Source of the DNA: Omphalotus guepiniiformis
Taxonomy: Eukaryota > Basidiomycota > Agaricomycetes > Agaricales > Omphalotaceae
Length of the DNA: 64,000 bases
Reading direction: 5' to 3'
NCBI GenBank assembly: GCA_028554645.1
Contig: JAQOOI010000079.1
Span: 310,001-374,000, forward strand
A program made the position numbers and the translations under genes. Under the pieces are notes generated by a model. It searched no databases and was not told the DNA's origin. It worked only from the letters and a program-made list of their open reading frames with translations. This document shows positions 1 to 64,000 of this stretch, piece after piece (the stretch's first letter is position 1; every line of letters begins with the position of its first letter).

Positions 1-408
1 TTCGATTAGAGTACGTATACCCTCCCGTCGTATGTTTACAGTTGTCCTGTCCAGCTTTGTTTTCGCGTAGCAGTTACCCCTCCGATGACCTTTTTTTTAT
101 GAATAGGGCCACGGATCATACCCCGTTGTGTGTAATAGCCTTTTGTCAAATCATGTAGCCGATGTAAATACTTTTGAATGTATTATTATTGTTTTCCCTT
201 TACTTCAAACTTTCTTGTATGTATGTCATTTGTTTTTTGAGGGTTTTCTTTTGGAACGAAGCAAGGGCAGGTGGTGGTATACAGAATCGTGAAAAAGTAC
301 GTATGATTCATTCATCACATGTATTTAGCGTGTATAAGCGTAAGTAGAATGTCCTCGTTTCACGACTTGAGATATATTTGATTGTAAGTATACTACGATT
401 TCAATGAG

Positions 409-1275
409 CTAAACCTGAGTATTATTCTTAGAAGCACCATTCAGCGCAACTTCATCCGTCTTCGTCACGTTCCGTGTACGTCTTTCTTGAGTATATTGCT
501 TCGGAACAAGTGCCAAACCGATGAGATAGAGCACCCAAAATATCTGTAAGAGATGATCGATAAGTCATCAATCGATTGATAGTGACGACAAAAGAATGGA
601 AGTAATACTTGCCACGATGAAGGCTATCCAAGCATCCTTTGCAGACATTGGAACGACATGTAGACCTCCGGTAGCAAAGGCCCATTCAGTATATAACCCG
701 TAATGAACCTAGAAATCAAGAATGAGATGAGAACCCTGTACCAAGCACTGGTAAGCTTTAATGCGATGACCGACCTGCTCTGCTGCCAAGATCAAAATGA
801 CCAACCCCAAGAACACGTGGAAGTAATTCTGCGGAGGTCTAGTTCCAACACCAAACGGACTAGGCGTCTTGAGGAAATGAACAAACAACCCCACAAAGAG
901 CTGGATTACGTAGAGGATCAAGAGCGTTAAACCCATTTTCTGGTGTGGATCAAGAAAGTGTCCTAGAGCGAGTTGTTGGGAGGTTTTCCATCCGTAGTAC
1001 CATCCGGAAAGGATGACGGGGGCGGAGAGGAAGAGTTGAAAGACGAAGTGGGCTGGGAACCATCTGTGGGAGGGAGGAATGGGGAATGGGGAGTTTAGCA
1101 TTTAGGGGGTTTATGTAGTGACTAGGTATAGATAGACACACGCATTCGTGAATGTCCTCGTGTATCTTGGAATGAGGGCACCGATAGGCAATAGAATCAA
1201 GAATCCAACTGTAGATAGAATCGCATGGTTCCGTGCCATAATTTCAAGCGGTTGCAAGGGTATTGACATCGACAT
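409..1275 (-). CDS. Cytochrome b561-domain membrane protein, 4 exons, 217 aa
   Basis: Predicted membrane haem-b electron carrier of the fungal cytochrome b561 / DOMON-b561 group. Exons on the minus strand are 1275-1142, 1063-775, 708-613 and 543-409, and together they give an uninterrupted 217-codon frame. The protein shows five or so hydrophobic helices. Candidate haem histidines lie in NHAIL, FPAHFVF, DPHQKMG and PPQNYFH, and the last helix ends in VLYLIGLALVPKQY, typical of the family's C-terminus. Intron 3 uses a GC donor (GCAAGT) with a normal AG acceptor. The chosen ATG leaves no DOMON domain. Sequence just upstream ends in a plausible acceptor (ttaccaag), so a further 5' exon cannot be excluded. 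The fold is a confident call; the electron partners are unknown. Confidence 0.82.
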
Positions 1276-2949
1276 CTTGGTAAGAGAAGTTATGAAAGAG
1301 ATAACGAAGTGATATCAGTGAAATATAAAGTAGTTGTCGACTTGAATGCTGAGGAGGTGGTCGTTCGAGGGTAAAGCTTGAAGCTTAAGGTGGCAAAAGG
1401 GAAAGGTGAATGATGTTGCGAAAGTATGGATGGGATCGTTCGATTTCAGTCAGTCAACGCCTGGACTTGAAATACTTTGTTGGCTGTCAGGGCGTGTGAA
1501 GCCACGATACATTCTCGTGAAGGGAACATAGAATCAAAGGGATCACCGCCTTCGAGTTGCACTGCGGCGTCGAATCATGGCTGTGTGGGAGTGAAGACAC
1601 TTCAAGTGGAAATAAATCTGACGGAAAGTGACGATGGGGGGTGTTGCAGGGGTATGTGAAATCCCAGAGAAGTGATTGGTCTCATGAATGGAAGAAAGTA
1701 TGAATGATAGTAGCCGGAGAACTGGCCAATTAGTTCCCGAGTACCGGCAGACTGTACACCTTCAACCGTCAACATCTCAACAGCAATTTGGTCGAATCCT
1801 ATCGAGTTAATAAGTCTAAACGTGGGGCGACCACAGCAAGGATTGGAGGAGGATTAGTAGCTTTACGGAAAGAACTGCTGCGGAGTATTGCATTCGTGAA
1901 CATTTAGAAGGAAGCTGCGGGAAAATGTCGAACGACCTTCATTTCCACAATCAGGGTAGCAAGCTCTCACGAGAACAGAGTTGGACAGAAGATATGGAAA
2001 ATCGAAGAGGCTCGAAACGTGGGCTGGTCGGTGATGACATGGACATTCCAAAGCTGCCTCGATCAATAAGATTCAGGTGATAATAGGCTAATAGGTGAGT
2101 TTTAGACGTACATTGAATATCTAAAGTTGAACGTTGAACAATGGCCTGATGCTTGAAATAAAAGCCACACGTCACTGTATGAGCTGGATTTGTGAATTCC
2201 AAGAGTACGAGTCGCTTGTGGCGTAAAGCGTATAGAACCTCTATGGGTCAAAATAGATGCGGAGAAAGGACGGGAAAGCACGCGAGCCGCTGGAGGATTA
2301 AGTATTTTTGGACCTTGAAAAAACTAAATATGTATACCAGTCAAACCACGAATGTCGGGTCATTCACAGGTAGAGGAGACTTACAAGCTTTTTACTGGGA
2401 GCGAAGACAGTCTGACCGGGTGGCCGGTACCCACAATATAGTGTGAATTTGCGGGCAATGCGAATCGGAGCGGGCAGGGAGTGTGAGAGTAGCTACATAT
2501 AGCTTTGTAGGATGAGGATTGGACAGTTATCAGATGAATTTTACATGGATGTTTTACGGAAGTCAATTGAAAGTCCAAGAGAGAGATCGATGTTGGCAAC
2601 CGAAGGCAATCGTTCAAAGTGACGTGATGGATTAGGATTTGAGTGAGCATGAGAGCACTGTGAAATACTAGGACTCAGCCGCCGGCAGGTGTTCAGAATG
2701 ACGAGCGAATGTCTCCTGCTTAACAATTCACCCATTGTCAAACTCGACCATTCTGACCACCGTCACACGACAAATTTCAGAGGAAGAATAGCCGTACAGC
2801 GTAGGTGGATGACTTCGCGTTGGGGTATAACATCGATAGGAAACATGGTCTTATGACAGGCCAGTGAAGCAGTGTTATGAGATACGAATTCATGCAAGTA
2901 GATCGAGGTAATATACCTCTCAAAGGAGGTGGACGAGGACTTCATAGCT

Positions 2950-2950
<1 letters not shown>
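1276..2950. other. No supportable gene
   Basis: Only short overlapping frames on both strands. I looked for a DOMON domain upstream of the b561 gene and for the C-terminal half of the neighbouring helicase and recognised neither. Confidence 0.4.
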
Positions 2951-3583
<633 letters not shown>

Positions 3584-3783
3584 CTAAAGCAAGGGTGCTG
3601 ATGAGAACTCGGTAGAGCGCAGGCTGGGATTTGGTCATTGTGTCTGCATTGTCGCGCTTGGAAGGAATGATGAGCAGATTTTAGCGTGACGTGACGTGAC
3701 GATGAGACCGTAGAGCACCATGATGAAGGCCACTCAGTCCCGCACTGACTTTTATGCAAGCGACTACTTCAAAGTGAACGAAA

Positions 3784-4623
3784 ATGACCAGCCTAGAATG
3801 GGACGAAGATATTTGTCAAGAAACCACAAGTACCCCCGATCCGCCTTACGCTCAGCTTACAGATAGGGCAAAGCAGGAGTGTCAGAAGGTACGCTGTACT
3901 CACCAACGCAATTAAAATGAGAACGTTTACTGGAAAGTCTCCAACTAAAGAGATTGCGAGCCTTTTGGGCTGTTCGTGCACCTCAGGAAGAACTCGACCC
4001 ACGAATCATCGAGCTAACGACGAGTGACAATGATGTTGAGTTGGATGAGATTCCGTCTCTGCATTACGGGCTCGTGGTTCCTCTCGATGCTCTCGAGCCT
4101 TGCGTTGTCCGTCATGGTCTCAAGGTTGCCTTACGTGGTACACCGAGATACTCTGAGGCACAAGACCCGGATTACGTTCTCCAGGCTGTCGCGACCTTTC
4201 TCCAGAATAAGGGTGGCCTCCCAATTACTACCCCATTTCCTCTGGAAGAGCGCACCGACCGCATTCTGTTTGCTTTGGATGATACGGAAACATTTCGTCA
4301 CAAGAGATTCAAATTGTGGAACAGATTCATAGGCCGTGCTCTACAGGCAATCCGGGACGAGTTTGGTCTTGGGGACCAGAAGGCGATGTGGTGGTGGGAT
4401 GTTGATTGTGGCTTGAAGTGCGTCTCGTTTCCTGTTTTTTTTTTTTTTTGTTTGAAGCTACGCTGGACTCATCACCATGTACAGTTATACTTGTGCAATC
4501 CCTGACTACAATCCACCTCAAATTAATCCGGAGCCGGAAGATTCATTGATTTGGGGACACGATACTAGTGACTCTTCTGATTCCGACCTTGATGATTCCG
4601 ATAGTGGGAGTGAGTCTGAGTAG
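3784..4623 (+). CDS. Orphan 'MWWWD' family protein, copy 1 (236 aa, 3 exons)
   Basis: First of eleven paralogues; I do not recognise the family. Exons are 3784-3888, 3951-4417 and 4485-4623, with intron phases 0 and 2, the same in every copy. Exon 1 encodes an acidic start (SLEWDEDICQETT) ending in DRAKQECQK. Exon 2 encodes the core: APQEELDPRIIEL, a SLHYGL block (PYLHYGL elsewhere), ALRGTPRYSE, LEERTDRILFALDDTET, and GLGDQKAMWWWD. Exon 3 encodes IPDYNPPQINPEP and a tail of alternating Ser/Asp/Glu. There is no signal peptide or membrane segment. The tryptophan run and acidic tail suggest an intracellular binding protein, but function is unknown. This copy belongs to subgroup A with copies 2, 4 and 11. 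A poly-T run sits inside intron 2. Confidence 0.85.
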
Positions 4624-4946
4624 CTGAACTGCACTGCAGATTGTACGTTTGTAATTTTTTCCTACGAGCTATCATCGCCGTCTACTTTGCGAGAAGTGAA
4701 CTACGAGAACGAGTGCAGAGACATACTTGTTCGTATCTACTACCCTTTACGCAGGAAGCCACATTATCGACTGTGCACTCAGCTTCGTATCTGTTCGTAA
4801 CAGTAGACAGACACTCAAAGTAAGGCAATCCATTACACTTTCTGAGTGGCTTGATGACTCATCAAGTAGTGGTCTCCTTCGACGCGTACCATGACATTTT
4901 TTCCTCTTGACTTCAAAGACTTTCAAACTTAAAGTCGGTGAAAGAA
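4624..4946 (+). promoter_or_regulatory. Copy 1 3' flank and copy 2 promoter
   Basis: The segment at about 4675-4830 (tctactttgcgagaagtgaa onward) recurs in diverged form at about 49150-49330 and about 56540-56720, so it belongs to the duplicated unit around family genes. ACGCGT at 4882-4887 lies 60 bp before the copy 2 ATG, followed by a pyrimidine-rich leader. Confidence 0.5.
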
Positions 4947-7900
4947 ATGAGCCTGGAATGGGACGAGAATATTTGTCAGGAAACCACGGGTACACCAGAC
5001 TCGCCTTACGTTCAGCTTACAGATAGGGCTGAGCAGGAGTGTCGGAAGGTACGTGTCAGAAATGAGTACACGTAAGTACGAAGTTCAAGTACTCAGGCGA
5101 ACCACAGATAGTGGGAAACGACTGATATAATTAGTTACAGTACCTGTCAGAAATGAGTACACGTAAGTACGAAGTTCAAGTACTGTAGATGTCGAAGTAA
5201 GTATGTAGTTTAGGAATAGTAATATAGAAGAATACACACCTCAGGCGAACCACAGATAGTGGGAAACGACTGAGGTGTACGTGAAGCAAATCGATAGGTA
5301 TATGTGGCCGATCAATCGACCAGAACGGTAAGTATCGATGAAACAAATAGGAGGGGATCGAGTAAGTATAGGAGCTAAGTAATTTAAAAGGAAGTCGTGT
5401 TTCTATAAACGGAAGCAGTTAAGTACGAAAGGCCGTGTATAAGAGTAAGGGTATACCATGGAAGCACCAGGGCTTCATACGAACACTTCAACACTCCCCC
5501 TGAAGCCCGAGGAGGCTTCCCATCACTCCCTTAATCCCATCAAGCATACAAACTTCTCCACTGCGGGGCGAGGTAAGGACTTAGTCAGGATATCTGCAAG
5601 ATTGTCGGACGAGGCAACATAAGTGAATCGAAGCTCCCCTTCACGTACGACGTCGCGAATCCATGCCCAGTTCGTGTCAAAGTGTTTGGTGCGGGCGTGA
5701 TGGGTGGTAGTTTTCGTCAACGCCAAAGAACTTGGATTGTCAACGTAGATCTCGGGTGTACCTAGGATTCGACGCCGGATTCCTTTGAGGAAGTTCACCA
5801 TCCATTTGGCCTGCTTCCCGGAGTGGACTAAGGCGATGTATTCGGCCTCGGTGGTGGACAGAGCGACGACGGCCTGTTTCTTGGAGCTCCATGAAACTGC
5901 TCCCCCTGCTACTAAGAAGACATATCCCATTGTAGATTTCCTTGTAGCCTCGCCGTGTTCGTCTTGTACATCCGCGTGAGAAGCGTCACTATATCCTTTG
6001 ACCTTCACCCCCTCTTCATCTTCACCCAAGTTCTCCTTCCGTCGATATGTGATTTTATAATGCACGGTCGCGCTGAGGTATGCTAGAATATGTTTGCCGG
6101 CTGACCAGTGGACAGGACGTGGGTCGGATGCGAACCGCTGAAGGAGAGACACTGCGTAGGCGATGTCGGGTCTAGTTCCTTGGGCGATGTGGTTGAGACA
6201 TCCGAGAAGGCCCATATAGTCTTTATCGTGCATGAATTGTTGGTCCTCGGCGGAGACAGGAGTCGGTTGGCTTCCCGATAAGTCTAGTCCTGGAGATAGA
6301 GGCATATACTTTGGAGAACAGCCTACCATTTCAAACCGTTCCAGCGTGCTTTCGATAAGAGGACGTTGATGGATAGAGATGTCTCCATTGGTGTGATATT
6401 CCAACGCGATTCCTAGACACACGCCTGGCCTGCCGTCCCTTCGAAACTCAAACTTGTCCCCCAACTCCTTCTGAACCCTCTCCGCATCCTCGTCTGTCGT
6501 TGACGCACCCATTACGTCGTCAGTATAGGTGGTGGTAATTGTTTCGCCTTTCTCAGTAGCTCTGTACCGAACACATGGGTCCGCGGAGATAGAAGAATGG
6601 TCGAGGTCTCGAAAGGTGTCGTCGAGGAGGCGGTACCAATTATTTCCGGCGTCCTTTGTACCATAGAGATTGATATTTTGTTGAAGGACTGTTTCGGAAC
6701 CGTCTTGAAGGCCATAGTGCTCTTTGTACCCGTCAGGAACTCGGAGATAATTGGTGGTTTGAGGTTTTGCGTTTAGATACGCAGCTGCGAAATCTCCAGC
6801 CCACAGTTTGAGATTGAAGTAAGCCGCCAGGGCGATCACGAATCTAACGGACTCGTAGCGAACAGTTAGAGAATATGAGTCATAATAATGGATTCCTTGC
6901 TTCTGCGTATGCCCCTGTGCCACCAGTCTGACCCTTCGCTTCACTACCTTCCCTTCCTCGTTGGTTACGACGTCGAACACAAATCTCGTCCCAATTAACT
7001 TCATCCACTCTTCCCGAGGTACTGGAGTAAACGCCTTCTTTTCGTCTAGTCGTCCTATTTCCTTATCCAAAGCTGCACCCCAGAGATCGAGTCTCGTAAC
7101 TGCCTCGGCATAGTTTAGTGGTACCCACTTGTTGTCCGGTTCCTTTGCCAGAGGTTCATCCTGCGCTATCAAGGCTACCGATTGATCCTCCTCGTCAAAC
7201 TCAGGAAGTAATGGTTGATCCTCGACATTCCAGTCTCCTGCCCAATTTTCCCCTTCTCTCTCGGCTTGTTTTTCCTCTTCTAGAAACGCTTGGGAATCCT
7301 TCATGGCCTGCGAGATGTTTCGGATGCGTGAAGACCTGCGTGGTGGCTCGGTCGATATGGCTTTAGTTCGACGAGGTGCCGGTGGAGGTAATGGAATCTG
7401 AACTGTAGACGTTGGCGGAGTGTGTGGCGCTGTGGGGTGTCTAGCCGAATTTGTCGTTGTAATTTCATCCTCGGTCCGGGCCGGTTCGACGTCGACAGGT
7501 GTGGTTTGTTGATTCCTGTGGGTGTTGGTTGACTCTGCGCTGTTGAGAAAATCGCTGACTACGTCGTCTGTCTCCCCCTCAGAGTCAGACATCCAATGCC
7601 CGCTTCCTTCGTCAAAAACCACATCTCGGGACCATAGGATTTCTCGCGACCCCCACACTTTGCACCTATAGATTCCAGGAGCGTCATACCCAACAAGTTG
7701 GCACTTAATCGACCGTGGGTCGAGTTTACTTCCACCTTTCTCCTTTGGAATGTGAACATAACACGTTGATCCCCATACGCGTAAGTGGGCAACGTTCATC
7801 ACAGTCTTCGTCCACTTATTGTTTGGGATCTGACTAGGGCATCTCGAAGAGGGAAGAAGGTTCCCAACATATATCGCAGCTGAGCATGCCTCCGCCCACC

Positions 7901-10900
7901 ATTCGGCACCTAGTCGAGCTTCCAATAGCATGACTCGGACATTACCAATGAGTACTCCAATAGCCCTCTCTGCTACACCGTTCGAAGGAGACGAATATGC
8001 TGCCGTGAGTTCGTGGAGGATCCCATGTTTCTCGAACCACGTAAGCCACATCTGGGACTTAAATTCGGGTGCATTGTCCGTGCGTACAACTTTCAGAATA
8101 AAGCCAGTTTGTTTCTCAGAGGTTACGCGATAGTGTTCTAGTCGATTTAGTGTGGTTTCAGCAGTTCTGTCCTCCAGAAAGTAGCCATTCTTCCTTGAGG
8201 TTCCCCCATCCACGATGACCATGGCATAAGCAGCACCTCCAACTGATCTCACTCGTGTAGGGCCAAACAAGTCAATGTACACGCGTTCCAAAGGGTTAGT
8301 TTCATTTCCCCGGTCTCCATCGAATGGACGGCGTCGATGGTTAGCTAATACGCAGTCTTCACAGGTACCAGACTCCTTGGAGGTCATCTCGAGCCCGGTG
8401 ACTAGCTTGGATGCTTCGGAGATTCGGCCTGCTCCAGCGTGAGCAAATCTCCTGTGCCACAATTTATTGTCGCCGGGGGCATTCAAGGATCGAGCAGCTA
8501 GAGCGGTCGGGACAGACAGTGTGAACGAACCCTCGACAAGGTATAGACCGCCAGTGAGTTTGCCGCTGAAGACTTCGGACCCACTTGGCTCATGGAATAT
8601 GATTCGACCTCCTCCGATCACCATCTTCCACTTCAGGTCATCAAGTAAACCGACGGAAATTAGATTCGACGCGATGTCAGGAGCGTGAAGGGCGTTTCGA
8701 AAGGTGAGCAGATGGGATTTATTGTTGTGGACTACTCGTATTTCAACATCTCCCACTCCAATAATTTCGAAGTTCACCCCTTGTTTAGAGGAATTACCCA
8801 CTGACCCTCGTTTTGCAACGTAGGTCTTGAACATGTTCCTATCACGGAAGAAATGTGCGGAGGCTCCGGTATCTGCGAACGTTCGAGGACTGTCGTTTGA
8901 CGGAGAGCTAATAGCAGCGTGAGCTACTGCTGTAAGGGCGTAGTGAGTTCCAGTAACGACATCGCCACCTCCTGTCGCCAATGCCTGGTTCGCAACTGGG
9001 GGTAGAAGGGGAGCGTCTCGTTTCCCCTTCCACCATTTAGGATACTGCCCCTGCTTTCCTCCACCAAGCTTCCAACAATTCTCGATAGTATGTCCCTTCC
9101 CTTTGCAATTCTGATTGGTGCAGACAAGATCAGGATTGGCTGGTCCTCGGTTCGGCCCGCGAGTTGAGGCCAAAGCTGCTTTTAGTTCGGCAACTTCAGT
9201 TTGAAGCGCAGTAACACGATCGGCAGTTGTCGTGACCGTAGCGTTGGTATCCCCCCCCAGGTGCATGTAATATTCATCTAGCCTGGAGACAATCGCATTG
9301 AAGTTCTTCTCTCCCATTAAGGTACCAGTAATTACCACCCAAGTGGCAGTTCTAGGAAACGAATCAAGGAAAATCGTGGTGAATTGTTCCTTCGAGATCG
9401 AAGCGCCACAATCATTGGCCTCTTTCAATAGAAGCCTCATTTTCTCGGCGTACCCACCCTCCCCTCCTATTTTCATCCCTTCCGTATACCTGCATGCACG
9501 TAGGTTGTCCTCCTTACGCTGGCGAGCTATGGTAGTAGCCTGAACAAACTCGGTTTGCAAATACGTCCACAGACTTTTGGACGACATTCCGCGGGGGATA
9601 CCGAGGCCATCAGGGTTCTTTATATTCTGCCAGAGCGTGAGATAGGCTACCGATTCTCGCAAATCGTATTCGAGCGCACTCGGATGAGGATCATTGATAG
9701 CGGTACTCGTAGGCGGCGTGACATATGGCGAAGGAGTGTTCAAGGGGTTAGCGGCCTTGCCTTCCCAGTATAGGTGAAGGCCTTTAAGCTTGCCGATGGG
9801 TAATATACTCTCTTTGAACGGTATGAGGTTCTCGCCGTTGAACCTCTGTTCATCGGGTAACATTTGGATTGTGGTATAGTTGCTAGGGGTATGTGAAGCC
9901 ATTGTTACGACGACTTTCGTTCACGATTTGGTTGAGTCGATTCTGGGTATTATAACTGTGTATTCGCTGTGCAGTGTTAAGGCGCGGGGCCCATAACCTG
10001 TCAGAAATGAGTACACGTAAGTACGAAGTTCAAGTACTCAGGCGAACCACAGATAGTGGGAAACGACTGATATAATTAGTTACAGTACCTGTCAGAAATG
10101 AGTACACGTAAGTACGAAGTTCAAGTACTGTAGATGTCGAAGTAAGTATGTAGTTTAGGAATAGTAATATAGAAGAATACACACCTCAGGCGAACCACAG
10201 ATAGTGGGAAACAACTGAGGTGTACGTGAAGCAAATCGATAGGTATATGTGGCCGATCAATCGACCAGAAACGGTAAGTATCGATGAAACAAATAGGAGG
10301 GGATCGAGTAAGTATAGGAGCTAAGTAATTTAAAAGGAAGTCGTGTTTCTATAAACGGAAGCAGTTAAGTACGAAAGGCCGTGTATAAGAGTAAGGGTAT
10401 ACCATGGAAGCACCAGGGCTTCATACGAACACTTCAACAGTACGTGCAAAACGCGATTCAAGTTAATACGAGAATCGTAGCTGAAGCTCTCAACCTACAG
10501 AGATTACGAGCCTATCTAGCTGTTCGGCAACCTCAAGAAGTCCTCGACCCACGTATCATTGATCTATCAACGAGTGGCACAATGCCCTTCGACAAGATTC
10601 CATATCTACATTACGGACTCAAAGTCCCTCCCGACGCTCTCGAGCCTTGTATTACCCGCAATCACATACAAGTCGCTTTGCGTGGGACACCTCGATACTC
10701 CGAGCCACAGGACCCAGTATTCGCTCTCCAAGCAGTCAAAAAATTCGTCCAAAACAAAGGTGGACTCCCAATCCGAACCGTCTTTTCTCTCGAAGAGCAC
10801 ACTGAACATATTCTGTTCGCTCTGGATGATACGGACTTACTTCGTTCGGTGAAATTCAAATTGTGGGATGAACTTATTGGTCCTGCTCTACAGGTCATCC

Positions 10901-11167
10901 GGGATGAGTTGGGTCTCAGTGGGGACCAGAAGGCGATGTGGTGGTGGGATTCAAAGTGTGGTTTGAAGTGCGTCTCGAGTTTTTCGCTTCTTCTTCTTGA
11001 AGTTTACTACTTTGACTAAGTCACTTGATATATGCAGTTATACCTCTCCAATCCCTGACTACAACCCACCTCAAATGAATCTGAAGCCGAAGGTGTCGTT
11101 GATTCGGAGGCACATTGATTTCGACACTTCTGATTCCGACTTCGATTCCGAAAGTGGGAGCGAGTGA
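4947..11167 (+). CDS. Orphan 'MWWWD' family, copy 2, with a copia element in intron 1
   Basis: Exons are 4947-5048, 10501-10967 and 11038-11167, giving 232 aa in an open frame. Exon 1 encodes MSLEWDENICQETTGTPD and ends at a normal GTACGTG donor; exon 2 starts after CAACCTACAG. Intron 1 is 5,452 nt because a complete copia element in the opposite orientation lies five bases after the exon. Without the element and one target-site copy the intron would be 61 nt, as in other copies. The core reads PYLHYGLKVPPDALEPC and GDQKAMWWWDSKCG; one Ser is inserted in the usual GLGDQK. The tail is shorter than in copy 1 and ends SESGSE. Coding capacity is intact; whether the large intron is spliced cannot be told from sequence. 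Confidence 0.8.
5049..5053. repeat. Target-site duplication GTACG (left)
   Basis: GTACG immediately precedes the left LTR and is repeated at 10440-10444 immediately after the right LTR. It is the splice-donor sequence of intron 1 of family copy 2. Confidence 0.9.
5054..5493 (-). repeat. 3' LTR (left in window), 440 bp
   Basis: Starts TGTCAGAAATGAG and ends CTTCAACA on the plus strand. The block tgtcagaaatgagtacacgt and the block aggcgaaccacagatagtgg each occur twice within the LTR, so it contains an internal duplication. Confidence 0.93.
5494..5510 (-). other. Polypurine tract of the copia element
   Basis: On the minus strand this reads as a purine-rich run ending AGGGGGAG directly against the 3' LTR, where plus-strand priming is expected. 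Confidence 0.7.
5523..9902 (-). CDS. Copia Gag-Pol polyprotein, 1459 aa
   Basis: Single frame with all copia domains in order. Residues about 1-250 are Gag. A zinc knuckle (CTNQNCKGKGHTIENC) follows near 265. The aspartic protease motif FADTGASAHFF lies near 345. The integrase has a zinc-binding H-H-C-C module (HRRFAHAG ... CEDCVLANH) and a D-D-E triad (ERVYIDLFGP, VVRTDNAPEF, GVAERAIG), between about 480 and 690. Reverse transcriptase starts near 990 (RRVRLVAQGHTQKQG) with active site TYTDDVMG (YTDD instead of the usual YVDD). RNase H near 1310-1400 has GYSDASHAD and STTEAEYIAL. There is no frameshift or stop, so it may produce replication proteins. Length is normal for fungal copia elements. 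Confidence 0.96.
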   Translation of the reverse strand: MASHTPSNYTTIQMLPDEQRFNGENLIPFKESILPIGKLKGLHLYWEGKAANPLNTPSPYVTPPTSTAINDPHPSALEYDLRESVAYLTLWQNIKNPDGLGIPRGMSSKSLWTYLQTEFVQATTIARQRKEDNLRACRYTEGMKIGGEGGYAEKMRLLLKEANDCGASISKEQFTTIFLDSFPRTATWVVITGTLMGEKNFNAIVSRLDEYYMHLGGDTNATVTTTADRVTALQTEVAELKAALASTRGPNRGPANPDLVCTNQNCKGKGHTIENCWKLGGGKQGQYPKWWKGKRDAPLLPPVANQALATGGGDVVTGTHYALTAVAHAAISSPSNDSPRTFADTGASAHFFRDRNMFKTYVAKRGSVGNSSKQGVNFEIIGVGDVEIRVVHNNKSHLLTFRNALHAPDIASNLISVGLLDDLKWKMVIGGGRIIFHEPSGSEVFSGKLTGGLYLVEGSFTLSVPTALAARSLNAPGDNKLWHRRFAHAGAGRISEASKLVTGLEMTSKESGTCEDCVLANHRRRPFDGDRGNETNPLERVYIDLFGPTRVRSVGGAAYAMVIVDGGTSRKNGYFLEDRTAETTLNRLEHYRVTSEKQTGFILKVVRTDNAPEFKSQMWLTWFEKHGILHELTAAYSSPSNGVAERAIGVLIGNVRVMLLEARLGAEWWAEACSAAIYVGNLLPSSRCPSQIPNNKWTKTVMNVAHLRVWGSTCYVHIPKEKGGSKLDPRSIKCQLVGYDAPGIYRCKVWGSREILWSRDVVFDEGSGHWMSDSEGETDDVVSDFLNSAESTNTHRNQQTTPVDVEPARTEDEITTTNSARHPTAPHTPPTSTVQIPLPPPAPRRTKAISTEPPRRSSRIRNISQAMKDSQAFLEEEKQAEREGENWAGDWNVEDQPLLPEFDEEDQSVALIAQDEPLAKEPDNKWVPLNYAEAVTRLDLWGAALDKEIGRLDEKKAFTPVPREEWMKLIGTRFVFDVVTNEEGKVVKRRVRLVAQGHTQKQGIHYYDSYSLTVRYESVRFVIALAAYFNLKLWAGDFAAAYLNAKPQTTNYLRVPDGYKEHYGLQDGSETVLQQNINLYGTKDAGNNWYRLLDDTFRDLDHSSISADPCVRYRATEKGETITTTYTDDVMGASTTDEDAERVQKELGDKFEFRRDGRPGVCLGIALEYHTNGDISIHQRPLIESTLERFEMVGCSPKYMPLSPGLDLSGSQPTPVSAEDQQFMHDKDYMGLLGCLNHIAQGTRPDIAYAVSLLQRFASDPRPVHWSAGKHILAYLSATVHYKITYRRKENLGEDEEGVKVKGYSDASHADVQDEHGEATRKSTMGYVFLVAGGAVSWSSKKQAVVALSTTEAEYIALVHSGKQAKWMVNFLKGIRRRILGTPEIYVDNPSSLALTKTTTHHARTKHFDTNWAWIRDVVREGELRFTYVASSDNLADILTKSLPRPAVEKFVCLMGLRE
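9987..9998 (-). other. Primer-binding site: half-tRNA (initiator Met) type
   Basis: The minus strand directly after the 5' LTR reads GGTTATGGGCCC. Its complement GGGCCCATAACC matches the anticodon arm of initiator tRNA-Met, with CAT as the anticodon. Copia-type elements are known to prime from such an internal tRNA fragment. The match to the tRNA is from memory of the conserved arm, not from a search. Confidence 0.7.
9999..10439 (-). repeat. 5' LTR (right in window), 441 bp
   Basis: Near-identical to 5054-5493. The visible differences are one extra A (cgaccagaaacgg) and one G/A change (aaacaactgagg). The ATG of the polyprotein lies about 100 bp inside this LTR. Confidence 0.93.
10440..10444. 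repeat. Target-site duplication GTACG (right)
   Basis: Second copy of the 5-bp duplication; the host intron resumes here (gtacgtgcaaaacgcg). Confidence 0.9.
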
Positions 11168-11417
11168 TTGGGCTACTGATTGTATCTTCGTCATGATACA
11201 AGTTCTTTGTCACGCCGGATGCTGCACCTACGTATGACCTACCAATCTCACAATGGGAGAATAGTATTAACAGTCAGACAACAAGAAGAGAAATAAATGT
11301 ATATTTAAACACTGTCTCGGTACATATAACACAGAGTCCTAAAATTTGTAACAAATCTCTCCTAACCATTCGCATTCAGGAGTCCATGTTTCCTCTCACG
11401 AGATGCGTGTTAAAGGT

Positions 11418-12426
11418 CTACAGTGTGACTAGTCGAGTTCTCCTAACTTCTTCAGCTTCTGCACCGAAATAGCGCGATGTTTCGAAACTCCAGCTACAGA
11501 TAAAGAATCATCAAAGTAAATGAATGACATGACAGTAAGGCCTGATAAAACGTACTCGAGATTTCCTCTCACCCAATACCCCGCAGCTTCAACATACTTC
11601 TTCACACCAGCATGAACATCAGGTCCCCAAGTATTCTGAGCCTCTGGATCCGCGAAAAGGCACTCTCTCATGGCCAGATATTTATCCATGAGCACCTTGA
11701 TTTGTTCACCAACGTATTCACATGCAGCTTGAAGAGACATTTCTTTTTCCTTCATCAACACAGTCACAACGTTACTTCCTTCCAGACCATTCGCCACCTC
11801 CACCTTATAAGAAAGTAAATCCTAAAAGCAAGACAGACTCGGAACTTTAGCACAAGGAACACAAACACCTGCAAGCTCAGGCTGTGCTTCACTAGTAGGG
11901 AATAAGATTCTTGTTCAAATTCTTGCTTACATTAGACCAACACACCATATCCACCGCTGCGAAATACATCTCCATGAATGTCGGGATCTCAAAGACAATG
12001 TCCGGTAAGTTGATGCCGAGTGCGTACTCAAATAGCGAAAAAGAAAGTGGTACAGCACTACTTTTGCGTCGAAGTGGAATGAACGATTCAAGAGTGGGAA
12101 CATTGCCCTGCTCACGTAGCTGGGCTTCCATACCTACGCAGGTAGCGTAGTCAATATACGCATTGATGATCCGTTTGTATGTTTGCGGGTTAGCACCAGT
12201 GAAGAGACGTTTCGTAAAACTAATTGAACAGAAGGTTAACGGTACACAAAAAAGAAACAAAGAAGACCGGAAGCACTTACTCTCTGGTAATCTTGTATAT
12301 CTTGTCAGAAGATTCATATACATAATCAGGATCTTGAAATGCTTTCAGGAAAGCTCCCATAGTAGCATGAGCATCAGAGCCACTTTGGCCATCCGTAATC
12401 TCATCGCTGAAGAATAATACATACAA
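11418..12426 (-). pseudogene. Sesquiterpene synthase, 3' part (split gene)
   Basis: C-terminal two-thirds of a class I terpene synthase (cyclisation of farnesyl diphosphate; cytosolic by family). Exons on the minus strand are 12426-12281, 12219-11931, 11821-11556 and 11493-11418, all joining in frame. The first begins with LYVLFFSDEITD, the metal-binding Asp-rich motif (DEXXD). The NSE motif forms across an intron as WSN|DLLSYKVE. The end reads NLDWSFETSRYFG with the conserved RY pair and then TRLVTL. The N-terminal ~95 residues are missing here but are encoded at 44995-44713 on the same strand, 32 kb away. Listed as a pseudogene because I cannot find a clean splice rejoining the two; if the 32 kb were spliced or excised precisely the gene could be whole. 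Confidence 0.85.
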
Positions 12427-12499
12427 CTTTGCAAGTCAAAAAACACAGCAGTCAGTCAAAGTCATATTTGGTTTTATGCAGGCGGACAACACACAAAAT

Positions 12500-13230
12500 C
12501 ACGAGAAGTGTAACTACTTTGTTCCGTGAAACTTAGATTGTTAAATAGCACTTGAAATTCTGTTGAAACCGGTTGAAATATTCCTGGAACTTCTTCGATC
12601 TTTGCGGAATTGTGTGAGAATTGGTCCCCTCCACACTGGATGGATTTCAATGGAACTCACTCTAACTTACTGAAATCGTGAGGAACGTATCCTTGCTCTG
12701 CCGCACTTCTTTCAATGAAACTCGGTGATCACTGACTGAAATCGTTGAAATACAACTGAACTTGACGGCTAGCAAAACCTACTGAAATGTTACCTGAATC
12801 AACCACCACCGATTGTATGAAAACTTTGGTTATATGGGGGGAGATACACTGAAACAGGTAAATGTAAGGGGTGGATTTAACGACGTTCCTATGAAGATCT
12901 TTGGAGGAAAAGCAGGGGAATACAATGAAAAACTGAAAGATAAGGAGCGGAATTCATGACCTGCGTATCCAACTTGAAGAAAACAGGGGGTACACTGAAA
13001 AAAACACGGGGGGATACAATGAAATATTCAGATATAAGCACAGGCATTCATGACGTCCCTATGAAAACTTCGAGAATATTGGGGTTGCGGGGTACACTGA
13101 CTCGGAAACTCGGTAATGTAAGAAAAAGACCTCACGACGTTGCGATGAACACCTCAAGAATGGGACGGGGGTACACTGGAACAAAATGTAAGCTGTGAAA
13201 CCTGGGGGGATACACAACGAAGTACTTACC
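12500..13230 (+). repeat. Left-end GAAA/GGAA-rich repetitive zone
   Basis: Irregularly spaced TGAAA, GGAAC, GGAAT and TGAAAC words at intervals of about 10-25 bp, plus diverged longer units around a 'gggggatacaatgaaa / gggggtacactgaaa' block (12840-13210). No coding frame is supportable. Confidence 0.6.
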
Positions 13231-13231
13231 G

Positions 13232-13813
13232 TTACAAGGACGCAGCGCGAGACATTACTGGGCGGATCAAGTCTCTGACGACGTGCGCTGCCGAGCCTCT
13301 GAATTCAAAGAGCTCATTGTGCCTTCGGCGGCAGTGTGCGCAAACCTCCCGGGGCCGGCGTGTGCATATGTCGTCCAGCATCGCATGACAGATGTGTTCT
13401 GAAATGTGGTCAGTGACGGCGGGGTTGAAAAACGACGACGTGCCTGCACGAATGTAGTGGCGGGCGTGAACTGCGAACCACCACTTATGATTTTGCCCCC
13501 TACACTGCCTTGCCCACTCCCGTCTTCGCCGCCGAATGTTTGTTGTACGACCAACCTTGAACAGCTTCGTCCCGACAACGTGAAACACGTATAAAAAACC
13601 TGGGCGGTCGAACGGATACACCCGTTGACACGCTACGCGTACGGGCCTGCAATACATGTGGTTGATAAGAAAAACAAGTCGTCGGGATGGTCTCGCGACA
13701 AAGAGAGTTAAACGGAATGAGCGATGAAAGCAGTGCGTCGTGAATAAGTGGTGGGACGCTTCTACGACGCAATGAAAATAAATAAAGAGCGGCACAAACG
13801 GAGAGGCAGTCAA
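13232..13813 (-). CDS. GIY-YIG / T5orf172-like protein, 193 aa
   Basis: Single frame. Near residue 70 it has PGFLYVFHVVGTKLFKVGRT followed by a basic stretch (TNIRRRRREWARQC), the pattern of the T5orf172 (MUG113) branch of the GIY-YIG nuclease superfamily: a Y-x-F/Y strand, then K-x-G-R-T. Downstream it has EHICHAMLDDICTRRPRE then CAHCRRRHNELFEF, the C-x2-C / H-x-E-x-F segment seen in fungal members. The proteins are presumed DNA nucleases, often in or near mobile DNA. The N-terminal ~25 codons lie in a directly repeated segment (see 13740-14045), so the true start may be internal or in another exon. No stop or shift interrupts the domain. Confidence 0.65.
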   Translation of the reverse strand: MTASPFVPLFIYFHCVVEASHHLFTTHCFHRSFRLTLFVARPSRRLVFLINHMYCRPVRVACQRVYPFDRPGFLYVFHVVGTKLFKVGRTTNIRRRRREWARQCRGQNHKWWFAVHARHYIRAGTSSFFNPAVTDHISEHICHAMLDDICTRRPREVCAHCRRRHNELFEFRGSAAHVVRDLIRPVMSRAASL

Positions 13814-14045
13814 TTAAAAGAGGTGCTGAGGATGCGATTGAGGGAGGATGTTGAGGTACTCGCCACTCACCAACGGAGACTTGAAACCAACAAAGAAATG
13901 AAACTGAAGCTGTTTAGGGTGCCGTGAAGTGGTGGGACGGACTTCTAGGCGACGCGACGAAAAATTAAGAGCGGCGCAGATGGAGACGCGCTCAATTGAA
14001 AGATTTGCCGAGGACGCGATTGGGAGAGGATGGCGAGAATGCGAC
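13740..14045 (+). repeat. Direct repeat, two diverged copies about 187 bp apart
   Basis: 13740-13860 and 13925-14045 share 'agtggtgggacg', 'agagcggc.ca.a.ggaga', 'tcaattgaaag/aaaag' and 'gaggacgcgattg/gaggatgcgattg'. The first copy overlaps the start of the GIY-YIG-like frame. Confidence 0.65.
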
Positions 14046-14429
14046 CTATGCACTGGATTGAGCCCCGCTGAGGTAAAAAGTTCGATGCTTTTTCAAGAAA
14101 ACAACTACTTGAGTTACATAAAACTCAGAGCTGACCGAAGCTGAACGTGAACGGATTTATTTACCTTCGCACATTGTACAGTTAGGCACATTGTACATTT
14201 GGACGAGTTTGGAAATGTATCGCTCACTCACAACCTTTGTGAAACGGAGCTAGCAAACACCTAGAAGAGACTTTTGTCAGATGGATGACAACAAGCTTTC
14301 AGAAATAGAAATTAGCCACTCACGATGCCTTTACATAGCTTGACATAGAATAATAGGTAAAGTACATACTATATGACCTATAAATGATTGTAGCGAAGCG
14401 TTCGTCGGCCCTCGGTTGACATCGCAAGT

Positions 14430-15400
14430 GACTTTGGATTTGTAGTCAGATTCCTGCCGACACTCAGTTGTGGAACCGACAATTCCTGAGACGTGCAAAG
14501 CAACAGGGGTGTTCATGCGGGGCACAGTCAGGACCGACGATACCTGACAACGAAAACCCAGTGGAGAGAACACAATGGAACAGGGTGGGATTGAGGGGAA
14601 ACTCAGTTGGAACCGATAATAGCTGACACCCGCCCGCTGCATCGAAAACCCACTGGAGGGAACAGGATGGAACAGGATGGAACAGGGGGGAACCGAGGGG
14701 GAACCGAGGGGGAACTCAGTTGGAACCGACGGTTCCTGACACCAGCTGCAATGAAAATGCATCCTTGAAAACGCAATAGAACAGGGTGGAAATGAGGGGG
14801 AACCGAGGGGGAACTCAGTTGGAACCGACGATTCCTGACACCAGCTGCAATGAAAATGCATACTTGAAAACGCAATGGAACAGGGTGGAAATGAGGGGGA
14901 ACTCAGTTGGAACTGACAATTCCTGCCACCAGACCCAAGGGAAATCCACTGCTGAAATTGCAATGGAATATGGTGGAGATGTAGGAAATCCTTCATGCGG
15001 GAGCATCACCTAGATACATTGTTAACTTCAGCAGATGAAGGACGAAGATCATGTGGAAATCTCGCCAAACATCCGCATCTATACAACCTCGGCTGAAAAC
15101 CTCAATTTGAGCAGTCTTGCACTGAATTGCGGTTAACATGCATGGAACCCAAACACTCATGCAACCGGTTAGTCGACTTCGGTATCGTTGGTGAAACCAG
15201 GCGGAATTGTGTTGAGTTTTGCAAGTGGATAAGCGGCAGCGCCCCTGAAAAAAACACCTGGAACGAAACGGAATAGACCGAAATCACAATGACATCTTAC
15301 AAGTGAATAAGTGACAGTGCCACTGAAAAAACCTGGAATGAAGCGGAATGGATTGAAACTCAACATGAAATCCTACCCGGGACACACCGTCTGTGAGGTA
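14430..15400 (+). repeat. GGAAC/GAAA-rich tandem-like zone
   Basis: Diverged units of about 100-120 bp built from 'gggggaactcagttggaaccgac', 'attcctgacaccagctgca' and 'atgaaaatgcat.cttgaaaacgcaat'; the best copies are 14575-14930. Frames of up to 221 codons across it are a by-product of the repeats. Confidence 0.65.
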
Positions 15401-15596
15401 TGAATACATACAGTGCAGGGTGCGCGACGACGTTGACTGAAACATACAACATAGAGTTACTCTCGCCAACACATAGGGATAAAGAAAACATGAAAGAGAT
15501 TGAATTTTCGTTGCACAACATGACAATACGCCGATCTAAAAACACAAGTTCAGCCATACCATCCGGCCCCATTCGACCAATAAAAAGGGGCACCTA

Positions 15597-18500
15597 TTAC
15601 TCCACGTCGCTCCTTTCCTCTCCGGTAGACTCCTCTGACGAACTGCCATTCTCGTCCTCACTCCCTGGGTCCGACAGGGAATTACCGCTCAGAGTCGGGT
15701 CAACAAACGCTGGTCGCTCGCTGCCAGACGTAGGTCAGAACTCGTTCAGACCACTACGCGCCCAAGCCCACGTACCTATGCAGTTTCGGAAACCCTTCCT
15801 GCTCTTTGTTTCGGAACTCCAAAACGACATCAGCCAAACACTTCCCTTCAGGAATCACCCGCAAACTCTCAATTCCCGATGCCTCAAACCTCCCTTGACA
15901 TTGTTTCTCCAATGTCATGAACAACTGCTGCTGCTGCAAAGCATATGCCACCTGCCCTGGTGACATTCGTAAAGAACCTTCTTGTACATCCTTGGTCCAC
16001 TGTGTCCCGGCGAGTTCCTGTACGTGGTGACCAGCCCCCGTAGAGGGCTTCCACGTCGTTTGCTTTGATATATCACCCCACACTTGAGCCATTTTCTGGA
16101 ACGTCTTGATACACCTATGAAACTCGGCGTGTTTGATTTCGAGAGTCTCTCGCCACCGCTCGAACTCAGCTTCGTCCCTGAAGAATTTGACTCGGTCCTC
16201 TGGTTTCCAAGAATCAATCACCTCATCACCGAGTGCGAACAATCACTTACGCTCCCTCGCCCATTCTTCTGACTCAACATCGTTGGCAGTTACTTTCCAG
16301 ATGAAGCCATCAAGTATAGCCCCTGACATTTTGGAACCCTCCACGTGCGCGCCTTCGATTTTCCGCTTTTTCAGCGGGCGTCTGCCTTCGCTATTATCGT
16401 CGTCGTGGTCCGAGTTTCCCCGTGCAGGTGCTTATGCTCGACGTCAATCAACTCAGTCAGCAGCGAGTTTAGAGGTGACGCACCGGTACGGCGTGACATT
16501 TGGGTCCCAAAATGCCCTATAGCCTCTGTGTACAGTCAGCCCCTGCCTGACACCGCAGAGCAACAAGGTGCCCACCTCGACCTCCAACCCCTTGTCCCCT
16601 CCTCCTTTTCTCAGATTGAGCCATTGTAATGCCCCCGCCAGACCGACCCTGGAACCCTGGCCTCATTCGCCACAGACTACCATCAGCTCTGAGAGAGTCG
16701 CCCAAAGCACGTTTGACATGCGTTGGCTTTCTATACGTGTCTTCCACCGTCAGCTTTGGACAGGCGGTTGATTTTTCCTCGATCGCCCCCAGGGCCACCA
16801 ACGCGCTGCGGTGGCGGTTGTAGTCTTCCAATTGCTGCAATCTCACACGCTCGAACCGCTTGATTTCCTCCGTGCTCCTGGTGTTCTGCTCCTGACCTCT
16901 GTTGTGCACGTTCTTGTTATCAAAGATTGCCGATAACAGTCAGACGGTCGCCTGTAGTGCCAGGATGAGCGACCAGGCCCCTGCCTTTCGCAGCAATACC
17001 TCCCGCTCCGACACCTCCTCCATTCCTGAAGCAGCACGCTCCATCAACGGGAGATCTGAGGGGAGAAATAGCCTTTCCTCCTCAACATCTGTGACGGTCA
17101 ATGCTAACACTCTATCCCCCACATCCGGCATGATCACTCTCTGGCGCTCACGCCATCGGTCTATACGCCGCGACATTCGCTCTCGCATTTCTATCACTTG
17201 TTCTTCGGCATCCCTATCTGCTGCGCGTCCATGACCCTGCAGACTTCTGACTTTTCGGCGCAATGCTGCTCTGAACACACAATTAGCTCGTTGCAACCCC
17301 CTAGCAATAACTCACTGAGCATCCTCAATCTCCACACCTTCCCTCAAAAACCTCACCACCGCGGACTGTGTCGCTGACATGCCAGTCCCAAGCACACACG
17401 GTAAATCGGACTTCATCAACCGTTGAACCTCCCGACGCAATGTAGACGCTTTTCAGTATTGGTAGGATCAGGTCTCTGCCAGTAGCTATCACAGATACTG
17501 CACGTACACTCGGAGTGCTCAGTAGCATAGACTGAATGAACCACTCGTTTGTGTTTCCTGTCAAATCTTGGCGACCGATCCATGGCATTCCATTCCTCTA
17601 TCCTATCTTTATGAATGTCGTACAACGCCTGTAGATTGTTTCTCGTCTGGAAGTAACGTTTCTTCACGGTCTCCAGTTCCTTTTGCAATTGCAAACCTGA
17701 ATCTCCGCATTAGCATCGTCTCACCTCCGTTGACCGACATCAGGATGAACTCACTCATTCCCATGACTTTGCGAGTATTCCACGACAGAAACACCTGGAT
17801 AATTGCATCCTGCCGCTGCCCGTGGCTCATTTGACGAATTGACGGGCCCAGCAAATTGAGTTCGGGCCATACCAGCTCAGCAGTTTCGCCAGGAAAGTGC
17901 CCAATGGAATCTTTGTATGACGAGGAGAACAAATACATGCACATATCTAGGTGATTGCGCACATGTGCGGCCGGTATTGTAAACCGAAACGAATTCGTCT
18001 GATGGGCCAGATGCGGAAACCAACGCTTCATGCGCTCCACAACGTGGGCAGAGTAGGTGCAATTACTGTCATAGCTGAGCGGTTGATCTGGCACGGAACC
18101 CTTGTCAAACATTCGGAGTTCCAAAGCCTTCGCCAGTGCGAGATCGCTATTGGCGAATCTAGAGAGAGAGAATTTTCGGCTTGGCCTCGTGGGAACGACG
18201 GGGAAGGGAACGCACCTCTCGCCTCGCTGCATATCAACGGTGGAGTGGACGAAGATATGGTCACATTGAACGTTGATGACTCCTGTGATATCCATCCCTT
18301 TGAACTTAAGCCTATTTTGCTTTTCCATCGCCTTGATAAAACCACAGTTAGCCTTCTCCTGAACCAGTCCTTGTGAGTGCTGGCTACCCAAATTCATCGG
18401 CTCACATACCTCAGGACCTCGCCGTGGACCTGTTACACGGTCCATCTCCGCACCAGCCGTCGTCACCCCCTGATTTCCGGCCTTCTGTAGCTGTGGAACC

Positions 18501-19750
18501 TCTGCAAGGTACGCATTTTCTCGCGCAGCACTAGGGAAAACCGATCGCCCTTGGTAAAGCGAGATGTCTGTCGGATCATGGTTCTTACTATAGTGGTTGG
18601 CCTGAAAATTGCCATCTAGGGTGCGCCTGCAGGCATGTAGGTGGCTAAGAACTCATCAGCACCACTCCTGCCACCCGACATAACTTGGCCTGCGTACCGA
18701 AGTTCCACTGGCACACCAGCCCACCCTGGCTCCAAATTCACCCCTTCTTCCGGACATGTGGGACAATAGACGACCATGTTGCCTACCGGGCGGCGGGGAA
18801 AGTAGACATCAATTCCATGACCTTGCCCCAACCATTTATTGGCTCGCAGGTAGCTCCAGATGCGTGACACCAACAGGAATTTTGCATAAAATTCCTGTAT
18901 GACTCCAAGTCAGCCACGTAAAAACAAAAGAGAGTATGCACTCAACGGGAATCTCCTGGGGGTATGAGTGGTTTGTGAGCCCTGCCAGTGCTTTGCAGTA
19001 ATCGTATGCGGTGGCCTTCGAACACTCGCACAGCACCTGAAACTCTCGTAGAGCACGCAACGTGAAAGCTGTTCCTGGGTCAGTGAATGAACCCGGGAAT
19101 AGATTGGCTTCGAACAATTGCTCCCACTTTCGCGGTGGGCCGGCACACCCACAGAACTTGACTTTTGTACCGTGTACCCCATTGGTATCGACAACGGTCA
19201 GGAGCAGGCTTTGATGGGCCGCCAAGGGACAGGGATCCCCCCCATGACCTAAATGAACGGCCCAGGTCTCGTCCAAACGAGACAAATCATATCTGGTGAA
19301 GAAGGTGTCCTCCGGTCCCCAGAATTCGGCCCAATGGAAGGGGTTATGCTTGTGGGCCTGAAGGAAGCACCCTTTACAGAGCGGTCTCAACTGAAAGCAA
19401 TCCCTGCAGCGAGTGGTGCGCTCTCCTACACCGCAGTCGCACGCAGTGCCGATCCTAGGGTCTGCGGCCTTCTGCATGTACATGCACAAAATGAGCAGAA
19501 AATGAACTCCATATTGCTCCAAAAGTGTTGCTCTCTATGCACGCAATTCGTTAGCTGTTCCTTCACGACAATGACGACGTCAATTCACCCTTGTCTTGCC
19601 CTCTGTCTGGCCTTCGTTTTCACTGGCCTTCCTCTCGCCACTCTCAGGACCAGGCGTCTTAGACGACGTACTGGGAGTTGGTAGCACGTAACGCATCACC
19701 ATGGCTTTCTCAAGCTCACTCTGTGAGACCTGTCCGCGTCCTCGACCCAT
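15597..19750 (-). CDS. KDZ (Kyakuja-Dileera-Zisupton) transposase, multi-exon
   Basis: DDE-type DNA transposase of the KDZ group. On the minus strand a short N-terminal exon (MGRGRGQVSQSELEKAMVM, from 19750) is followed from 19471 by a CxC2-like cysteine cluster (CDCGVGERTTRCRDC, CKGCFLQAHKHNPFHWAEFW). Further exons carry FYAKFLLVSRIWSYLRANKW, then GNFQANHYSKNHDPTDISLY near 18610. The KDZ core follows: DITGVINVQCDHIFVHS, DSNCTYSAHVVERM, IPAAHVRNHLDMC and HFPGETAELVWPELNLLG, down to about 17800. C-terminal exons include EEWNAMDRSPRFDRKHKR and end in an acidic Ser-rich tail with a stop at 15597. The exon pieces I read are open, but not every junction was verified, so hidden lesions are possible. 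It probably mobilised the surrounding element. Confidence 0.85.
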
Positions 19751-20573
19751 CGTAGTACCCAATGTTGAGTCTGTGGGGTGTACCGTGTCGGTCGATGGTA
19801 GTTTTCTCCCAAGTGGAAAGATGAACCAGCCCGTACGATTCTCGAATCTTTCCCATAATGAGCAGTTCGTCCGCCCCGCCAGAAAGAATGCGCTTCATCT
19901 AGATCTTCGCGGCTCATAGTTCTTTGCCGGACTCATGAGTCGCTTATGTAGCCCCGGGTACAGTGCTGTGCTGTGTCAAAAATCCTGAAGGAGAGTGTCA
20001 AGCAGTTGCAAGAAAAACGCGAGAGACGGGTGCAGTCGGTTGCACCTGATCCGCCCTGACGACGGATCGATTTACCGGTCTGATCTGGAGAATTGTCCGG
20101 CTGCTCGTGGTCTGAGCGTGGGAAGTTGGAGTCTGGGTACTAAGTATGTAGTAATGTACCTTCATCTTTCTCGGAGTTTTTCGTCGGAGTCAACGACTAA
20201 GCTCCTTTCCACTAAATTTCGCTGAGTCATTCTTACACATGCATAGATAACACTCGAATTTCTTGGAGACTTAGCAGGAACATCTCCTTGCCGTGAAATG
20301 TCTTTATTTTAACATATTTATAAGTTATCGGCAGCATGTCCTAAGTATCAACGTTCCTAAGTGGCCCGAGGTGGTGCCTTGGAAGGAATACAAAATATAC
20401 TCATTGTTTGAGTGCAAGCAAGTCTCCAGAAGTGCAATAAGTTACAGCATATCAACGGCTGAACACGTAGAGGATCGATTCACCTTTGAATGCAGCAGCA
20501 CGTCATCGTTAATCAGAAGACTTTCAAAGGTAAGGATCTGCCATCGCTACTACACCGTGTTTGAGTATTGGGC
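19751..20573. other. Spacer upstream of the KDZ gene
   Basis: No gene recognised. A plus-strand frame at 20293-20706 overlaps the better-supported minus-strand gene at 20574-21130 and was not accepted. Confidence 0.4.
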
Positions 20574-21130
20574 TCACGATCCACAGCGGTGGAAAGACTC
20601 ACAATACTCCGCAACAAGGTTTCCACTGAGCTCTGTGGGGGTAGGGATGTCGAGCAACACCCGGAACGCAACAAAGCTATTCATAGTTCGTTCAAACATC
20701 CGGTAACGGATGTGGATGCGATCGAGGGCTTTAGCCAGGCGCAATTCCTCCACTGCTAGACAAAAGTCCACCCCGGAAGCGTCCAAAGTGCCAGGAGGCC
20801 TGTGGTCGATGCCTTCGAGGTTGACTAGCTGTGTGCTATTTGACGACAGGACCGCCCATCGTACGTTGAGTGAAATAACAGCAACAAAGAACTGCTCGCA
20901 GAGGAAAATTTGTTCGGGAAATCTTCGTTTGGTGTCAATTATGAAGTCCTAAGAAAGGGTTGGTCAGGATCCAAATTCAAGATTAGTAGGGTGTTTACCG
21001 CAGTTATGCCTAGAGTGCACAAATGAGAGAGTTCAGTCCGGTCAAGAGCGCCTGTGACAACAGCCACGACAAATTTTTCGCTTTTTTTCGCGACGTTCAC
21101 GACGTGTCCCTCGAAGGAGTCGGAAGACAT
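20574..21130 (-). CDS. Unknown protein, 2 exons, about 168 aa
   Basis: Exons 21130-20999 and 20948-20574 join in phase 0 across a 50-nt intron (GTAAAC ... CTTAG). The protein starts MSSDSFEGHVVNVAKKSEKF and continues through VVAVVTGALDRTELSHL, FPEQIFLCEQFFVAVISLNV and LAVEELRLAKALDRIHIRY. It looks globular, with no signal peptide or clear membrane helix, and I do not recognise the family. A GTGAGT donor near its 3' end (about 20614) means a further exon could replace the last dozen residues. It lies between the KDZ gene and the tandem array, on the same strand. Confidence 0.5.
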
Positions 21131-21534
21131 CACTGTGGGCGGCTATTGGGGCGAACCAGCGTAGTAGCGGCTCCTATGTATGCAAACAATGTATATGAAT
21201 AGTTTGCGGTGCCGGCGTCATTTGGCCTGGACCGAACCCCTGAACCGTCTATTGAGATTGAATCGAGGAAGAGAGAGTCAGAGGGGACGTACCAGTATAA
21301 TTGGGGTTATGTGCGAACTGAAGTACCGACATACACCGAATCAATACGGAGCATCATTGTAAAACCATCAGTCCAGGCGAGATAGTGGCACATGGACCGG
21401 AATAAAGACGAACCGCTCTCAAGGCTCAGTCTGACCTAGTCTGACCCAAGGAAGACGTTGACAACAAATGCTGATGGGGTTATAATGAGCAAAAAAAAAC
21501 CTGAGGCTAATAACTGGCTAATACAGTCCTCAAG

Positions 21535-22185
21535 CTAATACATTTGATACTGATATTCAAGTTCTCTATTGTCTCGTGCGCCCCGAAGTTCGTTCAACCC
21601 GGCGTGCACAGCCCAGTGTATACACTCCTCGAACCAGCGCACCACATCTGTCATGGTCTTCAAGATTGTCGTCACTTCGCGCCATGTCTCTGCAGATGGA
21701 CCCATTGATTCAACTTTCGTAGCAGCTCTCGAAACCTTCATTTGAAGTCGGAGTAATGTATGATGGGGTCTGATGAGATACTGCAGCACAAGACGTTTGC
21801 GATTTTCAGGATGTACTGAGCACCTGTCAATCAGCGCTTGAACAGAGCGATCGAGATGTACAGCAGGGTTGTCTTCGATTTTTGAGTCCCATCGTGATTG
21901 GACGCATCGTATATAGCTGAGCTTTTGCTTGATCAAGCGGCTGCAATTAAAGCGTTGAGCTAATCGGAGAGTGGCGTTTGGAGGGAGGTATGTACAGACC
22001 TAGGATCAGCACCTCGCGTCTCAATCCAGTTTTTACGTTTTTCTGTACGCCTATAAGATATATTATCGGCCCTTGAAGTACTTGAATCGATACAAGACTC
22101 ACAATCTTTGTGCCTCGAGTGCATCATCAAGGTCTTCTGCCGCACGTCTTTCCCGCCTGTGGGCATTGATAGCCTCGCGGTTCCT
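21535..22185 (-). CDS. Unknown helical protein, 3' exons (partial model)
   Basis: Two exons join in frame. One begins near 22185 after TTTCAG and encodes NREAINAHRRERRAAEDLDD and ALEAQR. After a roughly 170-nt intron the other encodes RLIKQKLSYIRCVQSRWDSK and continues to a stop at 21535. The composition is charged and helical (HPENRKRLVLQYLIRPHHTL, TWREVTTILKTMTDVVRWFE). A 5' exon must exist but would lie in or beyond the 177-bp tandem array; I could not place it. The family is not recognised. Confidence 0.5.
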
Positions 22186-22332
22186 GAAATTGAAAACAAA
22201 GAGCAGTGAGCAAAAACATTCAGAGGCAAGGAAATTATTCACGCTGCGTAGTGTTTTTGGGAGTACGACCGTTGCGCTTCACGTTTCTGAGCTGCTGTAG
22301 TATATAGTTTACGTCGCGGCATTCAGAATTTA

Positions 22333-23210
22333 GTCTGAGAAGATGAGAGTCGGAGCCAAGTGTTACAAGCGAACTCAAGTGCGTAAATAGACCGTACATT
22401 GGTGGTCTGAGATTTTGCTCAGCAATACTGTTTGCATGCACCTTCTTCCAACTTGAGATAATACATGAGAAATATGTTACCAGCACTTCTGTGTAGTTTG
22501 ACGTAGATCGGTCTGAGAAGATGAGGTCCGAGCCAAGTGTTACAAGCAAACTCAAGTGCGTGTATAGACTGTACATTGGTGGTCTGAGATTTTGCTCAGC
22601 AATACTGTTTGCACGCACCTCCTTCAAACTTGAAATAATACATGAGCAATATGTTACCAGCACTTCTGTGTAGTTTGACGTAGATCGGTCTGAGAAGATG
22701 AGGTCCGAGCCAAGTGTTACAAGCAAACTCAAGTGCGTGTATAGACTGTACATTGGTGGTTTGAGATTTTGCTCAGCAATACTGTTTGCACGCACCTTCT
22801 TCAAACTTGAGATAATACATGAGAAATATGTTACCAGAACTTCTGTGTAGTTTGACGTAGATCGGTCTGAGAAGATGAGGTCCGAGCCAAGTGTTACAAG
22901 CAAACTCAAGTGCGTGTATAGACTGTACATTGGTGGTCTGAGATTTTGCTCAGCAATACTGTTTGCACGCACCTCCTTCAAACTTGAAATAATACATGAG
23001 CAATATGTTACCAGCACTTCTGTGTAGTTTGACGTAGATCGGTCTGAGAAGATGAGGTCCGAGCCAAGTGTTACAAGCAAACTCAAGTGCGTAAATAAAC
23101 TGTACATTGGTGGTCTGAGATTTTGCTCAGCAATACTGTTTGCACGCACCTTCTTCCAACTTGGGATCATACATGAGAAATATATTACCAGCACTTCTGT
23201 GTAGCATGAG
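22333..23210. repeat. 177-bp tandem array, about 5 copies
   Basis: The block 'gtctgagaagatgaggtccg' starts at 22511, 22688, 22865 and 23042 (exact 177-bp steps), with a diverged first copy at 22333 (178 bp). Interior copies are nearly identical and edge copies more diverged. 177 is divisible by three and the minus strand is open across the whole array (22235-23194), giving a 59-residue repeat containing VRANSIAEQNL and LVTLGSDLIFSDRSTSNYTE. Each copy also has the self-complementary 'ctgagattttgctcag'. Satellite or coding repeat cannot be decided here. Confidence 0.85.
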
Positions 23211-23337
23211 CTATCGTTGACAAGTGATTCTCAAGAACAATCCCGAAGCGCGGGGCCTCTTTGGCAATCGTGGAACATAGGCTGGAACAACTGATACATT
23301 CATTGCGCATTAAATGTAATGTATAATCCCAATACAT

Positions 23338-24960
23338 TCATTGATATACATCAAGGTTTAGCATACTATGTCCAAGGTCTGTAAGTGTAGATAAAAGTCC
23401 TAACCCCAATGACCAACGTTGTTGCTTCCTAAACCTGTCCTCTTTGACCTCCTGTTCACTCATTGCAGCCAGACGATCCTCCTGTAACTGAAATCCATTG
23501 TCAACCCAACGGAACAGCCCACCCGGCATATACTGGGTAAAGGAATAGCGACGCTCGTTCTTCCGGATGCGGGTGTTGGAGTGGCGACAAACGCCGGATG
23601 GTATGGCGACCACGGTCCCAGGTGGAAACTCAATAACCTTCCTGGCGTCCCAGAGAATGATATGGCCCCCGTGCGTTGGGTCGTAGTCGCCTAGTGCCCA
23701 GATAAAGCACAGGCCGAAGGGTAGATTGCCATGATCAATGTGGGGTATGGTTTCAGTTAGCGGGCCAAAGTTGAATGTGGCGGTAGGAAATACACTGTTG
23801 TGGAAGATGCGGACAAGACTTTCGTCATGTTCAAGAAGGTGCGTAAGATACGTCTGATAGTAATCATAGAGGTGGGGGGCCCAACTCTTGAACACCCCAG
23901 TCGCAAATCCGGAAAGGCGTTTGAACGCCCAGTGTTCCACCAGCCCCCGAAGGACCTTAGTGTTCCGCCAGCCCCCGAAGGACCTTAGTGTTCCGCTTAT
24001 TGTGAATAAGATTCCCTGGGCGCTACAACTGGTGAGTATTGGGAATTAGATGGTGGGGTGACACTCACAACTTGCCCTCCTCCAAAAGAGATCCCAGTTG
24101 ACAATGCAGGAAATTTGCCCCTGCGATGGCCTTGTTGCTCCGCATTGAAGCTGCAACAAGCGCGCAAGTGCTCTAGTTCATCAGCAGCAGCCTTGGTGCA
24201 TTCCTGCCATTTAGGGTCTGCAGGCGCATCCACAGCAACGGCAAAAACCCGACCTTCAGAGTCGGCAAATGGGGTGGAAGCACTGACGTGGAACATAGTC
24301 AGTGCACACCTAAAGATCAATCTGGAAATTACACACTCTGGGTTATACCGCACAAGCTCGAATTTGAACTTTGATTTGGGACCAACAACTTCATGCAGCC
24401 CGTACGCCCGGTCTGGAGTGCCAGAAGGGCGATCCTTCTTTTCCTTTAGCCCGACGTACGCGGTCGAAGTGACCGGTGCATCACTGAACAGACTGAACGA
24501 GTTGTGTATGGGTTGTGACGCAGTGTTATGGCGATTCTCAATGGGGGGGCGAGGTTTGATATCGTCCGCGCGTTTGGTAGGGGCTGCTTGACGTTTACGA
24601 TCCCTATTCTGCTTGCTGGACTCTTTAGAGCGTTTGAGTCGACGGGCGCGGGTTTTAGATACGCCTAAGGAGGTGGCTGCGGCAGAGTCAGCGCCGAGGG
24701 TAGGAATTGGCAGGGGGTGGGGCCTGAGAAGCGGTGGCGGGGTGGGGGAGGAGGGAGGGGAGGATAAGGGTGAGGATAAAGGTGAGGAGGTGGCGGATGT
24801 TGGTGGGGGTGGCGATGAGCTGAAGGGGTCTGCAGAAGTTGGGGCTTTGTCAAGGTAATCATAAGCGCCTTCGTGCTCCAGAGTGCGGCGAAGTGCCGCT
24901 GAAAACTCGAACGCGGTTCTAACAGCAGCCGTGGGTTTGGGTGGGGGAGGCCCTGTAGAG
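23338..24960 (-). pseudogene. TET/JBP-like 2OG-Fe(II) dioxygenase, frameshifted
   Basis: Fungal member of the dioxygenase group that includes TET/JBP 5-methylcytosine oxidases and in mushrooms is linked to KDZ transposons. Minus-strand order: a Pro/Ser-rich N-terminal part, a basic stretch (TRARRLKRSKESSKQNRDRK), a central block (DSEGRVFAVAVDAP, HRRGKFPALSTGISFGGGQ), then from 24022 PGNLIHNKRNTKVLRGL and the catalytic half. The iron triad is visible: HIDHGNL (HxD) and the distal His in CRHSN; Arg of NERRYSFTQY is the likely 2-oxoglutarate ligand, followed by MPGGLFRWVDNGF. An exact 28-bp tandem duplication (23941-23996) shifts the frame just before this half and brings a stop at 23959-23957. 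It is disabled unless translation or splicing bypasses the duplication. Confidence 0.8.
23941..23996. repeat. Exact 28-bp tandem duplication inside the dioxygenase exon
   Basis: The 28-mer beginning cagcccccgaaggacc occurs at 23941-23968 and again, identically, at 23969-23996. With only one copy the conserved frame reads straight through as KVLRGLVEHWAFKRL. Confidence 0.95.
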
Positions 24961-25535
24961 GGAGGTTAGATTCTTGACACGCCCAGCCCTAGCCCTCCGC
25001 CCTCAGTGCAAGCCTTCGGAGAGCACCCGAGATTCCAAAGAATGTGCAGTATCCTCGCATTCCCGTTGCGCGAGTATTCAAGGAACTGTAACATTCCTCG
25101 GGTTCAGGCGATCGTTGAAGTATTGCAGATGAAGGGAATCGGGTAGTAGCTAGTAAAGAGTGGACGTACAGGGATTAGAGAGCTTTTGACGTTTTTTGGG
25201 TCTCTTCACCTCTCTGTTTTCCAGAGTGACGCGAGCCGCAGCTGAAAATTCGTAGTCGGTTTTAACACCAGCCGGTGTGTTGGACGCTGTAAAGCGACGT
25301 TAAATTCTTGTGGTGTTCAGCCTCGCCCTCCCCCCTCAGCGCAAGCCTTCGGAGAGCACCTGAGATTCCAAAGAATGTGCAGTATCCTCGCATTCCTGTT
25401 GCGCGAGTATTCAAGGAACTGTAACATTCCTCGGGTTCAGGCGATCGTTGAAGTATTGCAGATGAAGGGAATCGGGTGGTAGCTAGTAAAGAGTGGACGT
25501 ACAGGGATTAGAGGGCTTTTGACAATTTTCGGCTC
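24880..25535. repeat. 333-bp direct duplication covering a dioxygenase 5' exon
   Basis: 24880-25190 and 25213-25535 are direct copies offset by 333 bp and are very similar over 'gcaagccttcggagagcacc' through 'cgtacagggattagag'. On the minus strand each contains a related exon reading EFSAALRRTLEHE or EFSAAARVTLENRE, and both copies keep the donor-like 'ccctgtacgtcc'. It looks like tandem duplication of a 5' exon of the dioxygenase gene. Confidence 0.75.
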
Positions 25536-25689
25536 GCTTCATCACTCTGTTTGAAAGATGGGGGTGAGTGTGGCAAGGAGGCTAGGGGAAGACTTCTGCA
25601 TCAACAAAACTTTGGCAATGTCACGAGATTCAGATTTATCATCATCCATCCCACGGAGGCCCAAGCAAGGTTTCTGCCGAGCGTGGCCC

Positions 25690-26090
25690 TAGTAGTCACG
25701 TGTACCCGGGATCAGCAAACCGTAGGAAACTACTTGCACGATCTCTAGCCAATCATGTATCCGCGATAAGGATATAAATGGCAAATCTTTGTGGCAAAGT
25801 CAGTTTGCTACGTTGACAAATAAGCTCTATTTCAGCAGTTTTCCTTCGATTAGGCTCGCTTAGGCTCGCTTACAGCAAAAATAAATCAAATGCACCAGAG
25901 AATCTTTATAGAAACCTTGCCAAAACTCATGGTTTGGGTTACACTGCTGATATTTGATTTTGCGGTTTCATCGCAGAGCTGAACCAAAGCGATTGGATGG
26001 CACTAACCGCGATCGGCTCGTCTCAGCTAAGCATATGGAAGGTAAAATCTAGTGCAGATTGGTCCTAAACTCTTACGGGAAGTCATCCAC
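25690..26090 (+). repeat. Dispersed repeat, copy 1
   Basis: Shares with 37815-38070, in the same orientation and order: 'cacgtgtacccgggatc', 'aggctcgcttacagcaaa', 'ataaatcaaatgcaccaga', 'tcggctcgtct' and 'aaggtaaaatctagtgcaga'. Copy 1 is longer and more complete. It contains no open frame and is probably non-autonomous. Confidence 0.75.
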
Positions 26091-26479
26091 TTTTCTCCGA
26101 TAGAAAAACGCCAAGCCTCGCTACATACGAGAAATCTCAGGAAATCTCCCCAGAGGCTCCAGCTAGCTCCAGCCGTTTTACTAAGCAATTATGAGGTTGA
26201 CTGCCCGTTGAGCTTCTATTTGTGGTATGCCCCAGAAGCCTTTGGAGCCTGTTGGAGCAAGAAAGTTTTCTAGCGATACGGAATCTTTTCTACACAAAGC
26301 CACTTGGCGACGTGTGGCTCATAAGCTCTAATGAACCTTTTTGAATATACATAGATTTCTCGCAGCTCGATGATCAACAAAACATAGTGGGGGGGGGGAA
26401 TACTTTGTCTCAAGGAAAAACAGACGGCATCTGATGATCTGATGTGTCGAGCTTAACATTGAAACAAATGGCACGCGTG

Positions 26480-27084
26480 CTAAGTAATGGGAAGGCGAGC
26501 ATAGGCGACTACGAGTAGGTCTACTAGGTCACGCCGATCCTCTTGTAGACAGTCGGTGTGCGCGCGCAACGATGACAACTGGTTCCGCAAGCTATCGAGC
26601 TCAGCCTGCAGGGTGGCCTCCCGCGTGGCTAGTGAGCCCTCCTCGACTTTCTTCTCCTCCAGGCCTTGCTCAAGCGCAGCGAGCCGGCGGAGGACTTCAG
26701 GCCCAGTGAGAGTAGGCAAAGGCGCCTGGGCAGCGGCGCCTTCTGGGCTGATGCGGTACACTGCGTCATGGATCAGGACGGGCTATGGTAGCTAGACAAT
26801 GTTTAGTACTTACGTTGCACCTCTGACCAGAGACGAGATTCCACCTGGTCTAAATTATCCTGTCGGCTTGAAGACCCGTTCCAAGTCAGTCCAAGCTCTG
26901 CGAAGTCCGCCCTCATGTGACGGAGAATGTTGGATTCAGAGCTCCACGTATCTCTCCAAGGTCTCGCGCGTGTTTCGGACTGTGACCAGTACGAATGCGA
27001 CCCTACTGCCGGAGGGATGAAGGTTTCGTCGCGGGGTGCGCTGGTATTGTTCTGCTCGTCGACCTCGTTCAAGTTCTCTGCCAT
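26480..27084 (-). CDS. Unknown two-exon coiled-coil protein
   Basis: Exon 1 starts at 27084 (MAENLNEVDEQNNTSAP) and runs to about 26825; exon 2 runs from 26782 to 26480. The two read together as an N-terminal part with RPWRDTWSSESNILRHMRAD and a C-terminal part with LAALEQGLEEKKVEEGSLAT and LQAELDSLRNQLSSLRAHTD, a clear heptad pattern. Total is about 185 aa. The exact donor is uncertain: the obvious GTAAGT breaks the frame, while a GTGCAA four bases earlier in the codon series keeps it. No family is recognised; similar small coiled-coil frames are frequent in mobile DNA. Confidence 0.5.
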
Positions 27085-27911
27085 GAGATAGTGTGGATCA
27101 AGGACGGTACGGTAGGTTGGTTCGGTGCAGCGCAAAGTCCTCCTGCCGCTTTAAAGGGGTTTGCTAGTAATGAGCTGCAGGCCCGGTTTTCTGTACCGGC
27201 TCGGTCTACTTAGGTCGGATGTAGCCTGATGTAGCGTACCGGCAATGTAAGGTGCTTGACATATGCCGGTTACACGACCCTGCCACCTGGTGCGATTCGG
27301 AGCCGCGTAACTGAACAATGAACCCTAAATAATAATGAAGCTCTGAGTCTGATTTTCAATGATGAAATCTATCAGATCTTCTTCCGGGCGCCTGCATAGA
27401 AGGGTCACACTGTCAATGATGAGATATGAGATCTTGTCCCCGGCGCCAGGCGCATGCGGCGTCGTGTCTTACGCGACAAGGTCCACCATCCATATACAAT
27501 ATTTCTTATTCGCGCTACAGACAGATTGTGATACATGTGAGATAAGCAATTTATAAACATATGACCTGGTCACTACTGTAAGAAAGGGGTGGTTGAAAAG
27601 AGGACGCCGACATACCGGGCTTGTTACATCGCAGCGTGCACCGCTGTCCTCTGCTTATTATTATTTGCACTCGGGCCTTTGACTGGAGAAGGGACAATTA
27701 GCTCACTACCTATTCAAAAAACTGCTTGGAAAACCCACCTCGGCTCTTCGTACGCCACCCGTCTCCGCTTGCGTGGTCGGCTATCTTCTGGGCGGTCATT
27801 GAGGAGGCGTTTCAACCGTCCGGACGCGACTGCATCCCAAGCCAACGCGCTCGACGATGTGCACGAAGGTTCCGTTTTCATGACACTGTCACGCTCGCGC
27901 GGTCGCTCGAC

Positions 27912-28448
27912 ACTGAAGACGTTCGGTTGTTCAGACGCGACCGATTCACAAGTCAGTTCGTACCTGTCCAACAACGTCGTGTTACTCACCTGCGATCTGC
28001 CCCTTTCTTGACGTCTTCGTCTGTGCGGTTGATAGTGACTAGGGAAATCGGGAGATCGGACGCGACTGCGTTACAAGTTGATTCAGGCGCACTGAGGACG
28101 TTCCGTTGTTCAGACGCGACCGATTCACAAGTCAGTTCGTACCTGTCCAACAACGTCGTGTTACTCACCTGCGATCTGCCCCTTTCTTGACGTCTTCGTC
28201 TGTGCGGTTGATAGTGACTAGGGAAATCGGAAGATCGGACGCGACTGCGTTACAATTTGATTCAGGCGCACTGAGGACGTTCCGTTGTTCAGACGCGACC
28301 GATTCACAAGTCAGTTTGTACCTGTCCAACAACGTCGTGTTACTCACCTGCGATCTGCCCCTTTCTTGACGTCTTCGTCTGTGCGGTTGATAGCGACTAG
28401 GGAAATCGGAAGATCGGACGAGACTGCGTTACAAGTTGATTCAGGGGA
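27912..28448. repeat. 179-bp tandem array, 3 copies
   Basis: Unit starts (actgagg/actgaag) at 27912, 28091 and 28270; copies 2 and 3 are almost identical. Each unit contains two related half-blocks around 'cgcgac.g.tt.caagt'. Both strands keep 60-90-codon frames with GTGAGT and AG sites inside, so these could be duplicated exons of the minus-strand frame above 27714, but no protein family is recognised. Confidence 0.8.
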
Positions 28449-28488
28449 TTGCATGGTGGAGGCGTATAGTTGGAGGAAACGCAGACGA

Positions 28489-29990
28489 CGTACTTACTTA
28501 TATGTCCAGCTGTGATATTTGTGAAGGTCTTGAAGTACGTGATAAATTCTGAGCATTTATATGTTTTGCATGGAACATATTTGTTAGAAAATGCTTGTGG
28601 TTGTTCACTTGCTACTTTGGAATTGCCTGCCTTGCCGCTGTTTATGTGTGTGGGTTCACTCAGACTGATGCCTGCCTGTCTCTGTCATGTGATCGCTGCG
28701 GGACCACGCATGCTAATTGAGGACCCCCGACAATTGGGGGGACAGTCGGATACGGATCCACCTACAAAGTGGCCTTTTTTCGGTGAAGGTAGGATACGAC
28801 CCCCACTAAAAGTCCACCTATTGCTGATTTTTCCACGCTGAGGTGAGGTACTATTGTCCACCTACAGGGTGCCAACTGACGAGCAGCTCGGATATTTGTC
28901 CACCTACAAAAATGTTTAGCAGTGTTTACCACACCCGCTTGATTGACTGAAGTGGCTCACCGGCCGGCCACCGGCTTTAACTCAACCCTCCACGAGCCCT
29001 TCCTCTTGTTTGCTGATGTCAAATTCGAGCCAACTGTGGCCAAAGGTGGATGAAATAGGATGAAAATTGACGAGCTGGACAATGTTTACAGGACATCTCA
29101 GGAAAAATTTCTTGCTAATTAGGGATACTCTTACAATGCAACAGCACTATTATCTATACAGGCCCGCTGTACCAGTATCTTATTCAAAATTCTAGTCAAT
29201 TTCCCCCTCTGTTTCCCCCTACTGATGGCTGAAGCACCACTAGAATCTCGCTCTCAACACCTAGAATCATATATACGTGCTTAGAAATAGCCTCGGAATT
29301 TTTTTTAGGATTTTTCGAAATTTTTTTGAAAATTTAGAGGTCGGATACGATTTTCCACCTACTGAAGGCGAAAATCGGAGGTCGGATGCACAATCCACCT
29401 ACAGGCAACCCAAAAAAGGCAGTTTTCGTGTCCACCTACAAACCCCGAAAATCAGTGATTTTAGTATTGTTGCGCACCGTTTTGGGAGGTCATGCTGAAA
29501 TCACGTGTGTCAATTTAGCTTCCTAACAAGTGCGTGTCTTCTACGTGTTCATTTGGTTACTGCTCCTGATGTATAAGTAAGCCAGTGAGGAGCAAATACA
29601 GTTGCAACGTTGTTCACACTTGCGTAATCACAGATTACTCATAAGCAATACTAGGGGATGACTCGGGAGACTACAGACGACTTATATGTCCAACGGTGAT
29701 CTTTGAGAAGGTCGCGAAGTACGTGATAAATGCTGAGATATAGCGCTGAGAAGCCAGTGTGTGAAGTTGAGACCATGTACTTACTTATATGTCCAACGGT
29801 GATATCTGCGAAGTACGTGATAAATGCTGGCTGAGATATAGCGCTGAGAAGCTGTGTGTTTTGAATGGAACATGTTTGATAGAAATTGTTTGTGGTTGTT
29901 CAATTGCGGCTTTGGTATTGCCTGCGACTATTAACAGTGACATCCTGGCTTCTGGCCTCGTTGTCACCAAGTGACCCTCTGAATTCATTT
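28489..29990 (+). repeat. Diverged direct repeats and TCCACCTA cluster
   Basis: A block with 'acttatatgtccaacggtgat' and 'gaagtacgtgataaatgctgag' recurs at about 28495-28640, 29680-29745 and 29780-29935. Between them, 28750-29450 holds about eight TCCACCTA(C) words, many followed by AAA. No gene is supportable in the roughly 1.5 kb. Confidence 0.6.
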
Positions 29991-30054
29991 GGTGATAACA
30001 CGAGGGTCTTCATCACGTGAGCCTCCAAGCTCCCTTATAACAGTGACACGACAC

Positions 30055-32613
30055 ATGTCTTCAGGGACTTTACCACCTGTCGCAATGAGGCCCGCTGATA
30101 CTGATATTGATCCTGGTTCTCCTGATTCTGAGGTCGTGCTCAACGTTTTATATGTCGACATGATGGTGTACCGAGCGGTCCCTTTCGATCGTAACAACAA
30201 TGGAAGCGCAGTACATACCCAGTTGGCAAAGTATGTCTTTACATCAATTGGACATACGTTGCCCTGCGAACAAATTCTGTCTGCAACCCTCGTAGGTCGC
30301 TTGTCAGTGCTTGCTGAGGTTTGCACTGACAAAATGTGGAACAGGTGGACATCCAGCTACCCCCGGGCAAGCCGTCCGAAGATCAAATCTTTGAAGAGTA
30401 TGATAGGCATAATCCGGACTCGACCTCAAATCCGATTGGTCGGCGCGAGTATCCACTGCAGGGAGTGTTTTCTGACCCGAAAAAGCTTCAGCTTATTGTC
30501 AGACTAGGTATGTGTCCTTATCTCTCACTTCATTACCCTGAAGTTTATCCACCTCTTTGCTGTTAGATGTCCCCATTCCTGCGTACAGGATCAACGTTTT
30601 CGACCTCTCGAAAAAGAAACTGCTGGACCTTACAGAGCGAGCCATGCATATTTCATCCGTCAGTGTCAAGCAATTGGTACCGGGCCCCGATGTTGAATTT
30701 TATAAGGTCAGCTTCATCGGTTAGAACACAGCTTGTTGCTCAACGGCTACTTTGTACCAGCCACTTCAACCAATTTTTCTCGCCGAGAAGGGTCCGCTCC
30801 CTGAAATCTCCGACCAGGAGCTGCAATATGTTAGACCGAGGCAGTCCCTTCGTGCATGTTACCCAAACGGATATGGGGGAAACCGGATGCATTTCGCAGT
30901 CAGGTTTACTGGTGAGTCTAGCATCCCTGTCGTTGCATTGGGCTCTAACAGCTGATTTTTCGGATGGACAAGCAGTTGAGAAAATCGAAATCGAGGAAGC
31001 AGAGGACATTGCGGAGGTTCACTCCAAACGTGCGTTGTTGACCATAATATGTAAAACTGAAGCTGATTGTCCCTGCAGAGCGCGATAATTATGTCCGACT
31101 TGCACTGCAAGGAACATCTCCGTCTGTCAGGTCATTGGTACCCCATTATAAAAAGAATCAAAATTCCCTGGTGGAGATGCTTCTCGACGGTCGCCGGGGT
31201 TCCCATTTACCAATACATAATATCGGCCTCCCCATACAGCTCTACCATCCTGTCTTCGCCAAGTTCATTGAGTACGTCAATGATCCCCAGTTACCCATAA
31301 CAGCGGCCCAGGTGCGCCTGGTGGTGGAACTCGCATGTCACATGTCCGAAATCCAATCTTTGGAGTCAGATCGAGATGCGCGCACTCGCCAGTTGTTAGG
31401 CGAATTGCTTGACGAACCTCTGGAGTCCGTATTAAATAAAGACAATTCGTGTCCGGACTACAGCTGCCTGACTCGGGCCAAATTAGGTCGAAACGGGGCT
31501 CCTATAAACGGGGCTCCTATGATAGTGGAGGTCAAGCGTGAGCTGGGCGAGAGCAGCGATCCTTCGGTTCAGGTTTCGTTTTCTTATACACGATTTTTTG
31601 CTCATGCGGAAGTAAGTCGCCGTCTTTTTATGCAAATAACCTTCTCAAAACACCTCCAGCGTATGCCCTTTCGTGCCAACTCATGCTGCCCAACCTTCGT
31701 CATCGCGATAGGCGGGGCTTGGATGACCATTATGGGCGCCGTCTTAACAACACATACCATCGTCCAGCGGTTGACTGGGTATGAATGGATGGCTTACACG
31801 AAACATATTAGCACCTGTGATGCTGTCAGCATAACTCGTCGTCTCGTGGCTCTGCGATTGGCTCTTAAGGAACTGTGCAATTGGTATGGCCAGTTAACCC
31901 CCACCAACGCAGTCATGCGTCCATCCATTGATGACAAGTTCTGCCGCTACGTTTATCCGCACAAGGACAGTTTCATGCATGACGGGAAAGAGGTCAAATT
32001 CACCTATGTGAGGGCCTTGACTGCGACAACATTCTGCACTACGTTTTTGGTCGCCATCACTCATAAAGGTCCGAAGGAACAGCTCGCCATTGTGAAATTC
32101 GCAGAACAATATAACCCTGCCGCACACAAATATATGGCAACAAACAATTTAGCTCCCAAGCTGATTCATTATGAGGTGCTAGGAGCGGGCTACCAAGACC
32201 TTGTGTTTGTAGTGATGGAATACCTTGACAAAGCTCGTACCTTGGCAGACATCATTACGGACCGCGAGAAGATATCAGGAGAGGTAGGTGCAAGTGAAGC
32301 GGTGGCGGTGGAAGGTGCGAGTGAGGCGGTGGAGGCTGCGTTGACCACGTTGTGGTCGGGCGGGTACATCTTCGGTGATTTGCGAGCGCCCAACATTATG
32401 GTCATGCCCGCGGAGCCCGGAGAGCCTGATGACCGGATCACATGCGCTCGCATTCGCCTTGTCGACTTTGACTGGGTAAACACTGTGGGTGGCGATGTGA
32501 GATACCCCGCTTTTCTTGCGTCAGTTGTCAAACAGGCCTCTGGGGCTGGCGACTATGATTGCATTGAGAGGGAGCATCAAGATACAATGTTTGCAACATT
32601 GTTCAAAAGGTAG
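30055..32613 (+). CDS. Crinkler-like protein: header, REase-like and kinase-like domains
   Basis: Multi-exon gene. The first part (VLNVLYVDMMVYRAVPFDR ... EYPLQGVFSDPKKLQLIVRL) resembles the ubiquitin-like header of fungal Crinkler (CRN) proteins. The middle has NVFDLSKKKLLDLTERAM and YNVRLAL-type segments. The long last exon (31135-32613) carries a restriction-endonuclease-like motif PMIVEVKRELGESSDP (E-x-K), followed by CCPTFVIAIGGAWMTIMGAV. It ends with a protein-kinase-like fold: QLAIVKF (Lys), FVVMEYLDKA, YIFGDLRAPNIMVM (catalytic loop) and IRLVDFDW (DFG-like). Such fusions are known in basidiomycetes and have been linked to transposon-derived effectors. Introns at the 5' end are only partly resolved: exon 1 ends at 30230 at GTATGT. 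Target and role are unknown. Confidence 0.65.
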
Positions 32614-33495
32614 TGTTCATTAGAAAATTTTTCCTCATCGTTGGTCTGAGATTGTTATATAGACGTCCAGTTTTGAAAGCCGAGGGTCCTGAGGGTCCTG
32701 CTAAGCGACGCCGTTTGGAAGCTCCCTCGAAGGGAGAAAGTAGCCAGGGGCAATGAGGAGTAGATCGTTAGGTAGTACCACCCGGGCAATGATACATCGC
32801 GCCTGCAGGATCTGAAGGTACTTATCTTTTCAAACACTTGGTACCAGTTATCGTCTCACAATTATCAGGGACATTTCGTCGGGAGTCTTACGATGTTCGA
32901 ATGTACTTATAATTACACCGCTTTGTACCAACCCTTCCCTCCCCGTCATTGTACCCTATACTTATACTGCTTTGTATCGTTTCATCCCTGCCCGTCGTCG
33001 TACCATACAGTCGCGATGATTCTGAAGATCTTGAATTGTCCATGATCCATACCTCTCCCTTCGTTGTACCGTACAATCACGATAAATTCGGTTGTTGAAG
33101 TTCCTGATACGCAGACTGATTACTACTCAAGCTGAAGTTAAAATCCGGCTAAAACGAACTCGTACCCACCTGGGCACCGGCCCAGGCCACCAATCAAGTT
33201 ATGCACGCACGGGTTTGGTCCTCGTCTTGGCCATACTCACTGTTCTCCTCCCAATATATGTTGTTTTAGTGCTTAACGAAGATGAGGTGGTACGCTCCGT
33301 AGGATTGTGAAAACAGGTGGTATATTCATTTGCTGTCTATGCAAAATGAGAAGGTAATACGTTGCGTGATAAATACGCACAAACAGAAACAAAAGCTTTG
33401 TAATGGCAAATTGTGGCCGCCAAACTGGATTACAGGTGAGATACGATGTCGTTTTTTCAGCGGAACACGGCATGTACCACTCATGTACTTTGTAG
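32614..33495. other. Spacer; short repeats, no gene
   Basis: 'gttgtaccgtaca / gtcgtaccatacag / cattgtaccctata' words recur at 32940-33080. Nothing coding is supportable. Confidence 0.4.
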
Positions 33496-35618
33496 ATGTC
33501 GACTATCACTCATCGTAGTGTGGCCGGTGCTACCCTCCCGACCTTTGCCAATAGAACTCACCTGCATCGTTTATCCACTGGCGTAAAAGCTCTTCATGCG
33601 CTCAAAGGGGCACTTGATCCTCACTCTCAGTGGTATATCACCACACCTAATGCCAGTTTCATTCCTTCTCCACCAATGGGCTCTGCTCGACCTTTATATC
33701 GACGGTCTGATGCTCGGTACGGTGCATGTGATCCCGTATGCTGGCCACAACCCTATAACGCGGACTACCCCTTCCTTCCTTGCATCGCCCGGTCGCCAGC
33801 TGCATCGACGTGGTATTCTCAATGGGATGTTATGTGGATCAATGTCGATGAATATGACGTCGAGTACTCCTCCGCGCGCCCAGGTGCTGGAGGTGTATTG
33901 AAGAGATCTATTTTAGACCGTCTTAGGGAAGCTGTGGATGAGGTGCTTGGGAGCAGGATGACCGGACTTTCGGTTAGCGCAACTGGATGGGAATACACCA
34001 GGCATGACCGAGGAATTGATCCAAATTTTAGATGTATGTCTCAGACATATAGGCTCAACCCCCTCTTCTCTCCGAGATCTCCAGCGCGGTTTAGTTGAGG
34101 TCCAACGAGCGTGGCTGACCCTGTCTGCTATGATTGACTACGTTGTCGATTTTCAAGAGCCTGCAGACTTTGACCGAAAAGAGGTCGTATCGTCGCGGAT
34201 GGGCTGCTTTGTTTGGGAGGAGAAAACCGCCTCCAGGTTGATGGGGAGGGGCCTACCTGTCTGGGTGGTACACGTGTGCAGCCAAACCCGACACTATGAC
34301 GCTGAGGAGATGGTGACGATTGTGCCCCCGACCGCTTGTCACGAGCCGGCGATGCCTGGTTATCCAATCCTGATCACCTCCCATGCTGGGTCGAGCCAAG
34401 AACTCGCTGCAATACGTGTCGCTGCTATTGATTGTTTCCCTGAGCCCAACCCCTTTGAAAGCGGGCCGTCGATGACCTCCGTGTCGTACGCGGCCAGGCC
34501 ATCAACGTCCTCTATCTCATACGCGGCGGCAGGCACCGCAAGTGTGATGGCGTCATCCGGGTGTGTTCGGAGAGAGCGTTACAAAGCTGGCAGTGTGGTG
34601 GCGGCCCCGAATCGTGTCAGACAAAGAGGCAGGCCCATGCCGAGAAATCGTACACCCTCATGTGAGTCTTTGCCCACTCGATCTCAAATCAGAGTACATG
34701 TTTCTGAGCCTGCTACTAGCACTATCAGGATGGAGAGATCCCTTTGAAGACCCACCACTGAACGACCCCTTTGCCCCACCCACCATCCCGGCTTGGAGGG
34801 ACGCCAATCGACGGATTTGCCGGGCAGGGGTGACTCCGGGACGCAAAGCGTTTATTGTCGCTGACCCTGGTCTCTTTTTTGGTTCGCGGGATCAGAGTCG
34901 GAGATGGGGACAGTTTCACCAGTGGGAACATTTTCGCCCCGCGTGGTTGAAGTATTGCCGTCAGGTCAAGGTGAAGGAGCTTTGCACAGATGAGTGGCGA
35001 AAGATCATCAGTATGCCATTTATTAATCCAGTGGAAGGTGGTGTGTTCTCCCAAGCAAGAGGCAAGAAGGTAGATACTGCGGAGACACTGGCTTTTGTGG
35101 AAGAAATCTGGCGGGATTTCGGCTGGTCAGGCAGTGTGCGAAAGGTCTGCAACGACGCGTTTGACCCTTACCGAGCGCAAGTTCTAGTGCATGAGCTTCG
35201 AATGATCAATTTTCGATGGGAGCTGGAAAAGGTAGATCGAGGCTTAGATACCACGCGTCCCAGGAGAAGCAAACAGTTCGGCTGTGTGAGCTTAGAAGAT
35301 CAGGAGGAGTCTCACCACCGGGCCCGCCAAGAGTTGATCTCCCGATGCATCCCAGGGGGCTCGATGTTTGACCTGGTACTTACCTCAAACGCCGGCCTAG
35401 GGGCAGAGGTCTGGCAGGATCGATACACAGCGCTGAGGTCGTTCTGGCGTCTTATGGACTCGTGGCCGGCAGAGAAGGATACATTTTGGAGGCTTGGGGT
35501 CGATGCCGAGCTATGCGAGACCCAGGGAGAGAAGTGGGAGCGAATACTGGTGGAGTTTTACGTCCAGTCTGCATTCGGTTTCCTGCATAGGCCTCCAACC
35601 CTGCCGTGCCGTGTGTAA
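33496..35618 (+). CDS. Conserved Agaricomycete protein of unknown function, multi-exon
   Basis: Three overlapping frames form one gene. The first exon (from 33496, MSTITHRSVAGATLP) contains RRSDARYGACDPVCWPQPYN and TWYSQWDVMWINVDEYDVEY. The next frame carries SLRDLQRGLVEVQRAWLTLS, MIDYVVDF and RMGCFVWEEKTASRLMGRGL with PVWVVH. An intron at 34662-34719 (GTGAGT ... CTACTAG) joins it in frame to the third part: SGWRDPFEDPPLNDPFAPP, HFRPAWLKYCRQVKVKELCT, EWRKIISMPFINP, and a C-terminal domain rich in Arg and Trp. The order 'LQRG-W-L / RMG-F / G-PVW' is one I associate with a multicopy mushroom protein family, possibly transposon cargo; no function is known to me. The junction near 34010 is unresolved. 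Confidence 0.6.
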
Positions 35619-36327
35619 AACTTTCTTGTTTTCGTTGTCGTCGTGTTTTCGATCATGCTGTGATACCCTGTGTGTTAACGTCCAATGTAATTGTACACTC
35701 GTTCTGCCGTCCTCATGCGGGCCTTAGCTCAATAACACCACACCCGACCAATCTCAATACTTTTTCACACGCTTTTGGGTGGGCGGGTGGTTTAGAGATG
35801 GACTATGGCTTTCAGGCTGAGACAATTTCTAAGGACTGGTTCGAAAGCGAAAGCGGGAGACTACTATGCCATAAGGAGTGAGACCAATGGTTTAGGGTTA
35901 CTCTAGACTTAGGTCGTCAAATTACCCCCCACGTACTGTAATGACAAAGCTCTTGCCATATTCAGAGTGGCCTTTCAAGACTAGAGGTTGACGGAGGCAA
36001 CAACAACCTTGCCGCGTAATTTTCTGCAAAGTATATGACGACAACAAATTGTAGTTCTTCAAAGTAAAGTTCAGACGTTAGCATGATCAAAAATTGCATG
36101 AACAACATCGGCCGAAAAGCTACCAGCATATCCCGAAGTTTGACAAAGTCTAGCGAGGTCACGGTTGTAATAAAGCCTAAGGGTGTAAGAGTGTCTGACG
36201 TGTGTATTTGGTTGGTACATTATGGGTTTGGAGAACCTCGCTTGGCAGCAAAGTGATGCTCGTGTTCATTCCGAGCTATAGAGTGCGACACCTAAAGCTA
36301 CAAGAACATAATGAGACAGGTCATCCT

Positions 36328-37426
36328 TCAAATTGAAAGATCGATGTATGAAGTGGACCGAGTGGAATCGTGAACTTCAAAACAATCCAAGACCTCACGG
36401 CTACTTGGGTCCTCATCTGAAGAGAGATGAGAATGTCAAGCGCCAGTTGAACGGAAAACAGCTTACAGTACATTCGTCGGCGGCGAAGTCCTGATCTGTC
36501 AGGGGCAGACTCCTTGCGCAGACGTTTTGATGCACCAGAGGGACCGGGCGCGGCTTCACTCTCAGATGAAGGAGGGGCGCGTATCGCTTTAGGGATCTGC
36601 GTCGCGTAGGGGCTTATCGCAGGGTCTGCATGAAGGGGGCTATCAGTCTGGATACTTTGCGACTGGAAAGTGCGTCTGGTGACCACGGGCGCAGGCTGAC
36701 CCCAACCTTGAAGAACCGGATGGGGCGAGGCGGCTTGAGTGTAAAGAACTCGTTGGATGCGTGGCCATTGATGGAATGTCCACATCTCCAACACGGTGAC
36801 ACAGTGGCCTGCAATGGCGTGCACCACAGCGGACGCGCACCCTGGGTGGGGGAGTGGGCCGATTGGAACAGCGCTCAAGAGATTTGGGCTGGGGCGATGG
36901 GTGAGAGACCATGAGGCAGAAAAGGCACGTTCGTAGAGGACAACGAGAGTCCCTATAACAATCAATTGCCCGAAATTGGGGCCCGTCGCAGCAAACACCT
37001 GCTGGGAGCAAGTACGGCCGGTGTGCGAATATTCCACACACTGAAAATGTCGACGTCAGATCAAGCGCCAAAATTATTGGATTGACTCACTCTGGCAACG
37101 GTGAGACCCAAATGGCGCATGTCGCCTCGCCCGTAATTAGTCCATGTATTCAAGACGCAGTCTTCGGTCTCTGGCAACACCTGCGGTGAGGAGCAAATTC
37201 CATCAATGGATCTGACCAACAGGTTTGTTAGCAGGATGCCCATGGTAGCGTTGCCAGTATTCGGGATCCCCCCTAGAGTCTGCAGGCAGTGTCTTGCGGA
37301 CACCTCTAATGCTGGCAATGTAAAAGTGGTCTCCGGGGAATCCTCAGTCCAGGGCACCGTGATGGACATCTCTGGCGAGTGAGCAGTCGTGCCGGCAGAC
37401 ATTGCGTTGCACAGAGCTGGGACCAT
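36328..37426 (-). CDS. Unknown multi-exon protein
   Basis: Exon 1 from 37426 (MVPALCNAMSAGTTAHSPEM) ends at VAR before GTGAGTC; exon 2 starts CVEYSHTGRTCSQQVF (phase 0, acceptor TTTTCAG). A third exon follows the intron beginning GTAAGC near 36467 and ends ... DLSI at a stop at 36328-36330. The frame holds GICSSPQVLPETEDCVLNTW, FAATGPNFGQLIVIGTLVVL and a Lys/Arg-rich region (SKRLRKESAPDRSGLRRRRM) that could be a nuclear localisation signal. No family is recognised. The central hydrophobic stretch (LIVIGTLVVLYERAFSASW) could be one membrane helix. Confidence 0.5.
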
Positions 37427-37814
37427 CGGCTTTCAAAAATGCAAGTTGATAATGGCGCACAAAGCGGCTGAGTATGCAGTTGATTCAATGGCTGAACTGG
37501 TTCAGATGTGAAGTGGTTCAGACCTGTTTACAATGCAACGTTGACCTGCGTGCATCAGGAGGAGGATACGCGTGCCCATTCATTGACCGATTCGCGCGAG
37601 TGTCCAGGGTTCAGATCTGCAGAAGGTGTGAACATCGCAGTTGAGTGCGGGACCACAATAAAATAATGGATGACTTTCCATAAGAATTTAGGCCTTAGGT
37701 CCAATTTGCCTGGCACTAAACTTCGAGTAAAATATTTGAAATATATCTAGCTCCGAGTTATGTGCGAAATCATCCCCGTAATGCGACAAGCAAATATAGA
37801 AACACTAGGCGGAA

Positions 37815-38070
37815 TATAGTCACGTGTACCCGGGATCTACGTCCGTATTCAGCAGGTTTTCCTCAGGCTCGCTTACAGCAAACATAAATCAAATGCACCA
37901 GAAAATGCTTTAGCAAGGGGGGGTCCAGAGGCCTTTCCCAAATCTCATCGTTGGGACACTGTTAATATTTGGTTTTTCGGTTTTATTGCACTAACCGGGC
38001 TCGGCTCGTCTCGGCTAAGCATATACTGTAGAAGGTAAAATCTAGTGCAGATTGGTAAACTCTTACGTAG
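37815..38070 (+). repeat. Dispersed repeat, copy 2
   Basis: Shorter, more diverged copy of 25690-26090, same orientation; a G-run (gcaaggggggg) interrupts it near 37915. Confidence 0.75.
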
Positions 38071-38141
38071 GGCCGGGCAATTGAATTCATGAGGTTACAC
38101 GGCGTGGTCTGGCGTGGTCCTGCCATGGACGCCCGACAATA

Positions 38142-38350
38142 AATAAAGAGGATGAAATTGCTATTGTATATCAGAGAAGATATCAGAAAACATCGTAGGA
38201 CCATTGGGCAAAGTCAGGAAAGACTTCGGGAACAATCGTTAGCGCGCGACAGTAAAGAGGATGAAATTGCTATTGTATATCAGAGAAGATATCAGAAAGC
38301 ATCGTAGGACCATTGGGCAAAGTCAGGTAAGACTTTGGGAACAATCGTTA
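38142..38350. repeat. 109-bp tandem duplication
   Basis: 'taaagaggatgaaattgcta' starts both copies, 109 bp apart, and they match through 'ggaacaatcgttagc' with a few substitutions. Confidence 0.85.
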
Positions 38351-38823
38351 GCCCGTTGTTCGGATGAACGGATGAAAGATGTGGCGGTGCCTTTGCCGGC
38401 CGATCGCGTGGGCAGAAACTCTGACCAAACAACGATGGTCCTTGAGCAGCCTTGAGCCCTAACCCCCATCATTGAGCCCAAACTCCCCATCATTCCCCTG
38501 CTGACCTATGGTCCCAGCAGGCGGGTCGCTCTGAAGTCGACTGACGGAATAGCTATGGGGTAGGGTGGTATACTTCCAGGCGTTTGCTTGTAGAAATCGT
38601 TATTAATATAGTCGCGACACTCTTGCTGTGGTGCTGGTGCGCAATGAACAGTTTGCAAAAGACATCTCTACACATATTTGTGTGCGAGTGGCATATTACG
38701 CCGCTGATTATGTCTAGTACAGCAATGGATCTACATAAGAAGGACGGAACATAAGGTCACCAATGAAGGTAACATTGAATAGCGTTTTTTTGGGGGTAGG
38801 AGACAGGTAGGAGACAGCAGGCA

Positions 38824-39890
38824 CTAAAGAAAATTCTTGTCCAGATCCCACCCTGGGGTGTTGGTGACCCCGGCCAGACGAAGAAATAAGAGAGAGCCAT
38901 CACGCGCAGGTATCAACGTTGCCCAATGGACAGTCTGCCATTCCACCGCGCCTTTCCTGGAGACCTCAAACCGATGTAATCCTTGCTCAATATCATGACC
39001 ACCGAGCAGCAGTTTGTTGTCTTGGAGGGAGACCCGCTGTCCTGGGTTACTAACCAGCAAGCGCAAGGCGTCAACGCCATCCTGGAGCACGGGTAAGCGT
39101 CAAATTTGGGGGCGGAGGATGGGCAACAAACCTTCATATACAGCATCAGGGTGACTTTGTTGGCAGTGGCCAAGTCTGACGGCCCTGGTTCCTCGTCGCT
39201 CCCTCTGGTGATCGGACGGCCATAAAGGCGACGACCGAACGCTCTCCGAGTCGAAGGTGTTGGAGTAGACGCTGAGGTTGCCGGAGACAAAGGTAGTACA
39301 CGACCACGACGCGGGGTGAAAGAGTCCAGAGTCGGAGGGTCACGTCGGCTGCCTTTGGAAGTGAGACTTTCGCGAAAACCCAGCAGCTCACGAATGTTAG
39401 AGGTGTTCAAGAGCTGGGCTCCCCAGTCTCCCAGTGAGAGATCTGAGACATGTTCGCGAACTTTATAAGGCAATCCCTGGCGTTGAGACTACACATAGCC
39501 AGGTCAGTAGATGGTCTTAAGTGACGTGATCGGTGGATTACTGACATATATAAAATACCGACCGCAGTCTGGAAGGTATCGATCACCCGTATCAATGAGA
39601 AGGCGTGCGCGCGAAGGGTGTGTGGGCAGCGGAAAGTATGATCTTAGAGCGCAGGCAAGAGCTGCGTTGACAGCAGCGAGCATTTGCTTTGCGGTGCCAT
39701 CGAACCGCAACGCGACGTCACCGTATCGCTGCACGTATATGTCGCGATGCATAGTGAAGCTTGCTGCACAAGTGATGGAGGAAGAACGAAACAAGGTATA
39801 CTGCAGGTACGTTTCTGCTGGTACGTTCACATTTTCAAAGTCATAAACTGTCAGAACGTATGACGATGATTGCAACAGGCAGGCACTCAA
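38824..39890 (-). CDS. Unknown multi-exon protein
   Basis: Likely order on the minus strand: MHRDIYVQRYGDVALRFDGT (ATG at 39752, or an exon start above it) with AKQMLAAVNAALACALRSYF and RYLPDCGRYFIY; an intron; VREHVSDLSLGDWGAQLLNT, NIRELLGFRESLTSKGSRRD and a Ser/Thr/Pro/Arg-rich linker; then ANKVTLMLYMK joined across a roughly 50-nt intron (GTTTGT ... CTCCAG) to DGVDALRLLVSNPGQRVSLQ, HRFEVSRKGAVEWQTVHWAT and a stop at 38824. The final domain looks globular. The family is not recognised, and the first junction is approximate. Confidence 0.5.
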
Positions 39891-40095
39891 GATGAAGCGC
39901 TAGAAGATGAAGCGCTAGCTCCGCCGAACACAATTACGCGAGAAGGAACCAATCGTGCGGAAAATCTGGCAGAGTGGACCATGAAAAGTTTGAAATCGAA
40001 TAGCGATTCAACCGAAGTTAGCAGATGGTGTACCGGCCGGCGCAGACACTAGCGTAGCGGGACAGGCGGTGTACAGATTAGATGGCAGGGAGGAT

Positions 40096-40540
40096 GTACG
40101 GGTTAGATGGAAGGGAGGATAGGAAGATGGAAGGGCAATTGGAAATGGGATGGGTTGAAACATGGTGAGATATTGATGAACTGGTTGTACTGATTCCGAT
40201 TTAGAGTCGTCTACAGGGTCGCGAAAACGATGGGCCCGTTGCAGAGCTGCTATCGAGGGTCAAGAACGAGATCTCGGCTTGAAGAGCATGCGGTAGGATG
40301 AGTTGGGTGACATGTACATGTACGGGTTAGATGGGAAGATAGGAAGATGGAACGGTAATTGGAAAAGGGATGAGTTGAAACAGGTTGAAACATGGTGAGA
40401 TTCTGATGAACTGGTTGTACTGATTCCGATTTAGAGTCGTCTACAGGGTCGCGAAAACAATGGGCCCGTTGCAGAGCTGCTATCGAGAGTCAAGAACGAG
40501 ATCTCGGCTTGAAGAGCATGCGGTAGGATGAGTTGGGGGC
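40096..40540. repeat. About 225-bp tandem duplication
   Basis: 'gtacgggttagatgg' starts at 40096 and 40320. 'tgattccgatttagagtcgt' through 'cggtaggatgagttggg' is nearly identical in both copies, with small indels before it (offset 224 then 230). Confidence 0.85.
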
Positions 40541-40719
40541 ATGCGGTGCTAGAGGGCCCAGCGGCGAAATTTTACGGGTGAACTTTGCATCCAAGCGGGG
40601 TTTCAGGTAGTTTCAGTGAGTATTCGCTGGTTGGAACCTACTACACTGACCGAGCCTGTGAAAACTCTGGTCCTTTCACTGAAAACCTTGCCACAACAAC
40701 AATCGCAGCAAGCCGCGGG

Positions 40720-43511
40720 ATGTCTGCCCCTTCATCTTCTGCGAGGGATGGTCCGTCTGGTCCTGGGTACGTCGCGCAAGTGATTTGATATGCAATAGTA
40801 ATAATATGCACCTCATACATAGTACAACGGGAACGGCACGCAATGTGGACGAGGATCCATTGTCTGACGAGGAGGAGGATCCTAAACACAAGGAGATCCT
40901 TTCACCCGCCCAACACGCTGCAGTGAAGAAGCTCTTTCCGTCTTGGTGCAAGATTTTGGACGACCACGACATGATCAATAGGCCGCGGAACAAGAAGTAT
41001 CCTCTGGCAGTGCAGCAGTGGAGAGCAGATGCGGTCGGACGCCTGCTAAAGGATGACCCAGCGTTTCAGGGTGTTACAGGCCCAAAGTTCGTGAAGGTAT
41101 TGTCCCAAGGTGCCAAGATTGCGTGCTACCAGACCGCTGACTTCTCACTCATACATAGGCTGTGGGGCAAGCCTTCAATAGATATGTACATCGAGGTTAT
41201 GAGGCGACTCATAAGGACAAAGGTTCTGGGCCGGCGCGTACACCGTTGGAGGACGGTGAGGGGGGGTCTTTGTCTGACCCTCGAAAGGCCGCGTCTGTGT
41301 TTTTTTTTTTTGCGTTTGCAGGCAAATTAACGGGTCGACAGCTCTTCCTGAGCGAGAACAAGGATGCAGTGAAGATAAAGATGAAAGAGCTTCGCCAGGG
41401 AGCTGGCCATGCCGGTGAGGTCACGGACACTCAGCTCGACGGGGCCATGGTCGGCGCAGCGACGATGCGTGGGAGCAACGTGGGCTGGTACCAGAAAGCA
41501 TCATCCGAGCTGTGGAAAAACGCGGACCAAGAGCTTTACGAGAGTCGGGCTGAAAATGCTGTGAAGGATACGGAGAGGTAAGTGGAACACTGGTCGTGAA
41601 ATTCAAGGTACCAACTAAAGACTATGTAGTAACGTGAACAAGTTTTTAAGAGGGGCGCTTCACACATTGAGCGCAGTGCGGGATTCCGGACAGCTGGGAA
41701 AGGTGGGCTTCCAATTGGTGATGGCCTACGAGAGTGTGCAGTCTCCAACTGGATTTACGGCAATACGGTGAGTCGAAATGTTCGTATGCGTTCTCCAAAA
41801 AACTCACATGGGCATAAGATTGGGAATTGATCCTCCGGATACTCCCGCCGGCGCAAGCTTCGAAGACCACACTTCGTTTTTGGACGATTACGGAGGTTGG
41901 GTCGGCCGAATTGTTCGTGGTGAGGATGATATGAATTCGACCCCTGAAACGCGGAAGTATCTAATGTTTGCTGTGTAGAGGCCACAGCACAGAAGATAGC
42001 AATACCACGAAATGAGGCAGGGATACCTGTCTTTCCTGTTTTGGACTTCACAAAGGCGAGAATGGAGGAACATCGATCCGCATACAGCAAGTTTTTTGAG
42101 GCAATATGGGGTGAGTCACGTAGTCGCGATCGCTGAGGCCCAGGTCACGATTTGCCTTACAGACCACGCCTGGCCGAGAGACGGTGAGATATCGACGATC
42201 CCATGGGGGGCGATAGTCGCTGATCCCTCTGGATATTACGATACCTCGACTTTCCTTTTCCCCGCCTCACTGCGTTCACCGATTCTCCTGTCTGATAACG
42301 AGGTGGTAGCGATAAACGCGTACCTCAGCGCAACGTCCAATTCTTGGTCGACCCTGCCTTTCGTGTTCTATGAAAAGGGGATATTGGAAGACAAGTGGAA
42401 GCGCTGGGCCCAGGAAGACCGTGAGGTTGAGGAAGAAGGAGAGGAGGACATTGACAATGCACATGTCGATTCCGAGGTCCCGGTACGCGATGTGGGAGAA
42501 GGTCTACCTGGAGGCGTTGTGGAACTGCAGCGAAACGAGGGCGACGGGGACGTGTTGCAACAGGCGACACAGGAGGGAAACGCTGTCTGGGCCGTGCGAC
42601 CCCACGCATCGAAGGATGGACGCACTGCGCTGAGTGCGGTGGGTTTGAATGACGCTGCCAGTCCAGGTGTACCCTCTCTATCAGACATTACCGAGGAGGC
42701 GGGTGAGGAGGGTGTGGTGGCACCAGTAGTGCCGATTGTGCCAGAGGAGGGGGTCGATTCAAGGTCCCAAAGCAGCGAGACGGATGCCATCGAGATATCG
42801 AAGGATGGACGCACTGCGCCGACTTTGAGTGACGCTGCCAGTCCAGGTGTATCCCCTCTATCAGGCGTTACCGAGGAGGCGGGTGAGGAGGGTGTGGTGG
42901 CACCAGTACTGCCGATTGTGTCAGAGGAGCGGGTCAACTCAGGGTTCCAAAGCAGCGAGACAGATGCCATGGAGGCATCTCCCCAACGGACGCCTGCTAC
43001 CGGGGGCGGCACTGCAGTGCCATCGTCTTCGACGGTGCTGGTCAATGACGCATCAACTTCTGATGCACGTGTTCACAGCGAAGTGGAAGTGCTTGCATTG
43101 CCTGGAGAGACTAGGGGGAGGGTGCGGACGAGAGGACGTCGGGAAAGGGAAAGGCCACGAGGAGCAGGGCCAAAGCATAAAGGAGTTAAGGAGTCAAGAG
43201 CTCTGGTCACTCGACGAACACGCCAGTCAGAAGATGCGGGTGGGATGGATGGGGGTCCATCCCCACAGATGTCCGAAACAGGTGGAGGGTGGATGGACGA
43301 CCCAGATTTCTTCCACAAGCCGCCGCCCCCGAATTGGAGAGGTTATGTCATACCAACCGAGCAGGATAGCTTCATGGTGTACTCCGAACAGCTGGAGCAG
43401 TGGGTAGAAGAAGACAAGAAATCAAAACGTCGGGTGCTGCACAGGGACGAGTATGGGAACATAACGAAGTTGGGAGATATGCCTCCGAAGAAAAAGGCGA
43501 AAACGAAGTAG
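40720..43511 (+). CDS. Conserved mushroom protein of unknown function, multi-exon
   Basis: Starts MSAPSSSARDGPSGPG at 40720. An intron (GTACGT ... CATACATAG) joins in frame to TTGTARNVDEDPLSDEEEDP and ILSPAQHAAVKKLFPSWCKI. Later exons carry GQAFNRYVHRGYEATHKDKG, GKLTGRQLFLSENKDAVKIK, NVGWYQKASSELWKNADQEL, and from about 42100 IPWGAIVADPSGYYDTSTFL. The last exon has a low-complexity linker containing two copies of a ~60-residue repeat (GRTA ... DAASPGV, EEAGEEGVVAP, QSSETDA), and ends NWRGYVIPTEQDSF, HRDEYGNITKLGDMPPKKKA with a basic, nuclear-localisation-like tail. I associate this layout with a multicopy Agaricomycete family of unknown role. A T-run (about 41300-41310) suggests a further small intron there. 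Confidence 0.6.
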
Positions 43512-43514
43512 ATT

Positions 43515-44700
43515 CACATTTCCGAATCACATTCCGCGGTTGTTTTCAGGACACCCCCTTCTTTACTCATATATTTCCTTGCAGAGTTTTCACTGTGTTT
43601 CATTGTCAATGTCAAGAGTTTTCCATTTTTATCCCTGTATTTCCACTGGTGCGTCACCATTTCTCTGTTTCCAGGTGTTGTTCATCTGTTTCCTTGCGCA
43701 GTTTTCACCGTGTGTCCTATTATGGTTGTGCTCTTTCCATCGTAATTCTCACATTTCCACTGGTGCGTCATTGCTCTTACTGCAAAAATATGGCGTGGCG
43801 GATTCCAAGAAATTTCCATTATGTTTTCTTTAGGTGTCAACAATATGATTTCCATTCATTTTTGGTAGTGATTCCACAGTTTCCAGGCTTTCGTGACACT
43901 AATTTCCACCGTAATTCCCAGTTAGTTTCCGTTAACCTCTTAACTTGATATCTGCCTCAGATTTCCATTCTGTCCCAGTGAGTCCACCACAATTCCTCAG
44001 TTCTGTCTGATTCATATGTTGCTTTCCACCGACTAATTTCCACCGTAATTTCCAGTTAGTTTCCGTTAACTTGATATCTGCCTCAGATTTCCCACTGTAA
44101 ATCACCAGAAATGTTGGCCACTGGCTTGTTGGCAGAATTCCGGGATCTTCCACTTTGTTTTCAGCCTTATACCCAGATGAACCGCCACTTTTTCGTTATT
44201 CGGCTTGCCCTTCGATTCCGCACCATTTCCTTTTCTTTTCCGCTGCGTTTCAATCAATTTCAGTATACGTGATTTGTTTCTTCACAAGTTCCACCTGCCA
44301 TCATTGGAAAACTGCTCTGAACATTGTGTTTGAAAATTCCGTAAAACTGCCCTGAACATTGTGTTGAAAATTCCGGAAAACTGCCCTGAACATTGTGTTG
44401 AAAATTCCGGAAAACTGCCCTGAACATTGTGTTGAAAATTCCGGAAAACTACCCTGAACATTGTGTTGAGACTGCACTGAACATTGTTTTGAAAATTCCG
44501 CTCAAGTGCCCGTTGAAATCTTCACCGCACGTTCACCAAAATTTCCCTACATGTTTCTCACCCCCCCGAAATCGTGCAATTAATTCCACTGTTGTTTCCT
44601 GCTGTTTCACTCGGTTTCACCTCTTTTTCAGTGGCGTGCGGTTCACTTGCTTCGGTAATTCCGCTTCACAGGTCACAACCGACTTTTCCAAGAAAACATC
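43515..44700 (-). repeat. Right-end GAAA/GGAA-rich repetitive zone (inverted relative to left)
   Basis: On the plus strand TTTCCA, TTTCAC, ATTCC and GTTTCC words recur every 10-25 bp, i.e. the reverse complement of the words at 12500-15400. 44310-44490 is a short tandem of about 34 bp ('aaaactgccctgaacattgt' + 'gttgaaaattccgg'), roughly four copies. 'tgaaaccg' occurs in both ends when each is read inward. Confidence 0.65.
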
Positions 44701-44712
44701 TAGTTAAGTTAC

Positions 44713-44995
44713 AGAAATCACAGCAAATCCTATATTGCTCATAATCTGCATATGGGTACGCGCGGGCGGCAAGTAACTCGGGCAAGGTTTTCCCAACAGC
44801 GGCAAGTTTTTGCTCTGAATGTACGTCGTAGCTGTCAATCCAGGCTCTCGACTCAGTCCCTGCAGAGAGATAGTGAGGGTTCATAGTGGGATCGAGCGGG
44901 CACATGGACATGAGATCAGGTAGGATGAAAGACGCGGGTTTGTCCCGGGAAGGCAGAGTAGGCTTGAAACCAGTTGTTGATGTAAAGGTTGACAT
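44713..44995 (-). pseudogene. Sesquiterpene synthase, 5' part (split gene)
   Basis: N-terminal ~94 residues of a basidiomycete sesquiterpene synthase from ATG 44995: MSTFTSTTGFKPTLP, then LPDLMSMCPLDPTMNPHYLS, ESRAWIDSYDV, and ELLAARAYPYADYEQYRICC followed by DF. This is the standard sequence leading to the Asp-rich motif, which is not here; the frame runs into repeat sequence. The missing continuation (LYVLFFSDEITD) starts at 12426 on the same strand. CCDF plus LYVLFFS-DE gives the family's normal seven-residue spacing. A GT at 44712-44711 and an AG at 12428-12427 exist, but using both leaves one extra T and shifts the frame, so the original junction has been altered. Confidence 0.85.
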
Positions 44996-46085
44996 CACAA
45001 ATGGTCTTAAACGATGTTCAAAAGATCTGGAGTAGGAGAAGTCAAAGATAAGAGACGAAGTGAGTGGGTTGAGTTGAGATCAGCAGAAAGAAAGCCTTAT
45101 ATACGACTCGGAACTTGGACCAAAGCAGCTCTTCAGATATTGATGAGCTATAGGGGTTCCAGAACTTCTTTCGATGTACAGTCCGCGGAACGCCCTCCTG
45201 CTAACCCGCGTAACCACTCCTTACACCCACACTTGACCGCAGTTTCCCAACTTGGAGCCATCTTTGTTGTTGGGGAGATGATTTCACCTGCTAACTCGCC
45301 TTTTTCGAGATAGGGTTCCATCCAGTGCATCTGTGAGTAAGAGAATGGGTTGTTAGTTATCCAGAATGATAGGTAAGGATCGTCAATTAAGGGAAGGAAG
45401 AGAAAGGAAATGGATGAAGTGCCAGCGAAAAAAGCACTGAATGGAGACAATGGGATCGAAGGGTCTCAACGAAGTATACGGAGCATTCCATATTCGAGCA
45501 GTGCGCTATACGTTAGGGGCCTCGGTAGATGGGTCTACCGGAGATGAACTGTGTGCTTGAAAAGCGGGCATCGTCGTGAGTATCCTAGTCGAAGAGTCGT
45601 TTGAGACGTGACCACGTAAAGCCTCGGGGCTCATGTTACGGTTGTGCAAGAGATATGCCACAACGAGAGTCGCACTGGCCTGGTGTGTTTCATAGGCCCT
45701 AGAAACAGTCCTTTGGATACGGTTTTGAGATCGTGATCATTAATCAAGACCGACTAGCCGAGTTAGATTTTCGTAATTGGGCCGTTTGCGTGAGTTGGAG
45801 GCAGTAGAGTGCGGAACTACAGGCGATGCAGACGCCAAGGTTGGTATGCGAGAAAAGATTGCTATCGTACGCGTTGTTGGTAGCGGAGAGATATGATAGA
45901 CGTCACGCGTCACGCGTCATCTGCTTGAAGTTTCCTTTGACGCGAGTGTAATCGACATTATCAAATCACAGCTTTCCATTGTACTTTTTTGGTGGCTTGA
46001 TGTCTCGGTCAATGCGTACCAACATAACCCCTTACTTCTTCCTTACCCTTGACTTCAAACTTCAAACTTCAAATCATTGAAAGAA
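44996..46085. promoter_or_regulatory. Terpene synthase upstream region and copy 3 promoter
   Basis: No accepted gene; a 100-codon minus frame at 45148-45450 has no recognisable family. Three ACGCGT sites lie at 45869-45874, 45905-45910 and 45912-45917 (the last two in tandem, cgtcacgcgtcacgcgtcat), 169-217 bp before family copy 3, whose proximal site is mutated (atgcgt, 46012-46017). Confidence 0.5.
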
Positions 46086-46900
46086 ATGACCAGCCTGGAA
46101 TGGGACGAAAGTAATTGTAATGAAACGACGAGTATACCAGACAAGCCTTATGCTCGTCTCTCTGATAGAGCTAAGCAGGAACGTCAGAAGGTACGTGCTG
46201 GATACTGTATCGCGATTCATACAGCTATATCAACTGAATACACCCAATAGAGAACGAGGGCATATCTAGCTGTCCGTCAACCTCAGAAAAAGCTCGACCC
46301 GCGTATCCTCGAACTAGCAACGAATCGTACATTGCCTTTCGAAGAGATTCCGTATTTGCATTTCGGGTTAACGGTCCCTCCCGAGTCCTTTGACACTTGT
46401 ATCAAACGCAATTGTATAGAGGTTGATATGGGCGATACACCAGAGGAGAACGATGAGGGAGATAACATGCTGTGCGCTCTGGCGGCTGTCACGGAATTTC
46501 TTGAGGACAAGGGTGGCCTCCCAATCCGAACAGTATTTCCACTGGAAGAGCACGGTGGCAACTTTTTGTTTGCTATCGATAACACGGACACTCTTGATCA
46601 CCAGAAATTCAGAGTGTGGAAGAAGTATGCGAAGGAAGCTGTGCAGGTAATTGGGGATGAGTTGGGTCTTGGGGACCAGAAAGCGATGTGGTGGTGGGAT
46701 TCCCAGTATGGCGAGGGGTAAGTCCTCGTTTCCCTTTTTTTGAAGCATCATACGCTAAACTCATTGGCTTATGCAGTTATACATCTCCAATTCCTGACTA
46801 CAATCCGCCTCAGATTAATCCCAAGCCGAAAGTCGTGAAGCCTCGGATTCACCTTGATTTCGACATTTATGATTCCGAAAGTGGGGAAGAGACCGAGTAA
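46086..46900 (+). CDS. Orphan 'MWWWD' family, copy 3 (231 aa)
   Basis: Exons 46086-46190, 46251-46717 and 46777-46900. Subgroup B, marked by NRTLPFEEIPYLHFGL, ESFDTCIKRN and EVDMGDTPEEND where subgroup A has a SGTMPFDKIP-type segment. The core ends GLGDQKAMWWWDSQYGEG, and the tail DIYDSESGEETE is shared with copies 5, 8 and 9. Exon 1 has ESNCNETTSIPDKPYARLSD with QERQK instead of QECQK. All junctions are canonical and the frame is open. Close to copy 9, with which it shares the DMGDTPE block. Confidence 0.85.
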
Positions 46901-47872
46901 CCATATATTTTCGACATCAATTATCTTCTGTATCCGTTGTCTATATGCTGTATCATCGCTCTCTCCTGATGGCTTACCTACCTCGCTTTATGAAGAGTTC
47001 ATTGTCAAGCTACATGCTATTGAACTGGCCGAGTTTCCTTGCTTAGTTTCTGGCCAGGTAACAACTTTACGTGTACATTGTCAGGCTGGAATTAGTGCGT
47101 CTTTTTTTACAACTACTCCACTACTTTCAGGGCTTTGGGTCGCGGTGCAACTATCGTTGTGGTGTATCTCATGCACAATTGTAGCACGAGCCCCGATGCA
47201 GCTTTGGTACTCACTTGAAAGGCTAGGCTAGTGTTAGAGGTACGTCTATCTTCAAACTCATGATGACGTTATGGCTCATTTATAGTTCCAGCCCGACCCC
47301 TGGATTCCATGCGCAACTTCCATCAAGCCTCCTTCAGGATCGCTCAGAAGTACAAGCATACTCGTATGTTATACATGGCAGTGCAGTTGAGGAATCCACT
47401 GTGAGTGCGTGTACAGTCTTTCTTCGTGTCTGACTGATAACCTGACTCATAGATCGCGACAGCACGGGGTCCTTCACTTCAACCAATATGTTTGCCCGCT
47501 TTTCCAGTACCCCTTCCGACTCCATGCCCACAACTCCCCAACTCTACCTCCCCACGTCTACGCATTCGCTACAAAAAGAGCTCGCTGTACGTGAGTATAT
47601 GCTCAACCATGGCGAGCTCGGTCCTGCGACACTTGCGACGATGTCTCCCAAAACCTCTGGCCGACCGTCTATGAACCCAACCTCCCTCTCGACACACGTC
47701 CTCGTCGTCCGTCCAGTCTGTCGTTCCGTGGAGCGCTAGGGTATTTGTCGACCATTGAACGGCTCGCCCTCGATGTCTCCAAAATATGACTATATATGGA
47801 AACTGAACCGGGCGTGAGTTATATAAACACCCTGAAGAAACCCAAAAACAACCAACTGCAACCTCGCTAAGG
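46901..47872. other. Copy 3 3' flank and spacer
   Basis: The first ~340 bp (ctgtatccgttgtctatatg, tttggccaggtaacaac-type words) is the 3' flank shared by subgroup B copies. 47240-47790 has only short overlapping frames (e.g. MRNFHQASFRIAQKYKHTR) with no recognised family. A TATA-like tatataaac at about 47820 precedes copy 4. Confidence 0.4.
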
Positions 47873-48708
47873 ATGACTTCCTCCGACATGGAATGGGACG
47901 AAAACATCTGTCAGGAAACCACAGGCACACCAGATAGGCCTTATGCTCGACTCACTGATAGGGCTGAGCAGGAGTGTCGGAAGGTACGTGCAAACAAAAT
48001 ACGATGAATACCAGAACGAGTAGCTGAAGCTCCGCTATAGCGATTCCGGGCCTATCTAGCTGTTCGGTCACCTCAGGAAGAACTCGACCCACGTATCATC
48101 GAGCTAGCAACGAGTGGCACAATGCCACTTGACGCGGTTCCGTATCTGCATTACGGGCTCAAGGTGCCTTTTGACGCTATCGAGCCCTGCATCTCCCGCA
48201 ATAGTATAAAGGTTGACTTGCGTGGAACGTCAGAGTACTCCGAGAGACAGGACCCGGTGTTCGCTCTGCAAGCTGTCCAAACATTTGTCCAGCGCAAGAC
48301 TAATCTCACAATCGACACGGCATTTGCTCTAGGAGAGCGCACCGACCACGTTCTGTTTGCTCTGGATAGTACCGACATACTTCGTCATAGAAAATTCAAT
48401 TTCTTCAAGGAACGTAAAGACCATGCTTTACAGGTAATCCGGGATGTGTTCGATCTTGGGGAGCAGAAGGCGATGTGGTGGTGGGATGCCAAGTATGGCT
48501 TGAAGTACGTCTTGTTTTCCGTTTCTTAAGGATATGGTAGACTTATTGACATATATGCAGTTATACTTCTCCAATCCCCGAATACAACCCACCTCAAATC
48601 AATCCGAAGCCAAAGGTGTCATTGATTCGGAGGCACATTGACTTCAACTCTTCTGATTCCGACCTCGATTCCGACAGCAGTGGCAGCGAGACCGAGTGCC
48701 CGGACTGA
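47873..48708 (+). CDS. Orphan 'MWWWD' family, copy 4 (240 aa)
   Basis: Exons 47873-47983, 48041-48504 and 48561-48708. Subgroup A. Exon 1 is two codons longer (MTSSDMEWDENICQETTG). The core has DAVPYLHYGLKVPFDAIEPC, RKTNLTIDTAFALGERTDH and DLGEQKAMWWWDAKYGLK; a charged insert (FFKERKDHALQ) replaces the usual LW..FIGPALQ. The tail runs DSDLDSDSSGSETECPD, longer than in other copies and with a Cys. This tail form recurs in the relics at about 50860 and 56325, so a copy-4-like gene was part of later duplications. Confidence 0.83.
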
Positions 48709-49859
48709 TTGTAATTTTATTGCAGGTTGTTTTTTGTATCCATTTTCTATATCTTGTACACAACTCTCTACTCGGTGTCTTGTCTTCCATCGCTTTTATC
48801 GAAATGTTTGACGAAGCTGTCATTTAGTGAGCTCTGATGAATTGCCGAGTTCCTTGCTTAGCTTTTTTTTTTACCAGAATACCTAATACCTTCCCGAGCA
48901 ACCTTTCTACTTCGAAGTACGATGTTATCTGTGTAAGAACCTTGATGTCCTGCGCACTGAGGTCGTCGCACCTTGAATCGCCCTTGACGAACCTGAACCA
49001 TTTTGAGAATGGGATGCAAATGCCTGCCAGCAAGGAACAACTTGTAGGGCTAAGAGGAAAATGTCGAACGCGACCGCCGGCACCATACAACCATACTGAC
49101 TGAATACACCCAATAGAGAACGCTGAGGGCATTTCTCGAATGACCATTACTGTCTACTTTGCGAGAAGTGAACCACGGCTTGAGGATGAGTGTAGAAGAC
49201 ATACTTGCATGTATCTTTACGCTGGATGTTCGGTTTTCGACTGTGTACCTAGTCTAGCTTCGTATTTGTTCGTACTACGTAGACTCAGTGGCAAATGCGA
49301 ACGACACAAGCAATGGCATGACTCATGATGATGACTCTGTACGCCTTTGTGTAATTACCATTATTGCCGAACCTTTAGCTTTAGGTTTGGCTCCGTACAA
49401 GAATCCTGTTCATGGCGTGTTCGTTTTGCCCACGTCCCACGGTACATATATAAACTTATTATAAATATAACATTCCACGGAACAATTACTCAGCAGGATC
49501 ATCCGTATTCTCGATCGACCTTTTTTTTTTTTTCGCTCTCTACAATTCCATAATTTCCATTCACTGATTAGTATGTCTGCAAACCAACTCGAAAACCAGG
49601 GGCGGGATGCTCTAGATTTTGATATGTGGTGCAGTGCGCTTGATAAAGAAATACAAAACAACAATTGTCATGTTATTATGACTACGTAACATAATTGCAA
49701 GGAAGGTTCGGCCCTCGCCGCTTGCAGCCATACCCCCCTCATCTAATCCATTGTACTTCCTTTAGTGGCTTGATGTCTCGTTCAACGCGTACCAACATGA
49801 CCCTTATTCCTCCTTACTCTTGACTATAAACAGCTTCGAACTTCAAATCGTTAAAATAA
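48709..49859 (+). pseudogene. Relic of family sequence in the copy 4-5 spacer
   Basis: At about 49085-49130 'actgaatacacccaatagagaacgctgagggc' matches the end of intron 1 and start of exon 2 of subgroup B, with a 3-bp insertion, then stops matching. Next comes the flank repeat (tctactttgcgagaagtgaa to gtacgcctttgtgtaat, 49150-49355) also found at about 4675 and about 56540. No complete gene. ACGCGT at 49785-49790 lies 70 bp before copy 5. Confidence 0.6.
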
Positions 49860-50675
49860 ATGGCCAGCCTGGAATGGGACGAGACTATATGTCACGAAAC
49901 AACGAGTATACCAGAAAAGCCTTATGCTCGTCTCTCTGATAGAGCCAAGCAGGAATGTCAGAAGGTATGCGCTAGATACTACTGCAACGCGATTATACGA
50001 CCGTATTGACTGAATTCACACAATAGAAAACGAGGGCTTTCCTAGCTGTCCGTCAACCTCAGAAAAAACTCGACCCGCGTATCCTCGAGCTAGCAATGAA
50101 TCGCCCATCGGATGACCATGACGAAGAGCTTCCGTATCTGCATTATGGGCTCAAGGTTTCTCCTGAATCTTTTGAGCCTTACATCAAGCGCAATGGCATA
50201 AAGGTTGCTCTTCGCGATACACCAGATTACAATGAGGAACTGGACATGCTGTTCGTTTTCAATGCCATCGAGAAACATCTTCAGATGAAGGGTGGCCTCC
50301 GAATCGAATCAGTATTTGCACTGGAAGAGCGCAATGACCAAATTTTGCTCGCTCTGGATAACACCGAGACTCTTCATCACCAGAAATTCAGAGTGTGGAA
50401 GAAGTATGCGAAGGAAGCTGTGCAGGTAATCGGGGATGAGTTGGGTCTCGGGGACCAGAAGGCGATGTGGTACTGGGATCACCATTACGGCGTGGGGTAA
50501 GTCCTCGTTTCCCGGTTCTTGAGCATACGCTAAACTCATTGGCTTATGCAGTTATACGTCTCCAATTCCCGACTACAATCCGCCTCAAATTAATCCCAAG
50601 CCGAAAGTCGTGAAGCCTCGGATTCCCTTTGATTTCGACATTTATGATTCCGAAAGTGGGGAAGAGACCGAGTAG
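49860..50675 (+). CDS. Orphan 'MWWWD' family, copy 5 (232 aa)
   Basis: Exons 49860-49964, 50027-50496 and 50552-50675. Subgroup B variant with MNRPSDDHDEELPYLHYGLK, SFEPYIKRNGIKVALRDTPD and a tyrosine in the core (GDQKAMWYWDHHYG), shared only with copy 8. In exon 2 it differs from copy 8 at very few residues; the two lie in a segmental duplication. The introns are canonical (GTATGC/AATAG, GTAAGT/TGCAG). Nothing is broken. Confidence 0.85.
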
Positions 50676-51425
50676 CCATATATTTTCAACATCATTCATC
50701 TTCTGTATCCGTTGTCTATATGCTGTATCATCGCTCTCTCCTGGTGGCTTACATACCTCGCTTTATGAAAAGTTCATCATCAAACTACATACTTAGCTCA
50801 CTCTGTTGAACTCGGCCGAGTTTTCCTTGCTTAGTTTTTGGCCAGGTAACAACTCTATCTCGATTCCGACCTCGATTCCGACAGCAGTGACAGCGAGATC
50901 GAGTGCCCGGCCTGATTGTTACAAATTACTTCCTGTATTAGTTGTCTATATATTGTATCATATTTCGTGAGCTCTGTTGTACTGGACGAAATCCTTTGCT
51001 TAGCTTTTGGCCAGGACACCTGACAACATTGAATGGGACGACAACCATTGTGACAAGACTACAGGGTGGACCTGACAAGCCTTAAAAGACATACTACGTG
51101 TATCTTTACACTGGAAGTTCGGTTTTCGACTGTGTACTACTAGACTCAGTCTACGTAAGGCACAAGGACTTACCATTTTCGAAGCAAGTGTGTCAAGCGA
51201 GTGCGCGGCCGCGAAGTGAACCTGAACCTGTCTCCCCAATGTTGCTTTCGGTTGGTCCTAGCGGGGTCTGATCATTCAGTGATGTCTTCATAAACAAAAT
51301 TACACTGGCAAAATTTTGAATTCTTTCTCACTATCATTTACATGGTGAAATACAACTAAACCCGAATGACTTGTTTGATCATCTAAAGGCCCCGCGACAC
51401 CCACGACGACGGTCGTCGACTGGTT
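50676..51425 (+). pseudogene. Family relics downstream of copy 5
   Basis: 50856-50915 is an orphan exon 3 tail (SDLDSDSSDSEIECPA then stop). 51022-51095 is an eroded exon 1 (gaatgggacgacaaccattg, acaagactacag, gacctgacaagcc) with stops and no exon 2. The same pair follows copy 8 at 56320-56540. Confidence 0.7.
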
Positions 51426-52777
51426 CTACGTACGCTGAACAGTTTGGCTTCTCGTTTTTGCAGGGGTGGTTGGAACGGTGTCGGAATGCTCTTCTCCTGT
51501 GGATTGGTAGCAGTCAGAGGTGTGGGCTTCATCTGAAGATTTAGTGTCGGGGAGCAGTTTCGTATCCTCTGGAGGTGGCCAGTTGGCAGGAGCCTTATTC
51601 AAGGTCGGCATCTGCTCAAATACCTCGCAAGCCTCCACAAACAGTATCTTCTGCACGTCCTCTATGATCGTTATAGTGTTCTGAACAAGGAGTCAAAAAG
51701 AGGTCAGCATCGGCCAGTGAAACCGTATTGATCACCTACCCGGAGGTGAACAGTCGGCGGAACGCCCTTCTCCTCAGATACCGGTGGATCAAAAAATGAA
51801 TTCTGGAAGGTTAATTCACCTGCGTTCGCATGGGGGGGACTGCACATTGCCCGAAGTGCCATTCGAAGTTGCGGCGACAGGCTAGTAATGTCTCGCCACC
51901 CATCTCTATCCCGGGTGGTAGGTGCCAATGTAAACATCGGTTCGGCAAAGTACATCAAGGTCGGAAGGTTTCGCCTATCCAGGACTGCCTCGCATTGTGT
52001 GATCGCTTTTGGGGCTTGCTGCTTGTCTTCTGTGTGCTCCTCAAGCGCCATGCGTTTTGTGGGTTCGGGGTAGGCAGCTGGGTCAGACACCAATGCCCGG
52101 GCACGCTGAAACAGTTCCACACTCAGACGGAACTCTTTGTCTACAGATGATTGGAAGGATTTAAACTCTTCCTTCCCTTCCACCCGTCGCCTCAAGACAC
52201 CCAGCGCTTTAACAAGTGATTTCTCCTGGCGCTGCACCCAATTCCAGGAAGGCAAACTGAGTGCGCCGGTCGTTTTCGGATTTTCCCATTCTAGCAACGC
52301 AAATAGGACTCCTTGTGAGAAGAGCATACGGTAGCGCTGGGCTTCAGGATATGTTTGAAAAGCCGCCAGTGCTTGATCGCGCATCTGGCCATAGTGCCGA
52401 GTGAATGCTTCAGCGAACTGCGTCCTATACTGGACTGTTAGGGGCAAGTCACTATCAGAGGGGTTCAACTTGGGAAACCCTTTGACTTCCCACCACCCTC
52501 GCAAGATACTGGATACTTCGCCGACTCCAGCATAAGAACAGAGAAAAGAACCGAAGTCAGGATAGTGTTTGCGTCCGTGATTCTCCAGTTGGGCCTGGGG
52601 GATCATCGAAAACGTCGCATCTCCGTGGAGAACAGTTGCGGCGTGAATAACAAGTAGTAGAGACAGAAACCCATAACATGCCGTCTCCCCTGCTTCTGGA
52701 CGACTGGCGACGTAAACCAGACCATTCAGTGTGCGTATAAACTCGTCTGAAGTATAGCCAACTTTCTCTTGCGCCAT
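51426..52777 (-). CDS. Unknown protein, 2 exons, 430 aa
   Basis: Exons 52777-51740 and 51680-51426 join in phase 0 (CGG|GTAGGT ... GTTCAG|AAC). Starts MAQEKVGYTSDEFIRTLNGL; conserved-looking blocks are ETACYGFLSLLLVIHAATVL, YPDFGSFLCSYAGVGEVSSI, LRGWWEVKGFP, HYGQMRDQALAAFQTYPEAQ and RNLPTLMYFAEPMFTLAP. The C-terminal 60 residues are Ser/Thr/Pro/Asp-rich (low complexity). Hydrophobic segments occur but no clear signal peptide. I do not recognise the family. It is the only non-family gene inside the array and lies on the opposite strand to its neighbours; the 380-bp gap to copy 6 may hold a divergent promoter. Confidence 0.65.
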
Positions 52778-53101
52778 GGACTATAGCAGATAATCAGTAT
52801 GAAGCGAGTAGGGCAGTCTTCACTGAGTTACTTAGATATAGTATGTGGGGTCACTGGCAACGAGAGAAGGAAAAAATGATGGACTGTGGCACAGAAATCT
52901 GGCCCGGTATAAATACCAAAACAACTTCGCCATCATCAGCCCCAAAACGTGAACAATAAACTAATGCGGAGAAATGGCCACAGTTCTTAACAAAAGCAGG
53001 TCTATTGTCCCATTGAAAGAAGAACTTCCTTGTGTAGGTGCCGGTGGCTGTGGCGGTGGGTCGAGGGTTGCTATATATGGGAATCGACCCTTGTTTATGG
53101 C

Positions 53102-53120
53102 ATATATAAAGGCTACGCGT
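53102..53120 (+). promoter_or_regulatory. Core promoter of copy 6: TATA plus ACGCGT
   Basis: atatataaa at 53102-53110 followed by ACGCGTCG at 53115, 45-40 bp before the ATG. The same arrangement (tatataagtaag then ACGCGTCG) precedes copy 11 on the minus strand. Confidence 0.55.
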
Positions 53121-53159
53121 CGATTATGAACCCCCCAACCTTCAAACAATTGTTCAAAG

Positions 53160-53972
53160 ATGCCTTCACTGGACTGGGACGAAGATGTCTGTCGTGAAAC
53201 AACGACTACACCAGACATGCCTTATCCTCATCTCACTGATAGGGCTAAGCAGGAATGTCAAAAGGTATGTGCTAGATACTGCAACACGAGCCGTACAACC
53301 ATGTTGACTGACTTCACCCAATAGAAAACGATGGCTTATTTGGCCGTCCGTCAACCTCAGGAAAAACTCGACCCGCGTATCCTTGAGCTAGCGAAGAATC
53401 GCACATTGCCTTTCGAACAGATCCCGTATTTGCACTATGGGTTAAAGGTCTCTCCGAAGTCTTTTGACCCTTGCATCAAACGCAACCATATAGAGGTTGA
53501 TCCGCGCGACACACCAGAGCACGATGAGGGAGAGGACATGCTTAACGCTCTGGAGGCTATCAAGAAATTTCTTCAGGACAAGGGTGGTCTCTCAATCCGA
53601 ACAGTATTTCCACTGGAAGAGGTTAATGACCACTTTTTGTTTGCTCTGGATAATACGGATACTCTTCGTCACCAGAGATTTACCAAGCAGTGGAAGAAGT
53701 ATGCGGATGAAGCTCTGCAGGTAATGCGGGATGAGTTGGGTCTTGGGGACCAGAAGGCGATGTGGTGGTGGGATTCCCAGTATGGCGTGGGGTAAGTCTC
53801 GTTTCCCGTTCTTGAAGCATACGCTAGACTCATTGGCATATTCAGATATACATCTCCAATTCCCGACTACAATCCGCCTCAAATCAATCCCAAGCCGAGT
53901 GTGTTCAAGACTCGGATTCACTTTAATTTCGACTCTTCTGATTCCGAAAGCGGGAGCGAGTCGCCGTTATAA
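53160..53972 (+). CDS. Orphan 'MWWWD' family, copy 6 (232 aa)
   Basis: Exons 53160-53264, 53325-53791 and 53846-53972. Subgroup B with NRTLPFEQIPYLHYGLKVSP, SFDPCIKRNHIEVDPRDTPE and DELGLGDQKAMWWWDSQYGV. Exon 1 begins MPSLDWDEDVCRETTTTPD, the same MPS start as copy 11. The exon 3 tail ends FDSSDSESGSESPL, unlike the GEETE tail of its subgroup. Exon 2 begins KTMAYLAVRQPQ. All sites are canonical. Confidence 0.85.
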
Positions 53973-54297
53973 TTGTATTTTCGACATCAGTTATATCCTG
54001 TATCCGTTGTGTATATCCTGTATCATCACTCTATTGTCCTCTATCGTTGTTCGAAAAAGTTCGACGAAACTATGTACTTAGTGAGTTTTGTTGAACTGGC
54101 CGACTTAGCATTTAGCGCTTAGCCTTTGTCCAGGAACTTCGACCATCAACATATGAGTGCAAACAAATTTACAATGGCTTGGTGGATGTGGCTCAGTCGA
54201 TTGTGTGACACGTTGTTTAAATGTTTGTATCTTCATGTCCTGCACCCCGAGTCGCCCCAAATTCAACTTGAACGTTGAACCGCTGACTCCTTGACGT

Positions 54298-55127
54298 ATG
54301 ATGACCTCTTGGAATGGGACGAAAACATTATCAAGGAAACCGTGGCAGGTACACCCGACCGTCCTCACATTCAGCTTTCAGATAGGGCGAAGCAAGAGTG
54401 TAAGAAGGTACGCGCTACGAGTTCAACTTAGGACCACCGTAACTGAAAACTTCTACCTGCCTTTAACCCACAGAGAATCAGGGCTTATGTGGCTGTCCGA
54501 CAACCTCAAGAACACCTCGACCCACGTATCGTCAAACTAAATCAAGATCGCGCGATGCCTTTGAGCGAGAAGCCATATCTGCACTACGGCCTCATCTTTA
54601 ATCCCTTAACTGCTCTCGAGCCTTGCATTGTCCGCAATGGTCTTGAAGTAGATTTGCGTGGGAGCCCCGAGTATGAAGAGTCGAACGACCTAAGATACGC
54701 TATGAAAGCTGTCCTGGCATTTCTAGGGAAAAAGTCTGGTTTCAAGCTCACCACGGTCATGCCGCTCGAAGAGATTGGTGGCCATGTTTTGATTGCTCTG
54801 GATAACACGGACAAGCTTGGTTACAGGGTATACAAGAAACAGTGGAATGGATTTATTGGCCCTGCGCTACAGATAATCCGGGATGAGCTTGGTCTTGGGG
54901 AGCAGAAGGCTATGTGGTGGTGGGATGCTGAGTATGGTTTAAGATAAGTTTAAATTCGCGTTTGTTGAGGACATGCCACCTAGACTCACTGTAAAACCCC
55001 AAGATATGTATCTCCAATCCCTGACTACAATCCGCCTCAAATCAATGAGAAATTTCACAAGCTGCAAGCGTTGGACGACCTTGATACCGACTCCTCCGAT
55101 AGTGAGAGTGAAAGTGAACCTGAGTAA
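54298..55127 (+). pseudogene. Orphan 'MWWWD' family, copy 7 (broken)
   Basis: Subgroup C, with QDRAMPLSEKPYLHYGLI and LGKKSGFKLTTVMPLEEIGG. Two lesions. First, exon 1 (54301-54407) reads ATGACCTCTTGGAATGG where copy 10 has ATGACCTCTTTGGAGTGG; the missing T puts the ATG out of frame with the rest of exon 1, and no other in-frame ATG precedes it. Second, the exon 2 donor is AAGATAAGTT instead of a GTAAGT-type site, so exon 2 (from 54474) runs into a stop. Exon 2 itself (LGLGEQKAMWWWDAEYGL) and the exon 3 coding sequence (VSIPDYNPPQ-type block through a stop at 55127) remain recognisable, so the damage is recent. Confidence 0.85.
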
Positions 55128-55336
55128 CTGGGGCTGATTGCTATCTAAGACTGGGCACTGACAAGCGACACAGCGATGGTATGACTCATGACAATGACTC
55201 TGTACGCCTTTGTGTAATCAGCATTATCTCAATCTTTGTACTTTCTTATAGTTCTCGTTCAACGCGTACCAATATGACCCTTATTCCTCCTTACTCTTGA
55301 CCTCAAACAGCTTCGAACCTCAAATCATTGAAATAA

Positions 55337-56154
55337 ATGGCCAGCCTGGAATGGGACGAGACTATTTGTCACGAAACAACGAGTATACCGGAAAAGCCTT
55401 ATGCTCGTCTCTCTGATAGAGCTAAGCAGGAACGTCAGAAGGTACGTGCTGGATACTGTATCGCGATTCATACGACCGTATTAACTGAATTCGCTCAATA
55501 GAGAACGAGAGCATATCTAGCTGTCCGTCAACCTCAGAAAAAGCTCGACCCGCGTATCCTCGAGCTAGCAATGAATCGCACATCGGATGACCATGACGAA
55601 GAGCTTCCGTATCTGCATTATGGGCTCAAGGTCTCTCCTGAATCTTTTGAGCCTTACATCAAGCGCAATGGTATAAAGGTTGCTCTTCGCGATACACCAG
55701 ATTACAATGAGGAACTGGACATGCTGTTCGTTTTCAATGCCATCGAGAAACATCTTCAGATGAAGGGTGGCCTCCGAATCGAATCAGTATTTGCACTGGA
55801 AGAGCGCAATGACCAAATTTTGCTCGCTCTGGATAACACCGAGACTCTTCATCACCAGAAATTCAGAGTGTGGAAGAAGTATGCGAAGGAAGCTGTGCAG
55901 GTAATTCGGGACGAGTTGGGTCTCGGGGACCAGAAGGCGATGTGGTACTGGGATCACCATTACGGCGTTGGGTAAGTCCTCGTTTCCCGTTTTTTGAAGC
56001 ATCATACGCTAAACTTTTTGGCTTATGCAGTTATACATCTCCAATCCCCGACTACAATCCGCCTCAGATTAATCCCAAGCCGAAAGTGGTGAAGCCTCGG
56101 ATTCCCTTTGATTTCGACATTTATGATTCCGAAAGTGGGGAAGAGACCGAGTAA
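55337..56154 (+). CDS. Orphan 'MWWWD' family, copy 8 (232 aa)
   Basis: Exons 55337-55441, 55502-55971 and 56031-56154. Near twin of copy 5: the same MNRTSDDHDEELPYLHYGLK start of the core and AMWYWDHHYG; in exon 2, T for P near the start and R for G in VIRDELGLGDQ. Exon 1 has QERQK (copy 5 has QECQK), and intron 1 resembles copy 3, so small conversion tracts between copies are likely. ACGCGT lies at 55262-55267. Confidence 0.85.
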
Positions 56155-56829
56155 CCATATATTTTCGACATCAACTATCTTCTGTATCCGTTGTCTATAT
56201 GCTGTATCATCGCTCTCTCCTGGTGGCTTACCTACCTCGCTTCATGAAAAGTTCTTTATCAAACTACATACTTAGTGAGCTCTGTTGAACTGGCCGAGTT
56301 TCCTTCCTTCCTTCCTTCCTATCTCGATTCCGACCTCGATTCCGACAGCAGTGACAGCGAGACCGAGTGCCCGGCCTGATTGTTACAAATTACTTCCTGT
56401 ATCCGTTGTCTATATATTGTATCATATTTCGTGAGCTCTGTTGTACTGGCCTAAATCCTTGCTTAGCTTTTGGCCAGGACACCTGACAACTTTATGGGAC
56501 GACAGCCATTGCGAAAAGACTACAGGTGGACCTGACAGGCCTTAAAATACATACTGCGTGTATCTTTACGCTAGAAGTTCGGTTTTCGACTGTGTACTAA
56601 GTCTAGCTTCGTACTACGTAGACTTGGCACTGAATGCGTCGGACGACAAGCGACACAGCGATGGTAAGACTCATGACGATGACTCTGTACGCCTTTGTGT
56701 AATCAGCATTATCTAACCATTGTACTTTCTTATAGTGGCTTGATGTCTCGTTCAACGCGTACCAACATGACCCTTATTCCTCCTTACCCTTGACCTCAAA
56801 TAGCTTCGAACTTCGAATCATTGAAATAA
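56155..56829 (+). pseudogene. Family relics downstream of copy 8
   Basis: Exon 3 relic at about 56322-56380 and eroded exon 1 at about 56490-56545, mirroring those after copy 5. A short ttcc tandem (cttccttccttcctt) lies at about 56300. The flank repeat with gtacgcctttgtgtaat runs into the copy 9 promoter, which has ACGCGT at 56755-56760. Confidence 0.65.
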
Positions 56830-57656
56830 ATGACCAGCCTGGAATGGGACGAAAGTATTTGTCATGAAACGACGAGTTTCCCAGACAAGCCTTATGCTCG
56901 TCTCTCTGATAGAGCTAAGCAGGAACGTCAGAAGGTACGTGCTAGATACTGCAACGCGTCGATTCATACGAACATATTGACTAAATTCACACAATAGAAA
57001 ACGAGGGCATATCTAGCTGTCCGTCAACCTCAGAGAAAGCTCGACCCGCGTATCCTCGAACTAGCGATGAATCGCACATCGAAATACTACGACAAGAAGC
57101 TTCCGTATTTGCACTTTGGGCTCAAAGTCTCTCCCAAGTCTTTTGACGCTTGTATCAAACGCAATCGTTTAGAGGTTGATATGGGCGATACACCAGAGCA
57201 AAACGATGAGGGAGATAAGATGCTGTACGCTCTGGAGGCTGTCACGGAATTCCTTGAGCACAAGGGGGGCCTCCCAATTCAAACAGTATTTCCACTGGAA
57301 GAGCACGGTGGCCACTTTTTGTTTGCTCTCGATAACACGAACACTCTTCATCACCAGCGATTCAGAGTGTGGAAGAAGTATGCGAAGGAAGCTGTGCAGG
57401 TAATCGGGGATGAGTTGGGTCTTGGGGACCAGAAAGCGATGTGGTGGTGGGATTCCCAGTATGGCGAGGGGTAAGTCCTCGTTTCCCGGTTCTTGGAGCA
57501 TACGCTAAACTCATTGGCTTATGCAGCTATACATCTCCAATTCCCGACTACAATCCGCCTCAAATCAATCCAAAGCCGAGTGTGGTCAAGCCTCGGAAAC
57601 GGATTCACTTTGATTTCGACATTTATGATTCCGAAAGTGGGGAAGAGACCGAGTAA
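56830..57656 (+). CDS. Orphan 'MWWWD' family, copy 9 (235 aa)
   Basis: Exons 56830-56934, 56998-57470 and 57527-57656. Subgroup B with MNRTSKYYDKKLPYLHFGLK, SFDACIKRNRLEVDMGDTPE and DQKAMWWWDSQYGEG. Exon 2 is one or two codons longer than average; exon 3 has an extra KR (KPRKRIHFDFDIYDSESG). Exon 1 contains SFPDKPYARLSD. Most similar to copy 3 overall, with a chimaeric NRTS start like copies 5 and 8. Frame intact. Confidence 0.85.
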
Positions 57657-57991
57657 CCATATATTTTCGACATCAATTATCTTCTGTATCCATTGTCTAT
57701 ATCAGCAGCTGTATCATCTCTCTCTCCTGGTGGCTTACCTACCTCGCTTTATGAAAAGTTCAAAATCAAACTACATACTTAGTGAGCTCGCTCTATTGAA
57801 CTCGGCCGAGTTTCCTTGCTTAGTTTTTGGCCAGGTAACAACTTTATCTCCATATGCATCAAGTTTTTCAATTCGCCAAACGAGTACTACAAACAATGGC
57901 TTGGTGGATGTGGCTCGCGTGACAAATACGCATTGTTCTTATAAGAACCTTCCCTGCGTACCGAGTCGCCCCAACCGCTCTCGACGCTACA

Positions 57992-58836
57992 ATGACCTCT
58001 TTGGAGTGGAACGAGCAAATTTGCATGGAAATGACAGGTACACCTGACAGGCCTTACGCTCAACTCACAAAGAGGGCCGAGGAGGAATGTGAGAAGGTAC
58101 GCGCTACGACTCCAGATTAATCCACCCCACTAAAAACACTAAAACTTCCACTTGGCTTTTATTACCCGCAGAGATTGCAGGTATATTTGGCCGTTCGACA
58201 ACCTCAAGAAGACCTTGACCCACGTATCATCAAACTCGTAAAGGATCGTGCAATGTCCCTAGACGAGAAGCCATATCTGCACTACGGTCTCATTGTTCAT
58301 ACTGACACCTTCAAGCCTTGTGTGGTCCGCAATCGTCTAAAGGTAGCCAAACACGGAACTTCAGAAAATGACGAGACACACGAAATGCTAGAAGTTATGC
58401 ATGCTGTCCGAAGATTTCTGCAGAAAAAGTCTCGCCTCCCAATCAGCATGGAGTCGCCGTTTGAAGACTATAGTGCCAGTGACCATATGGTGATTGCTCT
58501 GGATAACACGGACACACTTCGTCACAGGACATTCAAACTGTGGAAGGAATTCATTGGGCCTGCGCTACAGATCATCCGGGATGAGCTTGGTCTTGGAGAC
58601 CAGAAGGCTATGTGGTGGTGGGATTGTCATTGTGACATGGGGTGAGTTCTGCAACTTGTGTTTATTGAAATCATGACGGACTGATTGTATTATTATGCAG
58701 ATGGGTATCTCCAATCCCTGACTACAACCCGCCTCAAATCAACGAGATGTATCCTAAGCTTCGGGCGTTGAGCCACCTTGATAGCGACTCAGAGTCCGAA
58801 ATTGAAAGCGAAACAATTGAAAGCGAAACTGAGTAA
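57992..58836 (+). CDS. Orphan 'MWWWD' family, copy 10 (236 aa)
   Basis: Exons 57992-58096, 58172-58641 and 58701-58836. Subgroup C, the intact relative of copy 7. Divergent exon 1 (MTSLEWNEQICMEMTGTPD, then LTKRAEEECEK). The core has KDRAMSLDEKPYLHYGLIVH, FLQKKSRLPISMESPFEDYS and GLGDQKAMWWWDCHCDMG. The exon 3 start is WVSPIPDYNPPQ instead of YTSPIPDYNPPQ, and the tail is Glu-rich (SEIESETIESETE). Splice sites GTACGC/CCGCAG and GTGAGT/TGCAG. Confidence 0.83.
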
Positions 58837-59646
58837 CTGGGCCTGTTGTATAATCACTACTTCCGTGTCATCTGTATCGCTATCTATGCTATGTCATCGC
58901 TGTGTACCCTGCTAAGGGCGAGCGGTTGAGCGTGTGGCCGTTAAACTACATGATGTGCCTTGGAGTTTCGTTGAAGTTCGACTATGTTCCTAGTCTTGCG
59001 AGTCAGCATCCAGGTTATCCATATGTCGCATTCCTTCAAAGTCTTCCCTTGTTGGTTGATCGCAAAACCACGATAGAGTCGGAAACGCCACACTCATAGC
59101 AGTCAGAGGCGAAGACTTTTTGACAAAAGGGCAGCAAGTTCAAAACCGAAGGCGTCACGCACCTGCATATATGCAACATAATAGCGTAGAAAAACATTTG
59201 CGTGTTCGTGATACAAGTATACATGAGTAATTCGAGTCTGCTACCGTAGTTATATGAACAAGTAGCCCCTAATAGCAGCATGAACTCGCCGGTTCTGCCG
59301 AAGGCTGCGGGTACAAACCGTACGATATCCATGTACCATGAGTTAAATTAACGTTCCACCAGCGCGAGACGAGAATAAGATAATCATCCCCCCAACTCGT
59401 TTTCCTCCACACCATCCTGCGCTTGGCAATCCGAGCGTCAATGCGTCAACGTCAACCAACAATCTCATAAACCTTGAATCGATTAATGCAAAATCCCTGC
59501 GCAAAGGGAATCGCGTCAATATACATCTCCACGCTTGAGAAAGTCAAGCAAGAGGCAGTTCACTATCCCGCATAACCCACTTCTTAACCCACCCTTGACC
59601 CTCAGCCTAGTCGTAGATCCCCAACCTGGCGCCCAGGCCAGTACAG
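58837..59646. other. Spacer between copies 10 and 11
   Basis: No accepted gene. 'aggtgcgtgacgcc..cggttttgaac' at 59130-59165 recurs, diverged, at about 60605-60640 ('caaaaccgaaggcg.c.cgcacct'), marking another shared flank block around copy 11. Confidence 0.45.
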
Positions 59647-60483
59647 TTATTCAGTCTCGCTCTCACTACCGGAATCCGAGCTGTCAGAATCATAAGAGTC
59701 ACTATCGTAACTCTGAATCAACGACACTTTCGGCTTCGGATTCATTTGAGGTGGGTTATAGTCAGGTATCGGAGAAAAATACCTGCAATTGGCAATCAAT
59801 TTCGCAGTAGCAAGTTCAAGAAACTCCAAACTCGGACGCTTACCTCGAACCATACTGTGAATCCCACCACCACATCGCCTTCTGATCCCCAAGACCCAAC
59901 TCATCCCTAATAGCCTGCAACGCAGGACCCACAAGTCCATCCCACAACGGAAACTTCCTATGCCGAAGCGTATCCGTATCATCCAGCGCAAACAAAATAT
60001 GATCCGTCTTCTCTTCAAGCGCAAATACCGTCTGAACCGGGAGTCCACCCTTGCTCTCAACAAATATCTCAACTGCCTGTAAAGCGCACAGAGGGTCCTC
60101 TTTCGCAGAGTAGTCCGGTGTCCCACGGAATGGAACCTGCAGATGATTGCGAGCAATGCATGGCTCGATAGCAGCAGGAGGAACCATGAGCCCGTAATGA
60201 AGATACGGAACTTTGTCGAATGCCATCGTGCCACTTGTTGCTAATTCAATGATACGTGAATCGAGAACTTCCTGAGGTTGCCGAACAGCCATATAGGCTC
60301 GTAATCTCTATATGTAGGTTGAGAGCTTCAGCTCAGACTATTCTCGTATTATAATTAAATGTGTTTCGCACATACCTTCCGACACTCCTGTATTGCCCTA
60401 TCCGTAGGCTGACGATAACGCATGCCTGGTGCAACCGTGGTTTCCCGACAAATTGTTTCGTCCCATTCTAGATCAGAAGGCAT
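59647..60483 (-). CDS. Orphan 'MWWWD' family, copy 11, inverted (235 aa)
   Basis: Exons on the minus strand 60483-60376, 60307-59844 and 59782-59647. The only copy on the minus strand. Subgroup A: SGTMAFDKVPYLHYGLMVPP, QVPFRGTPDYSAKEDPLCAL, LGLGDQKAMWWWDSQYGS, tail SDSYDSDSSDSGSESETE. Exon 1 is one codon longer (MPSDLEWDETICRETT) and has RQPTDRAIQECRK. The core promoter has tatataagtaag with ACGCGTCG (60525-60530 on the plus strand), like copy 6. Frame and splice sites are intact. Confidence 0.85.
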
Positions 60484-61032
60484 GGCAAGGTTGATTCGAA
60501 GTTTTAGGTGTGTTCATTCGCGCGACGCGTCTTACTTATATAACTCATGGCCCGGTTCGGTTTCTATATATAGTCATACAGTACCGCTATTATTGCGCAA
60601 AACGGCAGCAAGTTCAAAACCGAAGGCGCCGCGCACCTACATATGCAAAGTACACACGAGTATTTCAATCCTATCATGACATTTTATCCAGTTGTACCCA
60701 TTAGGTTCCTTAGTAGGGGCTACAAAAATTCTTGAAAGTCATTCCTAACTTGGTGCTGGTTTATGGTGAGTTTCTCTCGGTGTCCTACACGCTCTCCCGG
60801 ATCGTCCTCAATCTTAATATGATCATCTCGTCAAATCCTGGTTCTGTGTGGTTCTGTAGTGCCGATGAGGAGTTCTGAACGGGTTTGCTCGGTAACAATG
60901 ACGAGAAGATGTGGCACCAAGGAATGTTGGGCAGATTCAAAGCAACGACAGCGTTTACAAATTCATAGACTTTGCGACAGAGTATAATACAGGATAAAGA
61001 TTTGTAGCAAGCGCAAGACACGACACTGGGAA
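60484..61032. other. Copy 11 upstream region; no further gene seen
   Basis: Contains the copy 11 core promoter, then sequence without a supportable frame. A 93-codon minus frame (60785-61066) is the untranslated continuation of the next gene. Confidence 0.4.
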
Positions 61033-61607
61033 TCAGGGATTCAAAGACGACCTGAAGCAACGGCAATGAGATGTAAGATCACGCAAAAGAAACCAAGAAA
61101 CATACCTTTACCCTTCCAGCGGGTCATCCAACGACTGATACCACTCCGGCTCCCTCTCCGTCCTCAAAGCCTTCTTCAACCTCTCAATCGTCTCGGGTGG
61201 TGGCAACTCCCTCCCGTCATCACTCGAATTATGCGAGAAAATAATTGCACGATAAGAGCGCCCATTCTCCACGGCCCTCATGAAGATTGATCGTTTCCAA
61301 ACCTTCCTTGCAGCAGATTTCAGTGTCATGATCACCGTGGATAAATGATCGTCTAAGCGAATGCCTGAAGACAAATCACGACCAGCTCCTGCGAGTCTAT
61401 TTCTGTACGCCGGGTCAGCCATGCCTTGAGAAGAAGGTTATTTGTATCTGAGGAGAAGGAGAACAAGGACGACTTGCGAGCATTGTGACGTTCGATGGCC
61501 CTATTGTACGCAGGATGGGCTCTCATCTCCTCTGTGGTGAATATTATGCCGAAAACCAAAGGTAATTCGCCTTTACGCTTTAGAGGGGGTAGTTGAGTTA
61601 ACTTCAT
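61033..61607 (-). CDS. Small unknown protein, at least 2 exons
   Basis: Starts MKLTQLPPLKRKGELPLVFG at 61607 and continues IIFTTEEMRAHPAYNRAIER; the overlapping frame from 61422 gives LDDHLSTVIMTLKSAARKVW, MRAVENGRSYRAIIFSHNSS and ERLKKALRTEREPEWYQSLD. The two frames must be joined by a short intron or a slip near 61400-61450 that I could not resolve. A final intron (GTAAAG ... GCTTCAG) then gives a short end with a stop at 61033. About 160 aa in total, soluble and charged. The family is not recognised. Confidence 0.5.
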
Positions 61608-62595
61608 GGTTTTTGTGAATAGGCAGCCATTTGAGTTTCAGTTCATACATCGACGATTCGCGCTATGCGAGATCAGCACGTGATGTGAACGCGACCGCGT
61701 GTACGTGGCTGCCGCTGCGTAGGGCCGGCTTAGGCTCACCTGTTCACCTGTTCACCTGAATCGCTGTGCTCATCGTTTCCCCGCCGCCAAGGCTGCCGTC
61801 CCCAGGCAGAATCCGCAACTGAGGCGAGTTTCGCAACTGAGGAAGGTTCCGCGTAATCAATAATCCAACCTATCCACTTGTGAGTAGCTGTGTGTCGTCT
61901 ATACATTGCTTAAAATTCGAAAGAGGTAGAATCTCGTAGGTTACAATTCAACGTTCAACCGGGGCGGGGCAGCTAAAGCAGGAAGCAGTGGGGGGTCACG
62001 TAGCGAGGCTCCGCAGGCTGCTGGGTTGACTGTGAAGTTCATCCGAAACAATTGCGAAAGAAGGTTGAAATGCATTCTCAATCGTGTTTACAGGATCGGA
62101 GGCCTCAGTACTTAGCAGTGGCCCTTGGCTCTGAAGATGCATATTCCTCCAATTTCCGCCTTCGCAAAATCGCTACCATCGCAGCTCCGTGACACCGTGA
62201 AGGTTTCAAACGTTCATCCGGCTGCTACAACATTGGATCATTCTCAAAACCTCTGTGTCTTGTCACTGACTCCCTGGTCAGCATCAAGGTGATGAGTGCT
62301 GTGCATGTAAGTGATCAATAAAAGAAGCCCCGTGATCATTAAAACAGACTTACTGATGCGATGATACCGATCACAAAGGAACGAAGGTGGGTGAAGGAAG
62401 TATACTACGATACGGTTCCTAGAGAGAACTTCACTGCCCAGTCTGGGGCGGGTCGACACGGCGTAGAATCTGGTCGCTACACTTCCACTCAGCCTGCTAT
62501 CATATACATCCCAAGCAGCGCAATATCATCTCCTGGCGCTAAAGATGGCCTATATAATTATGTTAATGGCACACTCCCTTCTGTTCCTCACGACT
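61608..62595. other. Spacer upstream of the kinase gene
   Basis: No gene recognised. 'cacctgttcacctgttcacctgaa' is a short tandem at about 61738-61760. Confidence 0.4.
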
Positions 62596-64000
62596 ATGCC
62601 TCCTGTGGAAGGGACAGAAGTCATCGAGTTGTTCAGCTCTGTCTGTGATATCGTTCCGTTCCTCCGTCCTGCCAAGGCAATCATTGATTTGATCATCGCG
62701 GCAATCGAGAAAGTCGAGGACAATACCCATCAATGCAGCTACCTGTTACACAGATGTCTGAACTTGTACTTGCACGTTCACGGTGATTGCTGCGAGGGCT
62801 TTATCACTGAAGACGCTTACTCTGCCGCTCTCTGTCAGCTCCGAGCGTAAGTCCGATATCTTTGCGTTGATGCAGATGTTTCTCATTCTATGCTATAGAT
62901 CGCTGGAGAAAATACATCTCTGCGTGGTTGAGATATCTCGTAAAACACCCCTGCAGCGGTTATTCCAGCGTCAGGAAATTTCCGATACAATTCAAAATGC
63001 CCATAGGGATCTTGATGGATGTGTGGAATTGTTTCATGTACGTGGTACGCAACATGAATATATCCCCCGGTTTCATGATGTACACTTCGTAGGTGGATGC
63101 TACCACATCGCTAATCTTCGTTCTCGAGAAACACGAAGCTGCTCGTGTGAGGGATCAAGCACAACTGAATACTACTTTGATGCAACTGCTAAGAAATGAC
63201 GTTGACATTCTGACCAACTTGGATTTGAGAACAGATCAAATAATGGAAGCTATACGGGGTCTTCAGAATGTACGTGCTCAAGAATTGCATACAGGAAGCG
63301 AGTACTGAGCTGAACTCGAATCACTTGAACATAGACCCTTAAGAGGGGCAATACCGATAGCATACAAGAGAAGTTTGCTGAAGAAAGCCTTCAATCATTG
63401 CTTCGTGAAGGTCACAATGTACAGCCTCCATATGAATGGGCTGTATCCTCAATGGAGATACTTGTCGAAGGAGAGGTGCTAGGTTCTGGTGCTTTCGGTA
63501 CAGTTCATTGTGGGCGGTGGAATGGTTCCCGGGTGGCAGTGAAAAAGCTCGCCAGAGGTACTCCGCGCCAGGTACGTAGAAATATTTTAAAAAATTGGTT
63601 CTTGTTTCGAGTGCATCTTAATTGTACTACCAGGTGCTCGTTCAAGAGATTGAAATTTGGCGGAAAATGCAGCATCCACATATTGCTTCGTTCTTTCGCG
63701 CTTGCATTGACTCACATCCTCCTCTCATGCTTTCGGAGCTTTATGAATACGGCAATGTCATTCAGTATATCTTCTCACACAAGGAGTGTAATCGCTTGAG
63801 ATTAGTACGTGATATTGGTTTCTTCTGACAAGGCATTTGATTCACTGCTAGGCTGTGCCTCCATAGTGTTACCAGATATCACTGGGGATGCAATTTCTTC
63901 ATGCTCACAAGGTTATACATGGAGACCTGAAACCTGTACGTGTTTCTTCTGATCATGGTCGAAATTGTTTAGTTTATCTTAGCGAAGGCAAACGTCCTCA
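62596..64000 (+). CDS. Protein kinase with MLKL-like N-terminal helical domain (3' end beyond window)
   Basis: Exons (62545 or 62596)-62846, 62899-63037, 63093-63269, 63335-63571, 63634-63804, 63867-63935, then 63988 onward, all in frame. The N-terminal ~220 residues are helical: FSSVCDIVPFLRPAKAIIDL, IIAAIEKVEDNTHQCSYLLH, LCQLRASLEKIHLCVVEISR and ISDTIQNAHRDLDGCVELFH, then a coiled region with DVDILTNLDLRTDQIMEAIR. This pattern fits the four-helix domain of MLKL and related fungal proteins. The kinase follows: GEVLGSGAFGTVHCGRW (glycine loop), RVAVKKL (Lys), EIEIWRKMQHPHI, and HGDLKPANVL (catalytic loop) at the window edge. It looks TKL-like. I favour ATG 62596; an upstream ATG at 62545 would add a hydrophobic stretch. 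Confidence 0.75.

Follow-up and report, generated by a model that had tools for sequence, protein, structure and literature searches.

The interrupted synthase gene and the borders of the insert

Two parts of one sesquiterpene synthase gene of Omphalotus guepiniiformis are separated by about 32 kb of other DNA, and the question raised by this locus is what that DNA is and by what means it arrived. The stretch analysed, here called the window, comprises 64,000 nucleotides and corresponds to C78:310001-374000 of a 42.5 Mb host genome in 80 contigs; other contigs are named C7, C19 and so on. Both synthase parts are located on the minus strand, are collinear and match one solved protein, AcCop4 (8gr5), which bears out a preliminary description of the window in which they had been read as one gene with its parts in the right order. 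The 5' part (44722..44995) matched AcCop4 residues 7-73 at 44732-44995 (E 1e-15), and the 3' part (11429..12495), made up of several exons, matched residues 135-222 at 11928-12200 (E 1e-23). Matches to Terpene_syn_C_2 (PF19086) were found at 11928-12200(-) and 11441-11821(-). The reading frame, together with the next GT, would place the insertion about one base before the end of synthase exon 1. No empty allele was found in the genome, where the synthase exon adjoining the break has a single DNA match, namely itself. The outer flanks had been regarded as belonging to one gene array, and the 426 tblastx matches between the left and the right flank agree with a related array on both sides. This array of orphan genes extends over window positions 3781-11165 and 46083-58474. 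A Copia-type polyprotein frame of 1465 aa with RVT_2, rve and gag_pre-integrs is present at 5523-9920 (-), and a tRNA search of the window found none.

In a genome search with both ends of the insert, the identity of copies was found to begin at window position 12503 and to cease at 44714. The complete element delimited by these edges, which are common to copies on other contigs, is 32,212 bp long (12503..44714). The preliminary description had recognized the insert correctly and had put its borders at 12427 and 44712, with an error of 76 bp on the left and of 2 bp on the right. The left end of the element reads GAGAAGTGTAACT... and the right end ...AGTTAAGTTACAG (5'->3'), with the termini GA..AG. 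The target-site duplication AAATCAC is present on the left (12496..12502) and on the right (44715..44721). A duplication of 8 bp or of another length had been anticipated; 8 bp fits a small derivative on C20, described below, and is ruled out by C78 and C19. Terminal inverted repeats had been considered as well and are absent: none of 18 bp or more was found at the element termini, and the end-to-end score was equalled in 471 of 2000 shuffles.

Further copies and derivatives

Other genomic copies with the same ends, as the preliminary description had envisaged, were found on five contigs. Two are complete (C7, 32,540 bp; C19, 32,543 bp), like the 32,212 bp copy on C78, and three are partial copies truncated by contig ends (C34, C53 and C44). 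Left ends of the 32-kb unit occur on five contigs and right ends on four; the C34 copy has the left end only (flank GGTCCGA) and the C44 copy the right end only (flank ACATTGT). Five distinct left flanks, together with the unmatched right flank of C44, suggest at least six insertion sites. The three full copies hold the same content, and the unit has therefore moved as a whole.

The flanking 7-mers are paired in C78 (AAATCAC/AAATCAC), in C19 (TTAGTTT/TTAGTTT) and in the C20 derivative (AAACCTC/AAACCTC). Those of C7 do not pair (ATCCACA on the left, CTTTGAT on the right), so that some joins may be assembly chimeras. CTTTGAT is also the left 7-mer of the C53 copy, and C7 is for this reason read as an assembly chimera or as a product of recombination between copies. 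Noisy sequence was present near the broken contig ends of C34, C53 and C44, and an apparent mosaic left half at C44 (81% identity) was attributed to it. The unpaired flanks and the noise are what could be cited for an assembly artefact at the window itself, in which repeats had been misjoined between the two synthase parts. Such an artefact is scarcely credible, given that at C78 an identical 7-bp duplication stands on either side, next to parts of a single gene in collinear order, and that C19 independently has matched flanks.

A search of the genome with the end patterns returned eight left-end sites, five belonging to the 32-kb unit and the others on C16, on C20 and at C78:1525626. Twelve right-end-like sites were returned, of which four belong to the unit, one is on C20, two are on C62 and five are copies of an internal motif. 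The reversed-pattern control gave zero matches. The site on C20 (C20:239938-240014) is a 77-bp derivative in which both element ends are kept within the 7-bp duplication, and it thereby bounds the sequence needed at the element ends. At least one of the two sites on C62 (C62:294739-294807 and 292086-292116) is apparently another small derivative, and a clean duplication was not seen there. The internal motif (14089..14119, +) resembles the right terminus at 26 of 31 bases, is present in five copies and sits 1.6 kb from the left end of the element; the left 1.6 kb, with its T5orf172 gene, may once have been a separate small element.

At C16:185910-208628 the left end of the element is found 98% alike over 283 bp. 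Further inward lie a TET homologue, at 10.8 kb and with its relative orientation reversed, and, at 22 kb, a match to the T5orf172 region. Only these 283 bp are common to C16 and the window element in the 10 kb compared, and C16 possibly carries another large element that shares the left end.

The KDZ transposase

Every one of the 48 open reading frames that fall entirely within the insert and reach 120 aa or more was scanned against Pfam (E up to 0.1 or up to 0.01). The accepted matches were T5orf172/MUG113, KDZ, CxC2, Tet_JBP below its cut-off and Pkinase below its cut-off. Sub-threshold matches to CheW, 2OG-FeII_Oxy_3, CTP_transf_like, MS_N and MBOAT_2 were set aside, as were ten Pfam families on the frame of a 177-bp repeat, where INT1_R3 and Arabino_trans_N exceeded their cut-offs with no single stretch passing. 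Gene models are predictions fitted to C78 without transcripts and were then carried over to C7 and C19.

The KDZ transposase claimed in the preliminary description was recovered, with a CxC2 cysteine cluster, as a 10-exon model of 1176 aa (15597..19750, -). KDZ (PF18758, E 2.7e-37) and CxC2 (PF18803, E 7.6e-27) both scored above the Pfam cut-offs, and CxC1 below. Seven KDZ relatives were collected, the best being a Lentinula raphanica protein with 38% identity; relatives of the element proteins occur in Lentinula, Stygiomarasmius, Dendrothele, Marasmius, Suillus, Rhodocollybia and Gymnopus. In an alignment of the catalytic core with the seven relatives, the aspartate of DGNF and the last glutamate of GETAE were invariant in all eight proteins, and the aspartate of SYD was present in the window protein and in six of the seven relatives. 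These two aspartates and the glutamate are presumably the catalytic acidic triad of the window transposase. The model is open and identical across the three full copies, and no other recombinase was detected by Pfam among the 48 frames.

The defined ends, the target duplication and the near-identical further copies agree with the proposal, made in the preliminary description, of one giant KDZ mobile unit. We hold with considerable confidence that 12503-44714 is one complete multicopy DNA element, inserted in the sesquiterpene synthase gene with a 7-bp duplication and likely moved by its own KDZ transposase.

Proteins A and B recur near the transposase

Two large genes on the plus strand, gene A (33496..35618, a 669-aa model that is frameshifted in C78) and gene B (40806..43511, a 788-aa model), encode proteins that match no Pfam family above the cut-off. 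A relative of protein B was not found among 7,993 scored candidates drawn from 5.8 billion proteins, and the predicted structure of a protein A relative had a mean pLDDT of 34.5 (4 sequences). Read from the first ATG, the frame of gene A is 200 aa long in C78 versus 416 aa in C7, C19 and C44.

The genome searches score the best candidates only, so that the numbers of A, B, KDZ and TET loci given here are lower bounds. Outside the element, homologues of B were found at at least nine loci, and homologues of both A and KDZ lay within 40 kb in all nine, at distances of 4.2-26.9 kb to A and 7.9-28.8 kb to KDZ. The nine loci were grouped as five lineages (C36/C49/C79; C42/C78:729k/C16:504k; C38; C41; C72). 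The order on C36 is KDZ, A, B as in the window element, but with A inverted. C36, C49 and C79 are 98-99.7% identical up to ...GGTTAAAATTTAC, 1.5 kb past the B match, and then diverge; they are copies of one sister element, the right end of which is its own and unlike that of the window element. Thirteen A loci were counted, ten of them with KDZ within 15 kb; for the remaining three (C59, C12 and C46), no KDZ locus on the contig was among those counted. A-like matches on C24, C26 and C37 (28-35% identity), short pieces on C40, C71 and C69, weaker KDZ matches and the copies of the element itself were left out of the A, KDZ and B counts.

None of the at least 105 TET matches listed lay within the nine B loci, no kinase-like match was found there, and a search of the same loci for T5orf172, at the DNA level only, gave no match. 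Because homologues of A and KDZ accompany the other B loci in five lineages, A and B, with KDZ, resemble a core to which TET, T5orf172 and the kinase-like gene seem to have been added. The preliminary description had named a nuclease, a DNA-modification gene and an effector-like gene as cargo, which agrees with the three apparent additions; the two large unassigned genes appear to be more core than cargo. A distant family, at C24:7501-29517 and C37:7648-29668, speaks against a strict core: it has A-like (28-35%), TET-like and kinase-like matches and no KDZ or B match, the TET matches lying 11 kb and the kinase-like matches 20 kb beyond the A matches, with equal spacing on both contigs. TET and kinase-like matches were also seen near contig ends on C58 (435635-444750) and C62 (7829-16942). 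The TET-like matches on C24, C37, C58 and C62 are 33% identical and contain stops, and the distance from TET to the kinase-like match is 8.4 kb in all four places.

The association of A and B with KDZ can be read in a second way, namely that the unit is moved by an unrecognised enzyme, A or B, and that the KDZ gene is a passenger or a mere helper. Both proteins recur near KDZ without a recognised family, the lack of scored relatives leaves no activity assignable to B, and A occurs without a KDZ match at C59, C12 and C46 and, more distantly, on C24, C26 and C37. This reading is nevertheless improbable. Duplications of 7 bp without inverted repeats are the product of the Kyakuja KDZ elements of Laccaria, the KDZ frame is intact in every full copy while that of A is shifted in C78, and ten of the thirteen counted A loci have a KDZ homologue close by. 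Movement by the KDZ transposase of the element is the reading retained here.

Additional genes and nested sequences

A T5orf172 nuclease-like gene had been reported in the insert and was found as an open frame at 13232..13813 (-), with a match to PF10544 above the cut-off (E 9.9e-9); we take it to be akin to GIY-YIG nucleases. The TET/JBP-type dioxygenase gene, likewise reported, is represented by a 531-aa model (23338..25060, -) with a Tet_JBP match of E 1.1e-4, below the curated cut-off; its frame reads HID, and the HxE by which the PE type is known does not occur in it. In Kyakuja the TET/JBP enzyme is of AG type (HxD), a type to which the window enzyme could be assigned only tentatively. 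Close to a predicted exon start of this gene, a 28-bp unit occurs in tandem duplicate in C78 and singly in the five other copies. TET/JBP-like sequences are strongly expanded in the genome, with at least 105 matches to one query.

A kinase-like gene (30055..32613, +; 760-aa model) has a Pkinase match of E 0.0012, at 18.7 bits against a cut-off of 31.7, and relatives elsewhere in the genome. It had been described as Crinkler-like, a description that was not confirmed: residues 1-136 of the model gave no Pfam match to a Crinkler header domain at E up to 10, and the Pkinase match is sub-threshold. By eye, a PD...EVK pattern like that of restriction-type nucleases can be made out in the protein; fusions of a nuclease with a kinase are reportedly known among Crinklers, and none of the searches recovered one here. 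No acceptable PDB match was obtained for the TET, kinase-like and T5orf172 frames. When the models were carried to C7 and C19, those of KDZ, the kinase-like gene and T5orf172 were open, those of TET and A contained stops in both copies, and that of B contained stops in C7 and none in C19, with length differences in a T run.

Other predictions in the insert comprise an open frame with no function assigned (21535..21999, -), a small gene of 177 aa with a weak model (26480..27084, -) and weaker models at 36321-37426 and 38824-39752. Besides the transposase gene, the element has about eight predicted genes. The region 21575-22459 has a counterpart of 70% identity at C79:469228-470115, in the vicinity of a TET homologue. 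The tandem array at 22333..23204 has a 177-bp unit in 4.9 copies and is open in one frame, with a 59-residue unit.

Later insertions into the element had also been suggested, and at least one is present, a small nested repeat at 28720..29467 that recurs at 97% identity on C59 and C8. At about 26081-26333 and 35980-36256 there are short stretches also found elsewhere in the genome. A segment of 907 bp (32395..33301) is shared with C65 at 97-98% identity; at C65:1593906-1606789 the homologue is split by about 12 kb containing two T5orf172-like stretches of opposite orientation. C65 was considered as a source of captured DNA on account of the shared sequence and these two stretches, and was rejected because no clear element ends were seen.

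These repeats, the segment common to C65 and the right-end-like site inside the element would fit an ordinary, smaller KDZ-TET element that was enlarged by nested insertions, its extra genes being junk of no use to element or host. The lack of a kinase-like match at the nine B loci and the broken B model in C7 point the same way. Growth of this kind is nevertheless rather unlikely as an account of the whole: near KDZ, homologues of A and B are met again in five other lineages, the models of the kinase-like gene and of T5orf172 have open frames in all three full copies, and the unit, having the same content in each of these copies, moved whole.

Divergence of the copies and decay of the window copy

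Between C7 and C19 there is not one substitution in 32.5 kb, and the two are set apart by ten short gaps (13 bases). Against C7, the C78 copy has 32 substitutions and nine gaps, two of which measure 126 and 230 bp, and against C19 it also has 32 substitutions; single-base differences between copies may be sequencing errors. If the C7 base is regarded as ancestral, the 32 changes in C78 include 25 of the type C>T or G>A. Of these 25 transitions, 21 fall in CpG, versus 22.6% of C/G bases by composition (binomial 1e-10). Such CpG transitions are the mark expected of 5-methylcytosine deamination. In view of these transitions and of the frameshift in gene A, the window copy is decaying and is likely dying; copies without those changes exist.

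Proposed mechanism

The KDZ transposase would recognise the two non-identical termini, for which the ends kept in the 77-bp C20 derivative would suffice, excise the element and join it to a 7-bp staggered target. Proteins A and B may assist the transposase in this reaction. The TET/JBP enzyme would oxidise 5-methylcytosine and so delay silencing. The nuclease-like gene and the kinase-like gene would have joined later, as cargo, with functions, if any, presumed from their sequences.

With exact ends and a natural 77-bp mini-derivative, a complete multicopy 32-kb KDZ element makes transposition by a little-studied enzyme family directly testable. It also brings to light two uncharacterised proteins, A and B, whose homologues are repeatedly found near KDZ genes. 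Since one genome holds copies that show CpG decay and copies that do not, self-protection by a transposon-borne TET/JBP enzyme can also be put to the test.

Comparison with known elements

The closest likeness is to Kyakuja. In the part of Kojima (2025, PMC12730594) consulted here, two Laccaria families have 7-bp duplications, no inverted repeats and CA..TG termini, and such TET enzymes are suggested to counter silencing. Compared with that part of the account, the window element is alike in its KDZ transposase, its encoded TET/JBP enzyme, its 7-bp duplication and its lack of terminal inverted repeats; it differs in its termini (GA..AG) and in its further genes A, B, T5orf172 and kinase-like. 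The duplication and the absence of inverted repeats being common and the termini not, the element is filed as a KDZ element resembling Kyakuja, which is not proof that it is Kyakuja.

The Cryptococcus neoformans elements KDZ1, KDZ2 and KDZ3 are, in the sections consulted of their description (PMC12810828), about 9-11 kb long, with inverted repeats of 139-241 bp and duplications of 4-8 bp. Like the window element, they encode a KDZ transposase together with a cysteine cluster, which there is CxC1, are present in several full-length copies and have inserted into a gene, whereas the window element has 32 kb, no inverted repeats and a 7-bp duplication. Among the related elements for which published sizes were found in the sources as consulted, the window element is about three times longer. 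For Pleurotus, the excerpt at hand gives every intact KDZ gene as preceded by CxC2, as is the case here. Zisupton has an 8-bp duplication and inverted repeats, and the window element has neither. Among the literature matches listed there was no KDZ element of such size or gene set; one may be described elsewhere.

Starships are giant elements of Pezizomycotina, reported also in Tremella in the part consulted of PMC13066641. As far as that part goes, they are likewise giant gene-carrying mobile units of fungi and have a tyrosine-recombinase captain, for which no counterpart was found among the 48 frames of at least 120 aa in the window element. As a tentative and somewhat doubtful generalisation, mushroom-forming fungi may possess a class of giant, gene-carrying transposons peculiar to them, in which a KDZ DDE transposase does the work of the Starship tyrosine recombinase. 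Its signature would be a three-gene core of KDZ, A and B, loaded with TET/JBP, nuclease and kinase-effector genes, and TET would shield young copies from the CpG-methylation decay seen in the window copy. The element thus suggests a basidiomycete route for the movement of whole genes, on a scale comparable to that of the smaller Starships.
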